Source: Methanofollis formosanus
GTDB lineage: Archaea; Halobacteriota; Methanomicrobia; Methanomicrobiales; Methanofollaceae
Assembly (NCBI RefSeq): GCF_019633745.1
Contig: NZ_CP037968.1
Location: 124,001 to 188,000 of the forward strand
Direction of reading: 5' to 3'
Length of the DNA: 64,000 nucleotides
Shown in pieces: positions 1 to 64,000 of the stretch; the stretch's first letter is position 1, and every line of letters starts with the position of its first letter. Under the pieces are notes generated by a model, which did no database searches, was not told the DNA's origin, and worked only from the letters and a program-made list of their open reading frames with translations. The position numbers were made by a program, and so were the translations under genes.

Positions 1-1
1 C

Positions 2-1542
2 GACCTCGCGCTCGTCCCCGAAGAGCCCGGCTGCTACCTGTACCGCGACGCCGACGGGACGGTGATCTATGTCGGCAAGGCGAAGCACCTGAAGCGACGG
101 GTGTCGAGTTATTTCCAGAAGCACGACCACGACGCGAAGACGCAGAAACTCATCGGGCAGATCGCCTCGGCCGAGTTCATCGTGACCGGAACCGAGGTCG
201 AGGCACTGATCCTGGAGAACACCCTCATCAAGCGGCACCAGCCGAAGTACAACATCGACCTCAAGGACGCCCGGCGGTACGCTTACATCCACCTCAGCGC
301 GGACGCGTTCCCGCGGATCGCGATCGCCCGCGAGGTCGGTGACGACGGCGAGTACTTCGGGCCCTTCGTCTCCGCGAAGGAACGTGACGAGGTGCTCGAA
401 GTGGTGAAGAGGGCCTTCGGTCTCCGCTCGTGCCGGCGCCTCCCGAAGCGCCCCTGTCTCCGCCGTCACCTCGGCATCTGTGCGGCGCCGTGTACCGGGA
501 CGATGCCCGAGGAGGAGTACGCCGCACGGGTGAACCGAGCACGGGCCGTGCTGCGGGGCCGGGGAAACGATCTCATCGAAGAGATGGAGGCCGAGATGGC
601 CGAGCGGTCGGAGCGCCTTGAGTTCGAACGGGCCCTCGAACTCCGCGACGAGATCGCGGCGGTGCGGCACCTGGCCGAACGGCAGCGGATGGAGCGGCGG
701 ACCGACCACGACGAGGACATCATCGCCTACCAGGAGCAGGACGGCAATCTTTTCCTCCTCCTCTTCCATGTCGAGAAGGGCACCCTCACCGGAAAACAGG
801 AGTACGTCTTCGAGGCCTCGGACGACGCCGTCGAGGAGTTCCTGGTCCAGTACTATGGGGAGCACGCCCCGCCGAAAGAGGTGGTCCTCCCGACCGGGGT
901 CGGCGAACCGGTCGCGGACTACCTCGCCGACCGCCGGGGGGGGAAGGTGCGGGTGACGGTCCCGCAGCGGGGCGACAAGAGACGGCTCCTCGACCTCGCG
1001 GGCAAAAACCTGGACCTCACCTTCTTCGCCGACCGGATGAAGGTCGAGGCCCTCAGGGAAGACCTCCGTCTCCCCGACCCCCCGAATGTCATCGAGTGTT
1101 TCGACATCTCCCACCTCGCCGGCACGGCGATGGTCGGGTCGATGGTGCAGTTCAGGGGCGGGCGGCCGGACAAACGGAACTACCGGCGTTTCAAGATCAG
1201 GACGGTCGAGGGGATCGACGACTTCGCGGCGATCGCCGAGGTGGTCGGCCGCCGGTACGCCCGTCTCCTCTGGGAGGGGAAGTCGATGCCCGACCTGGTG
1301 ATCGTCGACGGCGGCAAGGGGCAGTTGAAGGCGGCGACCGACGCGATCGCCGCCCTCGGCCTGCGTCTCCCGATCATCTCGATCGCCAAGCGCGAGGAGG
1401 AGATCTATGTGCCCGGTTTCCCGCACCCCCTCCCGATCAAAAACGACGCCCGCTCTTCCCTCTTCGTGCAGGAGATCAGGGACGAGGCGCACCGCTTTGC
1501 GATCACCTACAACCGCTTCCTGCGGAGGAAGGCGATGAGAGG

Positions 1543-1546
<4 letters not shown>
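2..1546 (+). CDS. uvrC: Excinuclease ABC subunit C (5' end outside window)
   Basis: UvrC makes the dual incisions around bulky DNA lesions in the UvrABC nucleotide excision repair pathway. The frame is open from base 2, so the true start lies upstream. The visible N-terminus is the GIY-YIG nuclease domain (a GCYLY stretch, then VIYVGKAKHLKRR). A UvrB-binding UVR region follows (ERLEFERALELRDEI, about residue 205). The RNase H-like C-terminal nuclease domain contains IECFDISH and VIVDGGKGQL, where acidic catalytic residues are expected. The stop overlaps the uvrB start as ATGA, so the two are translationally coupled. Codon use is GC-rich, like the rest of the core. Identity is firm. Confidence 0.97.
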
Positions 1547-3483
<1,937 letters not shown>

Positions 3484-3562
3484 AACGCCCCCCGCAGGAT
3501 GAAGACGGGCCGGGAAGACAGAATTCGAAAGAGGGAGTTGCCCCCCCTCGCCGATCTTCATT

Positions 3563-4351
3563 CTATTTCTTGATGAAGATCTTCTGTATCGGGTCGAAGG
3601 GAGCGAAAAGGTCCTCGACCTCCCGTCCCAGATACTCGGTCTTGCCCATCACATAGTAGCCCCCCATCCCGAGAGACCCGTGGATCATCCGCACCAGGTC
3701 GGTCTTCTGTTTCTCGTTGAAATAGATGGTCACGTTCCTGCACGAGACGAGGTCCAGAAAACGGGCCGCCGGGATATTGGTCATCAGGTCGTGATGGGAG
3801 AAGCGGATCAGGCTTTTCAGTTCGGGCTTTGCCTCGTATTTCCCGTCCTCGGTGCGGGTAAAGTGCCGCTGGATCTGCCGCTCGTTGAGGTTCTTGAGGG
3901 CCCGGGCATCGTACACGCCTTCCCGCGCCTTCTCGAGCACTTTCCGATCGATATCGGTCGCATAGATGGTGCAGTCGATCTCGTGCGTGAACGAGAGGTC
4001 CCTGGCAAGCATCGCGTAGGTGTACGCTTCCTCGCCGGTCGCACACCCGGCACACCAGATCCGTATCCGTGTCTTCTTCTTGAGGATCTCGGGGAGCACC
4101 TGCTGGCGCACCAGCGAGAAGACCTCGGGGTCGCGCAGGAACTCGGTCACATTGATGGTGAGCGCGTTCCTGAGAAGATCCTTCTCGTCCGCCTCGGAGA
4201 GGAGATATTTGTGGTAGTCGGCAAACGATTCGTTGCCTGAGATCCGCATCCTGGAGAGGACACGGCGGCGTATGTAGTCTTCCTTGTAGTTGGAGGTCTT
4301 GATCCCCACAACTCGCTCGATCGTCCGGTTGAGTGCTGCAAAGTCGTCCAT
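3563..4351 (-). CDS. cheR: CheR chemoreceptor methyltransferase
   Basis: CheR uses S-adenosylmethionine to methylate glutamates on chemoreceptors and so sets adaptation in archaeal chemotaxis. The 262-aa protein has the helical N-domain (residues 1-75, with RRRVLSRMR) and the SAM-binding Rossmann domain with IWCAGCATGEEAY (about 98-110) and LVSCRNVTIYF. It lies 19 bp downstream of the chemoreceptor gene on the same strand, as the last gene of a parA-mcp-cheR operon. The receptor next door is its likely substrate. It converges on uvrB with about 80 bp between the stops. Confidence 0.96.
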   Translation of the reverse strand: MDDFAALNRTIERVVGIKTSNYKEDYIRRRVLSRMRISGNESFADYHKYLLSEADEKDLLRNALTINVTEFLRDPEVFSLVRQQVLPEILKKKTRIRIWCAGCATGEEAYTYAMLARDLSFTHEIDCTIYATDIDRKVLEKAREGVYDARALKNLNERQIQRHFTRTEDGKYEAKPELKSLIRFSHHDLMTNIPAARFLDLVSCRNVTIYFNEKQKTDLVRMIHGSLGMGGYYVMGKTEYLGREVEDLFAPFDPIQKIFIKK

Positions 4352-4370
4352 GGTGGCTGGTCCCTGAATA

Positions 4371-6869
4371 CTATTGAGTTTTGAAGGTGCCCATCTTCCC
4401 TTTCAGTTCGGCCGAAAGCCCTGCAAGTTCCTGGGCGGCGCTCCCGACCTCCTGCGTCGAGGCGCTGACCTCCTCGGCGAGGGCGGCCATGTCTTCCGTC
4501 TGCTTGAGGTTCTCTTTGGTCTTGCTCGCGGCCTGCTCCATCATCTCCATGATCTTGCCGGTCTCCTCGGCCTGGTCCTCGGTCGCCCGGGTGATCTCGG
4601 TGATCGCACTCGCGGCGTCGTTGATGTCGGCACTGATCCTGGTGAGGACGGTGATGGCGCGGTTGACGCTGTCGATCCCCTCCTGGATCTCCTGGTGGGA
4701 GGCCCGCATCGATTCGGCGGTCTGCTCGCTCTCTTTCTGGATGGAGGCGATCAGTTCCTCGATCTGCTGGCTCGCCTCTCTCGAGTCGCCGGCCAGGTTC
4801 CTGATCTCGCCGGCGACGACGGCAAAGCCGCGGCCGTGCTCGCCGGCCCTGGCCGCCTCGATCGCGGCGTTGAGGGCGAGCAGGTTGGTCTGGCTGGAGA
4901 TCTCGTTGATCAACTTCACGATCTTGGTGATCTCGTGCATCTGGTCGTTGAGGTGCCCGATATCCCTGACCGTCGCCTCCGAGACCGTCCCGACGGCCTC
5001 CATCTTCTGGTACGCGATTTTTCCGATCTCAGCCCCGGCCCGTCCTTCCTCGACCGAGGCCTGGGCCTTCTGCATGATCTCCTGGGTGGTGCTTGCGATC
5101 TCCTCGATCGATGCCGAAAGGTCGGAGATGCTCCGGTTCACGCTCTCGATACTCTCGAGAAGGTCGCGGGAGGACTCGGAGGACTGCTGGGTCGCGAGGG
5201 CCACCTGCTCGGTGGCCTTGCCGATATCGGCCGCACCCCTGCCGGTCTCTCTGGAGGTCTCGTCCAGGAAGTTCACGGCCTGGTTCACCTCCTCGATGAT
5301 CGCCCTGAAGTTCTCCAGCGAATGGTTGTAGTCCGTCTTCACCGCGGCCAGGAGGTCGTCCTCGCCGATGGCGACGCCGGTGGAAAGGTCGCCGTCGGCG
5401 GCGGCGGCCATCACCGTGCCGAGTTCGGCGGCATTCCTCTCGATCCGCCGCGCCCGCTCATCGGCCTCGGCCATGAGGGCCTTGATCTCCTCCTCCTTCT
5501 CGCGCTGCCTGGTGACGTCGTTGTAGACGATGATGATGCCGGTCAGGTCGCCTCCGGCCGAGAGGAGGGGGATCCCGTACTGCTCGAGGATGTGGGTGCC
5601 GCTCGGGAGTTCGACCGTTACTTCGCCGCGGCAGCGCCTCCTGTACTGGAGCGCCTGCTTGAGTCCTTCGCCTTTCTGTTCGAGGATCCTGAAGGAGCGC
5701 ACGCTCATCCCCTCCAGGTTCCCGAACGGGATCCCTGACATCGCGGCATAGGCCTCGTTGGCCGAGATGATGGTGAGGTCAGGGGAGAGGAGGAGGATGG
5801 GCATCGGGTTCTGGTCGACGATCGTCTGGGTGCGGATCTGGAGGTCTTTGATCTCGGTCATCTCCTCCTTGAGTTGCGCTTCCTTCTCCCTGACGTCGGT
5901 GACGTCGTAGAAGATGAAGAGGGCCCGGTCGGTCCGGCCCGCCTGATCGACGAGCGGGATCCCGTACTGCTCGACGACCTTGCTCTTCTTTCCGACGGTG
6001 AGTTCGAGCGTCGACTGCGTCTTTCTGCCCCGCGAGAAGACGTGGTTGTTCCTGTCCCCGGCAAGGTGCTTGATCCCGACGCGGCTCTTCGCGCCCGAGG
6101 TGAGGCGCTCTTTGGAGTCCTCCATCAACTCGCAGTAAGCATCGTTGAGAGCGAGCACCTTCAAGTTCCGGTCGATGAGGGCCATCGGCATCGGGTTTTC
6201 CAGGAAGACGGTCTGCAGCCAGAGGTCGGATTTCTCTTTCTCCTGCATCCGGGAGAAGATCGCCTGGATCGCATCGGCAAGGTTCCTGAGTTCGTCGGTA
6301 TAGACGGCGGCGTCCAGGTGCAGAGAGGCGTCGCCGCCGAGGGCGTCGGCCATCTTTTGCACCGACGCCTTCGACCCGGCCACCTCCTCTTCCAGTCTTG
6401 CGACGGCCGCCTGGTGCTCTTCCTGTATCCTGGCGGTCTCTTCTTCCAGTCGTGCAACCGTTGCCCGATCTTCCTGCACCCTCTCGAGGGTGCGGTTGAA
6501 CACCCCGGCGAGGTCCTGCAGTTCCGGGGAGAGGGTATCGGCCCTGACCGGTGCAGGAGATGCACTGGCAAGGGCCTGCTGCAGGGCGCCGGTGAGCGCG
6601 GTGACCGCTTCGTCGGGTACCCCTGCAGGGGCCTTTTCTTCCTGCATCTTTGAAATGACCCCGGCGACGGCGTCTGCAAGAGCTTTGAGCTCTTCAGGGA
6701 TCTCCTCAGTGTCCACCGGCACCGAGAAGTCGCCTTCCAGCGCCGACCGCAGTGCCGCTGCCAGGTCGCCGACCCGCTCCATCAGGGCCTCTCTCTCCTC
6801 CTCGTTCCCGTTCAGTGCCGACGGCGCGGCAAAAAGTGCCTGTCTTCCAGGTTTTTCCGAAATCATCAT
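4371..6869 (-). CDS. Soluble methyl-accepting chemotaxis protein with two PAS domains
   Basis: This is a chemoreceptor of about 832 aa with no hydrophobic segment, so it should sit in the cytoplasm. The order is an N-terminal helical region with repeated PELxxLA-type helices (residues ~10-200), two PAS sensor domains (about 218-330 and 350-460; each has an EQYGIPL segment and one has [13 protein letters not shown]), then a long coiled-coil signalling domain. The signalling hairpin tip [31 protein letters not shown] is at about 665-695 (key residues shown across the kinase-contact region). The start is set at one of two tandem ATGs just after a GAGGTG ribosome site; a GTG two codons upstream is also possible. 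It sits between the parA-like gene and cheR. Confidence 0.93.
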
Positions 6870-6887
6870 CTCCACCTCTGTATCTGA

Positions 6888-7715
6888 TCAGTTCCACTCG
6901 CCCACGAAGGCCGCGATCTCCCGATACGCCGCGCCGGCGGGACAGTCCGGGGCATAATGGGAGATCGGGAGGCCGTGCTCCTGCGCCTCCGGGACCTCCG
7001 GGGAGTATGGGACGATCTCCACCCTGAGAAAGGTCCTGGCCGCCTCGGCCTCGACCGGGTCTTTCTTCTCTTCGTCGTCGTCCGGTGCGAAACGGCGTCT
7101 CATCCAGGAGAAGAACCCTCGGGGTCGCTCAGGCGGGGGCGTCCGCGCGGTGATGAGGGCCATCTCGGGCCTGATGCTCACCCCCACATGCGCCTCGATG
7201 TCCCCGAAGATCGCCTTCATCGTCGCGACGCCGCCCAGGGCGAAGAACCCGGGGTCCAGGTTGACGACGACATGGTCGGCGGCGACCATCCCGTTGATGA
7301 CGAGCTGGCCCATGCTCGGCGGGGTGTCGACGAGGACGACGTCATACGCTGCGGCCCCGTCGGCAAGGGCGTCCCTGAGGATGGTCGCCCGTCCTTCGAC
7401 CGAGTAGAGGTAGGGTTCGGCCCCGACCAGGTCGAGAGAAGACGGGAGAAGATCGATCCCCGATTCGGTCGTGACCACCGCCTCCTGCAGCCCGACCTCA
7501 GGAAAGTCCTCGACCCTGCTCATGAAGAGGTCATAGATGCTCGTCTCGGAGGACCCCGGAACGACGCCGAGGCCTGAGGTCGCATTTGCCTGGGGGTCGC
7601 TGTCCACGACCAGGACGCTCTTCCCCGCCTTCTGAAGATACCCCGCGATGTTGAGGCACGAGGTCGTCTTGCCGGTCCCTCCTTTATGGTGGGCAAATGC
7701 GATGCACCGAATGAT
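6888..7715 (-). CDS. ParA/MinD-family ATPase with non-standard start codon
   Basis: A deviant Walker ATPase of the ParA type, used to position plasmids, chromosomes or protein arrays. The deviant Walker A KGGTGKTT appears near residue 12, followed by VVDSDPQANATSGLG and VLVDTPPSMG. About 275 aa. The family's usual N-terminus (MIRCIAFxxxKGGTGKT) is present, but the codon where ATG is expected reads ATC (7715-7713), followed by ATT, with a GGTGAG ribosome site directly upstream. The only ATG/GTG starts in frame lie past the P-loop, which would destroy function. It is the first gene of an operon with the soluble chemoreceptor and cheR, which suggests a role in placing the receptor array. Confidence 0.85.
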   Translation of the reverse strand: MIRCIAFAHHKGGTGKTTSCLNIAGYLQKAGKSVLVVDSDPQANATSGLGVVPGSSETSIYDLFMSRVEDFPEVGLQEAVVTTESGIDLLPSSLDLVGAEPYLYSVEGRATILRDALADGAAAYDVVLVDTPPSMGQLVINGMVAADHVVVNLDPGFFALGGVATMKAIFGDIEAHVGVSIRPEMALITARTPPPERPRGFFSWMRRRFAPDDDEEKKDPVEAEAARTFLRVEIVPYSPEVPEAQEHGLPISHYAPDCPAGAAYREIAAFVGEWN

Positions 7716-7720
7716 CTCAC

Positions 7721-8095
7721 CCTGTTATGAGAATTTCACATGATTCATTATAAAGATTTATATTTTGTATATATTTTATATTCGATATTCTTTTATTTCA
7801 GTCGGTTTTTCTCCCTTTGTTCCCGGCAAAAACTCCAGGAATTCGGGCCCGGTACACATCTCTCCCTCTTTCATCAGAATCGGGCATGAGTCAAGAGCAC
7901 GCCTCAAGCATATGGGATGAACATTTCAGATCAAATTTGATCAATTCTTGCCCCTCATCCCTGCGTTCGAGGAGCGAATCGAAGTCGAGCATCATGCCGC
8001 CCCTTGGCTATCTTCGTCGTGGGGGGTTCCGGGGGAGAACTCCGGCCGGCGAAGGCTCCATCTTCTCGAATCCCTCCGGTCGTCCATCCCCGGAT
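7721..8095. promoter_or_regulatory. AT-rich promoter region of the chemoreceptor operon, then empty spacer
   Basis: Bases 7735-7800 are strongly AT-rich, in contrast with the GC-rich genes on either side. They contain several TATA-like stretches on the minus strand, as expected for the promoter of the parA-mcp-cheR operon. From about 7800 to 8095 I see no gene-like frame. The 3' end of the Dna2-like gene faces into it from the right. Confidence 0.5.
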
Positions 8096-11000
8096 TCAGG
8101 CCGTCCTGTACACGCTCACCCTCCCGGCCCCGTCAGGAGAGAACTCGCGCATTTCGCCCCTATCACAGAAGGCGAGGAGGGCAAGCATATGTTCGAGCCC
8201 TGCCGCCGCCTTCTCATGTCTGAGCAGGTCGAAGGAGGGTTCCAGGAGGGGACGGGGCAGGAAGACGATGCACTTGGCCCGCGCCCGCGTCACCGAGACG
8301 TTGAGGCGGTTGAGGCTGTAGATGAACGCGGCCTCTCGCAGGGCGGTCTCGGTATCGCTGACGCCGTAGGAGACGATGACCACCTCGCACTGCTGGCCCT
8401 GCATCTTGTCGACGGTATCGACGAAGGGCTCGGAGTGCCAGGTGCGGCGGCCGGCGAGGGCCTGGTTGATCGCCGCGATCTGGGCGTGGTGCGGGCTGAC
8501 GATGAAGAGCCCACGGCGCCAGAAGGCGCCGTCGCCGCTCTTCGATGCCGGATAGGGCGTCTCTTCGTCAGGCCGGCAGAGCCTTTCCCGCAGGGCGCAG
8601 GCGAGGTCGGCGACCAGTCCGGCCTCTTCCCGGTTCTCGACGGCGGCCCGCACCTCCTCCAGCACGACGACGACGAGTGGATAGGCGGGGTCCAGGACAT
8701 ACTCGAGGAAGGGGTCGCGGGCTTCTCCCTCCAGGAGCCGGATCCGCTGGCCGGCGACGGCTTCGGTTGCCGGGCGGTAGCCGCTGCCGTACAGGCTCTC
8801 TGCCGAGAAGCGGGAGAGCGTCTCGTTCATCCGCCAGTTCTCGAGGAGCTGGACGGTGAAGGAGTCGTCGCCCTCCCCGTCCCGGCGTCTCATCCAGGCA
8901 AAGATCGAGTCCTGCAACTCGTTCTCCTCCTCCTCCTCTTCGGCGGTGCTCGCCACGACCGGCGGGAGCTGGAGGTCGTCGCCGGCCAGGACCAGTCTGC
9001 CTGTCCCGTCGAGGAGGGGGAGGAGGAGCGCGAGTTCGCCGAACTGCATCTGCGAGGCCTCGTCGATGATGAGGAGGTCGAAGGCCGGGAGGTGGGTGCG
9101 GTACTTGTGGAAGGCCTGCGCCGTCCCGCCGAGGACAAAGCGTTCCGGCACCTTCGTCATCTTCTTGACGACGTCGCGGCCGAGGACCAGGAGGGCGTGG
9201 CCCTTCGGGCTGGTCGCCTTCTCGAGTTTGCAGACCGAGAGGTCGAGCCCGAAGTCCCCGGCCGTCAGGTCCTGGAGTTCGAAGAGGAGGTTCTCGATGG
9301 CGGCGTGGGTGAGGGCGCTCACCGCGATCCTGACCCGGCCCTTCTTTGCCCGGGCGATCTCGAGGACCGTGTGGGCGAGGAAGTGCGTCTTGCCGGTGCC
9401 GGGCGGGCCCCAGACCAGGGTGAGCCGGTTCTCGAGGATCCGGGAGAAGGCCCGCCGCTGGCTCGCGGTGAACCCGGCGAGCGCCTCCGGGTCGGGATGG
9501 CAGAGGGCGGGCATCGGCACGGCAAAGGCCCGCGGCTCCCTGAGAAGCGTAAGGAGGTCGCTCTCTCTCATGGCGTCGGACTCCTCGATCTGCTCGAGGA
9601 CCCTCGCGGAGGTGAAGTCGGTCGCCCGCGGGAAGAGGAGGGCGTGGTCGCCGGCCTCGAACTGCTCCTGCTCGGCGGCGCACCTGACCGCGAGGACGAG
9701 CCGCGCCACCCGCCCGTCGCGGTTTGTCTCGACCTCCGTCACCCCGGCAAACCTCACCTCGCCCTGTGGGGGTGCGGTGGTGGCGGCGTACAGGGAGTCG
9801 TCGAAGGCCCGGGCGGCCCGCAGTCCCTCGGCGGTGTCGGGGACGAGGAGGTAGCCGGGGAGGCCGCCGGTGGTGGGGAGCGCCGCCTCGTCGAGACGGG
9901 AGAGCACCTGCCAGCGTTCGCCGTCGATACACCGCAGCCTGACCCTGACCCCGGTCCATTCGGCCTCGGCCTGCGGGAGGCACCGGGCCCGCCGCACCTC
10001 GGCCGCCGCCGTCGCCGCCTCTGTCCTGACGGTCGCCGCAAGGGCGTCGAGTTCAGGATGGTCGTACCGGTGGACCGGTGGGAAGGCGAACTTCTCGGCC
10101 CACCGGTGCGGGCGGGAACGGTCCCTGACGGCGCTGAGCAGGTCGCCGGCGGTGCGGAGCCGCCGGGCGACCTCGTCCCTCGTCCACTCCAGCGCCTCGG
10201 TGCGCCCGCCGTACCACGCCATCGCGACGGCGTCGCTCTTCATCCGGTTGCCGAGCGCCGGCCAGAAGAGGTCCGAAGGTTTGAACGCGGCCGGGTGGTC
10301 GGGGCCGAGAAGAGCGGCGAGGGCGTCGGGGAGGCGGGCGGCAACCGGCACCGGCAGGGCGGCCGACCCGGCAAGGACGCGGGAGAGCACCACCACCGGG
10401 TACCTGGTCCGGTTGCCGTTCACGCCGGCATAATACTGAAGAAGCGGGAGGGCTTGGGGTGCGATCTCCGGGTCGTCGGCGCATTCCCTGAGAAGTTCGA
10501 GGAGGAGGAGGCGTTCGCCTTCGTCGAGGACATAGGTCTGGAGCGAACGCTGTTCGGTGAACGGGTGGCCCTGGTTGTATTGGTCGAGGGTCTCGAGTTC
10601 CCGGTGGAGCGCCCTGACGAATGCTTTCCCGACCTCCCCGCACTCCTCCGGGCTCGCGGCGACCTCTACCCGGACCGCTGACGGGGCGGGGTAGACGTCC
10701 TTGCCCTTGAACCGCCTGAACCCGGCGGCATAGAGCCGGCCCCCGATTGGTTCTTTCTGGAGGGTGAGGACGACCCCGATGCTCTCGTTGATCGGGAGGG
10801 AGGGCGAGGCCCCGTCGAGCGAGACGACCTCGCCGCTCGTGAGAGCCCTGACCTGCCGTCTGAGCCGCTCGCCCTTCCCCCGCAGCGAGCCGCACCGTTC
10901 CAGGACGTCGTCTGCCGCCGGGTCGGCGAGGAACTCCTCGAGATCGCCGAGGCCGTCGACCCCGAGGTCGTGGAGGTAGCGCCTGGCCCCGGTGGTGAGA

Positions 11001-11782
11001 CCGGGCAGGAGGGAGACCGACTTTCTCTCCTCCGCCTCCCGCCGGCACGAAGCAAAGAAGGGGCACGCCTCGCAGCCGGGCCTGAGGTGCCAGGGGAGGT
11101 CGTGGGGCGGGGTGCGCATGATCGCCCCGAGGTCGCGGGCGAGGAACGCCTCCAGCACCCGGAGGTCGGGGGCGATCTCCACCGTCTCCGGGGCTTCGGC
11201 GTCCTGGAGCCAGACCCCGGCGCAGGCGTGGTCGACGCTCCGCCCGATGCCCTGCTCCTCCAGCACCGCCTCGATGATGAGGGCGTACAGGGCGACCTGG
11301 ACGCGGTGGCCGATCTTCACCTGGTCGGTCGCCTTGAGGTCGATCACCCGGAGGCGCTCGTCGCCGAGAGACCAGATGAGGTCCGGGTGGCTCTCGTGAA
11401 AGGCGCAGACCGTCGGGTCGAGGCCGAAGCGCTGGTAAAATCCCGGCGGGGCGACGAGGGTGGACTGGTAGATCCCGGTGCCCGCCGGCGCCTCGGCGAG
11501 GAGACGGAGACTTTCCTGCACCCCGAACCGCCGTTCATGGAAGGGGCCGGCCCCGGGCGCGACCAGCACCTCGCCCGGGATCCGTCGGCCGACGACCTCC
11601 TCCTCCCACGCAAACCCCTTCTCCCTGAGCAGGTCGGTGACCATGCTCTGCTCTTCCACGGGTTCAGGGATGCCGAGGGCGGGGCGGGCCTGCGGCGGGG
11701 CGGCGGCGTACCTGAGGAACCGCGGGCACTGATGATGAAAATAGCGGGCGACAAGGGAAGGGCTGAGGTTGCTTGGGGGCAT
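8096..11782 (-). CDS. Dna2-like nuclease-SF1 helicase fusion
   Basis: A 1228-aa fusion of a RecB/Cas4-type nuclease to a superfamily 1B helicase. The N-terminal half has the PD-(D/E)XK core (HPDLIWSL, then RVIDLKATD near residue 165, then QVALYAL) and Cys clusters (CPRFLRY near 19; CEACPFFASC near 250) that fit an Fe-S nuclease. The C-terminal half has Walker A GPPGTGKTHF, Walker B LLIIDEASQ, a GDDLQLPP motif, ENWRMN, and the final RLNVSVTRAR. All helicase motifs look intact. The family acts in DNA end processing or repair in archaea and is also seen in defence contexts. It stands alone on the minus strand. Confidence 0.88.
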   Translation of the reverse strand: MPPSNLSPSLVARYFHHQCPRFLRYAAAPPQARPALGIPEPVEEQSMVTDLLREKGFAWEEEVVGRRIPGEVLVAPGAGPFHERRFGVQESLRLLAEAPAGTGIYQSTLVAPPGFYQRFGLDPTVCAFHESHPDLIWSLGDERLRVIDLKATDQVKIGHRVQVALYALIIEAVLEEQGIGRSVDHACAGVWLQDAEAPETVEIAPDLRVLEAFLARDLGAIMRTPPHDLPWHLRPGCEACPFFASCRREAEERKSVSLLPGLTTGARRYLHDLGVDGLGDLEEFLADPAADDVLERCGSLRGKGERLRRQVRALTSGEVVSLDGASPSLPINESIGVVLTLQKEPIGGRLYAAGFRRFKGKDVYPAPSAVRVEVAASPEECGEVGKAFVRALHRELETLDQYNQGHPFTEQRSLQTYVLDEGERLLLLELLRECADDPEIAPQALPLLQYYAGVNGNRTRYPVVVLSRVLAGSAALPVPVAARLPDALAALLGPDHPAAFKPSDLFWPALGNRMKSDAVAMAWYGGRTEALEWTRDEVARRLRTAGDLLSAVRDRSRPHRWAEKFAFPPVHRYDHPELDALAATVRTEAATAAAEVRRARCLPQAEAEWTGVRVRLRCIDGERWQVLSRLDEAALPTTGGLPGYLLVPDTAEGLRAARAFDDSLYAATTAPPQGEVRFAGVTEVETNRDGRVARLVLAVRCAAEQEQFEAGDHALLFPRATDFTSARVLEQIEESDAMRESDLLTLLREPRAFAVPMPALCHPDPEALAGFTASQRRAFSRILENRLTLVWGPPGTGKTHFLAHTVLEIARAKKGRVRIAVSALTHAAIENLLFELQDLTAGDFGLDLSVCKLEKATSPKGHALLVLGRDVVKKMTKVPERFVLGGTAQAFHKYRTHLPAFDLLIIDEASQMQFGELALLLPLLDGTGRLVLAGDDLQLPPVVASTAEEEEEENELQDSIFAWMRRRDGEGDDSFTVQLLENWRMNETLSRFSAESLYGSGYRPATEAVAGQRIRLLEGEARDPFLEYVLDPAYPLVVVVLEEVRAAVENREEAGLVADLACALRERLCRPDEETPYPASKSGDGAFWRRGLFIVSPHHAQIAAINQALAGRRTWHSEPFVDTVDKMQGQQCEVVIVSYGVSDTETALREAAFIYSLNRLNVSVTRARAKCIVFLPRPLLEPSFDLLRHEKAAAGLEHMLALLAFCDRGEMREFSPDGAGRVSVYRTA

Positions 11783-11893
11783 CGGTTAGATCTGTTGTGA
11801 GGGAGGGCACAAATAGTCGGCGGCCCCGGCGCACATTCTTATAGCGCGGTGCCGACGGGGGTGCGTGTGCCATGCACACGGGGGGAGTCTGAT

Positions 11894-12418
11894 ATGGTCT
11901 TAGAATATCTTACGGCGCCGCTCTGGTCCCCGTACCTCGCCGGGGTCGGGGTCGGCGTGATGGCGGTGCTCTCGTTTCTTCTTGCCGACCGGCCGCTCGG
12001 GTGCTCGACGGCGTTTGTCAAGACGAGCGGAATGGTCGAGGTCGCGGTGCGGGGAGAAGGAGTGAAGGAACATCCGTATTACCGAAAATATGTCCCGCAG
12101 GTCGACGGCTCGTGGATGATCGTCGTCGGGATCGTCATCGGGGCGTTTCTCTCGGCCATGCTCTCGGGCGTCTTCGCCCTCGCCTGGGTGCCGCCGCTCT
12201 GGGGTGAGACCTTCGGGTACGATCCGGTCGTCCGCGTCCTGGTCGCCCTGGCCGGCGGGTTTCTCCTGGGGTTCGGTGCCCGGTGGGCCGGGGGGTGTAC
12301 GAGCGGGCACGGGATCAGCGGGACACTTCAGCTCTCGGTCAACAGCATCATCGCAGCGGCCTTCTTCTTCATCGGCGGGATCGCAACAGCGATGGCGATC
12401 TACGGGGTCCCGTTCTGA
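11894..12418 (+). CDS. YeeE/YedE family sulfur transporter, first half
   Basis: A 174-aa integral membrane protein of the YeeE/YedE (DUF395) family, which imports thiosulfate or related sulfur species. It has about four hydrophobic segments and the family signature GARWAGGCTSGHGISG near residues 133-148, with the conserved Cys in the translocation path. The ATG at 11894 is preferred because it follows a GGGGGAG ribosome site; an upstream ATG at 11849 would add 15 unconserved residues. The second half follows 13 bp downstream, so together they make a two-subunit form of a protein that is one chain elsewhere. Confidence 0.88.
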   Translation: MVLEYLTAPLWSPYLAGVGVGVMAVLSFLLADRPLGCSTAFVKTSGMVEVAVRGEGVKEHPYYRKYVPQVDGSWMIVVGIVIGAFLSAMLSGVFALAWVPPLWGETFGYDPVVRVLVALAGGFLLGFGARWAGGCTSGHGISGTLQLSVNSIIAAAFFFIGGIATAMAIYGVPF

Positions 12419-12431
12419 GGAGACGAAGAGC

Positions 12432-12989
12432 ATGCTGACGGCACTCCACAAGAATGCACGGGCCCAACTGCTCATCGGGCTCCTGATCGGGATCGGGTTC
12501 GGCTTCTTCCTCCAGAAGGGAGGGGTGACCTCCTACGACGTCATCGTCGGGCAACTTCTTCTCCAGGACTTCACGGTGGTGAAACTGATGCTCTCGGCGG
12601 TGATCGTCGGGATGATCGGGTTCTACTTCCTCAAGGGAAAGGAGATGGCCCTGATCCACTGCAAGAACGTGACCCTGGGCTCGGTGGTGATCGGCGGCCT
12701 CATCTTCGGCGCCGGGTTTGCCGTCCTCGGCTACTGTCCGGGCACCGTCGCCGGGGCGGTCGGGCAGGGCTGGCTCGACGCCCTGGTCGGCGGGGTCCTC
12801 GGGATGGTCGTCGGCGCCGGGGCCTTTGCCAGGCTGTACCCGCGGCTCGTCGGCGGGATTCTCGCCCGTGGCGAGTTCGATATCAGGACCATCCCCGAGG
12901 TGCTCAGGGTCAACGAGTGGGTGGTGGTCGCGGTCTTCGTCGTCCTGATGCTTGCGGTGCTGTACCTGCTCGAGGTGCTGGGGTTGTGA
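12432..12989 (+). CDS. YeeE/YedE family sulfur transporter, second half
   Basis: A 185-aa membrane protein pairing with the preceding gene. It has hydrophobic helices and the second conserved Cys motif GYCPGTVAGAVGQG. A short basic loop (FLKGKEMA) precedes the core. The ATG at 12432 follows a GAGGAGA-type ribosome site 7-12 bases upstream. The tandem arrangement of two half-size genes is common in this family and supports a shared role in sulfur import for assimilation. The substrate cannot be read from sequence. Confidence 0.87.
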   Translation: MLTALHKNARAQLLIGLLIGIGFGFFLQKGGVTSYDVIVGQLLLQDFTVVKLMLSAVIVGMIGFYFLKGKEMALIHCKNVTLGSVVIGGLIFGAGFAVLGYCPGTVAGAVGQGWLDALVGGVLGMVVGAGAFARLYPRLVGGILARGEFDIRTIPEVLRVNEWVVVAVFVVLMLAVLYLLEVLGL

Positions 12990-13102
12990 GGGGCGCTCAT
13001 CTTTTTGCCCGGGGGCCACGGGGGCGGTGCCGGAGATCGCACAGGTAAAATCATATCATATCTTTCTAAGGGCCGAATAAATCAAAAATCAATATGGGCA
13101 CA

Positions 13103-13108
13103 TTTATA
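13103..13108 (+). promoter_or_regulatory. Likely TATA box upstream of 13209 gene
   Basis: A TTTATA hexamer lies in an AT-rich patch within an otherwise GC-rich spacer. It is flanked by an imperfect inverted repeat (GGGCAC ... GTGTCC). It is about 100 bases before the chosen start, so the leader would be long; the link is tentative. Confidence 0.35.
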
Positions 13109-13208
13109 GTGTCCATTTCCTACAATTGATACCTGTCAGGGGTGTCCTCCCCCATCCGCACGGCCGCATGCCGTGAACCGATCGCGGACGCCCGGCCGGA
13201 GCATACCA

Positions 13209-14462
13209 GTGAACAAAATCAACCGATGGAAAAAGTTCCTCTCAGAACCGAAAACGCCGCAGCCGGCGGCGCTCATGGGACTCTCTCTTCTCTGTATGAT
13301 CCTCATCTGGTTTGTCCCGGGTTTTCTCGAACCCGGACTGTTTCTCTCAGGCTCAGACCATCCCGGCCCCTATCTGAAGCAGGTCTGGTTCATTCCCGAC
13401 GGCTCAGGTACCGCAGGGTACCCGCTCTCAACGGTCCACACCACTGAGGGCGACTATCACATCGACGGGGATATTGTGATCCGGCCCATCCCCTCTTTCT
13501 CCGTTCACGCCGCGACCGCCGCCCATGCGGTGTACACGCGCGAAGAGACCGGCGAAGAGTATGTCGTCGGCCAGTGGTGGTACACCGACGAAGAGGCCTT
13601 CAGGGACGAGAAGAAGGTGTTCCTCAGATCGCTGGCCGAACGCGGGGAAGTTTCTCCGGTGATGCTCGACCTCGGCGACCATCTCTCGACGGCCGCGGCC
13701 GAGCAGGCGTGCCCGGCATTGCGCTTCACGAACGGGACGGTGACGGGGTACATCCTCACCTACGAGAGGCCGTTCGACAATGGAGATGACTTCTTCATCG
13801 TCTACTACGGCACCTGCGGGAACGTCCTCGGCCCTGACCCGAAGGGTTCGCTGCAGGCGCTGATCGCAGAACGCTTCTCCCCCTCCGCGGTCAGGCCGCC
13901 GGGGGAGGATCCGGAACCGGCGGTCCGGATGCCGGACGCCAGTGCCCTCGGTATGATCCGGTACGCCGGCGTCCTCATCCTCACCCCTCTCCTCTTCGGG
14001 TGCGCCGCCGCCCTCCTCTTCCAGGGCGTGAGAATAGAGGTGCAGGCCGGGTCGCGGCGTTTGTTGATCCTCTTCGCCGGCCTCGCCCTCCTCTATCTCG
14101 TCCTCGCCTCCCTGATGGGGGTGTCGACGCGTATGGACCTGCCCAATTTTCTTCCCGGATCCCTGCTGAGCCTCCCGACATTTCTGTCCGGCCTCACGCT
14201 CCTCTGCCTCGCGGCGGTCACGCCGTTCCTCCTCCTCACGCGTCACCTCCCGCTGAGACGGCCCATTCCCGCCGTCGTCGTCTCGGGCACCCTCCTCTTC
14301 CCGTACCTCGTGGTGCTCGTTCTCTGGACAGATCCGCTCCACCTCCCTCTCCCCCCCTCGCTTGCCCTCCTCGTCTCGACCCTCCGGGGTGTCGGCATCG
14401 CCGCGGCGGGGGCAGCGGTGCTCTTCGTGGGATGGGCGGCGGTGGAGCGGATCAGGACCTGA
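13209..14462 (+). CDS. Membrane protein of unknown function
   Basis: About 417 aa from the GTG at 13209; a GTG at 13173 is an alternative. A hydrophobic helix near the N-terminus (LMGLSLLCMILIWFVPGFL) is followed by a large polar domain (~190 residues) likely outside the membrane, which contains a GEEYVVGQWWYTDEEAF stretch. Four to five membrane helices fill the C-terminal 150 residues. I do not recognise the family. It is followed 19 bp downstream by another membrane protein of similar plan in mirror order (helices first, soluble domain last), so the two may form a complex. Confidence 0.7.
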   Translation: MNKINRWKKFLSEPKTPQPAALMGLSLLCMILIWFVPGFLEPGLFLSGSDHPGPYLKQVWFIPDGSGTAGYPLSTVHTTEGDYHIDGDIVIRPIPSFSVHAATAAHAVYTREETGEEYVVGQWWYTDEEAFRDEKKVFLRSLAERGEVSPVMLDLGDHLSTAAAEQACPALRFTNGTVTGYILTYERPFDNGDDFFIVYYGTCGNVLGPDPKGSLQALIAERFSPSAVRPPGEDPEPAVRMPDASALGMIRYAGVLILTPLLFGCAAALLFQGVRIEVQAGSRRLLILFAGLALLYLVLASLMGVSTRMDLPNFLPGSLLSLPTFLSGLTLLCLAAVTPFLLLTRHLPLRRPIPAVVVSGTLLFPYLVVLVLWTDPLHLPLPPSLALLVSTLRGVGIAAAGAAVLFVGWAAVERIRT

Positions 14463-14481
14463 ATCTTCACCTGGTGGTATC

Positions 14482-15417
14482 ATGACAACCGAACAGACCC
14501 TTCAAAACCTCACACGTCTCCTCGCCGCCTCGCTCCTTGCCGGGCTTCTCGGCGGCGGACTGCTGGTATTCCTGACCACCTCTCTGCACCGGTGGTGCTG
14601 GAGCGGTCTCGTCGACTCCCACTACGGTTTCCTCGACAGCATCACCATCCTCCAGGCCATCATGCTCGGGATCCTCCTCCTCTTCTTTGCCGGGATGCTC
14701 GCGGTCGCGCTGCACCCCGGAAAGACCCCGGCGCAGGCCGTCGTTGCCGGTGTGGTCTCGGGATGCACCGTCTTCCTTGTCAACGAAGTCCATATTCTGA
14801 TCGCAGATTGCCTCGGTCACGGGAGCACCGACCTGGTCGGCGACCTCGTCCGCCAGATCTCGTACCTCCTCCTCACCCATCCCGTCCCCCTCCTGTACCT
14901 GGCCCTCTTCATGGCGGCCCTTGCCGTCCTCGGCGCACTCTTCCTCTTCTCCATCAGGGAGAAGGCGGGCGGCCCCGACGAGAAGGCCCGGGCATCGCGG
15001 ATGGTCCTCGGCACGATGGCGCTCTTCATCCTCGCCCTCACGTTCCTCCCCCCGCTCGTCGCCCATGCGATGCCCGGCACGCAGAATACCGTCGCGGCGA
15101 TCGGCCGGACCGTCATCTCGGCCGAACGCACCGCTCCCGACACCCTCGTCCTCACCGCCCGCGAGGTGCCCGCCGCCTCCGCCCTCGCCGACCCGCACTT
15201 CTCGGTCTACCTGGACGGCGTCGAGGTCTCGGATGCCGATGCCGCTGCGGCGATTGCCGTCAGTGTCGAGCCAGCCGACGGACTGCAGGCCTTCAAGGGT
15301 TCGCAGGCCGCCTGGCAGGGGGCGGCGGTCCACAACAACGGCACGCCGGTGAACGTCGCCGTCGCCGCCCACGGGGCCGACGGTTCAAAACTGTTCGTCT
15401 TTGACCGTCGGGTCTGA
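14482..15417 (+). CDS. Membrane protein of unknown function with C-terminal soluble domain
   Basis: A 311-aa protein. Residues ~1-200 contain five or six hydrophobic helices (LAASLLAGLLGGGLLVFLTT first). The C-terminal ~100 residues form an Ala-rich domain beginning AMPGTQNTVAAIGRTVISAERT, which recalls the exported domains of archaeal type IV pilin-like proteins (DUF1628/pilin_N-type), here placed after the helices. That likeness is weak. The ATG at 14482 follows a GGTGGTA ribosome-like site. Probably co-transcribed with the preceding gene. Confidence 0.7.
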   Translation: MTTEQTLQNLTRLLAASLLAGLLGGGLLVFLTTSLHRWCWSGLVDSHYGFLDSITILQAIMLGILLLFFAGMLAVALHPGKTPAQAVVAGVVSGCTVFLVNEVHILIADCLGHGSTDLVGDLVRQISYLLLTHPVPLLYLALFMAALAVLGALFLFSIREKAGGPDEKARASRMVLGTMALFILALTFLPPLVAHAMPGTQNTVAAIGRTVISAERTAPDTLVLTAREVPAASALADPHFSVYLDGVEVSDADAAAAIAVSVEPADGLQAFKGSQAAWQGAAVHNNGTPVNVAVAAHGADGSKLFVFDRRV

Positions 15418-15454
15418 CCACAAAGCGTTTGGACGAGGGGGTTTCACCCCCTCT

Positions 15455-16219
15455 ATGGACATTTCACTTATCTGTCGCCTCTTTGAGACCCTGCCAAGGC
15501 AGGGGCCAGGCAACGACGAGAGCACTGCCCGCGCCTTTCATCTAATCCCCGACCTCCCGGATCGTCCCGAGATCCTCGACATCGGGTGCGGGTCAGGGAT
15601 GCAAACCCTCGCCCTCGCACAACTCTGCCCGGACGCGAGGATCACGGCCGTCGACATCCACCGCCCGGTCCTCGACGCCCTGGAGGAGCGGGCGCGGCGG
15701 GCCGGGGTCGCCGACCGGATCAGAACAATATGCGCCTCGATGGACGACTTCCCCTTCGAGAACCATTCCTTCGACCTCATCTGGGCCGAGGGCTCGATCT
15801 TTATCATCGGCTTTGAGAAGGGCCTTTCGTACTGGCAGGAGTTCCTCAAAGACGGCGGATATATAGCCCTCACCGAGGCGGCCTGGTTCACCCCCGCCCC
15901 CTCGCCCGAGGCGAAGGCCTTCTGGGCAGAGGTCTACCCAGCGATCAGGACCGAAGAAGAGTACAGGGCGGTCATCGCCGCGTGCGGTCTCGGCCTCGTC
16001 GGTTCGTTCAGGCTCCCCGAAGCGGCCTGGTGGGACGACTTCTACCGCCCCCTCGAAACGAGGCTCGAGGAGTTCGCGGCGGAGTACGCCGGCAACCCCG
16101 AGGCGATGGAACTCGTCGAGGGGGTGAAGAGGGAGATCGCGGTGTACCGGGACCACGCCGCGGAGTACGGGTATATCTTCTTCGTGATGCGGAAGATCAG
16201 TGGGCCGCCCGGTATTTGA
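15455..16219 (+). CDS. Class I SAM-dependent methyltransferase
   Basis: A 254-aa methyltransferase with SAM-binding motif I EILDIGCGSGMQTLALAQL (about 45-63), acidic motif II ITAVDIHRPVLDAL, and motif IV DLIWAEGSIFIIGF. This pattern fits the UbiE/small-molecule methyltransferase branch; the substrate is unknown. The ATG at 15455 is preferred to the upstream ATG at 15401, which would overlap the previous gene. Its 3' end overlaps the convergent AlbA_2 gene by 23 bp. Confidence 0.88.
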   Translation: MDISLICRLFETLPRQGPGNDESTARAFHLIPDLPDRPEILDIGCGSGMQTLALAQLCPDARITAVDIHRPVLDALEERARRAGVADRIRTICASMDDFPFENHSFDLIWAEGSIFIIGFEKGLSYWQEFLKDGGYIALTEAAWFTPAPSPEAKAFWAEVYPAIRTEEEYRAVIAACGLGLVGSFRLPEAAWWDDFYRPLETRLEEFAAEYAGNPEAMELVEGVKREIAVYRDHAAEYGYIFFVMRKISGPPGI

Positions 16220-17489
16220 TGTGCGCCCCGCTCCCTTCTTTTACGGCCAGCCGAAGTCCCATAAGATTTTTTAACCGCCTGACAACCATCGGTTTGGAAA
16301 GCCCGACGACGCCGGCGATCTCGCTGCTCTTCATGGGCTCACGGATCGCCTCAAGGATCTCGCGGTCGGTCGTGTCGATCAGCACATCGCTCTTCTTTGA
16401 GAACGTGACACTGAAGCGGTTGGACGCGCCTGAGAAGGAGACCGAACAAAGTGCATGCCTCTCGACCTCGCGCTGGATCATCCGTATGCCAAACCCATAG
16501 CGTTCGATAAAACCGGTGTCATAGAGAAGGTTTGAGAGCGACGGGTTCCTGGGAACATGCTCCGGGTCGGCGAGGTCGACGCCCGGCATCAATCCGCCCG
16601 GATTTCTGATCTCGATCCTGTCCGGGTGGAGGAAGATCTTGACATCGGCACCGATGGTATAGTTCCGGTGGGCGACGGCATTGATCACCGCCTCCCTGAG
16701 TGCCCTGGCGGGATACTCCTCGACCCTGACCCGTCGGGTTCCGACGATCACTTCTCCCTTCCTGATCTCCCTGAGCAGATCGGCATAGACCGCTTCGATC
16801 GCCTGCCAGACCGGGCCTTCATACTCGCGGCTCCATGCCGGTTCCTCGTTTTCCATCCCGATCATCCGGATCCTGGCATGGGGAATGTGGCTGGTTGTTT
16901 CAGTGAAGAAGAGCACGCCGGCGTTGGTGAGCATGCCGTCCCTGAGAGCACCGACACTGCGGAGATACCGTTCCCGGTCATCCGGTTGAATGGTCCTGCC
17001 CCGCGATTCCCTGATCGTTTTGAAGAACCACTCGATGGACGCGGGGTCGATCTCTCTCTCAGGGGCCGCGGGAGCTCCGTCCCATGCAACGGTGCCGAGT
17101 TCGGAGGAGAGCATCAGGATCTCCTGGACCGAGAGCGGGCGGACGCTGGTGCCGGTCCTGATATAGACGACCCCTCCCACCGAGCAGAGGGCGGCGGCCT
17201 TCTCGACTTCGACGACGAGAAGGTTCCGGTCATTGACGGTCAGTCTGTGGGTGGTGATATGGGGCGGCGGGATGACCGACTGGAGCGTGCTCGTGATGCT
17301 CTCGACCGCCTGCTTCACATCGGTGCCGACGATGGCGCCGGTGTCGTCAACGCCGATGATGAGGTGGCCGCCCTCTGCGTTGGCGAGGGCGGCGATCTCG
17401 TGGTGGAGCGTTTTTGTAGGGGATCTCTTGAACTCGATCCGCTCAGACTCTCCGTTTCTGATGAGGGCAAGGAAGGTGTCGAGGTCCAT
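16197..17489 (-). CDS. AlbA_2 (Schlafen-type) ATP-binding regulator with winged helix
   Basis: A 430-aa protein of the AlbA_2/divergent AAA-4 type. Residues 1-130 carry the AlbA_2 core (ESERIEFKRS, ALANAEGGHLIIGVDDTG, YIRTGTSVRPL). A HATPase_c_4-like region follows (EAVINAVAHRNY, with HPDRIEIRNPGGL). The last 70 residues look like a winged helix (IAGVVGLSKPMVVRRLKNL). Members are annotated as transcriptional regulators or helicase-related proteins and are common in archaeal accessory DNA. The target is unknown. Confidence 0.87.
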   Translation of the reverse strand: MDLDTFLALIRNGESERIEFKRSPTKTLHHEIAALANAEGGHLIIGVDDTGAIVGTDVKQAVESITSTLQSVIPPPHITTHRLTVNDRNLLVVEVEKAAALCSVGGVVYIRTGTSVRPLSVQEILMLSSELGTVAWDGAPAAPEREIDPASIEWFFKTIRESRGRTIQPDDRERYLRSVGALRDGMLTNAGVLFFTETTSHIPHARIRMIGMENEEPAWSREYEGPVWQAIEAVYADLLREIRKGEVIVGTRRVRVEEYPARALREAVINAVAHRNYTIGADVKIFLHPDRIEIRNPGGLMPGVDLADPEHVPRNPSLSNLLYDTGFIERYGFGIRMIQREVERHALCSVSFSGASNRFSVTFSKKSDVLIDTTDREILEAIREPMKSSEIAGVVGLSKPMVVRRLKNLMGLRLAVKEGSGAHIKYRAAH

Positions 17490-17718
17490 GGTTACTGTTA
17501 ACTACTGTAAAGGGGAAAAACGTAACGGTAGATGGGTTTGTGTTAAGTCTTCAGGGGGTCATGGAGAGAGGACCGTTTCTTCCTCAATAGAATATATTCT
17601 CCACCATACTCTCATTCAATCGATTTTTTATCATCCCCGGCCCTCAAGGACGCATAGGAGTGTATCTCCTGTGCATGGAGAGAAGCAACCTCTCCCTGTG
17701 ATCCTGTGGGGCCCTACC

Positions 17719-18892
17719 ATGAAAGAGTGCGATGGCATGGATGAACTTCCTGCCGAAGACCTCTGCGACGCCTGCCTCTCCAGACCCGGCACCCTCAGGT
17801 TCCCGTGCACAGTCACCAGGGACGAGGCGGTCGAGACCGTGCGGCAGTGGTCGGCGAGCAGACGGGTCGCCCCCCACCTGGAGGTGCCGGGACTGGACGG
17901 CGGCGTCGTGCCGCCTCCGTTATCTCCCGTTCTGGATGCTCAACGCCCATTTCACCGGGTACGTGAAGGGCTGCAGGGTTGAATCCGACGAGTCGTCTGA
18001 CGATTCATCTGAAGTAAAAATACCGATGGAGATACACCTTGACAACGACTTCGTCTGGACCGGGAGGGCCGGTCATTCCGGCGACATCGGGGTCTGGTAC
18101 CTCAAAAACCCCCTTGGGGAGACGCACTATCTTCAGGAAGTGTCCGAAGCGAGTGCTGATGTGACCGTCCCGCGGGTCGACGCCCTCCGGGAAGGCAGAC
18201 GTGCACTCCACGACGCCGTCGAGAGACACTGCAGGAGGGTGCCGGAGGTCACCGAAAAAGAGGTCCACGTCCGGGACTTCGAGGACGCCTTCGTCCTCTA
18301 CCCCTTCTGGATGATCGGTCCTGCGTCCTCCGGCCCGGCATATTTCGCTCTTGTCGACGGCGTCACCGGCGACCTCGTCTCCGCCCGCGTACCGGGCAAT
18401 TTCTCCTGGAGATGTGTCATGTTCGCCGTCGCCACCGGTGTCAGCATCCTTAAAGTCGCGATCTGCATCTATGTGTTCAACTATTATATCTCCAGACTCG
18501 AAACATACATCCCCATTGAGATTCTGCGATTTGCTTTCACCCTTGGATTTATTTCGATCACAGTGCTCTCGTATGCCTTTTTTTCTACCGCTGACACCTT
18601 TACCTTCTGCAGATACAGCTCTGAGATCACCTACGGTACGGTGGACGGCGGGTACAACACGTCTCCGCATCCAGAATGTACTGAAGCATACCCTTCCCTC
18701 CCCGGCGTCATCATCGGCTTCATGTCCATGGTCATAGGGGGGTTTATTCTCGTCCGGTCAGGGGCGTGGCCGGCGGCGGTGCTGGCCGTCGTCGGCCTCC
18801 TTGTTTACCTGCGTTCATTTTCCTCGAAGTTCGAGCCCGAGGATGCCGGCGATCCCATCGCCCGAAAATACGAGATCGCGGAGGAGACCTGA
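17719..18892 (+). pseudogene. Frameshifted member of tandem membrane protein family (type A)
   Basis: The first of five related genes between 17.7 and 25.3 kb. The N-terminal frame from the ATG at 17719 gives a Cys motif (LCDACLSRPG) and TRDEAVETVRQW, matching the N-terminus of the gene at 21943. The rest (CRLRYLPFW onward, with YFALVDGVTGDLVSARVPG and four C-terminal membrane helices) lies in the next frame. The shift falls between about 17885 and 17908. No start in the second frame would restore the N-terminus. Either a recent frameshift, a sequencing error or a recoding event; I favour the first two. Function unknown. Confidence 0.75.
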
Positions 18893-19756
18893 ATGACGCC
18901 GCCCACTCAGGTCAGGATCAGGGTTCTGCTCACGCGTAGGTATGCCGTCGAAACACTCAGGCAGTGGTGGCAGGACGGGCCGAAGGCACGCAGGCTTGAA
19001 ATGGCCGGAGCGGTCACGGCGTGCACGCTCTGGTATGTGCCGTTCTGGAGGATAACATGGGAGGCCACCGGTTACGTGGACGTCGCCGTGCCGCCCACGC
19101 ACACGGTCTCGCCGGTGCACGCGCTCGTCCCTCTGACCATCGCCTGGACGGACATCGCCTGCCCTGCCGACGGCGTCGGAGTGAAGTATCTGCCCTCCAT
19201 GACCGACGAGGTGCTCTCTTCCGGCAGGTGCCTCGGGCAGGAGATCCCGGCGAGCATCGATGAGGTTGATGTTCTGCCGGCACAAAAAAAGGCGGTCAAA
19301 GACCACGCCTTCAGAATGCTTGAGGAGCGATTCGGTTCTTCTGCCTCAAGAAATATCCAGATCGCTCTCCTTGAGAGCACGCTCATCTCGTACCCCCTCT
19401 GGGTAGTGCACTATTCGTACGGCGGTCAGGTCTACCAGGCCACCATCGACGGCGTCACCGGGGAAGTGCTTGCGGGGCAGGCGCCGGGCGATCTCGGGAA
19501 ACGCTGCCGCGTCGGTGTCGCCCTCCTTATAATCTGCACTGTGGCGGTTGCCCTGAGTCTCTGGCTCCTCCTGGCCTTCCCCCTGATCTTCGCGGTCTAT
19601 TATATCATCATCATCGGTATTATCTGCCTCTTCATCCTCAACTGGAAACTCCCTTTTGTCAGGTACGGCTCGGTACTTATCAGCGGGCAGGCTGATGGGG
19701 GGTACAGGTACGACGAAGGCCAGGCCTCCGCGGCGGCCACCCTTCCCGACAGATGA
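18893..19756 (+). CDS. Tandem membrane protein family, short form (type B)
   Basis: A 287-aa paralogue that starts right after the stop of the preceding gene. It has the family's RYAVETLRQWWQDGPKARRLE opening, CTLWYVPFW, a repeat of that aromatic motif at SYPLWVVHYSYGG, then YQATIDGVTGEVLAGQAPG followed by two adjacent membrane helices near residues 200-255. The type B form lacks the last helices of type A. The VDGVTG element looks like a PepSY-type strand pair, which is only a resemblance. Type A and B genes occur side by side twice, so they may form hetero-oligomers in the membrane. Confidence 0.75.
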   Translation: MTPPTQVRIRVLLTRRYAVETLRQWWQDGPKARRLEMAGAVTACTLWYVPFWRITWEATGYVDVAVPPTHTVSPVHALVPLTIAWTDIACPADGVGVKYLPSMTDEVLSSGRCLGQEIPASIDEVDVLPAQKKAVKDHAFRMLEERFGSSASRNIQIALLESTLISYPLWVVHYSYGGQVYQATIDGVTGEVLAGQAPGDLGKRCRVGVALLIICTVAVALSLWLLLAFPLIFAVYYIIIIGIICLFILNWKLPFVRYGSVLISGQADGGYRYDEGQASAAATLPDR

Positions 19757-19784
19757 AGAGAGGACGCCCTCCGCCCGGGCCCTG

Positions 19785-20720
19785 TCAGAACGTATACGTC
19801 GTCCCCACCGTGTTCAGGAGACACCTGCCCGGCATCTCCTCCATAAAGCGGTTGATCGCCGTCCATCCGGTGCAGTGCATCGGGACCACCGCGGCCGGGC
19901 CGATCGCTTTCATCGCCTCGACGGTGGGCCGGATGACGGGATCGAAGAGGGGGCCGGTGAGGTGGAAGCCCCCGAGGACCGCGTGGACTCTCTCGACGCC
20001 GGTGACCTTCTTCGCATACTCGACCGTGTTGATGATCCCGGCATGAGCGCATCCACTGATGATCACAAGCCCCCTGTCCCGTACATTGACCACGAGCGCC
20101 TGGTCGTCGTTGAAGGGGTCGACGACCCATTCCCCGTCGATCTTCGCCTCGGCCCAGGGGAACCCTTTCTCAAAAGGAACTTTTCTCTCGACCTCGCCGG
20201 TCATGAGGACCATCCCGTCCGCGATCGTCCGGGGCCCGCGGGATGCCTGCGGCGCGGCGCCGCCCTCGAGAAGTGCCGATGCGTCCAGCCGCGGGATCGG
20301 CATCGGTTTTCCCGCTGCCGGGACATTCATCCGCCGCTTGAGGAATGTGTCCGGGTGGAGCATGAGGGGGACGTCTTTTTTCATGGATCCAAGAATGCCG
20401 GAGAGGCCCAGGAAATGGTCCGGGTGCCCGTGGCTCAGGGCGATGGCGTCGACAGAACCCAGGTCGATCTTCAGGAGAGACGCATTATGGAGAACGCAGG
20501 CAGGGTTGACCCCGGCGTCCATGAGGACGACCCGCTCGTCCTCGCCCGAGCGGACTTTCAGGACACAGGAAAAACCGTGTTCGGCGAGGAGCGTCTGCGG
20601 GGGCAGGAACTTCGGGCGCCGGCACAGGGGGGTGTCCTGCGTCATGAACATGTCCGTATAGTTGTCCGCAAGAACCATGACCTCAACGCCGTCGACAGGG
20701 GAGAGAGGGGTGGATGTCAT
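19785..20720 (-). CDS. Metallo-beta-lactamase fold hydrolase
   Basis: A 311-aa MBL-fold protein. The metal-binding signature SHGHPDH is near residue 97, with later ligand regions GCAHAG (near 233) and MHCTG (near 285). Members with this layout are often annotated in methanogens as dihydropteridine-ribofuranosyl-aminobenzene phosphate synthase-like proteins of methanopterin synthesis, but that label is not secure. It lies 10 bp downstream of a DUF2284 gene, so both are probably one transcript. It interrupts the tandem array of membrane protein genes on the opposite strand. Confidence 0.85.
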   Translation of the reverse strand: MTSTPLSPVDGVEVMVLADNYTDMFMTQDTPLCRRPKFLPPQTLLAEHGFSCVLKVRSGEDERVVLMDAGVNPACVLHNASLLKIDLGSVDAIALSHGHPDHFLGLSGILGSMKKDVPLMLHPDTFLKRRMNVPAAGKPMPIPRLDASALLEGGAAPQASRGPRTIADGMVLMTGEVERKVPFEKGFPWAEAKIDGEWVVDPFNDDQALVVNVRDRGLVIISGCAHAGIINTVEYAKKVTGVERVHAVLGGFHLTGPLFDPVIRPTVEAMKAIGPAAVVPMHCTGWTAINRFMEEMPGRCLLNTVGTTYTF

Positions 20721-20730
20721 CTCTCGCCTC

Positions 20731-21378
20731 TCAGTCGATGAGGAGGAGGGCCATCGCTTCGGGATGGTCGACGCAGGGGAAACGGATCGGCATCCCGGCG
20801 AGTTCGGCCGTCTTTTTCATGTTGATGCCGACCGCGTGTTCGGGGATCCTGGCCCTCGTCGGATGGATGCATGTCCCGCCCTTCACATTGCAGGTCTCGC
20901 AGAGGCGGCACGAACCGCTCGCAAGGGCAAGAGCCAGGGTGTATCCGGCGTTGAACGCCGTCTTCTCCAGTTCCAGCATGATCGGGAGGAGGGCATTGCT
21001 TTCCGTGAAATAATTTCTCCAGAACTCCGCCGCCTTCTCCTTTTTCTCCTGCGGAGCGTCGGTGTCGAGCCAGTATTTGTAGATCGAGCGGATTATCTCC
21101 GGATCGACCTCCGTGTCCAGGCCGAACTTCACAAGCAGGGCAGAGCGGTACTCGCCCACGATCGTCCTGAACTCGTCGGGCGTCGGGACATGCGGCGGGC
21201 AGGTCAGCTTCTTTCCATAGGCGATGCACCCTGATCTGCACTTCAGGGGGACGCGGTTTTCGACAACGATGCAGGATGCGGGGATTACCTTTGCTTCCTT
21301 CGCGCCCATCTTCAGGGCCGCCTGCCTGAGAAATTCGAACTCGTCTGTTTCAGTTCTGTCCGCGGTCACGGGGATCAT
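20731..21378 (-). CDS. DUF2284 Cys-rich metal-binding protein
   Basis: A 215-aa protein of the DUF2284 family, predicted to bind metal or an iron-sulfur centre. Cysteine clusters are CRSGCIAYGKKLTCPPH (about 51-67) and CRLCETCNVKGGTCIHP (about 162-178), matching the family's CPP and CxxC-type motifs. Common in methanogens and other anaerobes; the biochemical role is unknown. First gene of a two-gene unit with the MBL-fold hydrolase. Confidence 0.88.
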   Translation of the reverse strand: MIPVTADRTETDEFEFLRQAALKMGAKEAKVIPASCIVVENRVPLKCRSGCIAYGKKLTCPPHVPTPDEFRTIVGEYRSALLVKFGLDTEVDPEIIRSIYKYWLDTDAPQEKKEKAAEFWRNYFTESNALLPIMLELEKTAFNAGYTLALALASGSCRLCETCNVKGGTCIHPTRARIPEHAVGINMKKTAELAGMPIRFPCVDHPEAMALLLID

Positions 21379-21942
21379 CTCTCGTAGTCTTTCGATAGGA
21401 GTCAGGGTATTTTCTTCATCTCAGTCGTCGGAGAGGATTTCTGTCCGGCGTCGTCGGACTCCGTCGCATTTCTGGATTCTCCTCCGGTCGATCTGTGAAT
21501 AAGCTACACACTGGAATGTATTTATTCTGAGCGGAATGATGTGCGGAGATATCGTATCGGGCGATTCTGCATGCCGCTCCTCTGTGGTCGAGTGTGTGCG
21601 TCTCAGATCCCTTTTGATCTTCGCCGTCTGGAGACTCCTCTTTCGTCGGGGCGGGGGCAGACCGCACGCACCACGCCAGCCAGCGCCTCCCTGAACGCCT
21701 GCCGCCCCGCCGCCGTCAGGAGGGGGGGCGAGGCTGAAAGACCTGACGAGGAGGGGGATCGTCCGGCCTGAAAAGTCATGCCATCGAGGGACGCCATCTG
21801 TCGGCAGGGAAAGGATTCTTCAGGCTTCCCGCCCTCGGAAAGCCCCCTATAGACTATATTCCTGCACATAGTATATTTCGAGAACATTTATTTTCGATCT
21901 TGCATCCCAGAAATGTACCGAGAACCTTTTTCGGGATCTACC
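21379..21942. other. Intergenic region without a supported gene
   Basis: About 560 bp between the DUF2284 gene and the next array gene. A minus-strand frame near 21603-21887 contains a segment like the wing end of a small HTH regulator (LLTAAGRQAFREAL) and may be a remnant, but no complete gene is visible. The last 80 bases before 21943 turn AT-rich and probably hold the promoter of the downstream three-gene block. Confidence 0.4.
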
Positions 21943-23166
21943 ATGACCGCGTTGCCGGATGCGACGTCCTGCCCATACTGCGGCGGCCCCCTGCCACCTG
22001 AGGAGCGGCAGGCCCCTTCTCTCTGCGACGCCTGTCTCGCAAAGATAGAGAGAGAGGCTCGACCGGTCCTCTTCACGAGCAGAATCACGCGGGACCAGGC
22101 GCTCGACATTGTCCAGACCTGGTGGGAAGACCCGTTGGTCGCCGGCGACCTGGCGACGAAGGCGCAGACGATCGAGTGCCGGTTGAATTATCTTCCCTTC
22201 TGGAAACTCACGGCCCACGTCGCCGGCCATGTGACGGGTGACGACAACTCAGAAGATAAAGTGCCGATGGACGTCGCCCTCGACAACGACTTTGTCTGGA
22301 CCGGGGCCGCCGGCGACACGGGCGGTCTCGGGATTTATTATCTCAGGAATCTCATCGGTGAGACCGTCTCCTCCGATGCCTGCACCGCCCGGGTTGCAGA
22401 GACGACCGTCCCACCGGCAGAGGGTTTTGCAGAGGGGTTGAGAGCCCTGCGCTATGGAGCGCTGCGCTATTCCGGCGTGCCCCACGTCACCGCCGACGAG
22501 GTACGCCTCCGGCCTCTCGAGGGCGGTCTGGTCGTCTATCCATTCTGGATCGTGCGGTACGCATATGCCGGACGTAATTATTTCGCCACGGTCGACGGCG
22601 TCACCGGCGACCTCGTATCTGGCCGGGCGCCGGGAACTATTTTCAGGAGAGCCTTCGCGTTCGTCAAAGCCATGGCCGCCACCGTCCTGGCCGTCCTGGT
22701 AGGGATCTTATGTTTAGAACTTCTTTTCAATCCGGACATCCCTGACCCTGAGGGGAGTCTCGCAATTTGTGTGATTTATATAATTTTTGCAATCTTTGTC
22801 TTCAGTTTTGGTATTATTCCGTTACTCATAATTTTCATCTGCGTCCAAATTGCCCGTGACGACTTTGCTTTCTCTCGCTATGGTGCCGAGATCACCTACG
22901 GCGAGGTGAACGGCGGGTACCGCTCTTCCTCCAAACATCTGCCTTCAGAGAACACCGTCAAGATCGCCGCCATCATTCTCGGGTTCTGCTCCATGGTCAT
23001 CGGCGGGTTTGTTTTGTACCATTGGGGAAAATGGCAGGCACTGGTCGCGGCCGTCGCAGGACTGGTGGCATATATCATCGCGTGTATCTCCCTGCACAAT
23101 CCGACGTGGGGGACGGCCAGCAGGCGGTGGGTGCATGAGGACTATCCTGTAGAGGAGGAGGCATGA
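21943..23166 (+). CDS. Tandem membrane protein family, long form with zinc ribbon (type A)
   Basis: About 407 aa; the ATG at 21943 has the same CTACCATG context as the paralogue at 17719. A four-Cys zinc ribbon opens the protein (CPYCGG ... LCDACL, residues 10-32). Then come ITRDQALDIVQTWWED, CRLNYLPFWKLTAHV, LDNDFVWTGAAGDTGGLG, IYYLRNLIGETV, YPFWIVRYAYAG and YFATVDGVTGDLVSGRAPG. Four membrane helices occupy the C-terminal 180 residues. I do not recognise a named family. Head of a block of three paralogues, all on the plus strand and nearly touching. Confidence 0.78.
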   Translation: MTALPDATSCPYCGGPLPPEERQAPSLCDACLAKIEREARPVLFTSRITRDQALDIVQTWWEDPLVAGDLATKAQTIECRLNYLPFWKLTAHVAGHVTGDDNSEDKVPMDVALDNDFVWTGAAGDTGGLGIYYLRNLIGETVSSDACTARVAETTVPPAEGFAEGLRALRYGALRYSGVPHVTADEVRLRPLEGGLVVYPFWIVRYAYAGRNYFATVDGVTGDLVSGRAPGTIFRRAFAFVKAMAATVLAVLVGILCLELLFNPDIPDPEGSLAICVIYIIFAIFVFSFGIIPLLIIFICVQIARDDFAFSRYGAEITYGEVNGGYRSSSKHLPSENTVKIAAIILGFCSMVIGGFVLYHWGKWQALVAAVAGLVAYIIACISLHNPTWGTASRRWVHEDYPVEEEA

Positions 23167-23244
23167 CCTGTGTGGTGCAGCCAGACACATGAAAATTCAT
23201 GGGCGACAGATCCGCCCTCCCCGGTGAGCGACACCCGCCCCCCG

Positions 23245-24348
23245 ATGATAGAACCAGATACCCCGACACTGCTCTTCAAGCGCACGGTCGGCAGAGGACA
23301 GGCACTCGAGGCAGTGCGTGCCTGGTGGGACGACAGGTTGATGGCCCGGGATCTGAGGGACCGGGCTCGGGTGATTGAATGCCGGCTGAAATATTATCCG
23401 TTCTGGCGACTCACCGCCTGTGTCAAAGGCCGCGTGGAGGGCTACCGGATCGAATCGAACGACGTTACATCCTGGGAAGTGCCGACGAAGGCAGCCCTCG
23501 ACAGAGATTTCGTCTGGACCAGGGCGGCCAGCGATACGAGCGCACTCGGCGTTTCGTACCTCAGGAATCTGGACGGCGAGACGGTGCTCTCCGACGCCTT
23601 CATCGGGCAGGTGACCGTCCCGGAGGAAGAAGGGATCGCAGAAGGCAGAAGAGCAATGGAGCGCGGTGCGCAGAGGCATTCCGGCGTGCCCCACGTCACC
23701 GGGCACAAGATCTTTCTCTGGCATCCCCAGAGCACGCTGCTCATCTATCCGTTCTGGGTGGTGCGGTACCTCTATGCCGACCGCACCTATTTCGCCACAG
23801 TCGACGGCGTCACCGGCGACCTCGTCGCCGGCCGGGCGCCGGGAAATCTGTTCAGGAGAATCTTCGCGTTCGTCGCCGCCACTGCCGCCAGCATCCTGAC
23901 GGTCGTGGTGTGGGTCGTCGTATTGGAGAGGTCCGTATTTCGTGATGCCGGCCCGGTTTCTGATCTTGACATCTTTCTCCTCGTTCTTGCCATGCCCATG
24001 ATCACGCTGTACGGCTGGGGCATGGTCATCGACGCCTTCACCTTCTCCTGTCATGGTGCCAAGATCACCGCCGGCGACGTGCATGGCGGGTACCGACATT
24101 CTCAAGACAACCTGCCTTCAGAACAGATGATCACCCTGACTGCCGGTATCGTTCTCGGGTTTCTCTTCATGGTCGGCGGAGGGCTGGTCTTCTACCACTG
24201 GCGGATGTGGCCGGGACTGGTCGCGGCCGTGGCGGGACTGGTCGTCCATATCCTCTCGTGCACGTGCTGGTACAACCCTGCATGGGAGACGGAGGGCAGG
24301 CGCCGGGCCAGGAATACCCGTCCTATGCAGAGGGAAGAGGAATGGTGA
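23245..24348 (+). CDS. Tandem membrane protein family, long form without ribbon (type A)
   Basis: About 367 aa from the ATG at 23245; GTG codons at 23224 and 23170 are alternatives. It shares the whole body of the 21943 protein (WWDDRLMARDL, CRLKYYPFWRLTA, DFVWTRAASDTSALGVSYLRNLDGETV, YPFWVVRYLYADRTYFATVDGVTGDLVAGRAPG, four late helices ending LVAAVAGLVVHI) but lacks the N-terminal zinc ribbon. It follows the previous gene closely and overlaps the next by 7 bp. A recent tandem duplicate is the simplest reading. Confidence 0.76.
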   Translation: MIEPDTPTLLFKRTVGRGQALEAVRAWWDDRLMARDLRDRARVIECRLKYYPFWRLTACVKGRVEGYRIESNDVTSWEVPTKAALDRDFVWTRAASDTSALGVSYLRNLDGETVLSDAFIGQVTVPEEEGIAEGRRAMERGAQRHSGVPHVTGHKIFLWHPQSTLLIYPFWVVRYLYADRTYFATVDGVTGDLVAGRAPGNLFRRIFAFVAATAASILTVVVWVVVLERSVFRDAGPVSDLDIFLLVLAMPMITLYGWGMVIDAFTFSCHGAKITAGDVHGGYRHSQDNLPSEQMITLTAGIVLGFLFMVGGGLVFYHWRMWPGLVAAVAGLVVHILSCTCWYNPAWETEGRRRARNTRPMQREEEW

Positions 24349-25277
24349 CGGTGATCTCTACTCTGCTCTCCTTCACGGACCGGCACGCGGGGGAGACGCC
24401 GATGCCCTCGCACCCCCCGACAAAGGTCAGGTTCAAGAACGTCATCGACCGTGCGGAGGCGGTCGAGTTCCTGAGGGACTGGTGGCGGGACGGGCCGAAG
24501 GCACGCGGGCTTGAAGAGGAGGGGCAGGTCACCGGATGCACTGCCTGCTATGTGCCGTTCTGGAGCACGAAATGGGGGGCGACCGCCTATGTGGATGTCT
24601 CCCTGGTTGAAACCTTCAAACGGTCGCCGGTCAAGGTCGTCTATGAGATACATCTTACCAGGACCGATGTGGCCTGCGATAGCGGCGAGATCGAGGTCTC
24701 GTTCCTGCCGACTCTCCGCGGCGAGACGGTGCCCGACACGATGTGCGCGGAACCAGAACTCGGGGCCACGGTTTCAGCGGAGGAGGTCCTGGCCGGACAG
24801 AAGAAGCTGGTCGACGTCAGAGTCGGCAGAATGCTTGATGAGAAGCACCAATATTTCTCCAGACAGGTCCGCACCCGTCTCCTTGAACGCACGCTCGTCT
24901 ATTATCCACTCTGGGTGGCCCACTACACCTTCCGGGGCCGCCCCTACCGGGCCACCGTCGACGGCGTCACCGGCGAGGTGCTTGCGGGCCGGGCGCCCGG
25001 CGATCTGCTCACCCGCTGCTGCACCGGTGCCGGCGTGCTTCTGGTCTGTGCCGTGGGTGCGGCGATCTGGTTCAGGATCCTGCTCACTCTCGGGTGGATC
25101 GGTGTCCTGATGATAGGGAGTGTGGTCTTTCTCTTCTGTCTGGGGATCGTGTGGTGGAAGTATTCGTTCCTGCGGTACGGCTCGGTGGTCGTGACCGGGC
25201 AGGCGGCGGGGGGATACCGGTATTGTAGTAAGATTAAGATACCGGCCCCTGAAGGGGAGACGTCATGGGGCCAATAA
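24342..25277 (+). CDS. Tandem membrane protein family, short form (type B)
   Basis: About 311 aa. The ATG at 24342 overlaps the preceding stop (ATGGTGA) and has a GGGAAGAGG ribosome site; an ATG at 24402 is an alternative. Closest to the gene at 18893: RAEAVEFLRDWWRDGPKARGLEEEG, CYVPFWSTKW, YYPLWVAHYTFRG, YRATVDGVTGEVLAGRAPGDLLTRC, then two membrane helices and a short tail with RYGSVVVTGQAAGGYRY. The A-B order repeats that of 17719/18893, so the whole A-B pair was likely duplicated. Confidence 0.76.
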   Translation: MVTVISTLLSFTDRHAGETPMPSHPPTKVRFKNVIDRAEAVEFLRDWWRDGPKARGLEEEGQVTGCTACYVPFWSTKWGATAYVDVSLVETFKRSPVKVVYEIHLTRTDVACDSGEIEVSFLPTLRGETVPDTMCAEPELGATVSAEEVLAGQKKLVDVRVGRMLDEKHQYFSRQVRTRLLERTLVYYPLWVAHYTFRGRPYRATVDGVTGEVLAGRAPGDLLTRCCTGAGVLLVCAVGAAIWFRILLTLGWIGVLMIGSVVFLFCLGIVWWKYSFLRYGSVVVTGQAAGGYRYCSKIKIPAPEGETSWGQ

Positions 25278-25723
25278 ATGGCTTTATTGGGGGTTTTTCC
25301 CGGGATTGTCCGAGGAAACCGCCCCTCTCAGCGGCTCAGGATGGGCGCTTTCGAGGGGGTTGGTGGGATTCATCCTCCGTCGGATCGGGGGCGGAATCTT
25401 TGGGATATAATCGGCGAATTTGTCTGATTTTTCCGATCTGAGGGAGATATGCGGGTTTAGGGGGCGATCGATTTTGGGATCTGAGAATGAGGAGAAAAGC
25501 GGAAAAGAAGGGCAAATTGGGCTTTTTTGGGGGTGGGGTGAGGGCGTCTTTCTGTCGGTTGGGGGTTTTGATGAGCAGATCCCTGCAATGGATCGACTCC
25601 CGAGATCCACCATAAATTCAGAGATAGGGGCGAGTGCAGAAGATAGTGCAGGAGGGGTTCTGTGGTATGATTTCGGTAGTTCCGTCGAGGGGGGGTGGAC
25701 CGATGTATGGGAGTTGCTGAGAA
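25278..25723. other. Intergenic region
   Basis: About 450 bp with low-complexity G-rich and A-rich runs. Open frames here have no ribosome sites and odd composition. I see no gene, terminator stem or repeat I can support. Confidence 0.4.
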
Positions 25724-25903
25724 ATGAAAAATGTCGATATGAGACTGGGGGGGGATAGGCTGGTGATCACGGTCGACCTCGCGAAGGAGTTTGGAGCATC
25801 GAAGTCGGACTAGTCGAACACGAAAGTCTCGACTGAGGGGGATGTTTCGGTGCCTGAGCATGAGGAGATCAAGATCGGGTTGAATATGTATCGGAAAAAG
25901 TGA
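25724..25903 (+). pseudogene. Small conserved protein interrupted by one amber codon
   Basis: The frame reads MKNVDMRLGGDRLVITVDL and ends IKIGLNMYRKK, 59 residues in all. As I recall it, this matches a widespread short bacterial/archaeal family of unknown function with ITVDLxKEFGPSxSGK and VPxxExxKIGLNVYRK. Codon 30 is TAG (25811-25813), within the stretch where the family has SGK. No other lesion is visible. Pyrrolysine read-through is unlikely in this lineage, so I call it a young pseudogene. Confidence 0.6.
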
Positions 25904-25916
25904 TTGAGACGGGGCA

Positions 25917-26922
25917 TTACGCCTCTCCGCTCACCATTCTGCAGATCTGCTCGGCCTGCATGAGGACCAGGTTGGTCGCCTCCTCCCGGCGGTCCGGCGG
26001 ATAATGGTACTTCCTCAGGATCCTCTTGATCTGCGCCCGCATCCTCGCCCGCACGCTTTCCTTCAGCGACCAGTCGATGGTGACGTTCTCCCGGATCTTC
26101 ACCACCAGTTCGCTGGCGATCTTCCTGAGATCCTCGTCGGCCATCACCTGCCTGGCGCTCTCGTTCTCGGCAAGCGCATCGTAAAAGGCGACCTCAGCCT
26201 CAGAAAGCCCCAGTTTCTCACCGCGGCCGACCGCCTCCCTCACCTCCTGGGCGGTCCTGATCAGTTCCTCGATGATGATGGCGGTCTCCACCGATCGGTT
26301 CTCGTATTCGTGTACTGATTTTTCAAGCATCTCTGAGAGTTTCCTGGACTGCACCACATTTTTCCGCAACGTTGCCCGGATCTGGTCGTCGATGAGTTTG
26401 CGCAGCAGTTCGACGGCGACATTCTTCTGCGGGAGATCTCTCACTTCGGCGAGGAACTCGTCAGAGAGGACCGAGATGTCGGGTTTGTCCAGCCCGACGA
26501 GCTGGAAGATGTCCACCGGGCCGTCGCCTTGACGAGCGATGCCTTCACCGTCTGGAAGATGGTGTACTGATTGACGGCGAGCCAGTCGTTCTTCTCCGGG
26601 CGAGAGGGGTCGATGATGCGGGCGATGCCGTGGCGGACGGCGCCGTCGTCGTCGCGGTATTCGACGGTGACGCTTCGGTGAGGTACTGGTGGAAGGCGTG
26701 GTTGTTCTCGACGAGGGAGGGGGAGGTCCGGGTTGAGCCTGAGGAGGGCGGCCCGGAGTCGCCCGGTGAGGAGGGGCTCGCGGTAACTTTCTCGTTCCGG
26801 GTGTGTCCCGTCGGGAGCGATCTCGGGGCCGTAGAGCACTTCATAGCCCATCTCTGCAAACCATCCGACGCTGCCGTCTCGACTTCGGCCTCGGTGAAGG
26901 TGTGTCGTCCCATTGGTGTCAT
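25917..26922 (-). pseudogene. hsdR: Type I restriction subunit R remnant
   Basis: HsdR is the motor/nuclease of type I restriction. Here only its ends survive. From the ATG at 26922 the N-terminus reads MGRHTFTEAEVETAA, jumps frame to WFAEMGYEVLYGPEIAPDG and RLNPDLP, back to AFHQYLTEASPS, then a third frame gives VEYRDDDGAVRHGIARIID and NDWLAVNQYTI. It is then joined directly to the C-terminal domain (from DIFQLVGLDKPDISVLSDEF, to 25917). The restriction nuclease core and both helicase domains are deleted. The start overlaps the fic stop as ATGA, so fic and hsdR were once one operon. No restriction activity is possible. Confidence 0.88.
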
Positions 26923-28247
26923 CTGCCGGGTTTTTTCTTCTCTTTCCAGAGGTCGCATTCTTCATTGAAAATGAAAATGAACTCCCGGCCGCGTTTTTCC
27001 TTTCTGATGTAGCCTTTCTCGGCGAGGCCGAGGAGATCGGTCCTCGCCGTCTGGTAGACCACACCGTGGGTCTCCGAGACTTCTCTGATGGTGAAGAATT
27101 CGTCGCTGTGTTCCATCATCTGCCTGAGAATATCTGCCTGCCTCTGGTTGATGGTTTGAATAGTTTTAATTATCGCTTTTGTCGCGTTCTGTTCGCTCTG
27201 TTTCTTCTCGATGTAGGCGAGCAGGTCTTTGCGGGCTTCCTCGATGCACCCGATATGATACTGGATGAAGTAGGTGAGGTCCATCTCGTCGTATTCGGTG
27301 TGAAGGTAGGCGAGAGCGTAGTTTTTCTTGGATCGCAGGATGATCCGGGAGATGGGCATGTACTCGAAGAGCCAGTAGCCCCGCGAGAGGACGTACCAGT
27401 AGAAGATGCTCCGTGCAGTCCTGCCATTGCCATCCTCGAAGGGGTGGATGTAGCCGATGAGGAAGTGGAGGATGATCCCCCTGATGATGGGATGGATGAA
27501 GGTGCTGGCATCGTCGTCGTCGGCATTTGCAAACTGGCAGAGTTCCTCGATCAGTTCCCATATTCTGGTGTGCGTTGGTGGGATGTGGTGGACGACACCG
27601 GTGGCAGAATCGGCGACCACGATATTGTCGTTGTCCCTGAACCGTCCGACGGCGTCCTCTTCGAGGGTGTTCTCGGTGACGAACCGATGGATGTCGATGA
27701 TGAAGTCCGGGGTGAGGGGTGTGTCCTTCTGATCCCTGATATATCGCATGGCCCGGTAGTTGTTGATCACCATCTGCTCAGACTTGTTCCGTGGCTCTCT
27801 CCCTTTTCTGAGCATCTCTTTGGCGACTTTGTGGGTGGTCGCCGCCCCTTCGAGGATCGATGAGGCGATGGCCTCCTCCATAAGGGAGTTGATGATGTAG
27901 GACTGTTCGAGTCTGATGGTCTTGTTATGGATCTGGATGGTGCCTGAGAGGTACTGGTCGAAAATGTGGAGGCTGCGCGAGATCTCAGGGGTGGTCGAGT
28001 ACTTGAGGTCGAGGGAGGGGTAGGGGACGGGTTCGTAGCGCATTGTCCTGAGCATCTTCATCATCGCCCAGGCCGCCATCCGTTTCTCGGGGTCAGGGAT
28101 GCGGTATCTAAGGTCGTCCCAGGAGAGGTAGCGGGTGTTATACCTGGCGACGAGTTTTTTGAATTCCGGATCCTGTGTTGTCTTGCTGAATATCAATTTC
28201 AGTGTTGTTTCTTCATTGGATGGCGGTTTTTCCGGGAGTTTATTCAT
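26919..28247 (-). CDS. Fic family AMP-transferase-like protein with winged helix
   Basis: Fic proteins transfer AMP or other groups to hydroxyls of target proteins. This 442-aa member has the intact catalytic motif HPFEDGNGRTAR (residues 268-279, catalytic H268) and the N-terminal autoinhibitory motif SxxxEG (S129, E133, G134), so it is a class II self-inhibited Fic. Residues ~360-430 look like a winged helix (LRQMMEHSDEFFTIREVSE). It sits upstream of the hsdR remnant, a known genomic partner of Fic/RloF-type genes. Its promoter region carries a palindrome array, so it may repress itself. Target unknown. Confidence 0.92.
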   Translation of the reverse strand: MNKLPEKPPSNEETTLKLIFSKTTQDPEFKKLVARYNTRYLSWDDLRYRIPDPEKRMAAWAMMKMLRTMRYEPVPYPSLDLKYSTTPEISRSLHIFDQYLSGTIQIHNKTIRLEQSYIINSLMEEAIASSILEGAATTHKVAKEMLRKGREPRNKSEQMVINNYRAMRYIRDQKDTPLTPDFIIDIHRFVTENTLEEDAVGRFRDNDNIVVADSATGVVHHIPPTHTRIWELIEELCQFANADDDDASTFIHPIIRGIILHFLIGYIHPFEDGNGRTARSIFYWYVLSRGYWLFEYMPISRIILRSKKNYALAYLHTEYDEMDLTYFIQYHIGCIEEARKDLLAYIEKKQSEQNATKAIIKTIQTINQRQADILRQMMEHSDEFFTIREVSETHGVVYQTARTDLLGLAEKGYIRKEKRGREFIFIFNEECDLWKEKKKPGR

Positions 28248-28262
28248 GGGTGCGACCTCCTA

Positions 28263-28345
28263 AATACTAATTTGATACAGATTAGTATTTCATTAGTATT
28301 TTGATCTGGATCTATAAAATACTAATTTTACACAAATTAGTAGTT
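28263..28345. promoter_or_regulatory. Operator array of TACTAAT/ATTAGTA palindromes upstream of fic
   Basis: Three inverted repeats in 80 bp. First: AATACTAAT (28263-28271) with ATTAGTATT (28281-28289), 9-bp perfect arms. Second: ATTAGTATTTT (28292-28302) with AAAATACTAAT (28316-28326), 11-bp perfect arms. Third: ACTAATTT with AAATTAGT (28321-28341), 8-bp arms sharing a half site with the second; further TTAGTAG half sites follow. A TATA-like TTTTATAG for fic lies inside (28312-28320). Repressor occupancy would block fic transcription; the winged helix of Fic is the obvious candidate. Confidence 0.7.
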
Positions 28346-28347
28346 AG

Positions 28348-28677
28348 TTAGTAGTTCGTGATTGCGATGAACCCTCTCCTTCCCAGTTCGCACGCGGAGA
28401 GGGCGACCTTCTTCCCCTCAAAGCACCCTTCCGGAAAATCCTCCGGCAACATCCGCCCGCGGGGCAGTTTGAAATAGGGAGCATCGGTCCCGGCCCCCCT
28501 GCCGTGCCCGCTGAGATGAACGGAATCATATCCCTGCAGAGATCCATCGTCCTCCAGGAACTCGATCAGATCGGCCTTGTTCGAGAACGTGAAGAGGGAC
28601 GCCACGGAAGGCCCTCCCAGACAGAGAAACTCGTGGAGCATCTGCCCTTCGGGATGCACTCAAGGATGAACACGGCC
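28348..28677 (-). pseudogene. CHAT (caspase-like) domain fragment, frameshifted
   Basis: The readable part (GTG at 28659) gives the CHAT protease layout: YDSVHLSGHGRG with the putative catalytic His, and KKVALSACELGRRGFI with the putative catalytic Cys. In the adjacent frame an ATG at 28677 starts MAVFILECIP, which joins in register to EGQMLHEFLC if one base is restored, so the start was lost by a one-base deletion. The C-terminus is cut right after the Cys motif, where the fic operator array begins. CHAT proteases act as effectors in several defence systems; this one is probably dead. Confidence 0.6.
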
Positions 28678-28683
28678 ATACGT

Positions 28684-29457
28684 TCAGCCCTCGTTTTCTG
28701 GCCGGCGGTGCGCTGCAGAGGAGGCGTCGGCTTTTCGATCGTCCACCGCGTTCATCTGGCGATTGATCTCGCGATGGAGATCCCTGATCGCCACCCAGGT
28801 GTAGAGGGCCATCGGGAAGTGTCGCATGCCAACGCTGATCCCGAGTCTCGCGGCGAGCATACAAAACGAGGGTATCGTGTCTGTCTCCCGATAGTGCTTC
28901 TGCGCCGCCCAGTAGACGCCGCGGACGATCACGACACCCCACCTCTGGTTCAGTTCGCCTGGATCCTCCTCCTGCGGCAGGACACGACTGTAGACCTCTT
29001 CCAGCCGGGGGAAGGTCTCATCGATCTCGTCACTCTCCCCCAGATCTCTCCATGTTTTCTTCTCTTCCGCACCAGGTAATGCCGTGAGATGTCTTCTGTG
29101 TATATGGTTTGAGACCGATTGTGAGGGGAAGATGGTGTTGTCATGCTCCACGAAGGCCTCGATGATCACCGACACCCGGGCAGACCATGCAGGATGGTCT
29201 TCCAGCGGTGTCTTCCCTTCAGCCTGTGCGAGGTGCTCGACAGACTCAGTGGGGGTGCATGCCGGCCATCTCCTGAGCATTTTTATGATTGTGCAGTAGA
29301 TGTTCCACTCCTCCTCCAGGTCGCGGTCGAGATCTCGGGGGAGGAGGCCCCGGTCCATGGCGCTTGCAAACGTGCCGGTGACCTTCTCAAAACACGGTAC
29401 CTTCTTTCCCAGGATGATCTGGTCAAGCGCATGCCTGCAGATCCTCCGTCTATACAT
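28684..29457 (-). CDS. Hypothetical protein upstream of CHAT fragment
   Basis: 257 aa, no membrane segment or recognised motif. Mostly helical by eye, with acidic stretches (ESDEIDETFPRLEEVYSR) and a Trp-rich middle (NQRWGVVIVRGVYWAAQKHY). Same strand and frame as the CHAT fragment, separated from it by one stop and about 25 bases. It may be the regulatory or adaptor half of the same lost effector, or the two may once have been one longer reading frame. I cannot assign a function. Confidence 0.55.
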   Translation of the reverse strand: MYRRRICRHALDQIILGKKVPCFEKVTGTFASAMDRGLLPRDLDRDLEEEWNIYCTIIKMLRRWPACTPTESVEHLAQAEGKTPLEDHPAWSARVSVIIEAFVEHDNTIFPSQSVSNHIHRRHLTALPGAEEKKTWRDLGESDEIDETFPRLEEVYSRVLPQEEDPGELNQRWGVVIVRGVYWAAQKHYRETDTIPSFCMLAARLGISVGMRHFPMALYTWVAIRDLHREINRQMNAVDDRKADASSAAHRRPENEG

Positions 29458-29623
29458 ATGCCCTCCACACTGCTTCTCTTCTCTCTTCGTTTCGAAATGC
29501 GGCGCCGCGCCAGACGGCCGCTCCGCTCATCATAACCCTTTTTTCGATCATCGTTTACCTCAAATCAGGTTCTGCTCTCTTTGGCTCAGTGCGTGCGTTC
29601 TTGCCACAACCCGGAAAATACGG

Positions 29624-30340
29624 TCAGGTGTTCCTGTCATAATGATACCGCCCCGGAGGGATCCTGATCTCAAACCGTGCACCCTGCCCCTCTGTTCCAC
29701 CTTCCGAGATCGAGAAGTTGAGGATTTTCAGGGCTCGCCAGGTGAAGAAAAGGCCCGTGCCTGTGTGGTCCCCGAAGCCGTACCTGAAGATCCGGGACTT
29801 GTGCTCTTCGGGGATGCCACGGCCGTCATCCTGAACGGTGATGAGGCCCCCGCTCTCATCTTCAGAGAAGACGATCTCTATCTCTGAAATGGTGCCGCCG
29901 CCATGAGAGAGGGCATTCTCGATCAGATTGAAGAACACCATTTTGATCAATGTGTCGGCATAGATCTCGACGTCTCCAACATCGATGACAAGATCGACAT
30001 TCTCATGAGGAACTTCGTCTGCGGCGACCTGGATCAGGTCGCGGAGACGGAGCCATGTCGAGGGCGGCACCCTCGGGACCATATAGAACTCGGCCATCTC
30101 CGCGTGCCATCGTATCCCGTCCACCGCTTTCATCATGCATTCATATGGCCGGTGAAGCCCGGGGTGTTTCTGCATCTCGCCGTCCAGAATCTCCCTGTAT
30201 CCATCGATCGCAGAGAGCAGGTTGAGAATGTCGTGAGAGGTCATGCCACTCATCAACGTCACCTTCTCATGTGCCGCTCGAAGGCGTTCACAGTCCTCCT
30301 GGACGGCGCCTCCGCTCTTCCTAACATCATTTTTCTTCAT
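29624..30340 (-). CDS. Soluble histidine kinase, minimal form
   Basis: A 238-aa kinase core without input domain or membrane helix. The H-box lies in GMTSHDILNLLSAIDGY (about 33-49), the N-box in FFNLIENALSHGGG, the G1-box in VQDDGRGIPEEHKSRIF and a G2-like GTGLFFTW. This short HisKA-HATPase form, usually found at the end of PAS kinases, is typical of Methanomicrobiales. No response regulator is encoded nearby, so its partner is unknown; the N-terminal 25 residues are polar and may dock to another sensor. Confidence 0.85.
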   Translation of the reverse strand: MKKNDVRKSGGAVQEDCERLRAAHEKVTLMSGMTSHDILNLLSAIDGYREILDGEMQKHPGLHRPYECMMKAVDGIRWHAEMAEFYMVPRVPPSTWLRLRDLIQVAADEVPHENVDLVIDVGDVEIYADTLIKMVFFNLIENALSHGGGTISEIEIVFSEDESGGLITVQDDGRGIPEEHKSRIFRYGFGDHTGTGLFFTWRALKILNFSISEGGTEGQGARFEIRIPPGRYHYDRNT

Positions 30341-30448
30341 GATTCACCTCAAACGGGTTTTTTCTTCGTCTCTCCTGCCGGTGCCTCTACAGACGGCACC
30401 TCCGGTACCGAGAACTCTGCCTTACATGGTTTGCCTCCAGGTGTTGCC

Positions 30449-31837
30449 CTATCTCTGCTCGTGCTCCAGGCGCGTGACGCTCTCCAGGAACCGATTCAGG
30501 GCATCTTCTTTTCTTTCTCTGATCGTTTTGAGTTCGGCAATGGCCGCGTCGATGTCGAACGGTTCGGCCTGCTCTTCTGATGGCACCGGTCGGACATACC
30601 GCGAGACCTCGAGGTTGAAGTCCTGTGCCGCGATCTCGTCGATGGTCGCCACGGCGCTGAAGCCCTCGACTGTGGTGAAGGTGGTGTAGGCGTCAAGGAC
30701 CGTCGTGATGTCCTCGCCTCTGAGGATGCTCCGCCCCCTCCCCGCAAGGAACGACCGGGAGGCGTCGATGAAGATCGTCCTATCCCGCCTCTCCGTCACC
30801 TTGCCTGCGGCGATGACGAGGATCGCAAACGGCACCGCCGTTGAGGGGAAGATCCGGAGCGGCAGAGCGATGACCGCCTCGACGCGGTCGCGGCTGACGA
30901 TGTTCGCCCGGATATCTTTCTCCGTTCTTGCGCTCCTGAAGAGGACTCCCGATGGGACGACGGCTACCAACCTCCCGCCTTCGGTGAGGGAGGCGATGGC
31001 GTGACTGAGGTACGCGTAGTCCCTGCTTGTCCGCGGCGGGACGCCGTAGACGAACCTGAGATAGGGGTCACGTTGCATGCCCTCTGATCCCCAGTCCATG
31101 GCGCCGGCAGGGATGGTTCCGACGACCCGGTCAAAAACCATGAGGCACCGTTCGTCCTGCCTGAACCGCGGTGTCAGGATGGGGTCGCCGGTTGCGACGT
31201 GCACATCAGGGCAGTTGTGCACGAGGAGGACGAGCGCTGTGACCAGCCTGCTGTAGTCGTTGGGTGTCTGGGCATAGAGGGTGATGCCTCTCGTCCCGTG
31301 CTCTCTGGCCACCTCGATCAAAATCGCTCCATCCTGACAGAAGGGAGCGAAGATGGACGCCCCTCTCTCCGGCTCCAGCAGGCCGGCAAGGAGGTGGGCA
31401 AGGTCTCGGGGGGTCTCGAAGGAGCCCGGGCTCTCGCGGTAGAACTGAAGGAGCATCTCGGAGAAGACCTCGGGGTCGGCGTCCAGGAATGAGAATTCCG
31501 AGACGAGAGAGACGACTTTCTTCCAGAGTGTGTCCCTTGTCGGGCTGAATATCAAGGCGTCGAACCAATTCTTTTCACCGGGGTGTGCCTCTTCCAGACG
31601 GGAGTATGCCGCGGTCAACGCATCTCCAGGGCTTTGTGCGGTGCAGATCTCGTCCCAGACTGGTGCGTAGGCAAGAAAGCCGGCGAGATCGCCTGAGGCC
31701 CTCAGGTCTGCGACGCGTTTGAGGGCGAGCAGGGCGGTGAGGGCCTTCGGATGGTCTCGTGCGTCGAGTTCGCTCTGGATCAGGGAGGCGATATGAAATA
31801 TGCTCTCTCTGAACGCCCGGGACTCGAGATCGGTCAC
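30449..31837 (-). CDS. HsdM-like protein with lost methylase motifs
   Basis: 462 aa with the fold plan of type I N6-adenine methyltransferase subunits (an N-terminal helical domain, then ETPRDLAHLLAGLL, then SYxxLSHAIASLTEGGRLVAVVPSGVLFR and IEAVI-type core at VEAVIALPLRIFPS). The SAM motif, normally DPACGSGG, reads APFCQDGA (164-171), and the catalytic NPPF reads GTIPAG (240-245). Both are non-functional by family rules. The frame is otherwise intact, with no stop or shift, which argues for retained structure and a non-catalytic role. GTG start overlaps the hsdS-like stop as GTGA. Confidence 0.8.
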   Translation of the reverse strand: MTDLESRAFRESIFHIASLIQSELDARDHPKALTALLALKRVADLRASGDLAGFLAYAPVWDEICTAQSPGDALTAAYSRLEEAHPGEKNWFDALIFSPTRDTLWKKVVSLVSEFSFLDADPEVFSEMLLQFYRESPGSFETPRDLAHLLAGLLEPERGASIFAPFCQDGAILIEVAREHGTRGITLYAQTPNDYSRLVTALVLLVHNCPDVHVATGDPILTPRFRQDERCLMVFDRVVGTIPAGAMDWGSEGMQRDPYLRFVYGVPPRTSRDYAYLSHAIASLTEGGRLVAVVPSGVLFRSARTEKDIRANIVSRDRVEAVIALPLRIFPSTAVPFAILVIAAGKVTERRDRTIFIDASRSFLAGRGRSILRGEDITTVLDAYTTFTTVEGFSAVATIDEIAAQDFNLEVSRYVRPVPSEEQAEPFDIDAAIAELKTIRERKEDALNRFLESVTRLEHEQR

Positions 31838-32424
31838 TGCCGCACCCCCAGGTGTTCGCCGACCAATGCTTCCTTGATCTGCGCTGCCAGCGCCGCCTCT
31901 TTTTGTGCGAGAGATTCATACTCCCGGTAGGCGGCCAGGCAGGCGGCAAGGTCTTCCCGGGCGGCTCTGTCGAGGGCCGGGATCTCCAGTTTTTCCAGGG
32001 CCCTGATGGAGAGCATGGGCAGCGCCGTTCCGCGTGAAAGAGTGGTAAGGGCGTCCCTCCCCTGATGGCTGTTGAGATACTCGGTCATCAGGGCGGGATC
32101 CGTCTTCTCCCCGAACCTGAGGATGACAAGGTTCTGGGAGAGGATATGGCCCTCACATTTTTCATCGGCAAGGGCTGCGCGGAATTGCCCCCTCATCGAG
32201 AGGAGGACGTCGCCGGTGTGGATGCGGGCGCGTTCGATCTCATTCTCCTTCCTGACTGCGAGTTCCTCGACGGCAGCGTGGTCAACGGTGCCGTCTTCTC
32301 CCAGCGCCCTGATGCCCACCACCGGGTACAGGTTTCTGTCCTCGGCGGCGGGTTTCCCGGTGTGGGCGCCGCGGAGGATTTTCCCTCCGATGAGAAGGCC
32401 TTTGAGGGATGTCGAGGAGGTCAT
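31834..32424 (-). CDS. Half-size HsdS-like specificity protein (one target domain)
   Basis: 196 aa, about half of a normal type I specificity subunit. One target-recognition domain is visible (GDVLLSMRGQFRAALADEKCEGHILSQNLVILR, about 70-105; LSIRALEKLEIPAL near 147) followed by one helical spacer (REYESLAQKEAALAAQIKEALV). A GTG 12 bases upstream is possible, but the ATG at 32424 has a GGAGGGGG ribosome site. Half-size HsdS proteins work as dimers that read a palindrome. Coupled to the HsdM-like gene by a 4-bp overlap. Confidence 0.78.
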   Translation of the reverse strand: MTSSTSLKGLLIGGKILRGAHTGKPAAEDRNLYPVVGIRALGEDGTVDHAAVEELAVRKENEIERARIHTGDVLLSMRGQFRAALADEKCEGHILSQNLVILRFGEKTDPALMTEYLNSHQGRDALTTLSRGTALPMLSIRALEKLEIPALDRAAREDLAACLAAYREYESLAQKEAALAAQIKEALVGEHLGVRQ

Positions 32425-32436
32425 GGCCCCCTCCAC

Positions 32437-33599
32437 CTCATCCCCATATTGTTGGAAATCGCAATCCCCATTATCTCACTACTAGCGCAGCAGATGTATA
32501 TATGCCTTGTGTAAGCATCAGGTTAGAGGGGCTTGATGGCCGATCGCATGCCCCGTTATGATCTGATCAAAATAAGGGAGTTTATTGTGCTGTTTAATTT
32601 GGGTTGGCCCCTTTTCCCGTCACCTTCTTGGGGAGGCAGTCCATTGTATCATCCGGGTTATCCTGCGTACACTTGAGTTCGACCCACCTCCGCCAGGTCA
32701 CCGACCCGGGTCATTGTGTGAGGAGGGGTATGCCGACCCCTCGATCCCTGAAAGAATACCACGCACTCCCCTCTGGTCCTTCCCTCTTGACGGCATGTTC
32801 GGGTGGCCCTGGATCTTTCGCGTCGCCCCCCGGCGGCCGTCCTGCCATATGAAGCGCTGCAACCGCCTCCTGGTCTCCCTGGAGCACGACTCGATCGCCA
32901 ACCCTGTGGACGACCTCGACGGCCTGGTGGTCTCCCACTGGTGCCTGGAAAGGATGAAACTGGGCGCCTGAACCCCTCGCCGGGGACGGGTGGAGCTCAG
33001 GTATTCCCGGCACGCGGAGTATTTCACCAGGCTGGTGCTCTCCATCGCCCGGCAAAGGCGGTGGGAGGAGGAGGACGATCGCCTATGGGAACAGGGATCA
33101 CCACGGGATCCTGAAGGTGGCGGAGGAGTGGGAGGGGGAGTACCCGTTGAGGTTGTGGATCTTCTACCTGGACGCGGGGGATTATATGGATATTACTCCG
33201 GGTTTGGTTGAGGGATGGGTGGAGGTGCTCTGGTACGCCTTTCTTTTTGTCTCTTGCTTGTTTGAATGTGGATATTTTTCGGGAAACCAGATATAGGCAC
33301 GAAATGTATACAAACTTTGATCATGGTCGATACCATGAAAGAAACAAAGTTGAAACGGTATCTTTTGTCCTTAAAAGAAGATTTGGAGGTGATCTCAAGG
33401 CAAAATAATATCGATATCAAAACAATGAGATCAAGATCAAACTCATTCTTCATAACCTCATGAAGGAAGCGAAAGCTGCAGGGATTGCCCTTCTATTTGA
33501 GGGTTTCAACAGAGCCGGAAAATGAGCAATATAACTCGCGCGAAGAGATGAGCCAAGCAGAACAACCCCACGAGAAAAATTATGGAAATGTTAGATGAA
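32437..33599. other. Degraded region between defence blocks
   Basis: About 1.16 kb with no intact gene. GC-rich pieces up to about 33250 contain remnants of former genes in shifting frames; base composition then drops sharply to AT-rich at about 33250-33300, marking the left boundary of the accessory island. Short frames near 33266-33460 lack supporting features. Confidence 0.5.
32990..33260 (+). pseudogene. Remnant of an unrecognised gene in two frames
   Basis: One frame reads LRYSRHAEYFTRLVLSIA and RRWEEEDDRLWE; after about 33105 the coding look continues in another frame with KVAEEWEGEYPLRLWIFYLDAGDY and GLVEGWVEVLW. The two parts fit one acidic-aromatic protein broken by a frameshift. 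No family assigned. Confidence 0.45.
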
Positions 33600-34808
33600 C
33601 TATGGAATGCTCATCGGATATTTTCCCTTCACCGCAGGACAATAGATCTTGAAACTACATGCTTTACAGGTTTTATCCTGAGGATTTGGTTTCCAACATC
33701 CTTGGATTGATCCACACTTCATTTCTCGAGCGATGGAATTTTCGATATCTTTAACAACAGCGTCAAACGCCTGAAGACTCTCTTGTTGACGTTTTTCGGT
33801 GATGGGAATCAGGCGTATGGATCGCTGTTCACGCAAATTCGCAGATAATGCATCCCCTTTCGATCCCTTCCTCCACCTTGCCAGTGCTTGTTTGTCCGCC
33901 CGACTCGTCGGCAGGATATCAGTCAATCCAGCCTTCGTCTCTATTTTAAGATCTCTGATGTCTTCTGCCGAGGGGACCAGTTCGTTCAGATAGAAGATGA
34001 TCCCTGCGACTGGTCTCTGAGCATCCTTCTGGCGGGACCTTAACCAGGCATAGGTGAGCACCTGCCATGCATGGGCCTCCCAGGTTGGATTGGAGACCCC
34101 GGGACGGAGGTACATTGGAGGGCGGCGCATCCCTTTGTAATCGATGATGATCTCGTAGTCTAGCGATAATAGATCATCAATAATTGCTCTGATCTCTTGA
34201 TGGGTGTTAATATAATGGAGGATCAGATTTCCCGTCTGTGCCCTCTCCATGGAGACCGCACTGAGGACGTCGACGACCCCCGTAACACTGTAGGTCTGTG
34301 CCCGATGGACCCCGGGTTGGTAGCCAACCAGATCCCTGCACCCCTTGAGTTTCACCTCAGCATTGTCAATGAGTGGAAAGAGGTGAGGCCCCCAAGTATT
34401 GATCGCAGCTTCGGTTCGCTTACTGGCGAGAAATTTATGGGGATGGTTTACGTCGGGGCAGAAGCCTTCCGTTTCCATTGTCTCATCATAGGGGCAGAAG
34501 AGACGGGGTGGCGGAAGGAGGCCTTTTGCCCTGAGACGGCGATTGACGTTCATCTCGATCACCCTGATCTCATCTTTCCACACGAGAGGGAAGCGTAATG
34601 CCTCAGGGCCTTCATGCCAAGTCTTGTACGCCTCCTCCATGACGCCGTGGATGAACTCTCCAAACCAGAGTTGCACCGGTGTCGAAGGGGGGAGGGCCCC
34701 TCGATTCTGGTAGCGATACTGTAACCCACATGCCTGGTAACTCAGCAGATCGCCAGTAAGGCTGTACTCAGGGATTATGTAAGGCTTTGATTTCACCGAA
34801 AGTGTCAT
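33600..34808 (-). CDS. Cas4/RecB-like PD-(D/E)XK nuclease
   Basis: 402 aa of the PDDEXK_1/Cas4-RecB type. An N-terminal Cys motif (LLSYQACGLQYRYQNRG, C27) is followed by FGEFIHGVMEEAY, a GVVDVLSAV segment that holds the metal-binding Asp, YEIIIDYKGM (E/D-x-K motif, about residue 235), QVLTYAWLR, and a C-terminal CKACSFKIYCP. The four Cys fit an Fe-S cluster as in Cas4/AddB. A full Shine-Dalgarno (AAAGGAGGAATA) precedes the ATG. It lies 13 bp after the UvrD-like gene, so the pair probably works as a helicase-nuclease complex. Confidence 0.85.
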   Translation of the reverse strand: MTLSVKSKPYIIPEYSLTGDLLSYQACGLQYRYQNRGALPPSTPVQLWFGEFIHGVMEEAYKTWHEGPEALRFPLVWKDEIRVIEMNVNRRLRAKGLLPPPRLFCPYDETMETEGFCPDVNHPHKFLASKRTEAAINTWGPHLFPLIDNAEVKLKGCRDLVGYQPGVHRAQTYSVTGVVDVLSAVSMERAQTGNLILHYINTHQEIRAIIDDLLSLDYEIIIDYKGMRRPPMYLRPGVSNPTWEAHAWQVLTYAWLRSRQKDAQRPVAGIIFYLNELVPSAEDIRDLKIETKAGLTDILPTSRADKQALARWRKGSKGDALSANLREQRSIRLIPITEKRQQESLQAFDAVVKDIENSIAREMKCGSIQGCWKPNPQDKTCKACSFKIYCPAVKGKYPMSIP

Positions 34809-34820
34809 TATTCCTCCTTT

Positions 34821-37196
34821 CTAGATATGAATGATGTCAGGGAGGCCTTTTCCCCAATGCCAGGTTTCGTCACGATCCCATCCCGTCGCCACGTTCTTGA
34901 TAAATTTAAGGGTCGGTTTCCTCCCCTTTGTGAGGTAGCCATCCTTCACGCTGTTCAGACCCACAAGGAGCAACACATCCTGGGGACGACTAAAAGCAAC
35001 AAAATATTGTCTTGTGAGGTCGTCGAAGGCGCGATCAACTCCAGGTCGTTGAGGCGTTTGAAGAGGAGAGAAGGCACGGAGCTCGTCCTCCATTCTGCAC
35101 GTTCTCCCTCCTTCTCTCGGGTAGCGTTTGAAGGCCTGCTTATGATGTTCAGTCTTAAAGTCGGACCCCACATCTACGATGACCAGGGGATACTCGAGTC
35201 CCTTGGCCTGATGGATGGACATGATCGGGATACGATCAGTGGGGATGGTTTCGAGGAGGTCTTCATTGATATCAATCGCCCCAGTTGCAAGGGGGATAAA
35301 GATCCCCCTCATGGCATCTATTATAGATTTCCCCTCTAGAATCGTATTTTCATCGTCAAAGATAATTTCGCTACCGAATTTTGTGAAAACGGCAGATTGG
35401 GTGATTGTTCGAGTGATCACTTCGAGATAGACAAGTCCTTCCACATCATACTGCATGGGAGGAATCCAGGTCACCAGTCGATACACCAGGTCAAGGAGGG
35501 GAACTTCTCGTTTCTGCACAAAGGCGTTATGTGGTGTCCGCGTCTGCCAGGCCTGCACGAACTTCCCAAGCGTCATATCTCCATACTGCTCAGAGTGCTG
35601 CTGAATGTAGATTTGGGCTGCGTCCCTCCAGGCACCAAAGAATTTCTTTGCATCTTTAGGGAGGTATTTTATCTTGTTCTGGATAGTAGACTCGGGATCG
35701 ATGCATTCCAACATCAGTCCACAGAGAACCTGCACTTCGGAGATCTCCCTGAGTTGCTGTCCACGTGGGTTGAAGATCTCGATCGAATGCGTGGCATTGT
35801 GCAAATTCTGTCGAAGCAGACGCGGTAGGCGGGGATTACCGTCGGCCTTCATTTCCTGAGGTGAACTGCAGAGGACACAGATATCGGCAGGGGATCCGCG
35901 ATCAGCATCGACACAGATGGTATAAGTCGTACCACTCTGAGTGATCTCAACCCCCCCATTGTGCACCACACCTTCAAGGAAGAAAGAGAGATCCCGTGCC
36001 AGAGTAGGGAGATCATCCCGGAACATGCCCAAAATTGGATAGTTTACAGGCTTTCCGATTCTCGCATACTCTATGGGGGGCTTTTCTTCCACCCTTGCAC
36101 ACTGGAAAGTCGGATCTAGCGTCACAAACTGTTCAACACGATCAACAATGTTCTGGGTGGACCGGTAGTTTTTGGAGAGAGTGATCACGGTTGGATACAC
36201 CTGGAGTGCTTCCTGGATTCTTGAAGGGAAATGAGTAAATAGATCGACAGTTGCCCCACGGAAGCGGTAGATCGACTGATCATCGTCACCGACCACAGTA
36301 ATACTCCCCCCATTTTGCAAGGCATGTCGGGCCAGTTCAAAGTAGATATGTTCTTGGAGCAAGTTTGTGTCCTGATACTCATCCACCAGAATGAAGCGAA
36401 TTTTCTCAGTAAATTCAGTGAGCTCTCCATTCAGCAGTTTTTGAAAGAATTCCTGCTCCAACCTACCATAGTCATAGAGCAGTCGCTCTTCCAGTTCCCG
36501 CATATAGACCCTGATTGCCTCACAGGCCACTTTTATCCCAGGATTTTCTCCAGACTCATTGAAGGTATCAATGTCAACCTGATCGTGACAGACCCGATCC
36601 CGGATCTCGAGCAAAATTCCTGCCATTCCCCCCGTGTTCAAATCATAGGAGATCCCACTGAGACCTTTTAGATAGGCTTTCAAATCCTTATTTTTGTATC
36701 GACCACCATCGAGAAGCCCATATCGCACCATCATGGCATTCGCGATGAAATCTTCGATGATCACTGGAGTCGGACTTCCTGCTTCCCGATATTCCTGCAG
36801 GATGTTCTCAGAGATGCTGTCGAGGGTTCCAGTGAAGATCTGATTGAAGTCAATCAACTGCAGAACCTCCCGTTGGTCTGCGTATGTGGGGTTCTCGATG
36901 AATGCCAGTCGCAGGCGCTCTCCCCAACCGAGGATGCGGGAACGCAACTCTGTGGCAGCCTTCTTAGTAAAGGTGGTGGCAAGGACTGTTGAAGGGTCAA
37001 TACCATCTACGTAGACCAGTTTCAATACTCGCAGGGCCATAACTGTGGTCTTTCCACTCCCCGGTCCAGCAACAATAAAGAGCGAGCGATCTAGAGAACT
37101 CTCAATGGCGTCGTACTGGCCCTGGTTGTCTTCAGGTGTAATGGCTCTACCTAGGGTGGATTGTATTGTGGTTATGAAATCAAGAAATTGAATCAA
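34821..37196 (-). CDS. UvrD/PcrA-like superfamily 1A helicase
   Basis: 791 aa, translocating 3'-5' on DNA by family rules. Motifs: Q-region DNQGQYDAI, Walker A AGPGSGKTT (about 43-51), TFTKKAATELRSRI, LVDEYQDTN, GDDDQSIYRFRGA, SKNYRST, SIHQAKGLEYPLVIV and RQYFVAFSR. Complete, so active. The start is a TTG after a GGGTGA site; no ATG or GTG exists before the P-loop. With the downstream Cas4-like gene it resembles AddAB/RecB-type pairs and helicase-nuclease defence modules. It is at the left of the AT-rich island, outside the MITE-bracketed cassette. Confidence 0.92.
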   Translation of the reverse strand: MIQFLDFITTIQSTLGRAITPEDNQGQYDAIESSLDRSLFIVAGPGSGKTTVMALRVLKLVYVDGIDPSTVLATTFTKKAATELRSRILGWGERLRLAFIENPTYADQREVLQLIDFNQIFTGTLDSISENILQEYREAGSPTPVIIEDFIANAMMVRYGLLDGGRYKNKDLKAYLKGLSGISYDLNTGGMAGILLEIRDRVCHDQVDIDTFNESGENPGIKVACEAIRVYMRELEERLLYDYGRLEQEFFQKLLNGELTEFTEKIRFILVDEYQDTNLLQEHIYFELARHALQNGGSITVVGDDDQSIYRFRGATVDLFTHFPSRIQEALQVYPTVITLSKNYRSTQNIVDRVEQFVTLDPTFQCARVEEKPPIEYARIGKPVNYPILGMFRDDLPTLARDLSFFLEGVVHNGGVEITQSGTTYTICVDADRGSPADICVLCSSPQEMKADGNPRLPRLLRQNLHNATHSIEIFNPRGQQLREISEVQVLCGLMLECIDPESTIQNKIKYLPKDAKKFFGAWRDAAQIYIQQHSEQYGDMTLGKFVQAWQTRTPHNAFVQKREVPLLDLVYRLVTWIPPMQYDVEGLVYLEVITRTITQSAVFTKFGSEIIFDDENTILEGKSIIDAMRGIFIPLATGAIDINEDLLETIPTDRIPIMSIHQAKGLEYPLVIVDVGSDFKTEHHKQAFKRYPREGGRTCRMEDELRAFSPLQTPQRPGVDRAFDDLTRQYFVAFSRPQDVLLLVGLNSVKDGYLTKGRKPTLKFIKNVATGWDRDETWHWGKGLPDIIHI

Positions 37197-38274
37197 ATCG
37201 TCACCCTCTGCCTCATTAGAGTTTCATTTATGCTCCTATGATAAATAACTATGGAATTGGCCTAATTACGAGATTCAACCTCCTTAAATGCCCAAGTGTA
37301 CGTCTGCTTCAACCGACTCGCGAGATCCTTCTTTGAGCGGATTGTCCCACAATCAGTGTGCTGGTGTCGTGTCATCCCTCAAATGTCCGACCGTGATGCT
37401 GCTGATCCGCTCTTCACAACGGTGCAACGAGTGGGAACACCGCTTCGTCGCCGCCCCAACCCCCATCCTCGCTTTGGGGGGGTTCGGGGGGTCTCCCCCG
37501 GCGCGAGAGAGTGACAAAAATTTCTTCGTTTTTCTTGGGGACGGCACAGATGATTGATGTGCCTTCCCACATGTTTGCGGCGGGGGACCCGCCCCCGGAC
37601 CCCCGGGATGAAGATGAAAATAGGGACGGGGAGGCAGGGGCGGGATCATGAAGAGGATGGTGGCGCTCTCTACATTTTCTTCACGTGAGGAGAGAGATCT
37701 CGTTCAATTGCATCGTGTTGACGACGTTTTGTTCTTGACTTAACACTAGGTTGAAATCCTTCACTATCATTATTCAAACACTCTCTTGAGGAGACTGTAA
37801 ATTCTTGTCATCCAGATCCTTCCGTGGACACTTGATCTCAGACAGTAACCATACTTTCTTGTGATAAGTGCAGAAGTAGCAGGTGTTCGGGACGATCGCA
37901 TGCGGGATCAGAGACCGCGGGATCCTTGATTGTGCCCAGCAGAGAGAGGAAGTGTGCCTGCAGAGGTTGCGGATATTCTACCTAGATAGAAAGAATTTGC
38001 TGATATAATGCAGGAGTTCACAGAGGTCGAATCAAGATAAAAAGTCGTTATGGCCCTCATTTCAGGGCATATTTTTGCTTCCGTTTCTATTATCCCTTTT
38101 TCATCTAAGCATGATTTGATTTTTCCCTGTATAGTGCCTAGTGATAAATTGAAACTAAAAATATGGGAGAAGAAAGGGGTTTATTTTATCCCGCCAAATT
38201 TCCTGAAGGCATTCTCTTCTCTTGATGTCATAACTCCACAATCCATTGAAATACAGGAATTCTAAAGGACAATA
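37197..38274. other. Intergenic region with one GC-rich repeat-like insert
   Basis: About 1.08 kb. The stretch 37431-37655 is a GC-rich block in AT-rich surroundings and resembles the MITEs further right; it is listed separately. The rest (37660-38274) shows no gene with a credible start. A 71-codon frame at 38050-38265 has no ribosome site and no recognisable feature. Confidence 0.45.
37431..37655. repeat. Divergent GC-rich relative of the island MITE
   Basis: Shares with the elements at 38731 and 58823 the core CCCCCGGACCCCCGGGATGA followed by GAT, an AGGGACGGG block and a GAAGAGGAT tail, but the left half differs and no terminal GGCTCTGTAG repeat is visible. Likely an older or rearranged copy. 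Confidence 0.55.
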
Positions 38275-38646
38275 TTATTGGTATCCCCCATTATGTCTAC
38301 TATTGCAGGGGAAATTAATTTGGCTTAACAAATAGTCCTCAATATCTCTTGGATCTTTTGATATACATACACGGTATTTATAATACAAGGAATATCCATC
38401 TTGGAAATAGTCGTTTAATTGGCGTGAAATGTGACTTCCTGTTGTAGCATATGCAGCGATTCTATGGTATAACGAATCACAACTTTGACCAGCATATATT
38501 ATTTTTTTTGGCCCTCGTCCTTTTGATATACCTAAAACGTACACACCAGGGCATTGTGGGGGATAATCTCGATAATACACGTCACTATCTGCAAGCAATA
38601 TCCAATCACGTTTAAAGACCCGATTAATCACTGATAGTTTTGACAT
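38275..38646 (-). CDS. Stand-alone GIY-YIG nuclease-like protein
   Basis: 123 aa that consist almost wholly of a GIY-YIG fold: CPGVYVLGISKG (the GIY strand), KIIYAGQS (the YIG strand as YAG), the catalytic Arg in LYHRIAAY, and a late Glu in DIEDYLLSQINFPCNSRHN. Strong ribosome site TAGGAGGATT before the ATG. It sits 85 bp from the left MITE, just outside the cassette with the transglycosylases, and is in the same orientation as the UvrD/Cas4 pair. A role as nicking nuclease in defence is plausible but not shown. Confidence 0.75.
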   Translation of the reverse strand: MSKLSVINRVFKRDWILLADSDVYYRDYPPQCPGVYVLGISKGRGPKKIIYAGQSCDSLYHRIAAYATTGSHISRQLNDYFQDGYSLYYKYRVCISKDPRDIEDYLLSQINFPCNSRHNGGYQ

Positions 38647-38730
38647 AATCCTCCTACCTTAGATTTATGAAACTCTTATTTACTTTTGTGTATTCCCCAA
38701 TTGTGTTTGTCGCATGGTTAATAAAACATA

Positions 38731-38959
38731 GGCTTTGTAGAAACCCTCACTCTGGGTATGAGTGCGGTTCACCTGCCTTCCCCCATGCTCCCGTCGGGGG
38801 CGATTGCCGCCCGAACCCCCGGGATGAAGATAGGGCCGGGAAGGCACAATGAACGGCCATGAAGAGGATAGTGCCGTCCCCCACCTATCTTCGTGCGGGG
38901 GGACCGGGGGGCGGCCAGCCCCCTGCAGAGATAATTATCAAGAGCATTTCTACAGAGCC
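38731..38959 (+). mobile_element. MITE-like element, left copy, with 8-bp target duplication
   Basis: 229 bp, non-coding. Ends are inverted: GGCTTTGTAGAAA at 38731 and TTTCTACAGAGCC at 38947-38959. The flanks are a perfect direct repeat AAAACATA (38723-38730 and 38960-38967), a clear mark of transposition. The inside is GC-rich with CCCCCGGGATGAAGATAGGG and GGGGGGACCGGGGGGCGGCC blocks. An inverted sister copy lies at 58823-59053. TIRs starting GGCTCT with 8-bp duplications suit ISL3-type transposases, an inference. Confidence 0.85.
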
Positions 38960-38967
38960 AAAACATA

Positions 38968-39679
38968 TGATTATTTCCATGTTCTGAGGCAAATAAAGTT
39001 CCCGATTGTATCTATCATATCTGCGTCAACATGACGCAACAATTGTCCTATCATCCAGCTTCAGAGTGGATCAGACGGAAAAGAACAAATAAACAGTCGT
39101 CAATCTTTCACTACTTCATCACGGCTCCTCATAACTATATTGTCCCTGGGGGTTCGTTCTCGTACCAGAACGAGCTCGCCCGGATTCTGATGTGGCCTTG
39201 GAGATGGACATCCTTATTAAGAGTCACCGATTAATCAAACATGTTATCCGAGTATATATAGGCATCCAATGCCACCATCCTATTTTATTATGCCTGCCAT
39301 AATACCTAGAGACAGATGACTCCAGCATGATCGCGGCCCCTATGATCTCATTTTTAGATTCACTCCAGAATCAAAGCAGGGTGGACATTAGGGTCGCGAT
39401 AAACTGACATATGTGGAGCGGCACAGAACGGTGTAATTTCTTGATCAGGAAGGAGACACAACTGTTGATCCATAAATTTGGCTGCAGGATGTATTTAATG
39501 GAAGTTGATGTATCCCTGCGGCAGAAGATGCCCCAGAAAACCCTTTAATAAACACCTCCATCCCACATGTCAGATCAAGCGTGCACATCGCCTACTCAAG
39601 GACATCCGATTCCTCATCATACTCATGTGAAGTACAAAGCAATGCCCAATGGATGCTACACAAAAAAGAGATCGCTACG
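38968..39679. other. Intergenic region downstream of the first transglycosylase
   Basis: About 710 bp, AT-rich, with no frame that has a ribosome site or recognisable protein. Several short frames overlap in both strands. I see nothing to annotate beyond a possible 3' tail of the transglycosylase transcript. Confidence 0.4.
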
Positions 39680-41422
39680 TTACTCCTCTATAAACTCATC
39701 AAGAGTTAAGTTTACCTGCGGAATAGCAATTGATACCTTATGCATCATATCTCCGATTCCTTTTGCTTTTAAAAATACAAATCTATCATCTATGATATGA
39801 CTGAGAACATCACGATACTGTGCCCCCGCAATGACAAGTATTGTATCATAGTTTTTCAGGATAGGCTTGAGACCTTCTTCTACTGAGGGACGAATATTAT
39901 CAACGTCTACCCTGGTTCTCAATACTTTTTCGTACGTGGATATCTGATCATCAGGTTTTAATAAAGCATATTTTGCAGAGATAATCCTGTAATCGTATCC
40001 CATTCTTTCACAATACTCCCGCACTTTCGTGAAAAGTGTCCCAGTATACAAATCTTTGGCAGCAATTGTTCTATATTCCTCGATTTCACACTTATTCTTT
40101 GTACATCCAGTGATTACAAGGACAGACTGGTTTTTCGAGAAACCATCAAGTGTCTCAATATCCTTCCCCAGGTACGTTCGATCCCACTGACTCTCATTAT
40201 TGAGCAACGAATAGAATGATATTGTATTATGGAAACCTCTTCTACGGTTGCGGTTGTTCCCTCTGAAGACGATCGTTTCAATCCCATTTTTCTGGCATAT
40301 CGGACAAGGACACTTCTTCCAGGGTTGATCTCGAAGGGTACGTCGATAATACTCGAGTAGCTCTAGCTTTCCATCATTAACAATAATAAACGTCTCCAAA
40401 ACGTCCATTACATCTTCAAGGATCATTTCGCCACGATCATACGCACGAAGGGCACGGAGACATGCTTGTTCCAGTCCTAGGGTCTTTCTTTGTCCCTCAG
40501 ATTCTTGATTTTTCGAAGATTTATCTTGGGGAACACGTATCGCAGCATATCCTCTCTGTTCTTGGGTGATATAGTTCATCTGACTCGAAGCAGAACTAAG
40601 CCATGCGCGTCTCAGATATGATGCGGAGTCAAAGGCTACGTTTACACCTAGATCTTCCAGTTCTTTCAGTCTGAAAAACAAGTTCGGTCGAGCCACTCCA
40701 AAGAAGTGAAGATATTCCGGTGTTTTATTAGTTTCTTTTATGTCGGCGATGATACGGTCAATCAATGTGACTATTTCAGATGTCTGCGACCGCACGAGGC
40801 CGCCGATTGCCATGTGAGTAATACCGTATTCAAGGAACTTATGGTACATCCTGAGGTAATCATTAATCTCATATCCCTGGACAGATACAAGAAGTTGAAA
40901 ATCATCACGATATTTTTTCTTCCATTCATCGAAGGCTGCTAAACCATTCTGGAATGTGATCTTCATTCGCTCGTCTTTTTTTTCTTTAAATGCTTCTACG
41001 ACGAGATGATCGATACTGACACCATAGTTAAAGCCTAATTCTGAATATATCTCCAGGATATTAGAAGTCTGATATGGCGGAACCTCTTCATTGATATATG
41101 AAAATGCCCCACAGTCAGCCATAATTGGAAATGAATCCGGCAGTCCGAAAAATTGGTGGATTCCTTTTTCTTTTATTGCTGCATATTTCTTCTTATTCTC
41201 TTGAGCTGTGGCTACCGATACCAATACCCCGTCAAAGGGAACATTCTCCACTCCGAGAAGATCCCACATGTACGCATCATTGTTTGGGTCTTCGCGGTGA
41301 AGATTTGAATGAGTATCAGTGAGAAAGTCATATTCGGGATCGACCCGGTCGTCCCAGTCAGGAATAAAGTACCGCATGCTCTTCTTATTATGTGTTGCTA
41401 GTCTGGTTAATACTTTAGACAT
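39680..41422 (-). CDS. dpdA: DpdA-type DNA guanine transglycosylase with C-terminal DUF6884-like domain
   Basis: 580 aa. DpdA enzymes exchange guanine in DNA for a 7-deazaguanine such as preQ0. The N-terminus (MRYFIPDWDDRVDPEYDF, then DGVLVSVA) matches bacterial DpdA as I know it. TGT active-site positions are kept: D103 in MADCGAFSY, D138 in GVSIDHLV, Q182 in VSVQGYE, G207-G208 in AIGGLV, and nucleophile D265 in AFDSASYL. Zinc ligands C371, C373, C376 and H398. Residues ~434-570 are an extra domain (VITGCTKNKCE, KDLYTGTLF, IISAKYALLKPDDQI) of the DUF6884 type. Divergent from the 41498 operon across a 75-bp gap with a palindrome. Confidence 0.88.
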   Translation of the reverse strand: MSKVLTRLATHNKKSMRYFIPDWDDRVDPEYDFLTDTHSNLHREDPNNDAYMWDLLGVENVPFDGVLVSVATAQENKKKYAAIKEKGIHQFFGLPDSFPIMADCGAFSYINEEVPPYQTSNILEIYSELGFNYGVSIDHLVVEAFKEKKDERMKITFQNGLAAFDEWKKKYRDDFQLLVSVQGYEINDYLRMYHKFLEYGITHMAIGGLVRSQTSEIVTLIDRIIADIKETNKTPEYLHFFGVARPNLFFRLKELEDLGVNVAFDSASYLRRAWLSSASSQMNYITQEQRGYAAIRVPQDKSSKNQESEGQRKTLGLEQACLRALRAYDRGEMILEDVMDVLETFIIVNDGKLELLEYYRRTLRDQPWKKCPCPICQKNGIETIVFRGNNRNRRRGFHNTISFYSLLNNESQWDRTYLGKDIETLDGFSKNQSVLVITGCTKNKCEIEEYRTIAAKDLYTGTLFTKVREYCERMGYDYRIISAKYALLKPDDQISTYEKVLRTRVDVDNIRPSVEEGLKPILKNYDTILVIAGAQYRDVLSHIIDDRFVFLKAKGIGDMMHKVSIAIPQVNLTLDEFIEE

Positions 41423-41464
41423 TGGTCTGAAAAGGCTAATTCCAAACCTATTTATCTAATCTCT

Positions 41465-41483
41465 CCGATGAATATCTCATCGG
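41465..41483. promoter_or_regulatory. Operator-like palindrome in the dpdA divergent promoter
   Basis: CCGATGA (41465-41471), 5-base spacer, TCATCGG (41477-41483); perfect 7-bp arms. It lies between the divergent starts of dpdA and the 41498 gene, next to a TATA-like CTATTTATC (41449-41457). A repressor here could control both sides. Confidence 0.6.
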
Positions 41484-41497
41484 TGAGATGATAGTTC

Positions 41498-42304
41498 ATG
41501 CGTCGATCAAATGCTGATCCGAATCGAATGATTCTTGCGATTCACTATATTGGAAAAAATGGTCCTATTTCCAAAGAAAAACTCTTTGATTATCTCACTC
41601 AGTTTTCTGACAAAGAAGAGTTCGAAAAGAAGGGGAAAAAATCTTTAGCTGGTGCGACAACCGATGTCCTCTACAACATAAGGGTTCTCCAGTTTGTTAC
41701 AGGAGATGATAAGAATCTGGTTCTAACATCTTCTCTCACCAATGATCATATCAATCTATATTCTGGAAAACAAGTGTATGCCGCCTATCTCAGTAATGAT
41801 AAAGAGGGTGCGTTGCTCATGCTGCAGACAAACGCACTCTATTATTCACCGGAGATCAGAGATCTAGCTGCATTCATATTCCGCAGAAAAAAACTATCCA
41901 AATCAGACATCGGCATGGAATATGACAGGAAGAATGTTTTCGGACACTCATTCAATCCTTTCACAATTGATACCTCGCTTGTGGAGTTGGAAAGACTTTC
42001 CCTCCTCGAAAAACACAAGATTGGAGAGACTGCTCCCTCATATATCATTGTAAATCTTCACAATCTGATTTTTGCTCAACTTCTCGTTGAGGAATACTGT
42101 GAATTAAAAGATAAAGATGGCACCGTCCCATTACGCTCGATGAAAGAGCGCTTTTCCCTTAAATATAACATGAACTACCCTGAATTTGATGAAAGATTTT
42201 CGATTCTGAAAAATTCACTTCTCCCAGACCTCATTGTCGGTGGAAGTTATGAAAAATTCTCAATCAACATGGATATTGCACAGGAGTTGAACCTCTATGA
42301 GTGA
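41498..42304 (+). CDS. Winged-helix-like protein of the first triad (DpdG-like position)
   Basis: 268 aa, not firmly recognised. The N-terminal 90 residues look like a winged helix (ISKEKLFDYLTQFSDKEEF; LYNIRVLQFV). The C-terminal 70 residues (VPLRSMKERFSLKYNMNYPEFDERFSILKNSLLPDLIVGGSY) share their plan with the 56602-57441 protein (VEIPKIREHVCEKLKIQRETFDKKFLDLY). Both precede an AAA ATPase and lie beside a transglycosylase. Size and position fit DpdG of bacterial dpd clusters, an inference. Its stop overlaps the next start by 8 bp, so it is tightly coupled to the ATPase. Confidence 0.7.
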   Translation: MRRSNADPNRMILAIHYIGKNGPISKEKLFDYLTQFSDKEEFEKKGKKSLAGATTDVLYNIRVLQFVTGDDKNLVLTSSLTNDHINLYSGKQVYAAYLSNDKEGALLMLQTNALYYSPEIRDLAAFIFRRKKLSKSDIGMEYDRKNVFGHSFNPFTIDTSLVELERLSLLEKHKIGETAPSYIIVNLHNLIFAQLLVEEYCELKDKDGTVPLRSMKERFSLKYNMNYPEFDERFSILKNSLLPDLIVGGSYEKFSINMDIAQELNLYE

Positions 42305-45300
42305 CCTTGACCTCTCAGACCTTGGACTGAATTCCAACCCCTTTGATACAATCATCGGAGACCAGGAATCCTCAAAAAAATACAGATTGTTCGGACGGGA
42401 AAACCAACTGCAAAAGGCGGAATTCTTCGTAAAAAGAGCCATAAAAGAACAAAGGCAGCAGCGTATGCTGGTGCGAGGAGAGTACGGCACAGGAAAGACT
42501 CATCACCTTCTGCGCCTTCAGGATGAGATTCGCTCGGGGGTCTATGGGGACGGTGCAATCGCGGTCTATCTAGGGAATCTCGGCATCAGTATCAGAAGGT
42601 TTTATGAGAAGTTCATAGAGTCATTTGGCCCATATGCTTCTGATTTTCAGGATACCCTCGCAGATCTCCCTCCCGTAGAACCAGATGACAGCATCGATCA
42701 ATCGTACAAAAAAGAGAGACTCCGTGACAACGTCATCGCCAACATAGAAGAGATTGTCGCCGCCTCCCAGTTAAAGGGTTACACGGGGATATTTCTCCTT
42801 ATCGATGAAGCAGAAGATATTGTTCAATCCAGTGACAATGATGAGATCCAGTACTTCGTCCAGACGTTACTTCATCTTGTCAACTATTTCTCAGGAACCC
42901 CTCTCCATTTCATTATGGGTTTCTCACGAGAGGCTCTTGCAAAAATTACTGTAGTTAATGGGACTGAAACTACTGAAAACAGACTTGGAGATGCATTAAT
43001 ACAGCGTTTTCAGAATAATGACGAAATCGTCCTTGGCTATCTCTCTGAAAAAGACGTGCTGGCCATGGTCCGCGACAGACTCAATAGCTCCAGAGTCACT
43101 CCCAATGATAGTCTCTATCCGCTTCACGAGGGCGTTGTAAATGTTGTTGCACGATTGACCGGGGGCCATCCCAGAGAGATCCTCTCTATCCTGAACAAAG
43201 GCCTCCTATATGCACAAAAAAGTGGAATAAAAGAGGTAGATGGTGGATGTATCCTTTGGGTTCTTGCGACCCACACCTCATTCTTTGATAAGGAGAATGT
43301 GGTCCTTGATATTGGTGCTCTCACCCGGATCACGACTGCAATTCGGGAGAGAGATGAAAATCTCTCTACAGATTTTGAGAGATTACAAGGGAAGTTGATC
43401 GGAGAAGAGGCCGAGATCTCTGTAGATGAATTCAACCGGGATTCGAATCCTGATATATTGACCCAACCGATTCAGGGGATTCGCGTTCTTGAGCGGAAAT
43501 TCAGTGAATATGGTGAGACAACATACGTCATCCATCAGGAGATTAAAAATGAGATCTTCAAGGGAAAAAGATACGACTCTGATATTGAACAAAACCTTGA
43601 TCGTGAATTGATCGAACTGATGCAGAATCCTGAACACTACCAAAGTCAATTGACCAAAGGACTCTGGACTCTGATGCAAAATGAATGGATGGCCGAATAT
43701 AAAACAGATACTTCATGTAGCTCCTATGAAGTAATTGTTGGGAATGTACGTGTGGAGAACTCGCCGACACCGGTGAGTGTGGCGTTTGCAGCCTATAAGG
43801 GCAGAGAGTTCCCGCCTGAATTATATAACGGAATTCTTGATCTCCTTGATAAAAAAGATGCTACAGTTGGGTTTGTACTCTATGAAGGTTTTCACTTTGG
43901 CTCAGATCCAAACTATATAAAATTCAAAAATACCATCAGGAATACTGAAAATCAAAGATTTTTCGAAAATATCTGTTCAGTAGGAGTTCAGGAACTCTCT
44001 GATACCCGGGACACAATGATGGGGATGATCAAACTCCTTGGAAACAGAGAGATCGATGCCATCGAAGAAATTGATACAACTGGACTCTTTGAAACCATCG
44101 GAGCGGATAAGAAGATAACTGAACTGATCGAAGAAAAGGCGATCGCATTCCCTGAAGAAAATCGTCGAAAAACTATCGACTTCCTTGCATCGGAATCCCT
44201 GAAATCATTCTCAATAAAAGAATTAAATAAAAATCTGAACTTGAATTATATCGATAGAGCCTTCATGCAGGGTTTGCAGCATCAACACTTTGTTGAAACT
44301 GAGGGAAGCAGGTGGAAAATCGCCACACTGGACCAGAACCCCCCCTGGAAGTCGATATTTACATTTATTGGCAAAAAATCAAGGGCCACAGCTAGAGAGA
44401 TCTGGGAGTATATCGAGGACAACTATATTGTCCAGACCCCACCCGGAGACGAGATGCGGATGGTTTCCTGGTACCTCGAGATACTGCAAAAACAGAACAT
44501 GATCGCTTCAGAATCAGACCATGGCGAAATATTCCATAAACCAATGGACTTCTCAGGCCAGGTGAACCAGCACCTTGCAACGATTGAAACCGAGCTCGAA
44601 ACCTATCGTGAACTAGTACCTCTTGCCGAGAAGTTCCAGATCTCTGTATCTAATGACAAAAGTGCTATCGCACAATATTCATCAGACCTGGACTCTCTCC
44701 AGGATGAATTTGAATACAATGCACAAAACGTCGAAGAGTGTAAGAATCTCATTGAAACTATTATCGAAAAGCGAAAAAAACTGGATCGAGAAATAAAAAA
44801 CAAAAAAGAAGAATTCACCTCAGGTGTTGACAACAAGAATACCCAGGTAGAACAACTCCTCAAATTGATCAACAGGGGATGCAATGAAGGGTATATTTCT
44901 GAAATTGAGAAAGATGAATGGATCAAAACGCTGAATGATACCATTTCTGACATCGAAGAGGATCTCACATCAGAAGATTATACCCATCTTGTTATAGCAT
45001 CAAACGACATTGATGAACATATTAAGACATACATAAAGCAGATCGACGACAGAAAGAACAGTAAAGAACCTTGCATCGCCTATGCGCAAAGATACAGTAA
45101 CCTAAGCAGTACCTGTGAGAAGACCTTAGCCTCTATGGAAGAAGGGGGATATACAGCTACAGAAAAAAGGACCATTTTTAACGATCTTACTAAACAGTAC
45201 AAAGACAGATATAATCCACTCTTCAACGATGGTAAATTCAATGAAGCCAAAGAATGCATCAAGAAAATCTATACTGAGCTTCAGAATCTCAATCAGGATC

Positions 45301-45653
45301 TAAAGAATATTCATACCCAGTATACTAGTTACTCTAAGCAAATTGAAGAATATCGAACCATTTCTGGAGAAGATACAGGTCTCATCGATATCCTTAAAAA
45401 AGCACAAAATTTCCTTGATGAATGGAATTTTGCCAATGTCGAGATAGAACTAAGGAAATATAATGATCTTCGGACTTCGCGCAAAGAGGTCATCAAGACT
45501 CCTGAAGAAAAACTGTTAGATGATTACGGAGGGCAGATAAAAGTCCCATTCCAGGATATAAAAGGAGTTCATTCTATCGATGAAACTTTTGAGTATATTA
45601 GAAACCTCTATCAAAAGGGGAAAATCTCGGATATCGAGATCAGTTTCAAATAA
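42297..45653 (+). CDS. Large AAA ATPase with coiled coils (DpdH-like)
   Basis: 1118 aa. Starts with DLGLNSNPFDTI, then Walker A GEYGTGKTHH (61-70), Walker B IFLLIDEAED (165-174), and an Orc/Cdc6-like lid with GGHPREIL near residue 290. A middle domain (460-720) is unassigned. Residues ~740-1060 hold long charged coiled coils (ENAQNVEECKNLIETIIEKRKK). The C-terminus (FEYIRNLYQKGKISDIEISF) may dock a partner. Its N-domain is related to the 393-aa ATPase at 55424. A role as motor or DNA-sensing switch of the restriction arm (DpdH or Brx-type ATPases) is inferred. Confidence 0.78.
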   Translation: MSDLDLSDLGLNSNPFDTIIGDQESSKKYRLFGRENQLQKAEFFVKRAIKEQRQQRMLVRGEYGTGKTHHLLRLQDEIRSGVYGDGAIAVYLGNLGISIRRFYEKFIESFGPYASDFQDTLADLPPVEPDDSIDQSYKKERLRDNVIANIEEIVAASQLKGYTGIFLLIDEAEDIVQSSDNDEIQYFVQTLLHLVNYFSGTPLHFIMGFSREALAKITVVNGTETTENRLGDALIQRFQNNDEIVLGYLSEKDVLAMVRDRLNSSRVTPNDSLYPLHEGVVNVVARLTGGHPREILSILNKGLLYAQKSGIKEVDGGCILWVLATHTSFFDKENVVLDIGALTRITTAIRERDENLSTDFERLQGKLIGEEAEISVDEFNRDSNPDILTQPIQGIRVLERKFSEYGETTYVIHQEIKNEIFKGKRYDSDIEQNLDRELIELMQNPEHYQSQLTKGLWTLMQNEWMAEYKTDTSCSSYEVIVGNVRVENSPTPVSVAFAAYKGREFPPELYNGILDLLDKKDATVGFVLYEGFHFGSDPNYIKFKNTIRNTENQRFFENICSVGVQELSDTRDTMMGMIKLLGNREIDAIEEIDTTGLFETIGADKKITELIEEKAIAFPEENRRKTIDFLASESLKSFSIKELNKNLNLNYIDRAFMQGLQHQHFVETEGSRWKIATLDQNPPWKSIFTFIGKKSRATAREIWEYIEDNYIVQTPPGDEMRMVSWYLEILQKQNMIASESDHGEIFHKPMDFSGQVNQHLATIETELETYRELVPLAEKFQISVSNDKSAIAQYSSDLDSLQDEFEYNAQNVEECKNLIETIIEKRKKLDREIKNKKEEFTSGVDNKNTQVEQLLKLINRGCNEGYISEIEKDEWIKTLNDTISDIEEDLTSEDYTHLVIASNDIDEHIKTYIKQIDDRKNSKEPCIAYAQRYSNLSSTCEKTLASMEEGGYTATEKRTIFNDLTKQYKDRYNPLFNDGKFNEAKECIKKIYTELQNLNQDLKNIHTQYTSYSKQIEEYRTISGEDTGLIDILKKAQNFLDEWNFANVEIELRKYNDLRTSRKEVIKTPEEKLLDDYGGQIKVPFQDIKGVHSIDETFEYIRNLYQKGKISDIEISFK

Positions 45654-45665
45654 CGTGGTGATCCA

Positions 45666-48236
45666 ATGGACGGCGACATCCTTGAGGACTTTCATGCTTC
45701 CTGGGCTTCATTCTTCAGGAAGAATGACGAATCTCAGGAAAAAAAGGATATCCAATCCCTTAAATATATTCTTTTAAAGTACGTTGAAGATAGAAATGAG
45801 CGGGACATCAATAGAGGGAACTATGATTGTTACGTCCCGATCTGTGACATTCTTCATAATATCAAGGGAACAGACGGGTCTGTCAGGCTCACCTTTCTCG
45901 CCAACCGTTGCGGATTTGATAGTGGTTCTTGCAATGAGAAGGATCTGACAGAGATCTATCATGTGATCATTCTCCAGTGCCTCAGGGAAATGGTCAATGA
46001 TGGGATACTCCTTTATGTATACGATAAACAACGAGTACGGAGTCAGATTGCAGAACTCGTCCGATATTTTTCCTATTTGAAACAGCGTTTTGATGACGAT
46101 TATGAATCGTCACCCGGTCTGACGCAGATGGTAAAACTGCAGACCAAGAGTCGTAAAAGACCAAAACGTGATATACCACTCAAAGACGCACTCCAGACGG
46201 TCTTCAGCGTCAAAGATGAAGTACGGTTGAATGAATCCATCCAGGGCGCTATTCAGGACGGAACATATAAAGAGGCGTTCAAGTGGCTCCGTTTGATGAT
46301 CAGGAGTAACTTTAAAAATAATCCTTCCGATATTTACCTTTCCCGGTTCCAGGTCGAAGGATTCAGAGAGATCTTGAAAGCAGCTATATCGAAGGATTAT
46401 TCATCCGACGATCTCTCATATATCATCCAGTCCAGTACCGGTTCTGGAAAAACCGAGACTTTTCTCTTTCCGATTTTGCTCTATACGTTACTGATGAGCA
46501 AGAAATCAGGCACAAAAGCACTGCTCCTCTACCCGCGGATCGATCTCTGTAATGATCAGGTTCAGCGCCTCCTCCGGTATGTTACAATCATCAATGATTC
46601 TGGACTGCTTGGGAAAAAAGGGATTAAAATTGGCATTCATCACAGTAGGACAGAGGAACTTTCGCTCGCATGTCCATATGATGGATGCACCGGCAAACTG
46701 ATCAAACAGGGTGATGACCGGTTTTTCCGATGTGACCATAACACTGACCATCTCATTAGTTATATTGTCGATAAAACCAAACAGGCTGACATTATCATCT
46801 CAACGCCGGACTCTATACACCGGAGATTGATGGATCAATATGGAAAAAAGAATATCTGGGACGTTAAAGGGACTTTTCCGAAATTTATCGTCTTTGACGA
46901 GGCCCACATTTATTCAAACCAGTCAGGGATGCATGTCGCAAATATCGTACAGAGACTCAGGCATAAGATCAGATCGAAGACGTCATCAGAACCGATATTC
47001 ATTGCATCAAGTGCAACCGTTGGGGCACCTGAAACATTTGCCTGCCAACTCTTCTCGACCGACAGTGCCATGATCATCCGTCCTAGAGATGTAGACCTGG
47101 AGGAAACCGGGCGGGAATATGTGGTTTTTGTTAAAGCCACCAATCCCCGCAAGATCCTGATCCAAAAACCCGGGGAGGAGAAGGAGCGACTCACCATCGC
47201 TACAAACCTTTCAGCGATGATACAGATCGCCTTCTGTTTTTACCACACGATGCTTAAGATGGAAGGGAAGGATAGGATCATCGGATTCGTCGACTCCATT
47301 GATATCATCAAGCGCCTTGGAGACAAACTCTGCGATGCCGAACGGCGGAGGAGACTCTATCAGTTACGGACTCCAGATCAAAAGTTGGGGACGGCTCTGA
47401 ATCGTAACTGTCCTCATGTGGCCTGTGAGACTCTTCCACCAAATCCATACACCAATCGGTGCCGGGCCTATCTCGACGGAGAGTGCTGGTGGACAATGAA
47501 CAACCATGACGCCTCTCCGATGGATATTCAGATCCACAAATCAGGGAACACCTGCAATTGCGAGAATACGGAGGTTGAAACCGACGATTGGGACATAATG
47601 ATCACCACCTCCTCGCTGGAAGTGGGGTTTGATCATCCGGCTATCATTGGAACATTCCAGTACAAGGCCCCGATGAATATCCCAGGATTTGTGCAGAGGA
47701 TCGGACGGGGTGGGCGTTCCCCTTCGGATATGCCTGTCTCCGTCGTTGTGCTTGGATCACACCCCCTCGATACGTTTTACTTCCACCACACCTCGCTTCT
47801 GACAAATCCTGGATCTGATAAACTGGAAATTCCCATCGATCCCGGGAACATGTATATCAAAACCATGCATGTGGTTTCGTTCATCTATGACTATATCAGT
47901 AATCTCTATAAAGATAAGTTATTCCGGTCTCATTACTATAATCTCGATGTGAATGAGACGCTCCAGGCGATTAAGGATGATAAAGACCACATAATTAGAG
48001 ACCACATCATCAGAGAGGTAATAGAAACATTTCAAATCAGCCAAACTGATGCCAACCAGATCCTTGAGTCTCTCTGTGAATATTATCAATCTTTGCTTGA
48101 ACCCATCGAACCTGGACTTGAAGACAGGTCGTTTATCGATCTCTGCCGTTACGACAGAGAGAATCAGGGGCGAGGCATTGAAGAGATCAAAAACGATATT
48201 CTCAGGACAATAGTTCGACTGGAGGGGAAAATATGA
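45666..48236 (+). CDS. DEAH-box helicase, first part of a DpdJ/DrmA-like pair
   Basis: 856 aa superfamily 2 helicase. Walker A STGSGKTET (about 257-265), FIVFDEAHIYSN (DEAH about 411), SSATVGAP, and motif VI FVQRIGRGGRSP (near 677). A Cys insertion between motifs I and II (CPYDGCTGKLI, FFRCDHNTDH) suggests zinc. The closest layouts I know are DrmA of DISARM, DpdJ of dpd clusters and MrfA-like helicases, all with a DUF1998 domain in cis or in trans. Here DUF1998 is in the next gene, which overlaps by 4 bp. Expected to translocate on DNA and drive restriction or unwinding. Confidence 0.85.
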   Translation: MDGDILEDFHASWASFFRKNDESQEKKDIQSLKYILLKYVEDRNERDINRGNYDCYVPICDILHNIKGTDGSVRLTFLANRCGFDSGSCNEKDLTEIYHVIILQCLREMVNDGILLYVYDKQRVRSQIAELVRYFSYLKQRFDDDYESSPGLTQMVKLQTKSRKRPKRDIPLKDALQTVFSVKDEVRLNESIQGAIQDGTYKEAFKWLRLMIRSNFKNNPSDIYLSRFQVEGFREILKAAISKDYSSDDLSYIIQSSTGSGKTETFLFPILLYTLLMSKKSGTKALLLYPRIDLCNDQVQRLLRYVTIINDSGLLGKKGIKIGIHHSRTEELSLACPYDGCTGKLIKQGDDRFFRCDHNTDHLISYIVDKTKQADIIISTPDSIHRRLMDQYGKKNIWDVKGTFPKFIVFDEAHIYSNQSGMHVANIVQRLRHKIRSKTSSEPIFIASSATVGAPETFACQLFSTDSAMIIRPRDVDLEETGREYVVFVKATNPRKILIQKPGEEKERLTIATNLSAMIQIAFCFYHTMLKMEGKDRIIGFVDSIDIIKRLGDKLCDAERRRRLYQLRTPDQKLGTALNRNCPHVACETLPPNPYTNRCRAYLDGECWWTMNNHDASPMDIQIHKSGNTCNCENTEVETDDWDIMITTSSLEVGFDHPAIIGTFQYKAPMNIPGFVQRIGRGGRSPSDMPVSVVVLGSHPLDTFYFHHTSLLTNPGSDKLEIPIDPGNMYIKTMHVVSFIYDYISNLYKDKLFRSHYYNLDVNETLQAIKDDKDHIIRDHIIREVIETFQISQTDANQILESLCEYYQSLLEPIEPGLEDRSFIDLCRYDRENQGRGIEEIKNDILRTIVRLEGKI

Positions 48237-50305
48237 ATCGAGAAGAAAAGATTGCCAGACTACGGGCGGCCCATAATTACTGGCAGAAATTCGGTTCTGG
48301 ACCTGGAAAATTCAATTATGCCTATATGCACCCCCCTGATCTCTTCAACCTGGATCCGGCAACGGTCAAGCCCTGTTGTGTTCCGGCGAATTTTATTCCA
48401 GAACGGGTTGGTGGAACGATCGCCATTGTTCAGCGCACAGAGGGAAGGCAACAGACGCTTGATGCCGAAGGTAAAGAGTTCATTTTGAGCAACTTTTTAC
48501 CGGGAGGCTACAAAAAACGATGGGGATTCAAACATTTCCGTGCAATCTGGCAACCGAGCAGTTGTGTACAGGGCGCCTCGAAGATCGAGCAGACGTTTGA
48601 CTGCAGAAAAGTCGTCGCATTGAATGAGATCTATTCTCAAGAAACCTTCTCACCTCTTGATCTTCCAACAGACCAGACGTCGATCTATTTCCCCGAAACC
48701 GTCTATGTCGAGGAGATTGAACCCCATGGCATATTCTATTGGGACGATACGATCCACCTGCTGACACAACGCCGTACCGAAGGTACCACCCATGAAGCCA
48801 AAAGAGATCCGATTTCTTCACCATTATGGGAGACCATACCTCTTTCGGTTCTCGATACAACAGGAGGGAGCGGAGACACCAACGCTGTAACTTTCCAGCA
48901 GGACTCTCTTCTGCAATCGGCAGCATACATTCCTGATTTTCGACTGGCACGCTGCTACTATGCAAACTGCCTTCAACTTTTCACCAACGGCCAATCCCTC
49001 ACCAGACTTATTCCATTCTACCATGATCAGGATGATCAATATGCCCTTATCGGTACAGAGCATATTTCCCAGGCTGTCATTTTCTCGATTGACCTCCGAC
49101 CACATCTTGAAAAGGTGATGACAGATGTGGCGTCACAACCAGTGTTACAGAACGATTTGAGGCTAGCCTATCTCGGCACGCTGTTACACTCATCTGTTCT
49201 CCAGAAAGAGGGACTGCTGGGGTCACTCTATGATGTGGACTGGTTCCTCAATTTTCTGTGTGGTGTGGATTATGTTCTCAAAGAAATGAACCCAGACCAT
49301 GATCTGGGTGCATTTTTCAGAAAGAATCTGGATGAACAGAAAAGAATAGTCTCGCAATTGATCCCCCAGGAGAGCGAGATTAGACTCCGACTCGCCGGGA
49401 TCACCCCTGAACATCGAGTTGAGATTATAGAGATCCTCGAAAAGCATCAGAGAAAACTACGTGGTCTTATTGAAGAGGCATTTAACGAGACCTCCTTTAG
49501 AGGATTCATTCAACAGGTTCTCTCACAGACTATTGAAAAGGCGATTCAGGTCTGGAGCCAACAGGTCTTCAGTATTGTTGGTGAGGGACTTACATTCTGG
49601 TCTGATTCCATGGATAATGGGCAACTGCATGTTTATGCCTATGACACTTACCAGGGGGGAACAGGGATCGCACGTGAATTTTATGCAAAAATACAAACTC
49701 TTGTCGCTGAACCTGCCGACAGCATCAATGATCAGATACGACAAGCCATCCTGTGCGATGTAGATGTAGGAGATGCAATAATCAGGTCGATATTTAAAAA
49801 ATACAATACGCATTTCCTCTCGGGGGTCTTTTTAGAGGATAAAGATCTGCAGGAACAGGTGGTCAACAATGCGCTTGATGATCTGGAAAAGAACAGGCAC
49901 ATATCACTCGACAACAAAAAACGAGACGATATTTGCACTTTTGTCAAGCTTGATCTTAAACGTTTTACCACCTCTGAGGATTTGATTGCATTCTATCGGG
50001 AACTTGTGCTCGGTTATGACAAAGTGAAGTCTGTCCTGAAGAGGACACCAAACAGCACTGACATGCTTCTCTACTGTTCCGCCCACCCGTTCTATGACCC
50101 TCGGGCCCTCCGGTTGTTTGAAGTATTCCGCACACGGCATAAAGGGGATCTTACCGAAATTTCCGCACGGGTCGATGAGATCATGCCTGTCTGCATAAAT
50201 GCCTGCCCGGAGTGCATCGATCTTGACAATCAGTATGGAATTACATCTGCTCGCTATGAACATCGTGATAAGCGCGTGCTCCTGAATCTACTGGACGTGA
50301 TCTGA
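48233..50305 (+). CDS. DUF1998-type zinc protein, partner of the DEAH helicase (DrmB/DpdJ-C-like)
   Basis: 690 aa. The C-terminal third has the DUF1998 hallmarks: LHVYAYDTYQGGTGIAREFY (near 470) and CINACPECIDLDNQYG (near 655), with extra Cys earlier (YYANCLQLF). The first part (MHPPDLFNLDPATVKPCCVPANFIP) resembles the zinc-ribbon start of DrmB proteins. The ATG overlaps the helicase stop (ATGA), consistent with a helicase-DUF1998 chain split in two. Such partners usually bind the helicase and a substrate DNA end. Strong operon context; exact role inferred. Confidence 0.8.
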   Translation: MNREEKIARLRAAHNYWQKFGSGPGKFNYAYMHPPDLFNLDPATVKPCCVPANFIPERVGGTIAIVQRTEGRQQTLDAEGKEFILSNFLPGGYKKRWGFKHFRAIWQPSSCVQGASKIEQTFDCRKVVALNEIYSQETFSPLDLPTDQTSIYFPETVYVEEIEPHGIFYWDDTIHLLTQRRTEGTTHEAKRDPISSPLWETIPLSVLDTTGGSGDTNAVTFQQDSLLQSAAYIPDFRLARCYYANCLQLFTNGQSLTRLIPFYHDQDDQYALIGTEHISQAVIFSIDLRPHLEKVMTDVASQPVLQNDLRLAYLGTLLHSSVLQKEGLLGSLYDVDWFLNFLCGVDYVLKEMNPDHDLGAFFRKNLDEQKRIVSQLIPQESEIRLRLAGITPEHRVEIIEILEKHQRKLRGLIEEAFNETSFRGFIQQVLSQTIEKAIQVWSQQVFSIVGEGLTFWSDSMDNGQLHVYAYDTYQGGTGIAREFYAKIQTLVAEPADSINDQIRQAILCDVDVGDAIIRSIFKKYNTHFLSGVFLEDKDLQEQVVNNALDDLEKNRHISLDNKKRDDICTFVKLDLKRFTTSEDLIAFYRELVLGYDKVKSVLKRTPNSTDMLLYCSAHPFYDPRALRLFEVFRTRHKGDLTEISARVDEIMPVCINACPECIDLDNQYGITSARYEHRDKRVLLNLLDVI

Positions 50306-53300
50306 TGACTGGAACATATGTTCCCTTTGATAAACTCGTGAAAGAACCAGAGGCATACAAAGAAGAATGGATCCAGAGTAGGGCACGTTTATCGTCACAG
50401 CCCTACCATTCAACAACTCAAGGTGGACCAAAGTATTTGCTGAATCTTGAGGTTCCTTCAGGACACCAACACGACATCAGAATTGCGATCTGGGAACATC
50501 CTCCCTCCTGGCTCCCCTACACCGAAACGTCATCGAAGCTTGTCTCAATTTTCTCAGGTGATGACGAAGAGCATAAAAAAATGTCTCATCTATTCAGTCA
50601 AGGTGAGGAGGTGTTCTTCGAGGGTTATCTAAAATGTTCTTCTGGTATCGTTTGGATAAATGTTGAACGGATTCTTATCGCTCATCCTTCCATCGCGATC
50701 GGGCCCAGAGAGATCATTGGTGCTCTTCATTGCCCGAGGATCTATTATCTTGAATATATCAAGAATACCATGGACAACGTCCTCAAAAGACCTGTGAAAC
50801 ATATCTCCCGAGGCAATGTTGTCCATAGTATCTGCGAACTACTCACTACATCAGGGGAGATCATTCATCTTTCTGAGATGAGAAGTGGAGAAAAAAATAG
50901 GATCTTACGTGAAATCGTAGAACATGAGACGAATACGACATTTCGAATGGATTCTGCTCTCCACCTCCTAGCAGGTACTCCCCTCGATAATGTCCAGAAA
51001 GACATATATTTTCATCTCAAAGATCTCACACAGGACACCGAGGTGGCAGATTTTTTCAGAGGCAAACCTGTCGCCACTGAACGGATGGTCAACCATCTCT
51101 ACGGATTTTCAGGTGTGATCGACTTTTTCGTGAATGGATCTGTTCCGGTAGAACTCAAAACTTCCTCGAATCTTCATGAAGAACACCTGATACAACTCAA
51201 GGTCTACCTCCTTGTGAGTTATCTGGACTCAGGCAATCGCATGGGATATCTCATGTTTTCAAAGTGTGTAAAATCAGGGAGTTCTGGTGAATATCGTCAC
51301 ATCCATCCTGTGGAGTTGACCGATGACGATATCGACACTATCCTGTACGCCCGTCACCGCGTCTTGGTCATGAGGAGGGGGATGCAACTTCCGTCTCCAC
51401 AAGGCATGGATTGTGATGAGTGCAGGTACCGGCATCCCTCTCCCTATTCTCTCCGAAAAATGTATCCAGCATGTTCATTTTACTGTCAGACCGAGCGATA
51501 CTGGGATTGCTATGCGTATGATGAAACTGGCAAGGTAACTGCATTATGCCCCCTTTTTGATGATTGCACACTGAAGTTCTCCTACTTCAACACGGAGATC
51601 ATCGATCATTGGAACAAGATCCGCAAGGCTGTCTCGGCAGAGAACGAAGAACTTGATCTTCTTTTCAGACAGGTCCGCAACCTCACTGATGAGACACTTC
51701 GGATGAGCGGTCAGAAAATTGACAGCCTGAAACTCACGAAACTATCAGATCAGGTCTGTGTCTTTGGATCAGATGAGGCTCTCCCGTGCCTCGACTGTAT
51801 TCCCGGCGAACGAGTTAATATATCCACAGAGGATGGAAAACACACCTATTCTGGAACATTGACCCAGATCGGGCTCAATGATCTCCATGTTCTCTTCGGA
51901 GGCACTCCCTGTGAAGATTTCTTTACATCATCCGGATATGCTCTTTCCAAGGATTATTCTGAGAAATGGATCATGCGATATCTGCTCAGAGTGATCGACT
52001 ATACAGAGCGCAACATGCGGGAGATGAGACTCTCCTCCGGTTCCCGGAATAAAATTCTCGAAAAACGTGCAGTCAAAGAGTATAATTCAAAGGATGTAGC
52101 CGACGATCTCTTTAGAAAACGTCTGGTTGCACTCCATTCCCCATCCCAGACATCTGACGTCAGACGATGTGTAGAAGTTCTTGCACATCTCTCTCAAAAA
52201 TTCTCAATTCTTGTTGTTTTAAGGAATAGATCTGAAATAGAGGGTTTTATTGGACTTTATCCCAAGAAACACGATATTCTCATTGTTGATCGAGAAGAAG
52301 AGTTCCCTCCAGAACCCAGGGTCTGTGAGATCGGAAACAAAAATTCACCCAAAGATATTCAGGACAAAATTTCTTTGTCACGTTTGATAGTAACCGATAT
52401 CGGATTTCTTCAACGTTCTCATTTCTTTGAGTTTCTTTCAGACCCTGAAAGACGGCATTACTTTGATTATGTGTTTGCAACAGGCGCCGAACAATTTTTT
52501 GAGCCAGTATTCTACTATATCAAAAATCTCGGATATTCAACGCTTCTTATCGGCGATGCATTCAGAATGTCATATCCGGTGAGGAGTCGAGAGGCACGAA
52601 CACTCGGACTTGGAGAAAGACCCTTTGAACGACTCATCCTCTATGATTCATTTTTTGAGTCACAGGATTATGCAATCTACCACGAGCCCTTCAAGCGACT
52701 CCCGGGAAGTGTGATTCAAGCCTTCGATAAGATCGATTCGGAGATATCTTCTGAGCGGATCGATGGGAACCTCACATTCGTCGATGTAAAGGGACATGAG
52801 AAGGGAGTGTCTCGTGTCGACTGTCTCTATCAGATCTGCATGGGGAATGAACCGATGAAGTACCAGATGGTCATTGAACCAGACCGTATTCTGGATGCTA
52901 CAATGATAGAGGCACTCATTGAAAACCTTCCAAAATATTCCATCAAAGACTACAGCACTGGAAGTTCGTTCTCAGTTGGAGAGTGTTCATATACGGTTGT
53001 TCGGATTGATCCACTCGGGAACATGAATGCGTCGGATCCGAAGGAAAATGTCTCTCTTGTGATCCGCATTCCTATCTCATTGTCCGAAACTCTTCAAGAA
53101 CTGCTTTATTCAAACGAAGAGGAAGCAGATGAGGTCGTTGCGCTTCTGAAGGCGATGTCCACCGATGAGCGGGAAGAGACAGTTGTCATCACCCCATCTA
53201 TTTCTCAGGCCTCGCTTCTGAAGGAGAAGTTGTACACCAACAAGATCAGCGATGTGTCTGTATGGCTCCCCTTCCAGATCAGTGGCCGGAGTTTCCGTTC

Positions 53301-53493
53301 ATGCATTCTCTCTCTTGTGAGTGCGAACTCAGAACGGGTCATCAGATCCCCATTGACAGACCCTCGTCTGCTGTACACGATGTTCACCTCCGCCGAAGAG
53401 AATCTCATTGTTGTCGGCAATAAAGATACAATTGAACAGAATAGATTGATTGCAGAGATTATTTCTAAAAATTGCATTCAGGATGGGGTATAA
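50305..53493 (+). CDS. Cas4-like nuclease fused to an inactive SF1 helicase (Dna2-like)
   Basis: 1062 aa. Residues ~130-410 are a Fe-S PD-(D/E)XK nuclease: C143 in LHCPRIYYLEYI, H174 in GNVVHSICE, D273 in GVIDFF, E283 and K285 in PVELKTS, QLKVYLL, then CDECRYRH (370-373), C390 and C394. Residues ~600-1060 follow the Dna2/Upf1 helicase order but lack the ATPase residues: the P-loop position reads HSPSQTSDV (611-619), the DEAS box reads ATGAE, while LLIGDAFRMSYP, VVITPSISQA, ISGRSFRSCILSLVSAN and IVVGN stay recognisable. The nuclease looks active and the helicase does not. It starts in the last base of the previous stop. Confidence 0.8.
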   Translation: MTGTYVPFDKLVKEPEAYKEEWIQSRARLSSQPYHSTTQGGPKYLLNLEVPSGHQHDIRIAIWEHPPSWLPYTETSSKLVSIFSGDDEEHKKMSHLFSQGEEVFFEGYLKCSSGIVWINVERILIAHPSIAIGPREIIGALHCPRIYYLEYIKNTMDNVLKRPVKHISRGNVVHSICELLTTSGEIIHLSEMRSGEKNRILREIVEHETNTTFRMDSALHLLAGTPLDNVQKDIYFHLKDLTQDTEVADFFRGKPVATERMVNHLYGFSGVIDFFVNGSVPVELKTSSNLHEEHLIQLKVYLLVSYLDSGNRMGYLMFSKCVKSGSSGEYRHIHPVELTDDDIDTILYARHRVLVMRRGMQLPSPQGMDCDECRYRHPSPYSLRKMYPACSFYCQTERYWDCYAYDETGKVTALCPLFDDCTLKFSYFNTEIIDHWNKIRKAVSAENEELDLLFRQVRNLTDETLRMSGQKIDSLKLTKLSDQVCVFGSDEALPCLDCIPGERVNISTEDGKHTYSGTLTQIGLNDLHVLFGGTPCEDFFTSSGYALSKDYSEKWIMRYLLRVIDYTERNMREMRLSSGSRNKILEKRAVKEYNSKDVADDLFRKRLVALHSPSQTSDVRRCVEVLAHLSQKFSILVVLRNRSEIEGFIGLYPKKHDILIVDREEEFPPEPRVCEIGNKNSPKDIQDKISLSRLIVTDIGFLQRSHFFEFLSDPERRHYFDYVFATGAEQFFEPVFYYIKNLGYSTLLIGDAFRMSYPVRSREARTLGLGERPFERLILYDSFFESQDYAIYHEPFKRLPGSVIQAFDKIDSEISSERIDGNLTFVDVKGHEKGVSRVDCLYQICMGNEPMKYQMVIEPDRILDATMIEALIENLPKYSIKDYSTGSSFSVGECSYTVVRIDPLGNMNASDPKENVSLVIRIPISLSETLQELLYSNEEEADEVVALLKAMSTDEREETVVITPSISQASLLKEKLYTNKISDVSVWLPFQISGRSFRSCILSLVSANSERVIRSPLTDPRLLYTMFTSAEENLIVVGNKDTIEQNRLIAEIISKNCIQDGV

Positions 53494-53675
53494 TGCCTTT
53501 TCATATTTCAGAATGGAACAGAGATATTGTGATGTTAATCAAAGATGATCCGATGGACTGGAATCAGCGAATCCGTTGTTCAATATTGGAACAGAAGGAG
53601 AACATTTACCGCAATCACAGGCGATTTAGATGTCATCCCTATCTTTTTCTTGTTCAGGAGGCAATTGATGTATAG
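53493..53675 (+). CDS. 60-aa coupled small protein
   Basis: The ATG shares its A with the preceding TAA stop (TAATG), a classic coupled start. The product is basic and aromatic (HISEWNRDIVMLIKDDPMDWNQ, then RNHRRFRCHPYLF). No family recognised. The exact junction and clean frame suggest a real small subunit of the operon rather than chance. It could be an inhibitor or assembly factor of the nuclease protein. Confidence 0.5.
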   Translation: MPFHISEWNRDIVMLIKDDPMDWNQRIRCSILEQKENIYRNHRRFRCHPYLFLVQEAIDV

Positions 53676-53756
53676 TAGCAGAAAATAAACCTCTAGAAGA
53701 GTTGAAACAAATCAGAAATTATTGTCACTATATACATTGTTAAACTGGTGATTTAG

Positions 53757-55274
53757 GTGAATGTCTCTATCAGCGAACAGCAGATGAAAGATTTGATTGA
53801 TTCTCAGCAGGTAATCTCAAACGGTCGTCTTGTGAGTCATTTTAAATCCTTTGATCCAAACAGTTATCGGATTCTTGAGCGACCCCTTGTTCAACTGCTT
53901 ATTGATGATCTGATAGCAGGTTCGTGGACCGTTGAAGAGCTTGCATCAAAATATGGAATACAGAAACAAGATGTTAGAAAAATAGTCAATCCACTCATGG
54001 GCGATGTTGCAGCATTTGACGGTGGATATATCCCCCTTCGAACTGCTTACAATGATCCAAACGGGGGCCATAGGAAATATAGGTTTTCACTCATTCCTAT
54101 CCCTATTCGAGGCCGTATTTTTGACCCCACACTTGGATTTAGCCTCTTAAAATGGTCCGAGTTTCTAAATGATGAAGACAAATCCAGTACCACTCCATAT
54201 GAAATCCAAAAAGAAGCATTCTTTCAGAATTTAACCTTATATTGGGGGATTCCAGAAGATATAATTCTGAAACATTTCAATTCTGAAAAGACATTCTTTG
54301 TTGACACCTTATATGGACCCCTCCCTGTGCTCAGCGATCGTACACTCTATCAACAGATATGGGATAAATTTACAGATACAGCAGATATTTTGGCAAGAAA
54401 ATATGGCCATCGGAATTTAAAAACCGAATATCAATACTACCAGGCATTTTTGAGTCAAGGCCTGGGTTCGATACCTGATCTTCAGTATTGTGTTGTAAAT
54501 CTTTGCAATACAATGAATTATTGCAGATATCATGGCCTTGGGGCCGAGTATTCGCGATTTCAGAAAGTCAACAAGTGTCTCTTCAAAATGATCACTCTGA
54601 ATCTAGATGCGAGTTCACTTCCCCGAGCTAATTTTACACATAGAAAAACAGAGACGATAAGAAAAAGCAAAAATCTGAAATATCCAAAGAAAGTTCAGAA
54701 AAAAACGGTTCACAAGAAGTCAACCCCGACCAAAACATCAAAAAAATACATTCAAAACGAGTTAGTTCCAACTAAGAACTCAAATAAATATCACACAAAA
54801 GAAGACCCTGATTCAAAAATCAATTCAATCATCCCGTCTCTCCACTCCTCAGATCCTTTAGTCCAGATCAGAGCCATAAAAAAACTATCCCTCATGAAAA
54901 ACGATAAATCTCTGAGTTTATTGCACAAAGTCGCATTGAGATACACTCAGTCAGTCGCGGTCTGTGCAACCACTTCTATTAAATCGTTCCCTTTTTCCCG
55001 TACGTCCGAGGTACTTGCTGATATTCTGCAATCCACCCCACATCCTAAGGCCCGCGTAATTGCCGCACAGGCTTTGTCTGATCAGAACACTCCAGCGTCG
55101 ATCATGGCCCTTGAAAAGGGACTTTCAGATTCTAATGTTCTGGTTCGAGAGGAATGTGTTCGATCTTTGGGAGTGATTGGTAGTCCACAGGCTGTTGCGA
55201 TTCTTCAAACTCATCTTAATAAGGAACAAATGGAGATTGTTAGAGGGGAGATTGAGAGGATTCTGAACCAATAG
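53757..55274 (+). CDS. HEAT-repeat protein with basic linker
   Basis: 505 aa, GTG start at 53757. The N-terminal 280 residues are unassigned but include a helix-turn-helix-like segment (SWTVEELASKYGIQKQDVRKIV, about 59-80). A Lys/Thr-rich linker follows (295-355). Residues ~365-505 are HEAT-like repeats (SDPLVQIRAIKKLSLMKN; PKARVIAAQALSDQNTPASIMALEKGL; SNVLVREECVRSLGVIGSPQAVAIL). HEAT arrays bind protein or DNA. It closes the plus-strand operon and faces the second triad. No named family known to me. Confidence 0.75.
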   Translation: MNVSISEQQMKDLIDSQQVISNGRLVSHFKSFDPNSYRILERPLVQLLIDDLIAGSWTVEELASKYGIQKQDVRKIVNPLMGDVAAFDGGYIPLRTAYNDPNGGHRKYRFSLIPIPIRGRIFDPTLGFSLLKWSEFLNDEDKSSTTPYEIQKEAFFQNLTLYWGIPEDIILKHFNSEKTFFVDTLYGPLPVLSDRTLYQQIWDKFTDTADILARKYGHRNLKTEYQYYQAFLSQGLGSIPDLQYCVVNLCNTMNYCRYHGLGAEYSRFQKVNKCLFKMITLNLDASSLPRANFTHRKTETIRKSKNLKYPKKVQKKTVHKKSTPTKTSKKYIQNELVPTKNSNKYHTKEDPDSKINSIIPSLHSSDPLVQIRAIKKLSLMKNDKSLSLLHKVALRYTQSVAVCATTSIKSFPFSRTSEVLADILQSTPHPKARVIAAQALSDQNTPASIMALEKGLSDSNVLVREECVRSLGVIGSPQAVAILQTHLNKEQMEIVRGEIERILNQ

Positions 55275-55423
55275 ATATTAATATTGGATCTGAAACACAT
55301 CAGATCCAAAACAGGCGATATAACACGCCCTCTCCCATCTCATATGGATCATCATTCCTTTTTTCTCGTCGTATTTTCAACGGACTGCTCTCATTGGGAT
55401 TCATGGTTGATTCACCAGATTTA

Positions 55424-56605
55424 TCATATCTCGTCTATACCTTCAAACACTCCCAGATCAACACACTTCATCTCATGCAAAAGAGCCTCATCGATCGCCT
55501 GACCACATATCGTAATGATCCGCCGCGCGTTCCCGTTCCCCTCTATGAATATCCTCTGGATACTTTCCTCTGTGAATGGCTCGATCGAATCGGAGGGGGC
55601 GGTTCTGCAGGTGTTGAGGTATTCTGTGACCATGTAGGTGACCGAATGTTTATCCAGCGGTTTTAAGTTGGCTTCTTTTGCGATACGATCTGAAAATGCA
55701 TGATATTCGGCAACAAGGGTTTCCCAGACCTCGGGTGCACACGCGATAATCACAGAGAGCCCTGTCGGATTGACATCGATCAAATGCCGGAGAGAATTAA
55801 GCATATTCTGTTTTGTCCGTGCCTGAAGCGTCTCGATAAATTCAAACTCGTCGATGAGCATGATCACAGGCGAGTGATTGATCTGCTCCAAGGTTGTTTT
55901 TAATGCAATAAATGCACGCTGGGCATGATTTGCAGTGATGTTCGAGGTCAGATGCAGTTCTCTCCGACGTGAATACTCAATCGCCTCTCCACTCAACCAC
56001 TCCCAGGATGTATACGCGTTTTCTTCATATGCAAGGTTCAAAAATGCCCGGGAAAAGTCGGGGTACTTTGTCAATTCAGAGAGGAGGACATAAGCCTGAG
56101 GAACGATATCTGAAAGCAGAACTTTCCCTCTCTCAACGGCTCGCCACCCCATTCCAGGCTCGATGTCTTCTTCGATCTTGCCATTTTTCGAGAGTTCTTC
56201 TGAAACTTTCGCGATATATTCCCTTGAACACTCTCGAAGATAGGTCGAACCAAGATCGTAGATGAAATCTCTATAGATATCCCAGAAAGACTCACCCGGT
56301 TGAGCAACATAACCCGTGACCGGTTTGAGGACTGAATTTTCACAAAATTGATCCCTGATCTGAGCCTGAATATATTTCAGTGTGTGGCTCTTCCCGTTGC
56401 CATAGGATCCTGTAAGGATAAGGTGATTTGACTGTCCAGTCGATATCACGGAAGAGAGTACATTGCTAACCTTGTCCATCACTTCTTGCTGGCCAACATA
56501 TATGTCCGGAACTTGCTCCGGTATTCCCGAATAGGGGAATGGATTCGCATTTAACCCAAAGATCGTGTAATCCTTCTTAGATGTGACAATATTCAAATTA
56601 TTCAT
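55424..56605 (-). CDS. AAA ATPase of the second triad
   Basis: 393 aa, Orc/Cdc6-like AAA fold. It opens with IFGLNANPFPYSGIPEQ, similar to the LNSNPFDTI opening of the 42297 ATPase. Walker A TGSYGNGKSHT (65-75), Walker B VIMLIDEFEFI (near 247), and GNARRIITICGQAIDEAL at the lid. It lacks the long middle and coiled-coil parts of the 42297 protein. Overlaps the upstream gene by 4 bp. Best read as the ATPase dedicated to the second transglycosylase, perhaps supplying the ATP step that DpdB gives in bacteria; that is inference. Confidence 0.82.
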   Translation of the reverse strand: MNNLNIVTSKKDYTIFGLNANPFPYSGIPEQVPDIYVGQQEVMDKVSNVLSSVISTGQSNHLILTGSYGNGKSHTLKYIQAQIRDQFCENSVLKPVTGYVAQPGESFWDIYRDFIYDLGSTYLRECSREYIAKVSEELSKNGKIEEDIEPGMGWRAVERGKVLLSDIVPQAYVLLSELTKYPDFSRAFLNLAYEENAYTSWEWLSGEAIEYSRRRELHLTSNITANHAQRAFIALKTTLEQINHSPVIMLIDEFEFIETLQARTKQNMLNSLRHLIDVNPTGLSVIIACAPEVWETLVAEYHAFSDRIAKEANLKPLDKHSVTYMVTEYLNTCRTAPSDSIEPFTEESIQRIFIEGNGNARRIITICGQAIDEALLHEMKCVDLGVFEGIDEI

Positions 56606-57441
56606 GATAAATCCCTCTTATGAATGGCAAGGTAATAGTACTGCCTTCTTCCGCACTCGATCCCGTTTAAATACTGATCAGAGGTGAGTTCCATCGTGAT
56701 TCTATCAGGCATCTCTGAAAAGTTGACCGACTTTATCTTCTTATCAGATTTTTTTGCGTGCGTTGTGATGGGTGCTCCAGATAATTCCAATCTTCCAATA
56801 TTCTTTACATAGAGGTCTAAAAATTTTTTATCGAATGTTTCTCTTTGAATTTTTAATTTTTCACATACGTGTTCCCTGATCTTCGGGATCTCAACATATC
56901 GCTGTTTTAGGTTTCCGACCCCTGATCGGTTGAGTTCGTCGTAGATGTTCAACAATGCCACGGTGAAGGACTCATTTGTGTCATCTATAGCATAGTAATG
57001 ATTGTTGAACACATTCTGCTGAATTGTTCCGACCCGTAATGTCAAGTCTGATATATATTGGAGAGTCGCTGAATTAAAGTTGAAATATTCATCTGAGATG
57101 AGGTTAGGGAGGTTGTTTAATTCGATCGGCCCATATTTCCTAACTCCATAATAGAATGTGGCATAGTGTGGATATCCCATCATTATCTGGTGAACAGTTC
57201 TCCAATCATCTTCTCTGATGGCCTGTACGAATTTTATTGTTGTGGCTGTTTTTTTGAAATGATCCTCATTCTGCAATATAAGGTCCATTCTAGCCATTTC
57301 CCGGAGGATCTCCTTTGATCGGTCCATTGAAACGCCCAAATGTTCCTGTAGTTGACTATATGATGTCTCCTGTTCTTGCACCACATAGAACGCTGTCTCG
57401 ACAACTTTGCTAAATGTTACAAGGCGCGCACTCTTCCTCAT
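56602..57441 (-). CDS. Winged-helix-like protein of the second triad
   Basis: 279 aa, no firm family. N-terminal winged-helix look (TSYSQLQEHLGVSMDRSKEILREMARMDLI, about 26-55). The C-terminal region IPKIREHVCEKLKIQRETFDKKFL parallels the 41498 protein. ATGA overlaps on both sides join it to the transglycosylase upstream and the ATPase downstream. It may choose the DNA sites to be modified or link the enzyme to the ATPase. Confidence 0.68.
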   Translation of the reverse strand: MRKSARLVTFSKVVETAFYVVQEQETSYSQLQEHLGVSMDRSKEILREMARMDLILQNEDHFKKTATTIKFVQAIREDDWRTVHQIMMGYPHYATFYYGVRKYGPIELNNLPNLISDEYFNFNSATLQYISDLTLRVGTIQQNVFNNHYYAIDDTNESFTVALLNIYDELNRSGVGNLKQRYVEIPKIREHVCEKLKIQRETFDKKFLDLYVKNIGRLELSGAPITTHAKKSDKKIKSVNFSEMPDRITMELTSDQYLNGIECGRRQYYYLAIHKRDLS

Positions 57442-58475
57442 ACCAGACCTCTCTTTTTTGCTTTAGCATATCGGAAGGCCTCGTACATTGCTGGACTGTT
57501 CATAAATCGTTTCTCTAGATACTGTTCAACCTCATTCTCTTCGATTGCCATTTTTAATTTCCGGATCTCATGTGTAATCATCCAGAGATTGTGCATTCCG
57601 ATGAGTTTTCTTTCAGAGCGTACTTCTTCATAGGGGTGTATGCTACAGATTGGACACGTACAGGGAAGGTACGTTGTCTCAGGAATATCTGAGAACTCTA
57701 TAGATCCGTTGCCGGGCATATAGTAGAGGCGTTTAGATCCAGCCTTGAGAAAAGCAGATGAATCAAATGTATCAGCCCCCATATAGACCATGAGTGGAAT
57801 CATTGTTGGACCCCCCAGGCCAAAAACATGCAGTGGAAGGTCACCAATTCGTTTTCTGACGGCATGTATGATGTCTATGATTGCATGATAGTCCGAACGT
57901 TTGGAAATGCATCCACCGATGGCAAAACCATCAAAGTTACCTCTTTTCTTTAGATAATCGATAGTATTCATCATCATTATAGGATCGTTCCCCTGTAATG
58001 ATGCATATATGAGCATATCTTCACGTTCTCGATTATCAAGAGCAATAAGTGCATTTTTAACAGATATTTTTACAGCATCAGAATATTTCTGATTATAGAT
58101 ACAATCTTTAGCAAATACCGGCAGATCCAGTGTCGCAGCAATATCGGCGCCAACATTCTCCTGAACTCTAAGCATTTCTATGGGATCAAGAGTCAGATCG
58201 TGATTCTTCTGTTGAAACCCTCCGCTATCGACAAAAAACACCCCATTATTTGAATATTTGTCATGAAGGCCGCCTTCACCCATTTTTTCATACAAAGGAC
58301 TGGAGTAGATAGAATACGCGTTGATCATCATTGTATTCATATCTGGAATCATTTCCCAGTATCTCGGCGTATTCCCCTCCCCTCCTTTTCCTCCGTTATG
58401 GACCGGAAAAAAGGCAGGTGTTTCAAGCTCTCTTGTTGCTGTATCAATAATTCTAATATTCGTCATGCTCGTCAT
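57438..58475 (-). CDS. Second TGT-superfamily transglycosylase (DpdA-like)
   Basis: 345 aa with a full catalytic set: D83 in FVDSGGFQ, D117 in ATLDLPV, Q161 in YASLQGND, G187-G188 in FAIGGCI, nucleophile D238 in TFDSSAF. Zinc ligands C272, C274, C277 and H295 (CTCPICS ... GMHNL). It lacks the C-terminal PUA and other domains of archaeal tRNA arcTGT, and its FDSSAF nucleophile segment is like FDSASY of the first enzyme, not the FDC type of tRNA enzymes. DNA is therefore the likelier substrate. First gene of the minus-strand triad, behind an operator-like palindrome. Confidence 0.82.
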   Translation of the reverse strand: MTSMTNIRIIDTATRELETPAFFPVHNGGKGGEGNTPRYWEMIPDMNTMMINAYSIYSSPLYEKMGEGGLHDKYSNNGVFFVDSGGFQQKNHDLTLDPIEMLRVQENVGADIAATLDLPVFAKDCIYNQKYSDAVKISVKNALIALDNREREDMLIYASLQGNDPIMMMNTIDYLKKRGNFDGFAIGGCISKRSDYHAIIDIIHAVRKRIGDLPLHVFGLGGPTMIPLMVYMGADTFDSSAFLKAGSKRLYYMPGNGSIEFSDIPETTYLPCTCPICSIHPYEEVRSERKLIGMHNLWMITHEIRKLKMAIEENEVEQYLEKRFMNSPAMYEAFRYAKAKKRGLV

Positions 58476-58481
58476 CTAATT

Positions 58482-58502
58482 AGTCCACTAAATAGGTAGA
58501 CT
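58482..58502. promoter_or_regulatory. Operator-like palindrome before the second triad
   Basis: AGTCCAC at 58482 and GTAGACT ending at 58502 form an imperfect inverted repeat (AGTCxAC/GTxGACT) with an AT-rich centre. It is 7 bases from the transglycosylase start and 45 bases from the divergent winged-helix gene, whose product is the natural candidate to bind it. Confidence 0.5.
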
Positions 58503-58546
58503 ACTCATGTGTATAAGTAAGTTTTCCCCTATATTCAACATACGAA

Positions 58547-58810
58547 ATGGCCCAATCGATCCCGAAACACCTCCTCGAAAAATTTGCTCGACTCTATTAC
58601 GTAAAGAAAGGTGGAAATTTCACCCATACAGATGCTCAGGAGATACTCAATATCTCAAGGTCATATGCCGGCCAGGTACTTCCTATTCTTGTTAAATCGG
58701 GTTGGATTTTTTCCCGTCGATTAGAAGATGACCGCCGTATGAAAGTATACGGATTCAAAGAACCAAATTGTATTATTGAAGAGATTGGACGCGAATTAAA
58801 TCCAAAATAA
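58547..58810 (+). CDS. Small winged-helix regulator
   Basis: 87 aa. A helix-turn-helix is clear (FTHTDAQEILNISRSYAGQVLPILVKSGWIFSRRLEDDRRMKVYGF), with a wing at RRLEDDRRMKVYGF. Divergent from the second triad with a palindrome between them, so it probably controls that operon and itself. Its stop is 12 bases from the right MITE, making it the last gene of the bracketed cassette. Confidence 0.78.
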   Translation: MAQSIPKHLLEKFARLYYVKKGGNFTHTDAQEILNISRSYAGQVLPILVKSGWIFSRRLEDDRRMKVYGFKEPNCIIEEIGRELNPK

Positions 58811-58822
58811 GTATGAAAAATC

Positions 58823-59053
58823 GGCTCTGTAGAATTCCTCAGGTTTGCTATCTCTGCGGGGGGTTGGCCGCCCCCCGGTCCCCCCGCGTGAAGATAGGCG
58901 GGATACAGCAATACACTTTTCATGGCCATTGATTTTGCCTTCCCGTCCCTATCTTCATCCCGGGGGTCCGGGGGCAGAGCCCCCGGCAAGAAGATGGGGG
59001 AAGGTGGTTGAATCGCGCTCGCACCCGGAAAAGGTGAGGGTTTCTACAGAGCC
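58823..59053 (-). mobile_element. MITE-like element, right copy (inverted)
   Basis: 231 bp. Its reverse complement aligns along its whole length with the left copy at 38731-38959, including the GGGATGAAGATAGGGxCGGG and ACCGGGGGGCGGCCA blocks. Ends: GGCTCTGTAGAA at 58823 and TTTCTACAGAGCC at 59041-59053. Flanks GAAAAATC and CAAAATTC match at 6 of 8 positions, an eroded target duplication. Confidence 0.82.
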
Positions 59054-59938
59054 CAAAATTCATGTCAGTTGGCCATTTGGGTTGAACTGATGAAGGGCAG
59101 CATTGCTCCACCAGGTCAATCGAGTCATCCCCTTTATGTCCCTTTTTACTCTACTCATCTCCTTATTGAGACGTCACTTCATCTTATGCTCAACTGCTAA
59201 CCATCTCCTCACCCACATGTGCAGCAGATCCCCTCTCTTTGCAGCAGGTTGCAGCAGGTGCTGCCGCCCAAAAAACCACCTCAAGCACCCCGATCCCGAT
59301 TCAACCCGCCATCCCCAGAGATCAGGAGATCGGTTGCAGCATTTCAGATCTCACACCCACACCCCCCTCAAGACCCATGAGAACTCCAGCTACCGGGTGG
59401 GTGTGGGTTTTGCTGTAATATAGTACTAAGAGAGAGACGCGTCTCTCTCTGTACTAAGTACTGGCAGATCCAACACCTCTCCTCGCCGTTTGATCCTCGC
59501 TGCACCTGCTGGAAATCTGCTGAAAACCTGCTGGAAAGGTGTAAGCGTCGTCATGGCCGGGAGGGCCCTCACGGGAGGATCGATCCGGGCAGAGCCCCCT
59601 GCCGATACAACACTCAACCCTCAAAGACCATTATGCAACCCCTCCTCCACATTCAGAAGTACCATGAAGAGAAAAACACGGAGATCATCACAAGACCCTC
59701 GTCATTCAGACAATCAGCCTGAAAAAAAAGAGTTATTTTTTGCTGTTCTTCGCAGCCGAGGACATAGCCCGGGACTTAAAGCCCTGGTTGGTGCCGCTCC
59801 GGTCGGCAGCGGCCTGGACCCGGCGTGCCGCACCGGGAGTCATCGATCCTTTCTTTCCCATCTCTTCACCTCCTTTTTTTCAGGGATTGGCAGGAATATC
59901 TCGTGAACGTATCTGGAAATGGTCTCAGAACTCTGCAA
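59054..59938. other. Intergenic region right of the cassette
   Basis: About 880 bp without a convincing gene. It holds short GCAGCAGGT/CTGCTGG direct and inverted repeats (59220-59270 and 59505-59540) and the strong palindrome at 59422-59455. Open frames here have no ribosome site or recognisable product. Confidence 0.45.
59422..59455. repeat. Near-perfect palindrome of GA/CT repeats
   Basis: Arms AAGAGAGACGC-type: 59429-59439 pairs fully with 59440-59450 around a central ACGCGT. An outer AGTAC (59422-59426) pairs with GTACT (59451-59455) after a 2-base bulge. A cruciform, an operator or a transcription terminator are possible. Confidence 0.6.
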
Positions 59939-60742
59939 CTATTTCATTTGAGGGCCATCGTTTCTGCCTTCGGCATGGAGCATCTTCTGCGCAAACTCTC
60001 CGTGGGGCGTCAGGCAGTACTGCTTTCGCTTTTTGTTATTCTCGCAGGGTGCCACCTCGACAAGGTCCCACTCGATGAGTTGTTGCAGGATCCTGGTGAA
60101 AGTCGCCTTGTTTGGGGTCCGTTTCGTCTTTGTATCGTCGGAAAAAGGTGACGGCGTGTAGACTCTTTTCATCTCTGTCTCGAATTTCTGGCGGGTCATC
60201 CAGTTCCCTGAACTGGTGGAGAGAACTTCAAGGGCCGCGGGGTAGTTGGGGTTCCTCCTGATATCGTCGAGATGCATCTTCGGGATGAGGATATGCTCGA
60301 TCTGATCGTTTCTCGGCGTCAGGTACACCTGTGCATCCAGCCAGAGCGCCATGATAAAAAGAGAAAGGGAGAGCATCTTTGTCCCGCCGCTCAGGTTGAA
60401 AGAGATACGTGCCGCCGGGTACTGACGGGAGGCGGTGAGCACGGTGTCACGGACTGAAGAGATCCCGGTGTCCTTTGTTCTGGCTTCTGAAAATTCGATC
60501 TTCATCAATTCGCAAATCTTCTGCACCCCAGAGATCGCCTCCCGGATCTGGGGCTTGACCGTCTTCATGTGCCCGGGATCGCCAGGGAGATCGTGGTAGA
60601 CACTCTCCTCTACGACGACGACGGCATGGGTGATCTCGTTCAGGTTTTTGATGCAGGCCGGGAAGGTTTCGTGGATGTGTTCCCCTGCACTGATGAAAAG
60701 GAGGTGCGGTTCAGCCATATCATCAAAAAGAACAGTGAACAT
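59939..60742 (-). CDS. CARF-winged-helix regulator
   Basis: Up to 267 aa; the start may be the inner ATG at 60718 (MAEPHLLFISAG). Residues ~10-150 have the CARF ligand-binding fold: HLLFISAGEHIHETFPACI, and the key FNLSGGTKMLSLSLFIMALW (115-134). Residues ~165-260 are a winged helix (WMTRQKFETEMKR, ATFTRILQQLIEWDLVEVAP, KQYCLTPHGEFAQ). This is the Csa3/DUF6293-like plan. CARF domains sense cyclic oligonucleotides or related signals. No CRISPR gene is nearby; it is divergent from viperin across a 10-bp-arm palindrome, so viperin is its likely target. Confidence 0.85.
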   Translation of the reverse strand: MFTVLFDDMAEPHLLFISAGEHIHETFPACIKNLNEITHAVVVVEESVYHDLPGDPGHMKTVKPQIREAISGVQKICELMKIEFSEARTKDTGISSVRDTVLTASRQYPAARISFNLSGGTKMLSLSLFIMALWLDAQVYLTPRNDQIEHILIPKMHLDDIRRNPNYPAALEVLSTSSGNWMTRQKFETEMKRVYTPSPFSDDTKTKRTPNKATFTRILQQLIEWDLVEVAPCENNKKRKQYCLTPHGEFAQKMLHAEGRNDGPQMK

Positions 60743-60743
60743 T

Positions 60744-60771
60744 AAATTGTTTCCGATTTTTGAAACAATTT
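60744..60771. promoter_or_regulatory. Operator palindrome between CARF regulator and viperin
   Basis: AAATTGTTTC (60744-60753), 8-base spacer, GAAACAATTT (60762-60771). The arms are perfect. It fills almost the whole gap between the divergent genes and sits where leaderless archaeal promoters for both would lie. It is in the right place to be bound by the CARF-winged-helix protein. Confidence 0.75.
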
Positions 60772-60780
60772 CACATCACC

Positions 60781-61644
60781 ATGATGGCTGTTCCACGAGG
60801 ACCATTCTGCATGCCTGCCCAACCCACCATCAGGTCTGTGAACTGGCACCTCACCCCTGCCTGCAACTACTCCTGCAGGTTCTGCTTCGCCCGGAACCTC
60901 GGGGAACGTCCGGTCTCTTTTTCGGATGGATCGAGAATTCTCTCTCGTCTTGCCGATGCAGGGATGGAGAAGATCAACTTTGCCGGCGGGGAGCCCCTCC
61001 TCCATCCTCGCCTCTTTGATTACTGCCAGGTCGCCCATGACCTCGGGATGACTGTCTCGATCACGACGAACGGGTCGAGGCTGACACCTGAACTGATCCT
61101 GGCCCACCGGAATTGTATCGACTGGATCGCGCTCTCGGTCGATTCCGCCTCCGAGGAGACCGAAGCACGCCTCGGCCGGGGAGACGGCCACCATGTCAGT
61201 CACTGCATTTGTCTATCCAATGCGATCAGGGACGCCGGGATCAGGCTGAAGATCAACACGACCGTCACCGCACTTTCCTGGGATGAAGACATGACGGCGT
61301 TCATCAGGAGGGCCGACCCCGACCGCTGGAAGGTACTGCAGATGCTTCATATCAGAGGGGAAAATGATGAAGCGGTGGCCGATCTCTCGGTGACCGATGT
61401 TGAGTTCCGGGCCTTCGCCGACCGCCATGCCGGGGTCGTCCTCCGTGGAGGTGTACGGCCCGTTTTTGAATCATCGGCAATGATCGAGGGCTCGTATTTT
61501 ATGATCACCCCTGGTGGTCGTGTGAAGACCGATACCGGGAGAGTGATCAGGAAGTTCTCGTTGGATGATGTACTTGGGGCTGGTGTCTCAAGATATGTCG
61601 ACGAAATGCAGTATCTTGGGAGGGGAGGAGTGTATGCATGGTGA
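60781..61644 (+). CDS. Prokaryotic viperin (antiviral radical SAM enzyme)
   Basis: About 287 aa. Viperins convert a nucleoside triphosphate to its 3'-deoxy-3',4'-didehydro form, which ends viral RNA chains. The radical SAM cluster is CNYSCRFCF (C28, C32, C35) in the viperin-type context VNWHLTPACN. Viperin marks follow: KINFAGGEPLLHP, SITTNGSRL, IALSVDSASEE, RLKINTTVTAL, DRWKVLQMLHIRGEN, and a C-terminal RGGVYAW like the RGGKYxW end of the family. The ATG at 60781 or 60811 is the start. Regulated by the divergent CARF protein, by position. Confidence 0.88.
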   Translation: MMAVPRGPFCMPAQPTIRSVNWHLTPACNYSCRFCFARNLGERPVSFSDGSRILSRLADAGMEKINFAGGEPLLHPRLFDYCQVAHDLGMTVSITTNGSRLTPELILAHRNCIDWIALSVDSASEETEARLGRGDGHHVSHCICLSNAIRDAGIRLKINTTVTALSWDEDMTAFIRRADPDRWKVLQMLHIRGENDEAVADLSVTDVEFRAFADRHAGVVLRGGVRPVFESSAMIEGSYFMITPGGRVKTDTGRVIRKFSLDDVLGAGVSRYVDEMQYLGRGGVYAW

Positions 61645-61761
61645 TCTGCTGCTGTACCGAGATGCTGGATAATTTTGCAAAAATTCACAGCAATATCACC
61701 GTTTTCGGAATAAGGAACGTTAGAAAATTTATTGAACACATAATACGAGTTTGATTGATCA

Positions 61762-64000
61762 ATGATGCTTAATACACACCCGATAAGGGATTTTCTCTGG
61801 GAGTCATATGTTATTCAGGCGGACCAAGAATTTCTCCAATCAGTGCAGGACCTCTCCCATGAGGAGAAGCGTGACCGATTCATCGATCATGCCCTCACGA
61901 ACCAGATGTTGGTCCGCCTAAAGCGCGACCCGGGATTTGCACAGTACGCTTTCGAGAGAGTGGAAGAAAGCTCTGCAATTCAGGATAGGATTCGACAGAA
62001 AATTCTCCTGCTCTTTGGAGAGACATCCAGCATACCATATTCAGATCCTGATGTGCCCGGGCCCAAGGGTCTGGCAGAAATAGTTTCTGCAGCCGCTGAA
62101 AAGGGACTGGATCCCTTTGAAGAGGCCATACGATTTTCCCAGGATCCCTTCATGATCTCTGATTATAACAGAGACCGTTCCCAAAGGGAGGGAGAGAGCA
62201 AACTCAGATACCTTCAGACGCGCCTCGAAGCCGCGGAAGGCAGAATCGACAATGATCTTGAGATCATTGCGATACGCCAACAGATGAGCGATCAAGCGAG
62301 TGGACTCTATTATGGACCAATGATGGGAGTGGACGATCCTCTCTTTCCAGCGGCCGGATTTACCGACGATATTTTGCATGCAATAAACCGGTTTTCGGTG
62401 CAGAACCTCAAATTCAAAGGGAGATACTTTGCATCCGGTGATTCTGCACTGCCTGACATGTCCCTCATGGAGTGGACTATTCCGATCCTGCCGTTCCTGA
62501 CAATCCTTGAAAAGGCGATATTCGGGAAAAGTGTCGTTGATTCCGGCACCGACATCAATGTGGTCCGTGAACTCTGGAAGTTTGAGGCAGATAGTTCTAC
62601 CATTGCGGCGTATGAGTGGTTCTCACATCTTTCACGTGAAGAAAAGATCGAGATCCTCAATGGCGACTATCCGTTTTCGATCGGTGAGAAGTATCTCTCA
62701 GAGATCGACCGATATGTTCCTGAGAATCAATCTTATTATTATCTCTTCAGGATCAGCCAGTTGTATTATGCCGGTTTTTATGAACACGCGGCAAAAATTG
62801 GTGAACATGCGTTCTCCCATGAGAAGGACAGGAAGGCGAAATATTATATCGCGAGTTCCACCGCAACGTCATACCGGGAATATGAAGACTACCAGTCTGC
62901 CCTGAGATGGTACGAGACTGCACGAAAACTGACGAAAAAACTGGAACAGGGCACTCGTGAATACAAAGAATTCGTCGAGCGGAAAAATTGCGCTGAGATG
63001 CAGCATTATCTTAACGGCAGCGAACGGTTCCGAAAAGATATTGCCGGAATCGTTAAAGATACCTGTCATCTTCCTTCAGAAATTCTGAGTTCCATAGAAT
63101 ACAATCTCGCCGAGGCGTCCAGGCGGACAGGCGAACATGATCAGGAATACGAACATCTGACCGAGTATGTCAACCTGGCCAATCCGAAGGATCCGCACTT
63201 CTCCATCGCCCTTGAAAGACTCGATCTGTTCACCCGAACTATGGATGATCCCGATTTCCAAACGATCCGTGAGACCGAATCCAGGAAAAGGGTGGAGATC
63301 TATCAACGCCGATACAGGAATGCAGTACTATCGTTTCAGTATATGGATGCCATGCACTGGATCGAGTGTCTCCTGGACATTCGCCCTACTCCTACTACGT
63401 ATTCAGAAAAATCCAGCCTTCTCAGACATTTCGGAAAAAATACCGAGGCAATCGATCTTCTGCGAAGGGCTGCAGAACTTTCTGACGAAGGGTCATATAC
63501 AAAATCATTCTGCTGGATTTCCTTTGCCCTGCTGAAGGCCCGGGATACCAGAGAGATTGATGAGGAGGTTTCTGAAGGGATCCGCTCGGCCCTCTGTTCT
63601 GCCGGTACAGGGAATATGGCCGGACCTGAGAACGGCTATATCGGCATCCTCAAGCCAGTCATCTTTGATACCACAGGATGGGATGACCCGGCTCTCTCGA
63701 CCCGGTTTTTGAAAGCATTTTCCAGAGAGTTTTCTGCTCTCGGTCTGCCTGGCAACCCTGCTCTATTTATTGGACAAGCATATCTCCTGAACAGTATGAG
63801 TGCCGAGGCCCGTGCGTGGTTCCAGAGAGCCGCTGAGGGTGCAGAGTCCGGGTCTGAGCGGGCAGCAATCTTCAATCTGATCGCCGAATCCTACTTCGCC
63901 GAGGGAGACCACGAAAGCGCGTGCAAATGGTTTGCGCGGGCAACGGCCGAGGCACCGCAATCACTGGATGCACATGCAGGACTGGCACGCTGTCATACCT
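61762..64000 (+). CDS. Large TPR-like repeat protein (3' end outside window)
   Basis: The frame is open from the ATG at 61762 to the window edge, at least 746 aa. Helical repeat character is clear: FRISQLYYAGFYEHAAKIGEHAFSHEKDRKAKYYIASSTA, YEDYQSALRWYETARKLTKK, SLLRHFGKNTEAIDLLRRAAELSDEG, ARAWFQRAAEGAESGSERAAIFNLIAESYFAEGDHESA. It starts QADQEFLQSVQDLSHEEKRDRF. TPR proteins act as scaffolds or sensors. A 118-bp AT-rich gap separates it from viperin, so its own promoter is possible. It may be a partner of the viperin locus or the start of a further defence gene; the missing C-terminus decides. Confidence 0.8.
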   Translation, partial: MMLNTHPIRDFLWESYVIQADQEFLQSVQDLSHEEKRDRFIDHALTNQMLVRLKRDPGFAQYAFERVEESSAIQDRIRQKILLLFGETSSIPYSDPDVPGPKGLAEIVSAAAEKGLDPFEEAIRFSQDPFMISDYNRDRSQREGESKLRYLQTRLEAAEGRIDNDLEIIAIRQQMSDQASGLYYGPMMGVDDPLFPAAGFTDDILHAINRFSVQNLKFKGRYFASGDSALPDMSLMEWTIPILPFLTILEKAIFGKSVVDSGTDINVVRELWKFEADSSTIAAYEWFSHLSREEKIEILNGDYPFSIGEKYLSEIDRYVPENQSYYYLFRISQLYYAGFYEHAAKIGEHAFSHEKDRKAKYYIASSTATSYREYEDYQSALRWYETARKLTKKLEQGTREYKEFVERKNCAEMQHYLNGSERFRKDIAGIVKDTCHLPSEILSSIEYNLAEASRRTGEHDQEYEHLTEYVNLANPKDPHFSIALERLDLFTRTMDDPDFQTIRETESRKRVEIYQRRYRNAVLSFQYMDAMHWIECLLDIRPTPTTYSEKSSLLRHFGKNTEAIDLLRRAAELSDEGSYTKSFCWISFALLKARDTREIDEEVSEGIRSALCSAGTGNMAGPENGYIGILKPVIFDTTGWDDPALSTRFLKAFSREFSALGLPGNPALFIGQAYLLNSMSAEARAWFQRAAEGAESGSERAAIFNLIAESYFAEGDHESACKWFARATAEAPQSLDAHAGLARCHT

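Follow-up and report, generated by a model that had tools for sequence, protein, structure and literature searches.

The locus

The window analysed here is a 64,000-nt stretch of DNA from Methanofollis formosanus (NZ_CP037968.1, positions 124,001-188,000 of the forward strand). Within it, the original prediction framed an island at 39680-58475, and the positions it gave for the ten ORFs are all correct. The ten genes do belong to the island, but so do the UvrD helicase and PD-(D/E)XK nuclease genes at 33600-37196 (Table 1). Counting the window, six of seven methanogen islands have this pair next to DpdA; the UvrD helicase lies next to dpdA in genomes G004, G062, G161, G216, and G027, and the nuclease homologue beside dpdA in G004 is 83% identical.

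Table 1. Genes of the island, with positions in the window
Feature	Position	Strand	Basis
PD-(D/E)XK nuclease, pairs with the UvrD helicase	33600..34808	-	PF12705, 50 bits
UvrD helicase, outside the island as first framed	34821..37196	-	PF00580, 155 bits
DpdA580: DpdA transglycosylase with C-terminal DUF6884 (DpdC-like) fusion	39680..41422	-	NF041059, PDB 7ui4, DUF6884
wH268: distant wH279 paralogue, opens the helicase cassette, transcribed away from dpdA	41498..42304	+	hhalign
AAA1118: AAA+ ATPase, AAA393 paralogue with long C-terminal extension	42297..45653	+	hhalign, Walker A GEYGTGKT
HEL856: YprA/DpdJ-type SF2 helicase core	45666..48236	+	NF041067, PADLOC
DUF1998/MZB-like protein, separate second half of DpdJ-type helicase	48233..50305	+	PF09369, position
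Cas4-like PD-(D/E)XK nuclease with C-terminal SF1 helicase-like domain	50305..53493	+	PF12705, PF01930, PF13087
HEAT-repeat protein, last of the helicase cassette	53757..55274	+	PF13646, 66 bits
AAA393: BrxD-like AAA+ ATPase, completes the conserved triad	55424..56605	-	PF10923
wH279: tandem winged-helix protein, constant TGT345 partner	56602..57441	-	AF2, Foldseek
TGT345: second transglycosylase, hallmark gene of the archaeal two-transglycosylase core; catalytic domain arcTGT-like, no PUA	57438..58475	-	PF01702

Helicase, Cas4-like nuclease, and HEAT genes lie between the two transglycosylase sets, as predicted. The gene that had been assigned to DUF1998 fits this call by position and by its matches, although the latter are all sub-threshold (PF09369 at 21.2 bits against a cut-off of 24.2, and a weak match to the DpdJ C-terminus); the protein is also reached by the HEL856 profile. 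The SF1 helicase-like domain of the Cas4-like protein has no Walker A motif, a loss seen in three homologues. wH268, AAA1118, and the helicase are kept together in loci L042, L048, and L116, and the HEAT-repeat protein is retained in L042 and L048.

Each transglycosylase had been placed in its own triad with a winged-helix-like protein and an AAA ATPase. The triad is conserved for TGT345, but the second one, with the 268- and 1118-aa proteins, is not conserved with DpdA: wH268 and AAA1118 are paralogues of the wH279/AAA393 pair, but they travel with the helicase cassette. The two ATPases are homologous by hhalign (98.8%, E=1e-16, 307 columns), and both show the expected LNxNPF start and intact Walker A and B motifs (GSYGNGKS and IMLIDE in AAA393). 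The likeness foreseen between the 268- and 279-aa proteins is a weak match (hhalign E=2e-4, 177 columns) whose shared part lies mid-protein, not at the C-terminus. AAA393 scores 48.6 bits against PF10923 and 53 bits against NF033438, under the latter's cut-off of 350. The wH279 gene overlaps that of TGT345 by 4 bases; its AF2 model has a mean pLDDT of 71.6, rising to about 90 across residues 10-110, and its Foldseek matches are winged-helix proteins.

Two transglycosylases on either side of the family's deepest split

The catalytic positions proposed for the two enzymes are present and align column for column (D103/D138/Q182/GG207-208/D265 in DpdA580; D83/D117/Q161/GG187-188/D238 in TGT345). 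Both also carry the CxCxxC-H zinc site and lack a PUA domain, in line with the original prediction, which further regarded both as DNA-type and proposed a profile search to place them. That search identifies the 580-aa protein as DpdA and leaves the 345-aa protein under the DpdA and tRNA-TGT cut-offs alike.

On profile and tree evidence, DpdA580 is a true DpdA. It scores 332 bits against NF041059 (cut-off 200), matches PDB 7ui4 with E=1e-58, and falls in a clade with bacterial DpdA at a support of 100/100. Its C-terminus, where a PUA domain might stand, is a DUF6884 domain (63 bits); the same profile detects bacterial DpdC, and the fused domain is thus the predicted DpdC-type dPreQ0 hydratase that belongs to a Dpd system.

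TGT345 matches PF01702 with 132.6 bits and NF041059 with 31 bits, the latter far from DpdA membership at the cut-off of 200. Among curated families, the tRNA enzyme TgtA comes nearest (TIGR00432, 186.7 bits, cut-off 350); TIGR00430 gives 61.5 bits (cut-off 306.75). Nor does it belong to the tRNA enzymes TgtA/Tgt: both scores are under the cut-off, it has no PUA, and trees place it outside the arcTGT+bTGT clade (support 99/96; 97/88 in a second tree with 23 tRNA enzymes). The deepest split of the tree separates TGT345, on the tRNA-TGT side, from DpdA. The DNA-type label is therefore supported by clustering for DpdA580 but not for TGT345, and clustering with tRNA TGTs, which had been named as grounds for abandoning the model, is seen only in that TGT345 shares their side of the tree, yet not the clade that holds the genuine tRNA enzymes. 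By alignment and phylogeny, TGT345 represents a lineage of its own on the same side of the family as the tRNA TGTs. Because it sits on that side, a DNA role for TGT345 rests on gene context, and because it is nearer to tRNA TGTs than to DpdA, a tRNA substrate stays conceivable.

Away from the island, M. formosanus has an intact housekeeping arcTGT (481 aa), 27% identical to TGT345. The two have the catalytic domain in common, whereas TGT345 differs in lacking PUA and other C-terminal domains, in its separate clade, in its sporadic distribution, and in its constant operon partners. Across 19 aligned family members, all three catalytic Asp and the Zn ligands are invariant. The base-contacting position of Q161, which is Gln in all 23 tRNA enzymes, is His in 14 of the 19, the residue also found in the DpdA proteins of Enterobacter and phage 9g. 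No member of the TGT345 clade was found among viral contigs, where weak phage matches were other TGTs. An AlphaFold model of TGT345, built from three sequences only, reached a pLDDT of 47 and was discarded.

A constant core and its relation to DpdB

DpdA occurs in 13 of 393 genomes of the phylum, and the TGT345 lineage is present in all 13 (Fisher 1.5e-22). Within the order, TGT345 is found in six of seven DpdA genomes; the remaining one, G027, is uninformative either way because its DpdA lies on a 4-kb contig and its DGQHR protein on another, in a DUF499-like island. TGT345, wH279, and AAA393 occur in the identical 8 of 72,556 plasmids, with DpdA in the same island in all 8, and TGT345 is nearly always encoded with the tandem winged-helix protein and the BrxD-like ATPase. 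Haloarchaeal plasmids show the same DpdA and TGT345 pairing, the genes being adjacent in haloarchaea. The four core genes (DpdA, TGT345, wH279, and AAA393) co-vary within methanogens and also within haloarchaea; this core is constant, while the neighbouring helicase/nuclease cassette gets exchanged, and haloarchaeal cores without a nearby helicase still keep the TGT345 triad. Haloferax alexandrinus BNX82 and Halobaculum marinum both carry the core, in the latter with no annotated helicase across the 25 kb read. QueC, QueD, QueE, and preQ0-transporter genes lie next to many haloarchaeal cores, and QueC is encoded in the M. formosanus genome.

The proposal that a single island for 7-deazaguanine modification of DNA holds two transglycosylases, both seemingly active, is thus borne out, and the arrangement is a conserved archaeal trait, not an accident. 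The accompanying premise of one transglycosylase per dpd island did not survive: two are present in all 19 archaeal and in two bacterial islands read. The bacterial second TGTs (Paenibacillus L110 and Nostoc L126) fall outside the TGT345 clade, on long branches that leave their exact place unsure.

A second TGT was found in 21 of the 30 islands read, DpdB in 8, and neither in 1, the two never occurring together. Accordingly, the 21 islands that carry a second TGT all lack DpdB, and 8 of the 9 with one TGT only have it, a comparison in which many islands are related and the 19 archaeal ones may equal one or two events. PF14072, which detected genuine DpdB in a control, has no match in the whole M. 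formosanus genome, and our own DpdB profile has none in the island. DpdB has been described as an ATPase for insertion that is dispensable in some clusters (PMC12839542). Islet L166 encodes DpdA but no DpdB and no second TGT within the 31 kb read, and a helper is therefore not always required for DpdA. Given the mutual exclusion, a helper or partner role comes first for TGT345; whether its module replaces DpdB we regard as evenly balanced.

Comparison with known systems

The island has in common with bacterial Dpd (DpdA-K) the DpdA, a DpdC-like DUF6884, a DpdJ-type helicase, and a large ATPase with a small protein upstream of the helicase, although hhalign of wH268 and AAA1118 against single DpdG/DpdH sequences gave no match. 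Unlike bacterial Dpd, it has no DpdB and carries a second transglycosylase, a winged helix, and a BrxD-like ATPase instead. Its helicase is split over two genes, HEL856 being a half-length homologue that misses the DpdJ cut-off (NF041067, 198 bits over residues 105-787 against 800), and a Cas4-like nuclease replaces the PLD protein DpdK.

BRIGADE, as described in the main text of its preprint (Bell et al. 2025, PMC12458937), is likewise archaeal and Dpd-like with 7-deazaguanine genes; it is defined there by two YprA-like helicases and reported in halophiles only, and that main text names no transglycosylase. The window comes from a methanogen order and has one helicase, split over two genes, but DpdA together with the Cas4-like protein matches the BRIGADE combination of Dpd homologues with a PLD or PD-(D/E)XK nuclease. 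A BRIGADE-looking Natronococcus island (L108), with two large DEAD helicases and PLD, carries the same DpdA and TGT345 triad.

BREX-Related Capture (BRC) also sets a TGT beside winged-helix and ATPase parts, with an NTPase proposed as a DpdB substitute, and no DpdA/TGT pair is described for it; its PglZ, BrxC-like DUF6079, and HerA (PMC12839542) are all missing from the window. From BREX and BRC the island genes yield the BrxD-like ATPase only, with no PglZ, BrxC, or HerA/FtsK. DISARM does not fit either: PADLOC scores HEL856 at 64 bits for DrmA and 210 bits for DpdJ, and the ten island genes include no PLD or methyltransferase. Novelty was judged against PMC12458937 and PMC12839542 only.

Proposed mechanism and alternatives

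The locus is very probably a Dpd-like modification island built on a core of two transglycosylases. The fuller reading, a Dpd/BRIGADE-like 7-deazaguanine restriction-modification system in which a second transglycosylase module takes the place of DpdB, is one that we consider probable, with less confidence. Host DNA would be marked with 7-deazaguanine by a system whose constant core is four genes, as follows:

(i) DpdA580 would swap guanine in DNA for preQ0 made by the host, and its DpdC-like DUF6884 domain would hydrate the inserted base towards dADG.

(ii) TGT345, wH279, and AAA393 would form a second transglycosylase complex where most bacterial systems have DpdB. wH279 and AAA393 may load or target the transglycosylases onto DNA, and the TGT345 active site may be used beside or together with DpdA.

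(iii) Unmarked DNA would be attacked by exchangeable cassettes, represented here by wH268, AAA1118, the split DpdJ-like helicase, the Cas4-like nuclease, and the HEAT protein, plus the UvrD/nuclease pair. Contrary to (ii), wH279 and AAA393 might act in restriction and not in modification.

A bolder and somewhat unlikely proposal is that TGT345 founds a third DNA-transglycosylase lineage: a winged-helix/AAA+ loader would have turned an arcTGT-like enzyme towards DNA, where the enzyme would write a second 7-deazaguanine mark, chemically or positionally distinct. In a related alternative that we hold to be unlikely, TGT345 and DpdA580 have separate sites or strands at which they place 7-deazaguanine under different protein guides, and DUF6884 converts the DpdA product only, giving two modified bases. 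Such independence agrees with the intact active sites of both enzymes, with the predicted DNA-binding protein and ATPase that TGT345 has to itself, and with a DUF6884 domain fused to or beside DpdA and not TGT345, but the constant presence of TGT345 in DpdA genomes favours dependence over independent action.

A tRNA or other RNA substrate, for instance with TGT345 as a conditional effector acting on tRNA in infected cells, is improbable. The affinity to TgtA and the position on the tRNA-TGT side speak for it, whereas the missing PUA, the place outside the tRNA-enzyme clade, the constant winged-helix partner, the near-constant presence of DpdA, and the DpdA-like His in most members argue against it. 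Transglycosylases are able to bind both modified and unmodified bases, and the TGT345 triad might in principle read or erase the mark, binding or removing 7-deazaguanine for self/non-self discrimination. Its ATPase and winged helix do resemble BREX-like sensor modules (PMC12839542). A reader would be expected to follow the effector, yet the triad remains linked to DpdA through exchanges of the effector cassette and persists in haloarchaeal cores that have no helicase nearby, which makes this role very doubtful. The view that a dpd island and a TGT operon unconnected with it landed side by side in the same defence island by chance, to which the intervening helicase cassette might point, is refuted by the co-occurrence in genomes and plasmids, the haloarchaeal adjacency, and correlated divergence, and its probability is negligible.

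Conclusions

A transglycosylase that evolved on tRNA has to be made to work on double-stranded DNA, and for this bacteria rely on the poorly understood DpdB. The archaeal core, without DpdB and with a second complete transglycosylase, a winged helix, and an AAA+ ATPase, would be a natural alternative solution, and in haloarchaea, which are tractable, it lends itself to clean genetic testing. The comparison corrects the single-transglycosylase picture of dpd islands, shows that a BRIGADE-like core reaches beyond halophiles into methanogens, and tells a constant modification core apart from exchangeable effector cassettes. If TGT345 does write a second mark, archaeal genomes with this core would carry two interlocked deazaguanine signals.

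Conservation of the Two-Enzyme Core

DpdA580 and TGT345, the 580- and 345-aa transglycosylases of the window, occur together well beyond it. Of 232 Methanomicrobiales genomes, seven have a member of the TGT345 clade and seven have DpdA580, six being common to both; the seventh DpdA (G027) comes from an incomplete genome, on a contig of 4 kb, and the seventh TGT345 (G011) from a decayed locus that has lost its ATPase. Across 393 genomes of the phylum, DpdA is present in 13 and TGT345 in 15, and all 13 DpdA genomes have TGT345 (Fisher 1.5e-22, a statistic that ignores kinship). G011 and G401 carry TGT345 without DpdA, and the pair of winged-helix protein wH279 and ATPase AAA393 is also not seen beside their TGT345. 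Otherwise TGT345, wH279 and AAA393 follow one another directly in this order: this holds for five of six methanogen relatives (exception G011) and, among the haloarchaeal loci read, for all but L123 (G401). Across 72,556 plasmids, each of the three proteins gives an identical set of eight haloarchaeal records, every one with DpdA in that island, and pairwise identities of the four core genes correlate (rho 0.73-0.94 within methanogens, 0.63-0.87 within haloarchaea).

wH279 has no Pfam match. Structure prediction gives a tandem winged helix, with pLDDT about 90 at residues 10-110 but low values towards the C-terminus; it partially matches MarR-type, AspA and SelB winged-helix structures, none scoring better than E=1e-3. 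AAA393 resembles BrxD and keeps its Walker motifs intact. A DNA-binding protein paired with an ATPase would plausibly give a transglycosylase its access to bases within a duplex.

Two Different Transglycosylases

The original prediction of two DNA-type enzymes holds for the 580-aa protein, a true DpdA by HMM search (NF041059 at 332 bits, cut-off 200) that also matches the DNA-guanine transglycosylase PDB 7ui4 (E=1e-58). It is not supported for the 345-aa protein. That protein is a TGT (PF01702, 133 bits); among curated families TgtA scores highest, at 187 bits against a required 350. A tree of 65 proteins gathers TGT345 with its haloarchaeal relatives (97/93); this group is distant from DpdA and lies outside the clade that holds the tRNA enzymes of archaea and bacteria (99/96). 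TGT345 is therefore not a DpdA, and not a typical tRNA enzyme either. Without six long branches, the split from DpdA (100/100) and the clade of tRNA enzymes (97/88) both persist, with the methanogen and haloarchaeal TGT345 sets as either one clade or successive branches. All 19 aligned family members keep Asp 83, 117 and 238 together with the zinc ligands. At the position of Gln161, 14 of these 19 have His, as do Enterobacter DpdA, phage 9g DpdA and two further phage proteins; all 23 aligned tRNA enzymes have Gln.

DpdA580 ends in a DUF6884 domain. Because the archaeal DUF6884 profile recovers both this C-terminus and, in bacterial islands, the genes lying upstream of dpdA, taken as DpdC by position, we read DpdA580 as a DpdA-DpdC-like fusion. 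DUF6884 is a separate gene in L108, L112 and L120, and cyanobacterial dpdA genes (L126, L127, L109) carry a fused DUF6884/YaaA-like (DpdC-like) domain at the N-terminus, not at the C-terminus as in archaea. Two loci hold isolated, stop-containing pieces of the DpdA580 C-terminus, at 83% (L077, G005) and 57% identity (L078, G119); these are relics of lost islands.

DpdB Versus a Second TGT

Of the islands read, 21 encode a second TGT but lack DpdB (six methanogen, 13 haloarchaeal, Paenibacillus pART37 and Nostoc NIES-3756), eight pair DpdB with just one TGT, Acetobacter L166 lacks DpdB and a second TGT alike, and none has both; since islands are not independent, fewer evolutionary events lie behind this exclusion than the island count. 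PF14072, which detects real DpdB, has no match in 16 of 18 genomes tested; the exceptions are G027, where the match lies in an island of another kind, and G062, where it falls below threshold. According to a BREX paper, some Dpd clusters can dispense with DpdB, and in BRC systems an NTPase is proposed as its substitute (PMC12839542). The simplest interpretation is that DpdB is replaced by the TGT345 triad. The second TGTs of the Paenibacillus and Nostoc islands fall outside the archaeal TGT345 clade and were possibly recruited independently. Two DpdB genes surround dpdA (dpdB-dpdA-dpdB) in alphaproteobacterial plasmids (L163, L164, L165, L167) and a faecal phage record (L168, MT835580).

Exchangeable Cassettes

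The cassettes beside the methanogen core vary: (i) wH268-AAA1118-helicase-DUF1998-Cas4-HEAT in the window, G004 and G062; (ii) a full-length DpdJ-type helicase, a DpdK-like PLD nuclease, a small protein and a large ATPase in G120; and (iii) a different small protein/ATPase pair with a 467-480-aa protein in G216 and G161 (Methanoregula sp. UBA471, of the same order as the window genome), the latter alone adding a HerA-like translocase. The core of Haloferax alexandrinus and Halobaculum lies beside preQ0 genes, with no helicase annotated in the stretch read. Given this constant core, its varying neighbours and the haloarchaeal arrangement, we assign modification to the core and attack to the rest.

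wH268 and AAA1118 had been taken as parts of a second, parallel triad with dpdA. The likeness is borne out, as AAA1118 and AAA393 are clearly homologous by profile-profile comparison and wH268 and wH279 probably so, yet the grouping is not: wH268/AAA1118 always accompany the helicase cassette (window, L042, L048, L116), run divergently from dpdA, and are absent from other islands that still have dpdA and the TGT345 triad; they belong to the effector cassette. Walker A of the SF1 helicase-like domain in this cassette is lost in three of three homologues, so the domain is probably inactive or structural.

Coordinates of features in the window and in compared loci
Locus	Position	Feature
Window	30449-31837	N6-adenine DNA methylase gene, upstream of island
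Window	38275-38646	Small ORF, GIY-YIG-like, separating UvrD from dpdA; no counterpart found in relatives
Window	39680-41422	DpdA580
Window	50305-53493	SF1 helicase-like domain fused to Cas4-like nuclease
Window	57438-58475	TGT345
Window	59939-60742 and 60760-61644	Weakly CARF-like protein (PF23400, E=8e-4) divergent from radical SAM protein; adjoin island
L043 (G011)	17174-19047	Decayed island; TGT345 and wH279 kept, ATPase and DpdA lost
L110 (Paenibacillus pART37)	17182-25036	Bacterial dpd-like island; second TGT 307 aa, no DpdB
L126 (Nostoc NIES-3756 plasmid)	9933-18450	Bacterial dpd-like island; second TGT 315 aa, no DpdB

Genome Setting and Known Systems

All ten ORFs described originally are present in the window, whose host genome is a single contig of 2.97 Mb. 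Island G+C is 40-46% against about 60-65% outside, consistent with acquired DNA. Six of the seven methanogen islands have a UvrD/PD-(D/E)XK pair next to DpdA, which places the start of the window island near 33.6 kb; given the methylase gene upstream, a wider defence island may span the region. As the host has its own full-length arcTGT elsewhere in the genome (481 aa, 289 bits) and a QueC homologue, preQ0 should be available.

The island would act like Dpd in mechanism but lacks its DpdB, full-length DpdJ and PLD features. It resembles BRIGADE but not in the two-helicase definition or the restriction to halophiles; a Natronococcus island, BRIGADE-like in appearance, has the same core. The main text of the BRIGADE preprint names no transglycosylase (PMC12458937), and its supplement may draw the two-TGT core. 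Archaeal Dpd-like islands have a real and conserved two-transglycosylase modification core, for which the chemistry, a DNA substrate of TGT345 and its cooperation with DpdA are predictions.

Follow-up and report, generated by a model that had tools for sequence, protein, structure and literature searches.

A conserved Dna2-like nuclease–pseudohelicase encoded in a Dpd-like island of Methanofollis formosanus

Introduction

Why would a nuclease with an intact active site keep a helicase fold that has lost its ATPase motifs? The question is raised by an open reading frame at 50305..53493 (+) in a 64,000-nucleotide stretch of the Methanofollis formosanus genome (the window, to which all coordinates refer unless another locus is named). 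The ORF list together with Pfam, PDB profile and Foldseek searches identifies the product as a Dna2-like nuclease–pseudohelicase of 1062 aa, with an ATG start and zero internal stops. Here we describe its two halves, the operon and the island in which it is encoded, and the role that it probably plays there.

The nuclease half

The N-terminal half contains a Cas4/RecB-type PD-(D/E)XK nuclease domain with a cysteine cluster, covering approximately residues 134–424 (50704..51576, +). Pfam matches are PDDEXK_1 (E 1.2e-8) and Cas_Cas4 (2.5e-5, above the Cas_Cas4 cut-off). We aligned 14 full-length homologues, the window protein counted: three from Methanomicrobiales (with relatives 40–80% identical to the window protein), ten from Haloarchaea (20–25%) and one from a planctomycete of the Pirellulaceae (19%). 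The active site (D273, E283, K285, Q297 and Y301; 51121..51207, +) is kept in 14/14. D273, K285, Q297 and Y301 are invariant, and residue 283 is Glu in the methanogens and Asp in the other homologues. H174 is retained in 13 of the 14 and is changed in the planctomycete protein, in which the nuclease D, D-x-K, Q and Y all align, so that the nuclease residues are present there too. C143 (50731..50733, +), the N-terminal cysteine of a putative Fe–S cluster, is found in 14/14 homologues and in 7/7 intact Dna2-like proteins. Seven more cysteines (C370, C373, C390, C394, C402, C415 and C421; 51412..51567, +) are likewise present in 14/14, giving eight invariant positions; the C370–C421 region has a pLDDT below 50 in the window and orthologue models, and no geometry can be read from it. 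The nuclease residues (D273, E283, K285 and Q297) and Fe–S cysteines that the first-pass annotation had reported as kept are thus present and conserved throughout the family, with D/E at 283.

Fold of the helicase half

The C-terminal half, approximately residues 470–1056 (51712..53472, +), is an inactivated SF1B helicase region. The SF1 helicase C-terminal domain AAA_12 matches at the end of the protein (E 1.4e-9), and DNA2 is the top PDB profile match (E 4e-9 with three sequences and 5e-11 with 14). The AAA_12 and PDDEXK_1 values and the rank of DNA2 exclude chance similarity. For the window protein itself, AlphaFold gives a poor model, with a pLDDT of 60, a pTM of 0.32 and low TM-scores; the top three Foldseek matches of this model are three Dna2 crystal structures, aligned over the full length (best 2.8e-22). 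The model of a haloarchaeal orthologue is better (71.8), and Dna2 again ranks first (5.4e-26). Superposition of the orthologue model on Upf1 (6ej5) with VIA-align gives Z 23.8 and an rmsd of 2.8 Å for 346 residues. The SF1 fold is therefore supported by the Foldseek ranking of Dna2 and by the alignment to Upf1, and the assignment of this half to the Dna2/Upf1 type, first made from motif order, agrees with the leading position of Dna2 in both profile and fold searches.

Loss of the ATPase motifs

To define the lost motifs, we used as the intact comparison set seven haloarchaeal Dna2-like proteins (L068–L072, L074 and L075); L073, translated in the wrong frame, was left out. The Walker A relic HSPSQTSDV (residues 611–619; 52135..52161, +) sits on HGPPGTGKT of these proteins. 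The motif II relic ATGAE (residues 725–729; 52477..52491, +) aligns to (V)DEAx, with TGAEQ on DEAxQ. The motif VI relic TSAE (53386..53397, +) has lost the Arg finger, which is present in 0/14 family members versus 7/7 Dna2-like proteins. In the PDB profile alignment, FDYVFATGAEQFFEP of the window protein lies on motif II of Dna2, and the motif VI stretch lies on Dna2 LTRAK. Neither the Walker lysine nor the acidic DE pair of motif II occurs in any of the 14 homologues. The Glu of DEAx is replaced by Gly in 13 of them, and the site as a whole reads as a conserved G-(A/G)-E. No glycine-rich loop appears under any alignment of the Walker region, where some haloarchaeal residues may be one position out of register. 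Motif III has lost its glutamine as well, with Arg in its place in 11/14; the motif IV Arg is also gone, and motif IV is gapped in the haloarchaeal homologues. The TPxxxQ/H stretch retains its Thr in 13/14 and its Pro in 14/14.

The earlier claim that both ATPase sites are lost, with HSPSQTSDV in place of Walker A and ATGAE in place of the DEAx box, is thus borne out at these positions; the decay is wider than had been described, since the motif III Gln, motif IV Arg and motif VI Arg have disappeared too. The Walker loss is shared by all 14 homologues, and none with an intact P-loop was found in the same operon position. Intact P-loops were seen only in separate Dna2-like families, namely the seven comparison proteins and a protein at 8096–11782 (−) of the window. 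The latter (1228 aa) has a RecB-like N-terminus followed by an intact SF1 helicase (GPPGTGKT, IIDEASQ) and is the in-window counterpart with live motor motifs.

Homologues, selection and transfer

A search of genome contigs with a nine-sequence query yielded 12 loci, and the same search with a three-sequence query found nothing. The planctomycete branch is very long in the tree, so a single origin of the family is not firm. Searches of IMG/VR and INPHARED for a phage or viral origin gave no match. The cassette protein is 99–100% identical in Halorientalis, Halorubrum, Haloarcula and Halovenus (L009, L048–L051), pointing to recent transfer between genera, in Halorientalis at least on a plasmid. 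Between the window gene and its 80% relative, dN/dS is 0.152 for the whole gene, 0.109 for the nuclease and 0.188 for the pseudohelicase; the last value indicates that the dead half is maintained by purifying selection.

An operon with a DpdJ/YprA-type helicase

The gene is preceded by four others on the same strand. A small conserved operon protein of 268 aa (41498..42304, +) has no family match, and a winged helix is suspected from reading its sequence; its identification as DpdG failed (hhalign 0.6%). It is followed by an AAA/ORC-like ATPase of 1118 aa (42297..45653, +; AAA_22 2.6e-8), which is conserved in the operon and for which identification as DpdH also failed (hhalign 17%). Next is a DEAH helicase of the YprA/DpdJ type with intact motifs (45666..48236, +; DEAD 5e-19). 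It matches PADLOC DpdJ (1.1e-62) and NCBIfam DpdJ (2.3e-58), the latter scoring 198 bits where the model requires 800; the gene is split. The other part is the MZB protein (48233..50305, +; MZB 4.8e-4), the C-terminal half of the DpdJ/YprA-type helicase, which matches the C-terminal half of the planctomycete DpdJ (L059) in hhalign at 99.4%. The MZB gene overlaps the nuclease–pseudohelicase gene by 1 base.

Gene order was compared by script in 23 sequence stretches. The order DEAH helicase, MZB protein, pseudohelicase–nuclease is found in every archaeal locus with upstream sequence, usually with 4-base overlaps. Two forms of the operon occur: upstream, one has the 1118 aa ATPase and the other a protein of about 360 aa. 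In the planctomycete, one fused DpdJ-like gene directly precedes the pseudohelicase gene, and the island carries DpdA, DpdB and DpdC. The first-pass annotation had assigned motor power to the DEAH helicase next door; this helicase does belong to the operon, but it lies two genes upstream with the MZB gene between. The operon context supports the DpdJ-type helicase as the partner of the nuclease–pseudohelicase. In a Caulobacter plasmid protein (L061, 6439–12747), an intact SF1 helicase is fused to a YprA/DpdJ-type helicase, which suggests that SF1 and YprA modules cooperate elsewhere.

A putative 7-deazaguanine (Dpd-like) island

A DpdA-type transglycosylase fused to DUF6884 is encoded at 39680..41422 (−), with matches to PADLOC DpdA (1e-89) and DUF6884 (3.8e-17). 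A second TGT, archaeosine-TGT-like and conserved in the islands, lies at 57438..58475 (−; TGT 2.3e-38), so that two transglycosylases share the window island. Adjoining the second TGT is a small protein of no clear family (56602..57441, −), conserved as part of a trio. A BrxD-like ATPase (55424..56605, −; BrxC_BrxD 7.4e-13) and, downstream of the pseudohelicase gene, a HEAT-repeat protein (53757..55274, +; HEAT_2 3.1e-18) complete the surroundings. Islands of the family usually include DpdA, preQ0 genes and additional TGTs. Six genomes or plasmids show no DpdA in the available flank; five of these have it elsewhere on what contig numbers and ranges indicate to be the contig of the pseudohelicase gene, and in the sixth the locus sits on a contig of 6.9 kb. 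The preQ0 genes are present in some haloarchaeal islands, including L009 and, by reading of ORFs, L042. No PLD nuclease (DpdK) is encoded in the window, and the closest PLDc_2 match of the genome lies at a distance of about 100 kb. Profile searches of the window ORFs for a second, ARMADA-like YprA helicase returned one DEAH/YprA-type helicase only; a second, weak YprA-helicase match occurs in L008 and L058. The methanogen island seems to mark its own DNA with a non-standard base.

Also in the window, a UvrD helicase is encoded beside a PD-(D/E)XK nuclease at 33600–37196 (−). A similar pair occurs in a TGT/DGQHR island of Scytonema (L060, 4613–7857), and reading of ORFs finds similar ones close to DpdA in L046 and L047, both related genomes; such pairs may recur as components of Dpd-like islands. 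Elsewhere in the window, a Type I N6-methyltransferase is paired with a short, specificity-like protein of 200 aa (30449–32436, −). A Fic protein (26919–28247, −) fits the SoFic defence model (1.8e-51), and a protein at 59939–60742 (−) may have a CARF domain (Card1 CARF E 8e-4, below the cut-off) together with a winged-helix-like tail.

Proposed role and alternatives

The 7-deazaguanine (Dpd-like) context suggests a likely role. We consider that the protein, descended from a Dna2-type helicase–nuclease, is probably the subunit that cuts DNA in a Dpd-like modification–restriction system of archaea. The same switched-off form is found in salt-loving archaea and in one bacterium, so it is likely to be a working restriction part and not a broken gene. 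The DpdJ/MZB helicase would be the motor, unwinding incoming DNA that is without the host 7-deazaguanine tag, and would pass single strands to the predicted Fe–S nuclease, which would cut them. The pseudohelicase, no longer moving, would hold the DNA or dock the nuclease on the DpdJ/MZB helicase. For Bad, a working Dna2-like enzyme, the Fe–S nuclease is reported to act independently of ATP (PMC7430649); thus, a dead motor need not abolish cutting. Against this reading, our literature search found no biochemistry for any family member, and in the cited sources restriction by Dpd clusters is documented solely as a drop in transformation or a replication block for unmodified DNA (PMC12707154; PMC6884629). 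A 2025 review notes that the restriction activity tied to 7-deazaguanine modification was not further explored (PMC12707154). With the restriction side of these systems barely explored, the conserved dead-motor nuclease is a concrete candidate effector.

It is possible, if rather improbable, that the pseudohelicase is instead an AddB-like reader of the strand fed by the motor, telling modified from unmodified guanine (or recognizing a sequence) and gating the nuclease. The two RecA folds of AddB serve as the Chi scanner beside an Fe–S nuclease (PMC4824097; PMC7430649), and the members of the present family are located in modification islands. Rather than drifting, the motif II site has also settled on a conserved G-(A/G)-E, which suggests that it took on a new function. 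However, AddB comes from the UvrD-type SF1A helicases and carries its nuclease at the C-terminus, whereas the present fold is SF1B and the nuclease is N-terminal. Slightly more speculative is the specific form of this idea, that the dead SF1B domain senses 7-deazaguanine in the strand threaded through it, as a self/non-self reader, and licenses the nuclease, as an AddB-like scanner that evolved independently for base modification.

The gapped motif IV of the haloarchaeal proteins and the operon coupling to the MZB protein would suit a domain that only docks proteins or stabilizes the fold and makes no contact with DNA. We regard this as unlikely, because the TPxxxQ/H stretch still has its TP and the core still superposes on Upf1 at 2.8 Å. 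The UvrD/PD-(D/E)XK pair counts as evidence against our main reading, since it could be the island effector instead, leaving the nuclease–pseudohelicase to serve modification or repair; its recurrence in the Scytonema island and near DpdA in two related genomes speaks for this. It is the pseudohelicase gene, though, that is locked to the DpdJ-type helicase at all loci with upstream sequence, and an effector role for the pair in its place seems very improbable. Finally, the absence of the ATPase motifs might mark a decaying gene with its helicase half in course of loss, but this pseudogene reading was dropped as scarcely credible, given a loss common to all 14 divergent homologues, a dN/dS of 0.19 in the dead half and no stops.

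Comparison with known systems

The probable nuclease subunit resembles Dna2 and bacterial Bad in joining an N-terminal Fe–S RecB-type nuclease, here with a predicted cluster, to a C-terminal SF1B fold (definition in PMC7430649). It differs in that the whole family is without Walker A, motif II, the motif III Gln and the motif VI Arg, and is encoded in a DNA-modification island. The Dna2-type cluster has four cysteines, whereas this family has four more invariant ones.

As regards the Dpd system, the window has DpdA and a DUF6884 domain in common with it, along with a candidate DpdJ-type helicase. In contrast, the candidate DpdJ is split into two genes, there is a second TGT, and the Dna2-like pseudohelicase–nuclease stands in place of the PLD nuclease DpdK. 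BRIGADE is an archaeal Dpd-like system of halophiles with a PLD or sometimes a PD-(D/E)xK nuclease, according to the part of its account available to us (Bell et al. 2025, PMC12458937). Both have a Dpd-branch YprA helicase within a Dpd-like island of an archaeon; that part of the account places BRIGADE in halophiles only, usually with two YprA helicases, whereas the window is from a methanogen with one, and it describes no dead SF1 domain. DISARM resembles the window in its DrmA–DrmB–DrmC arrangement of helicase, zinc-binding partner and nuclease as consecutive genes, but DrmC is a PLD nuclease and the modification is methylation. The TGT-containing system that Rakesh and Krishnan (2026) describe includes PglZ and HerA and differs from the window island. 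We found no published description of the nuclease–pseudohelicase family, and this variant of Dna2-type and Dpd-like machinery is apparently new to the literature.

Lastly, RecC has a catalytically dead SF1 fold that works beside an active helicase. AddB likewise combines a dead SF1 fold with an iron-staple nuclease beside an active helicase (PMC4824097). Both are of the UvrD type and not SF1B, the nuclease of AddB (SF1A) is C-terminal and not N-terminal, and the partner in the present family is an SF2 helicase of the YprA type. Besides AddB/RecC, the family seems to provide a second and independent instance in which an SF1 helicase has become a non-motor part of a helicase–nuclease machine.
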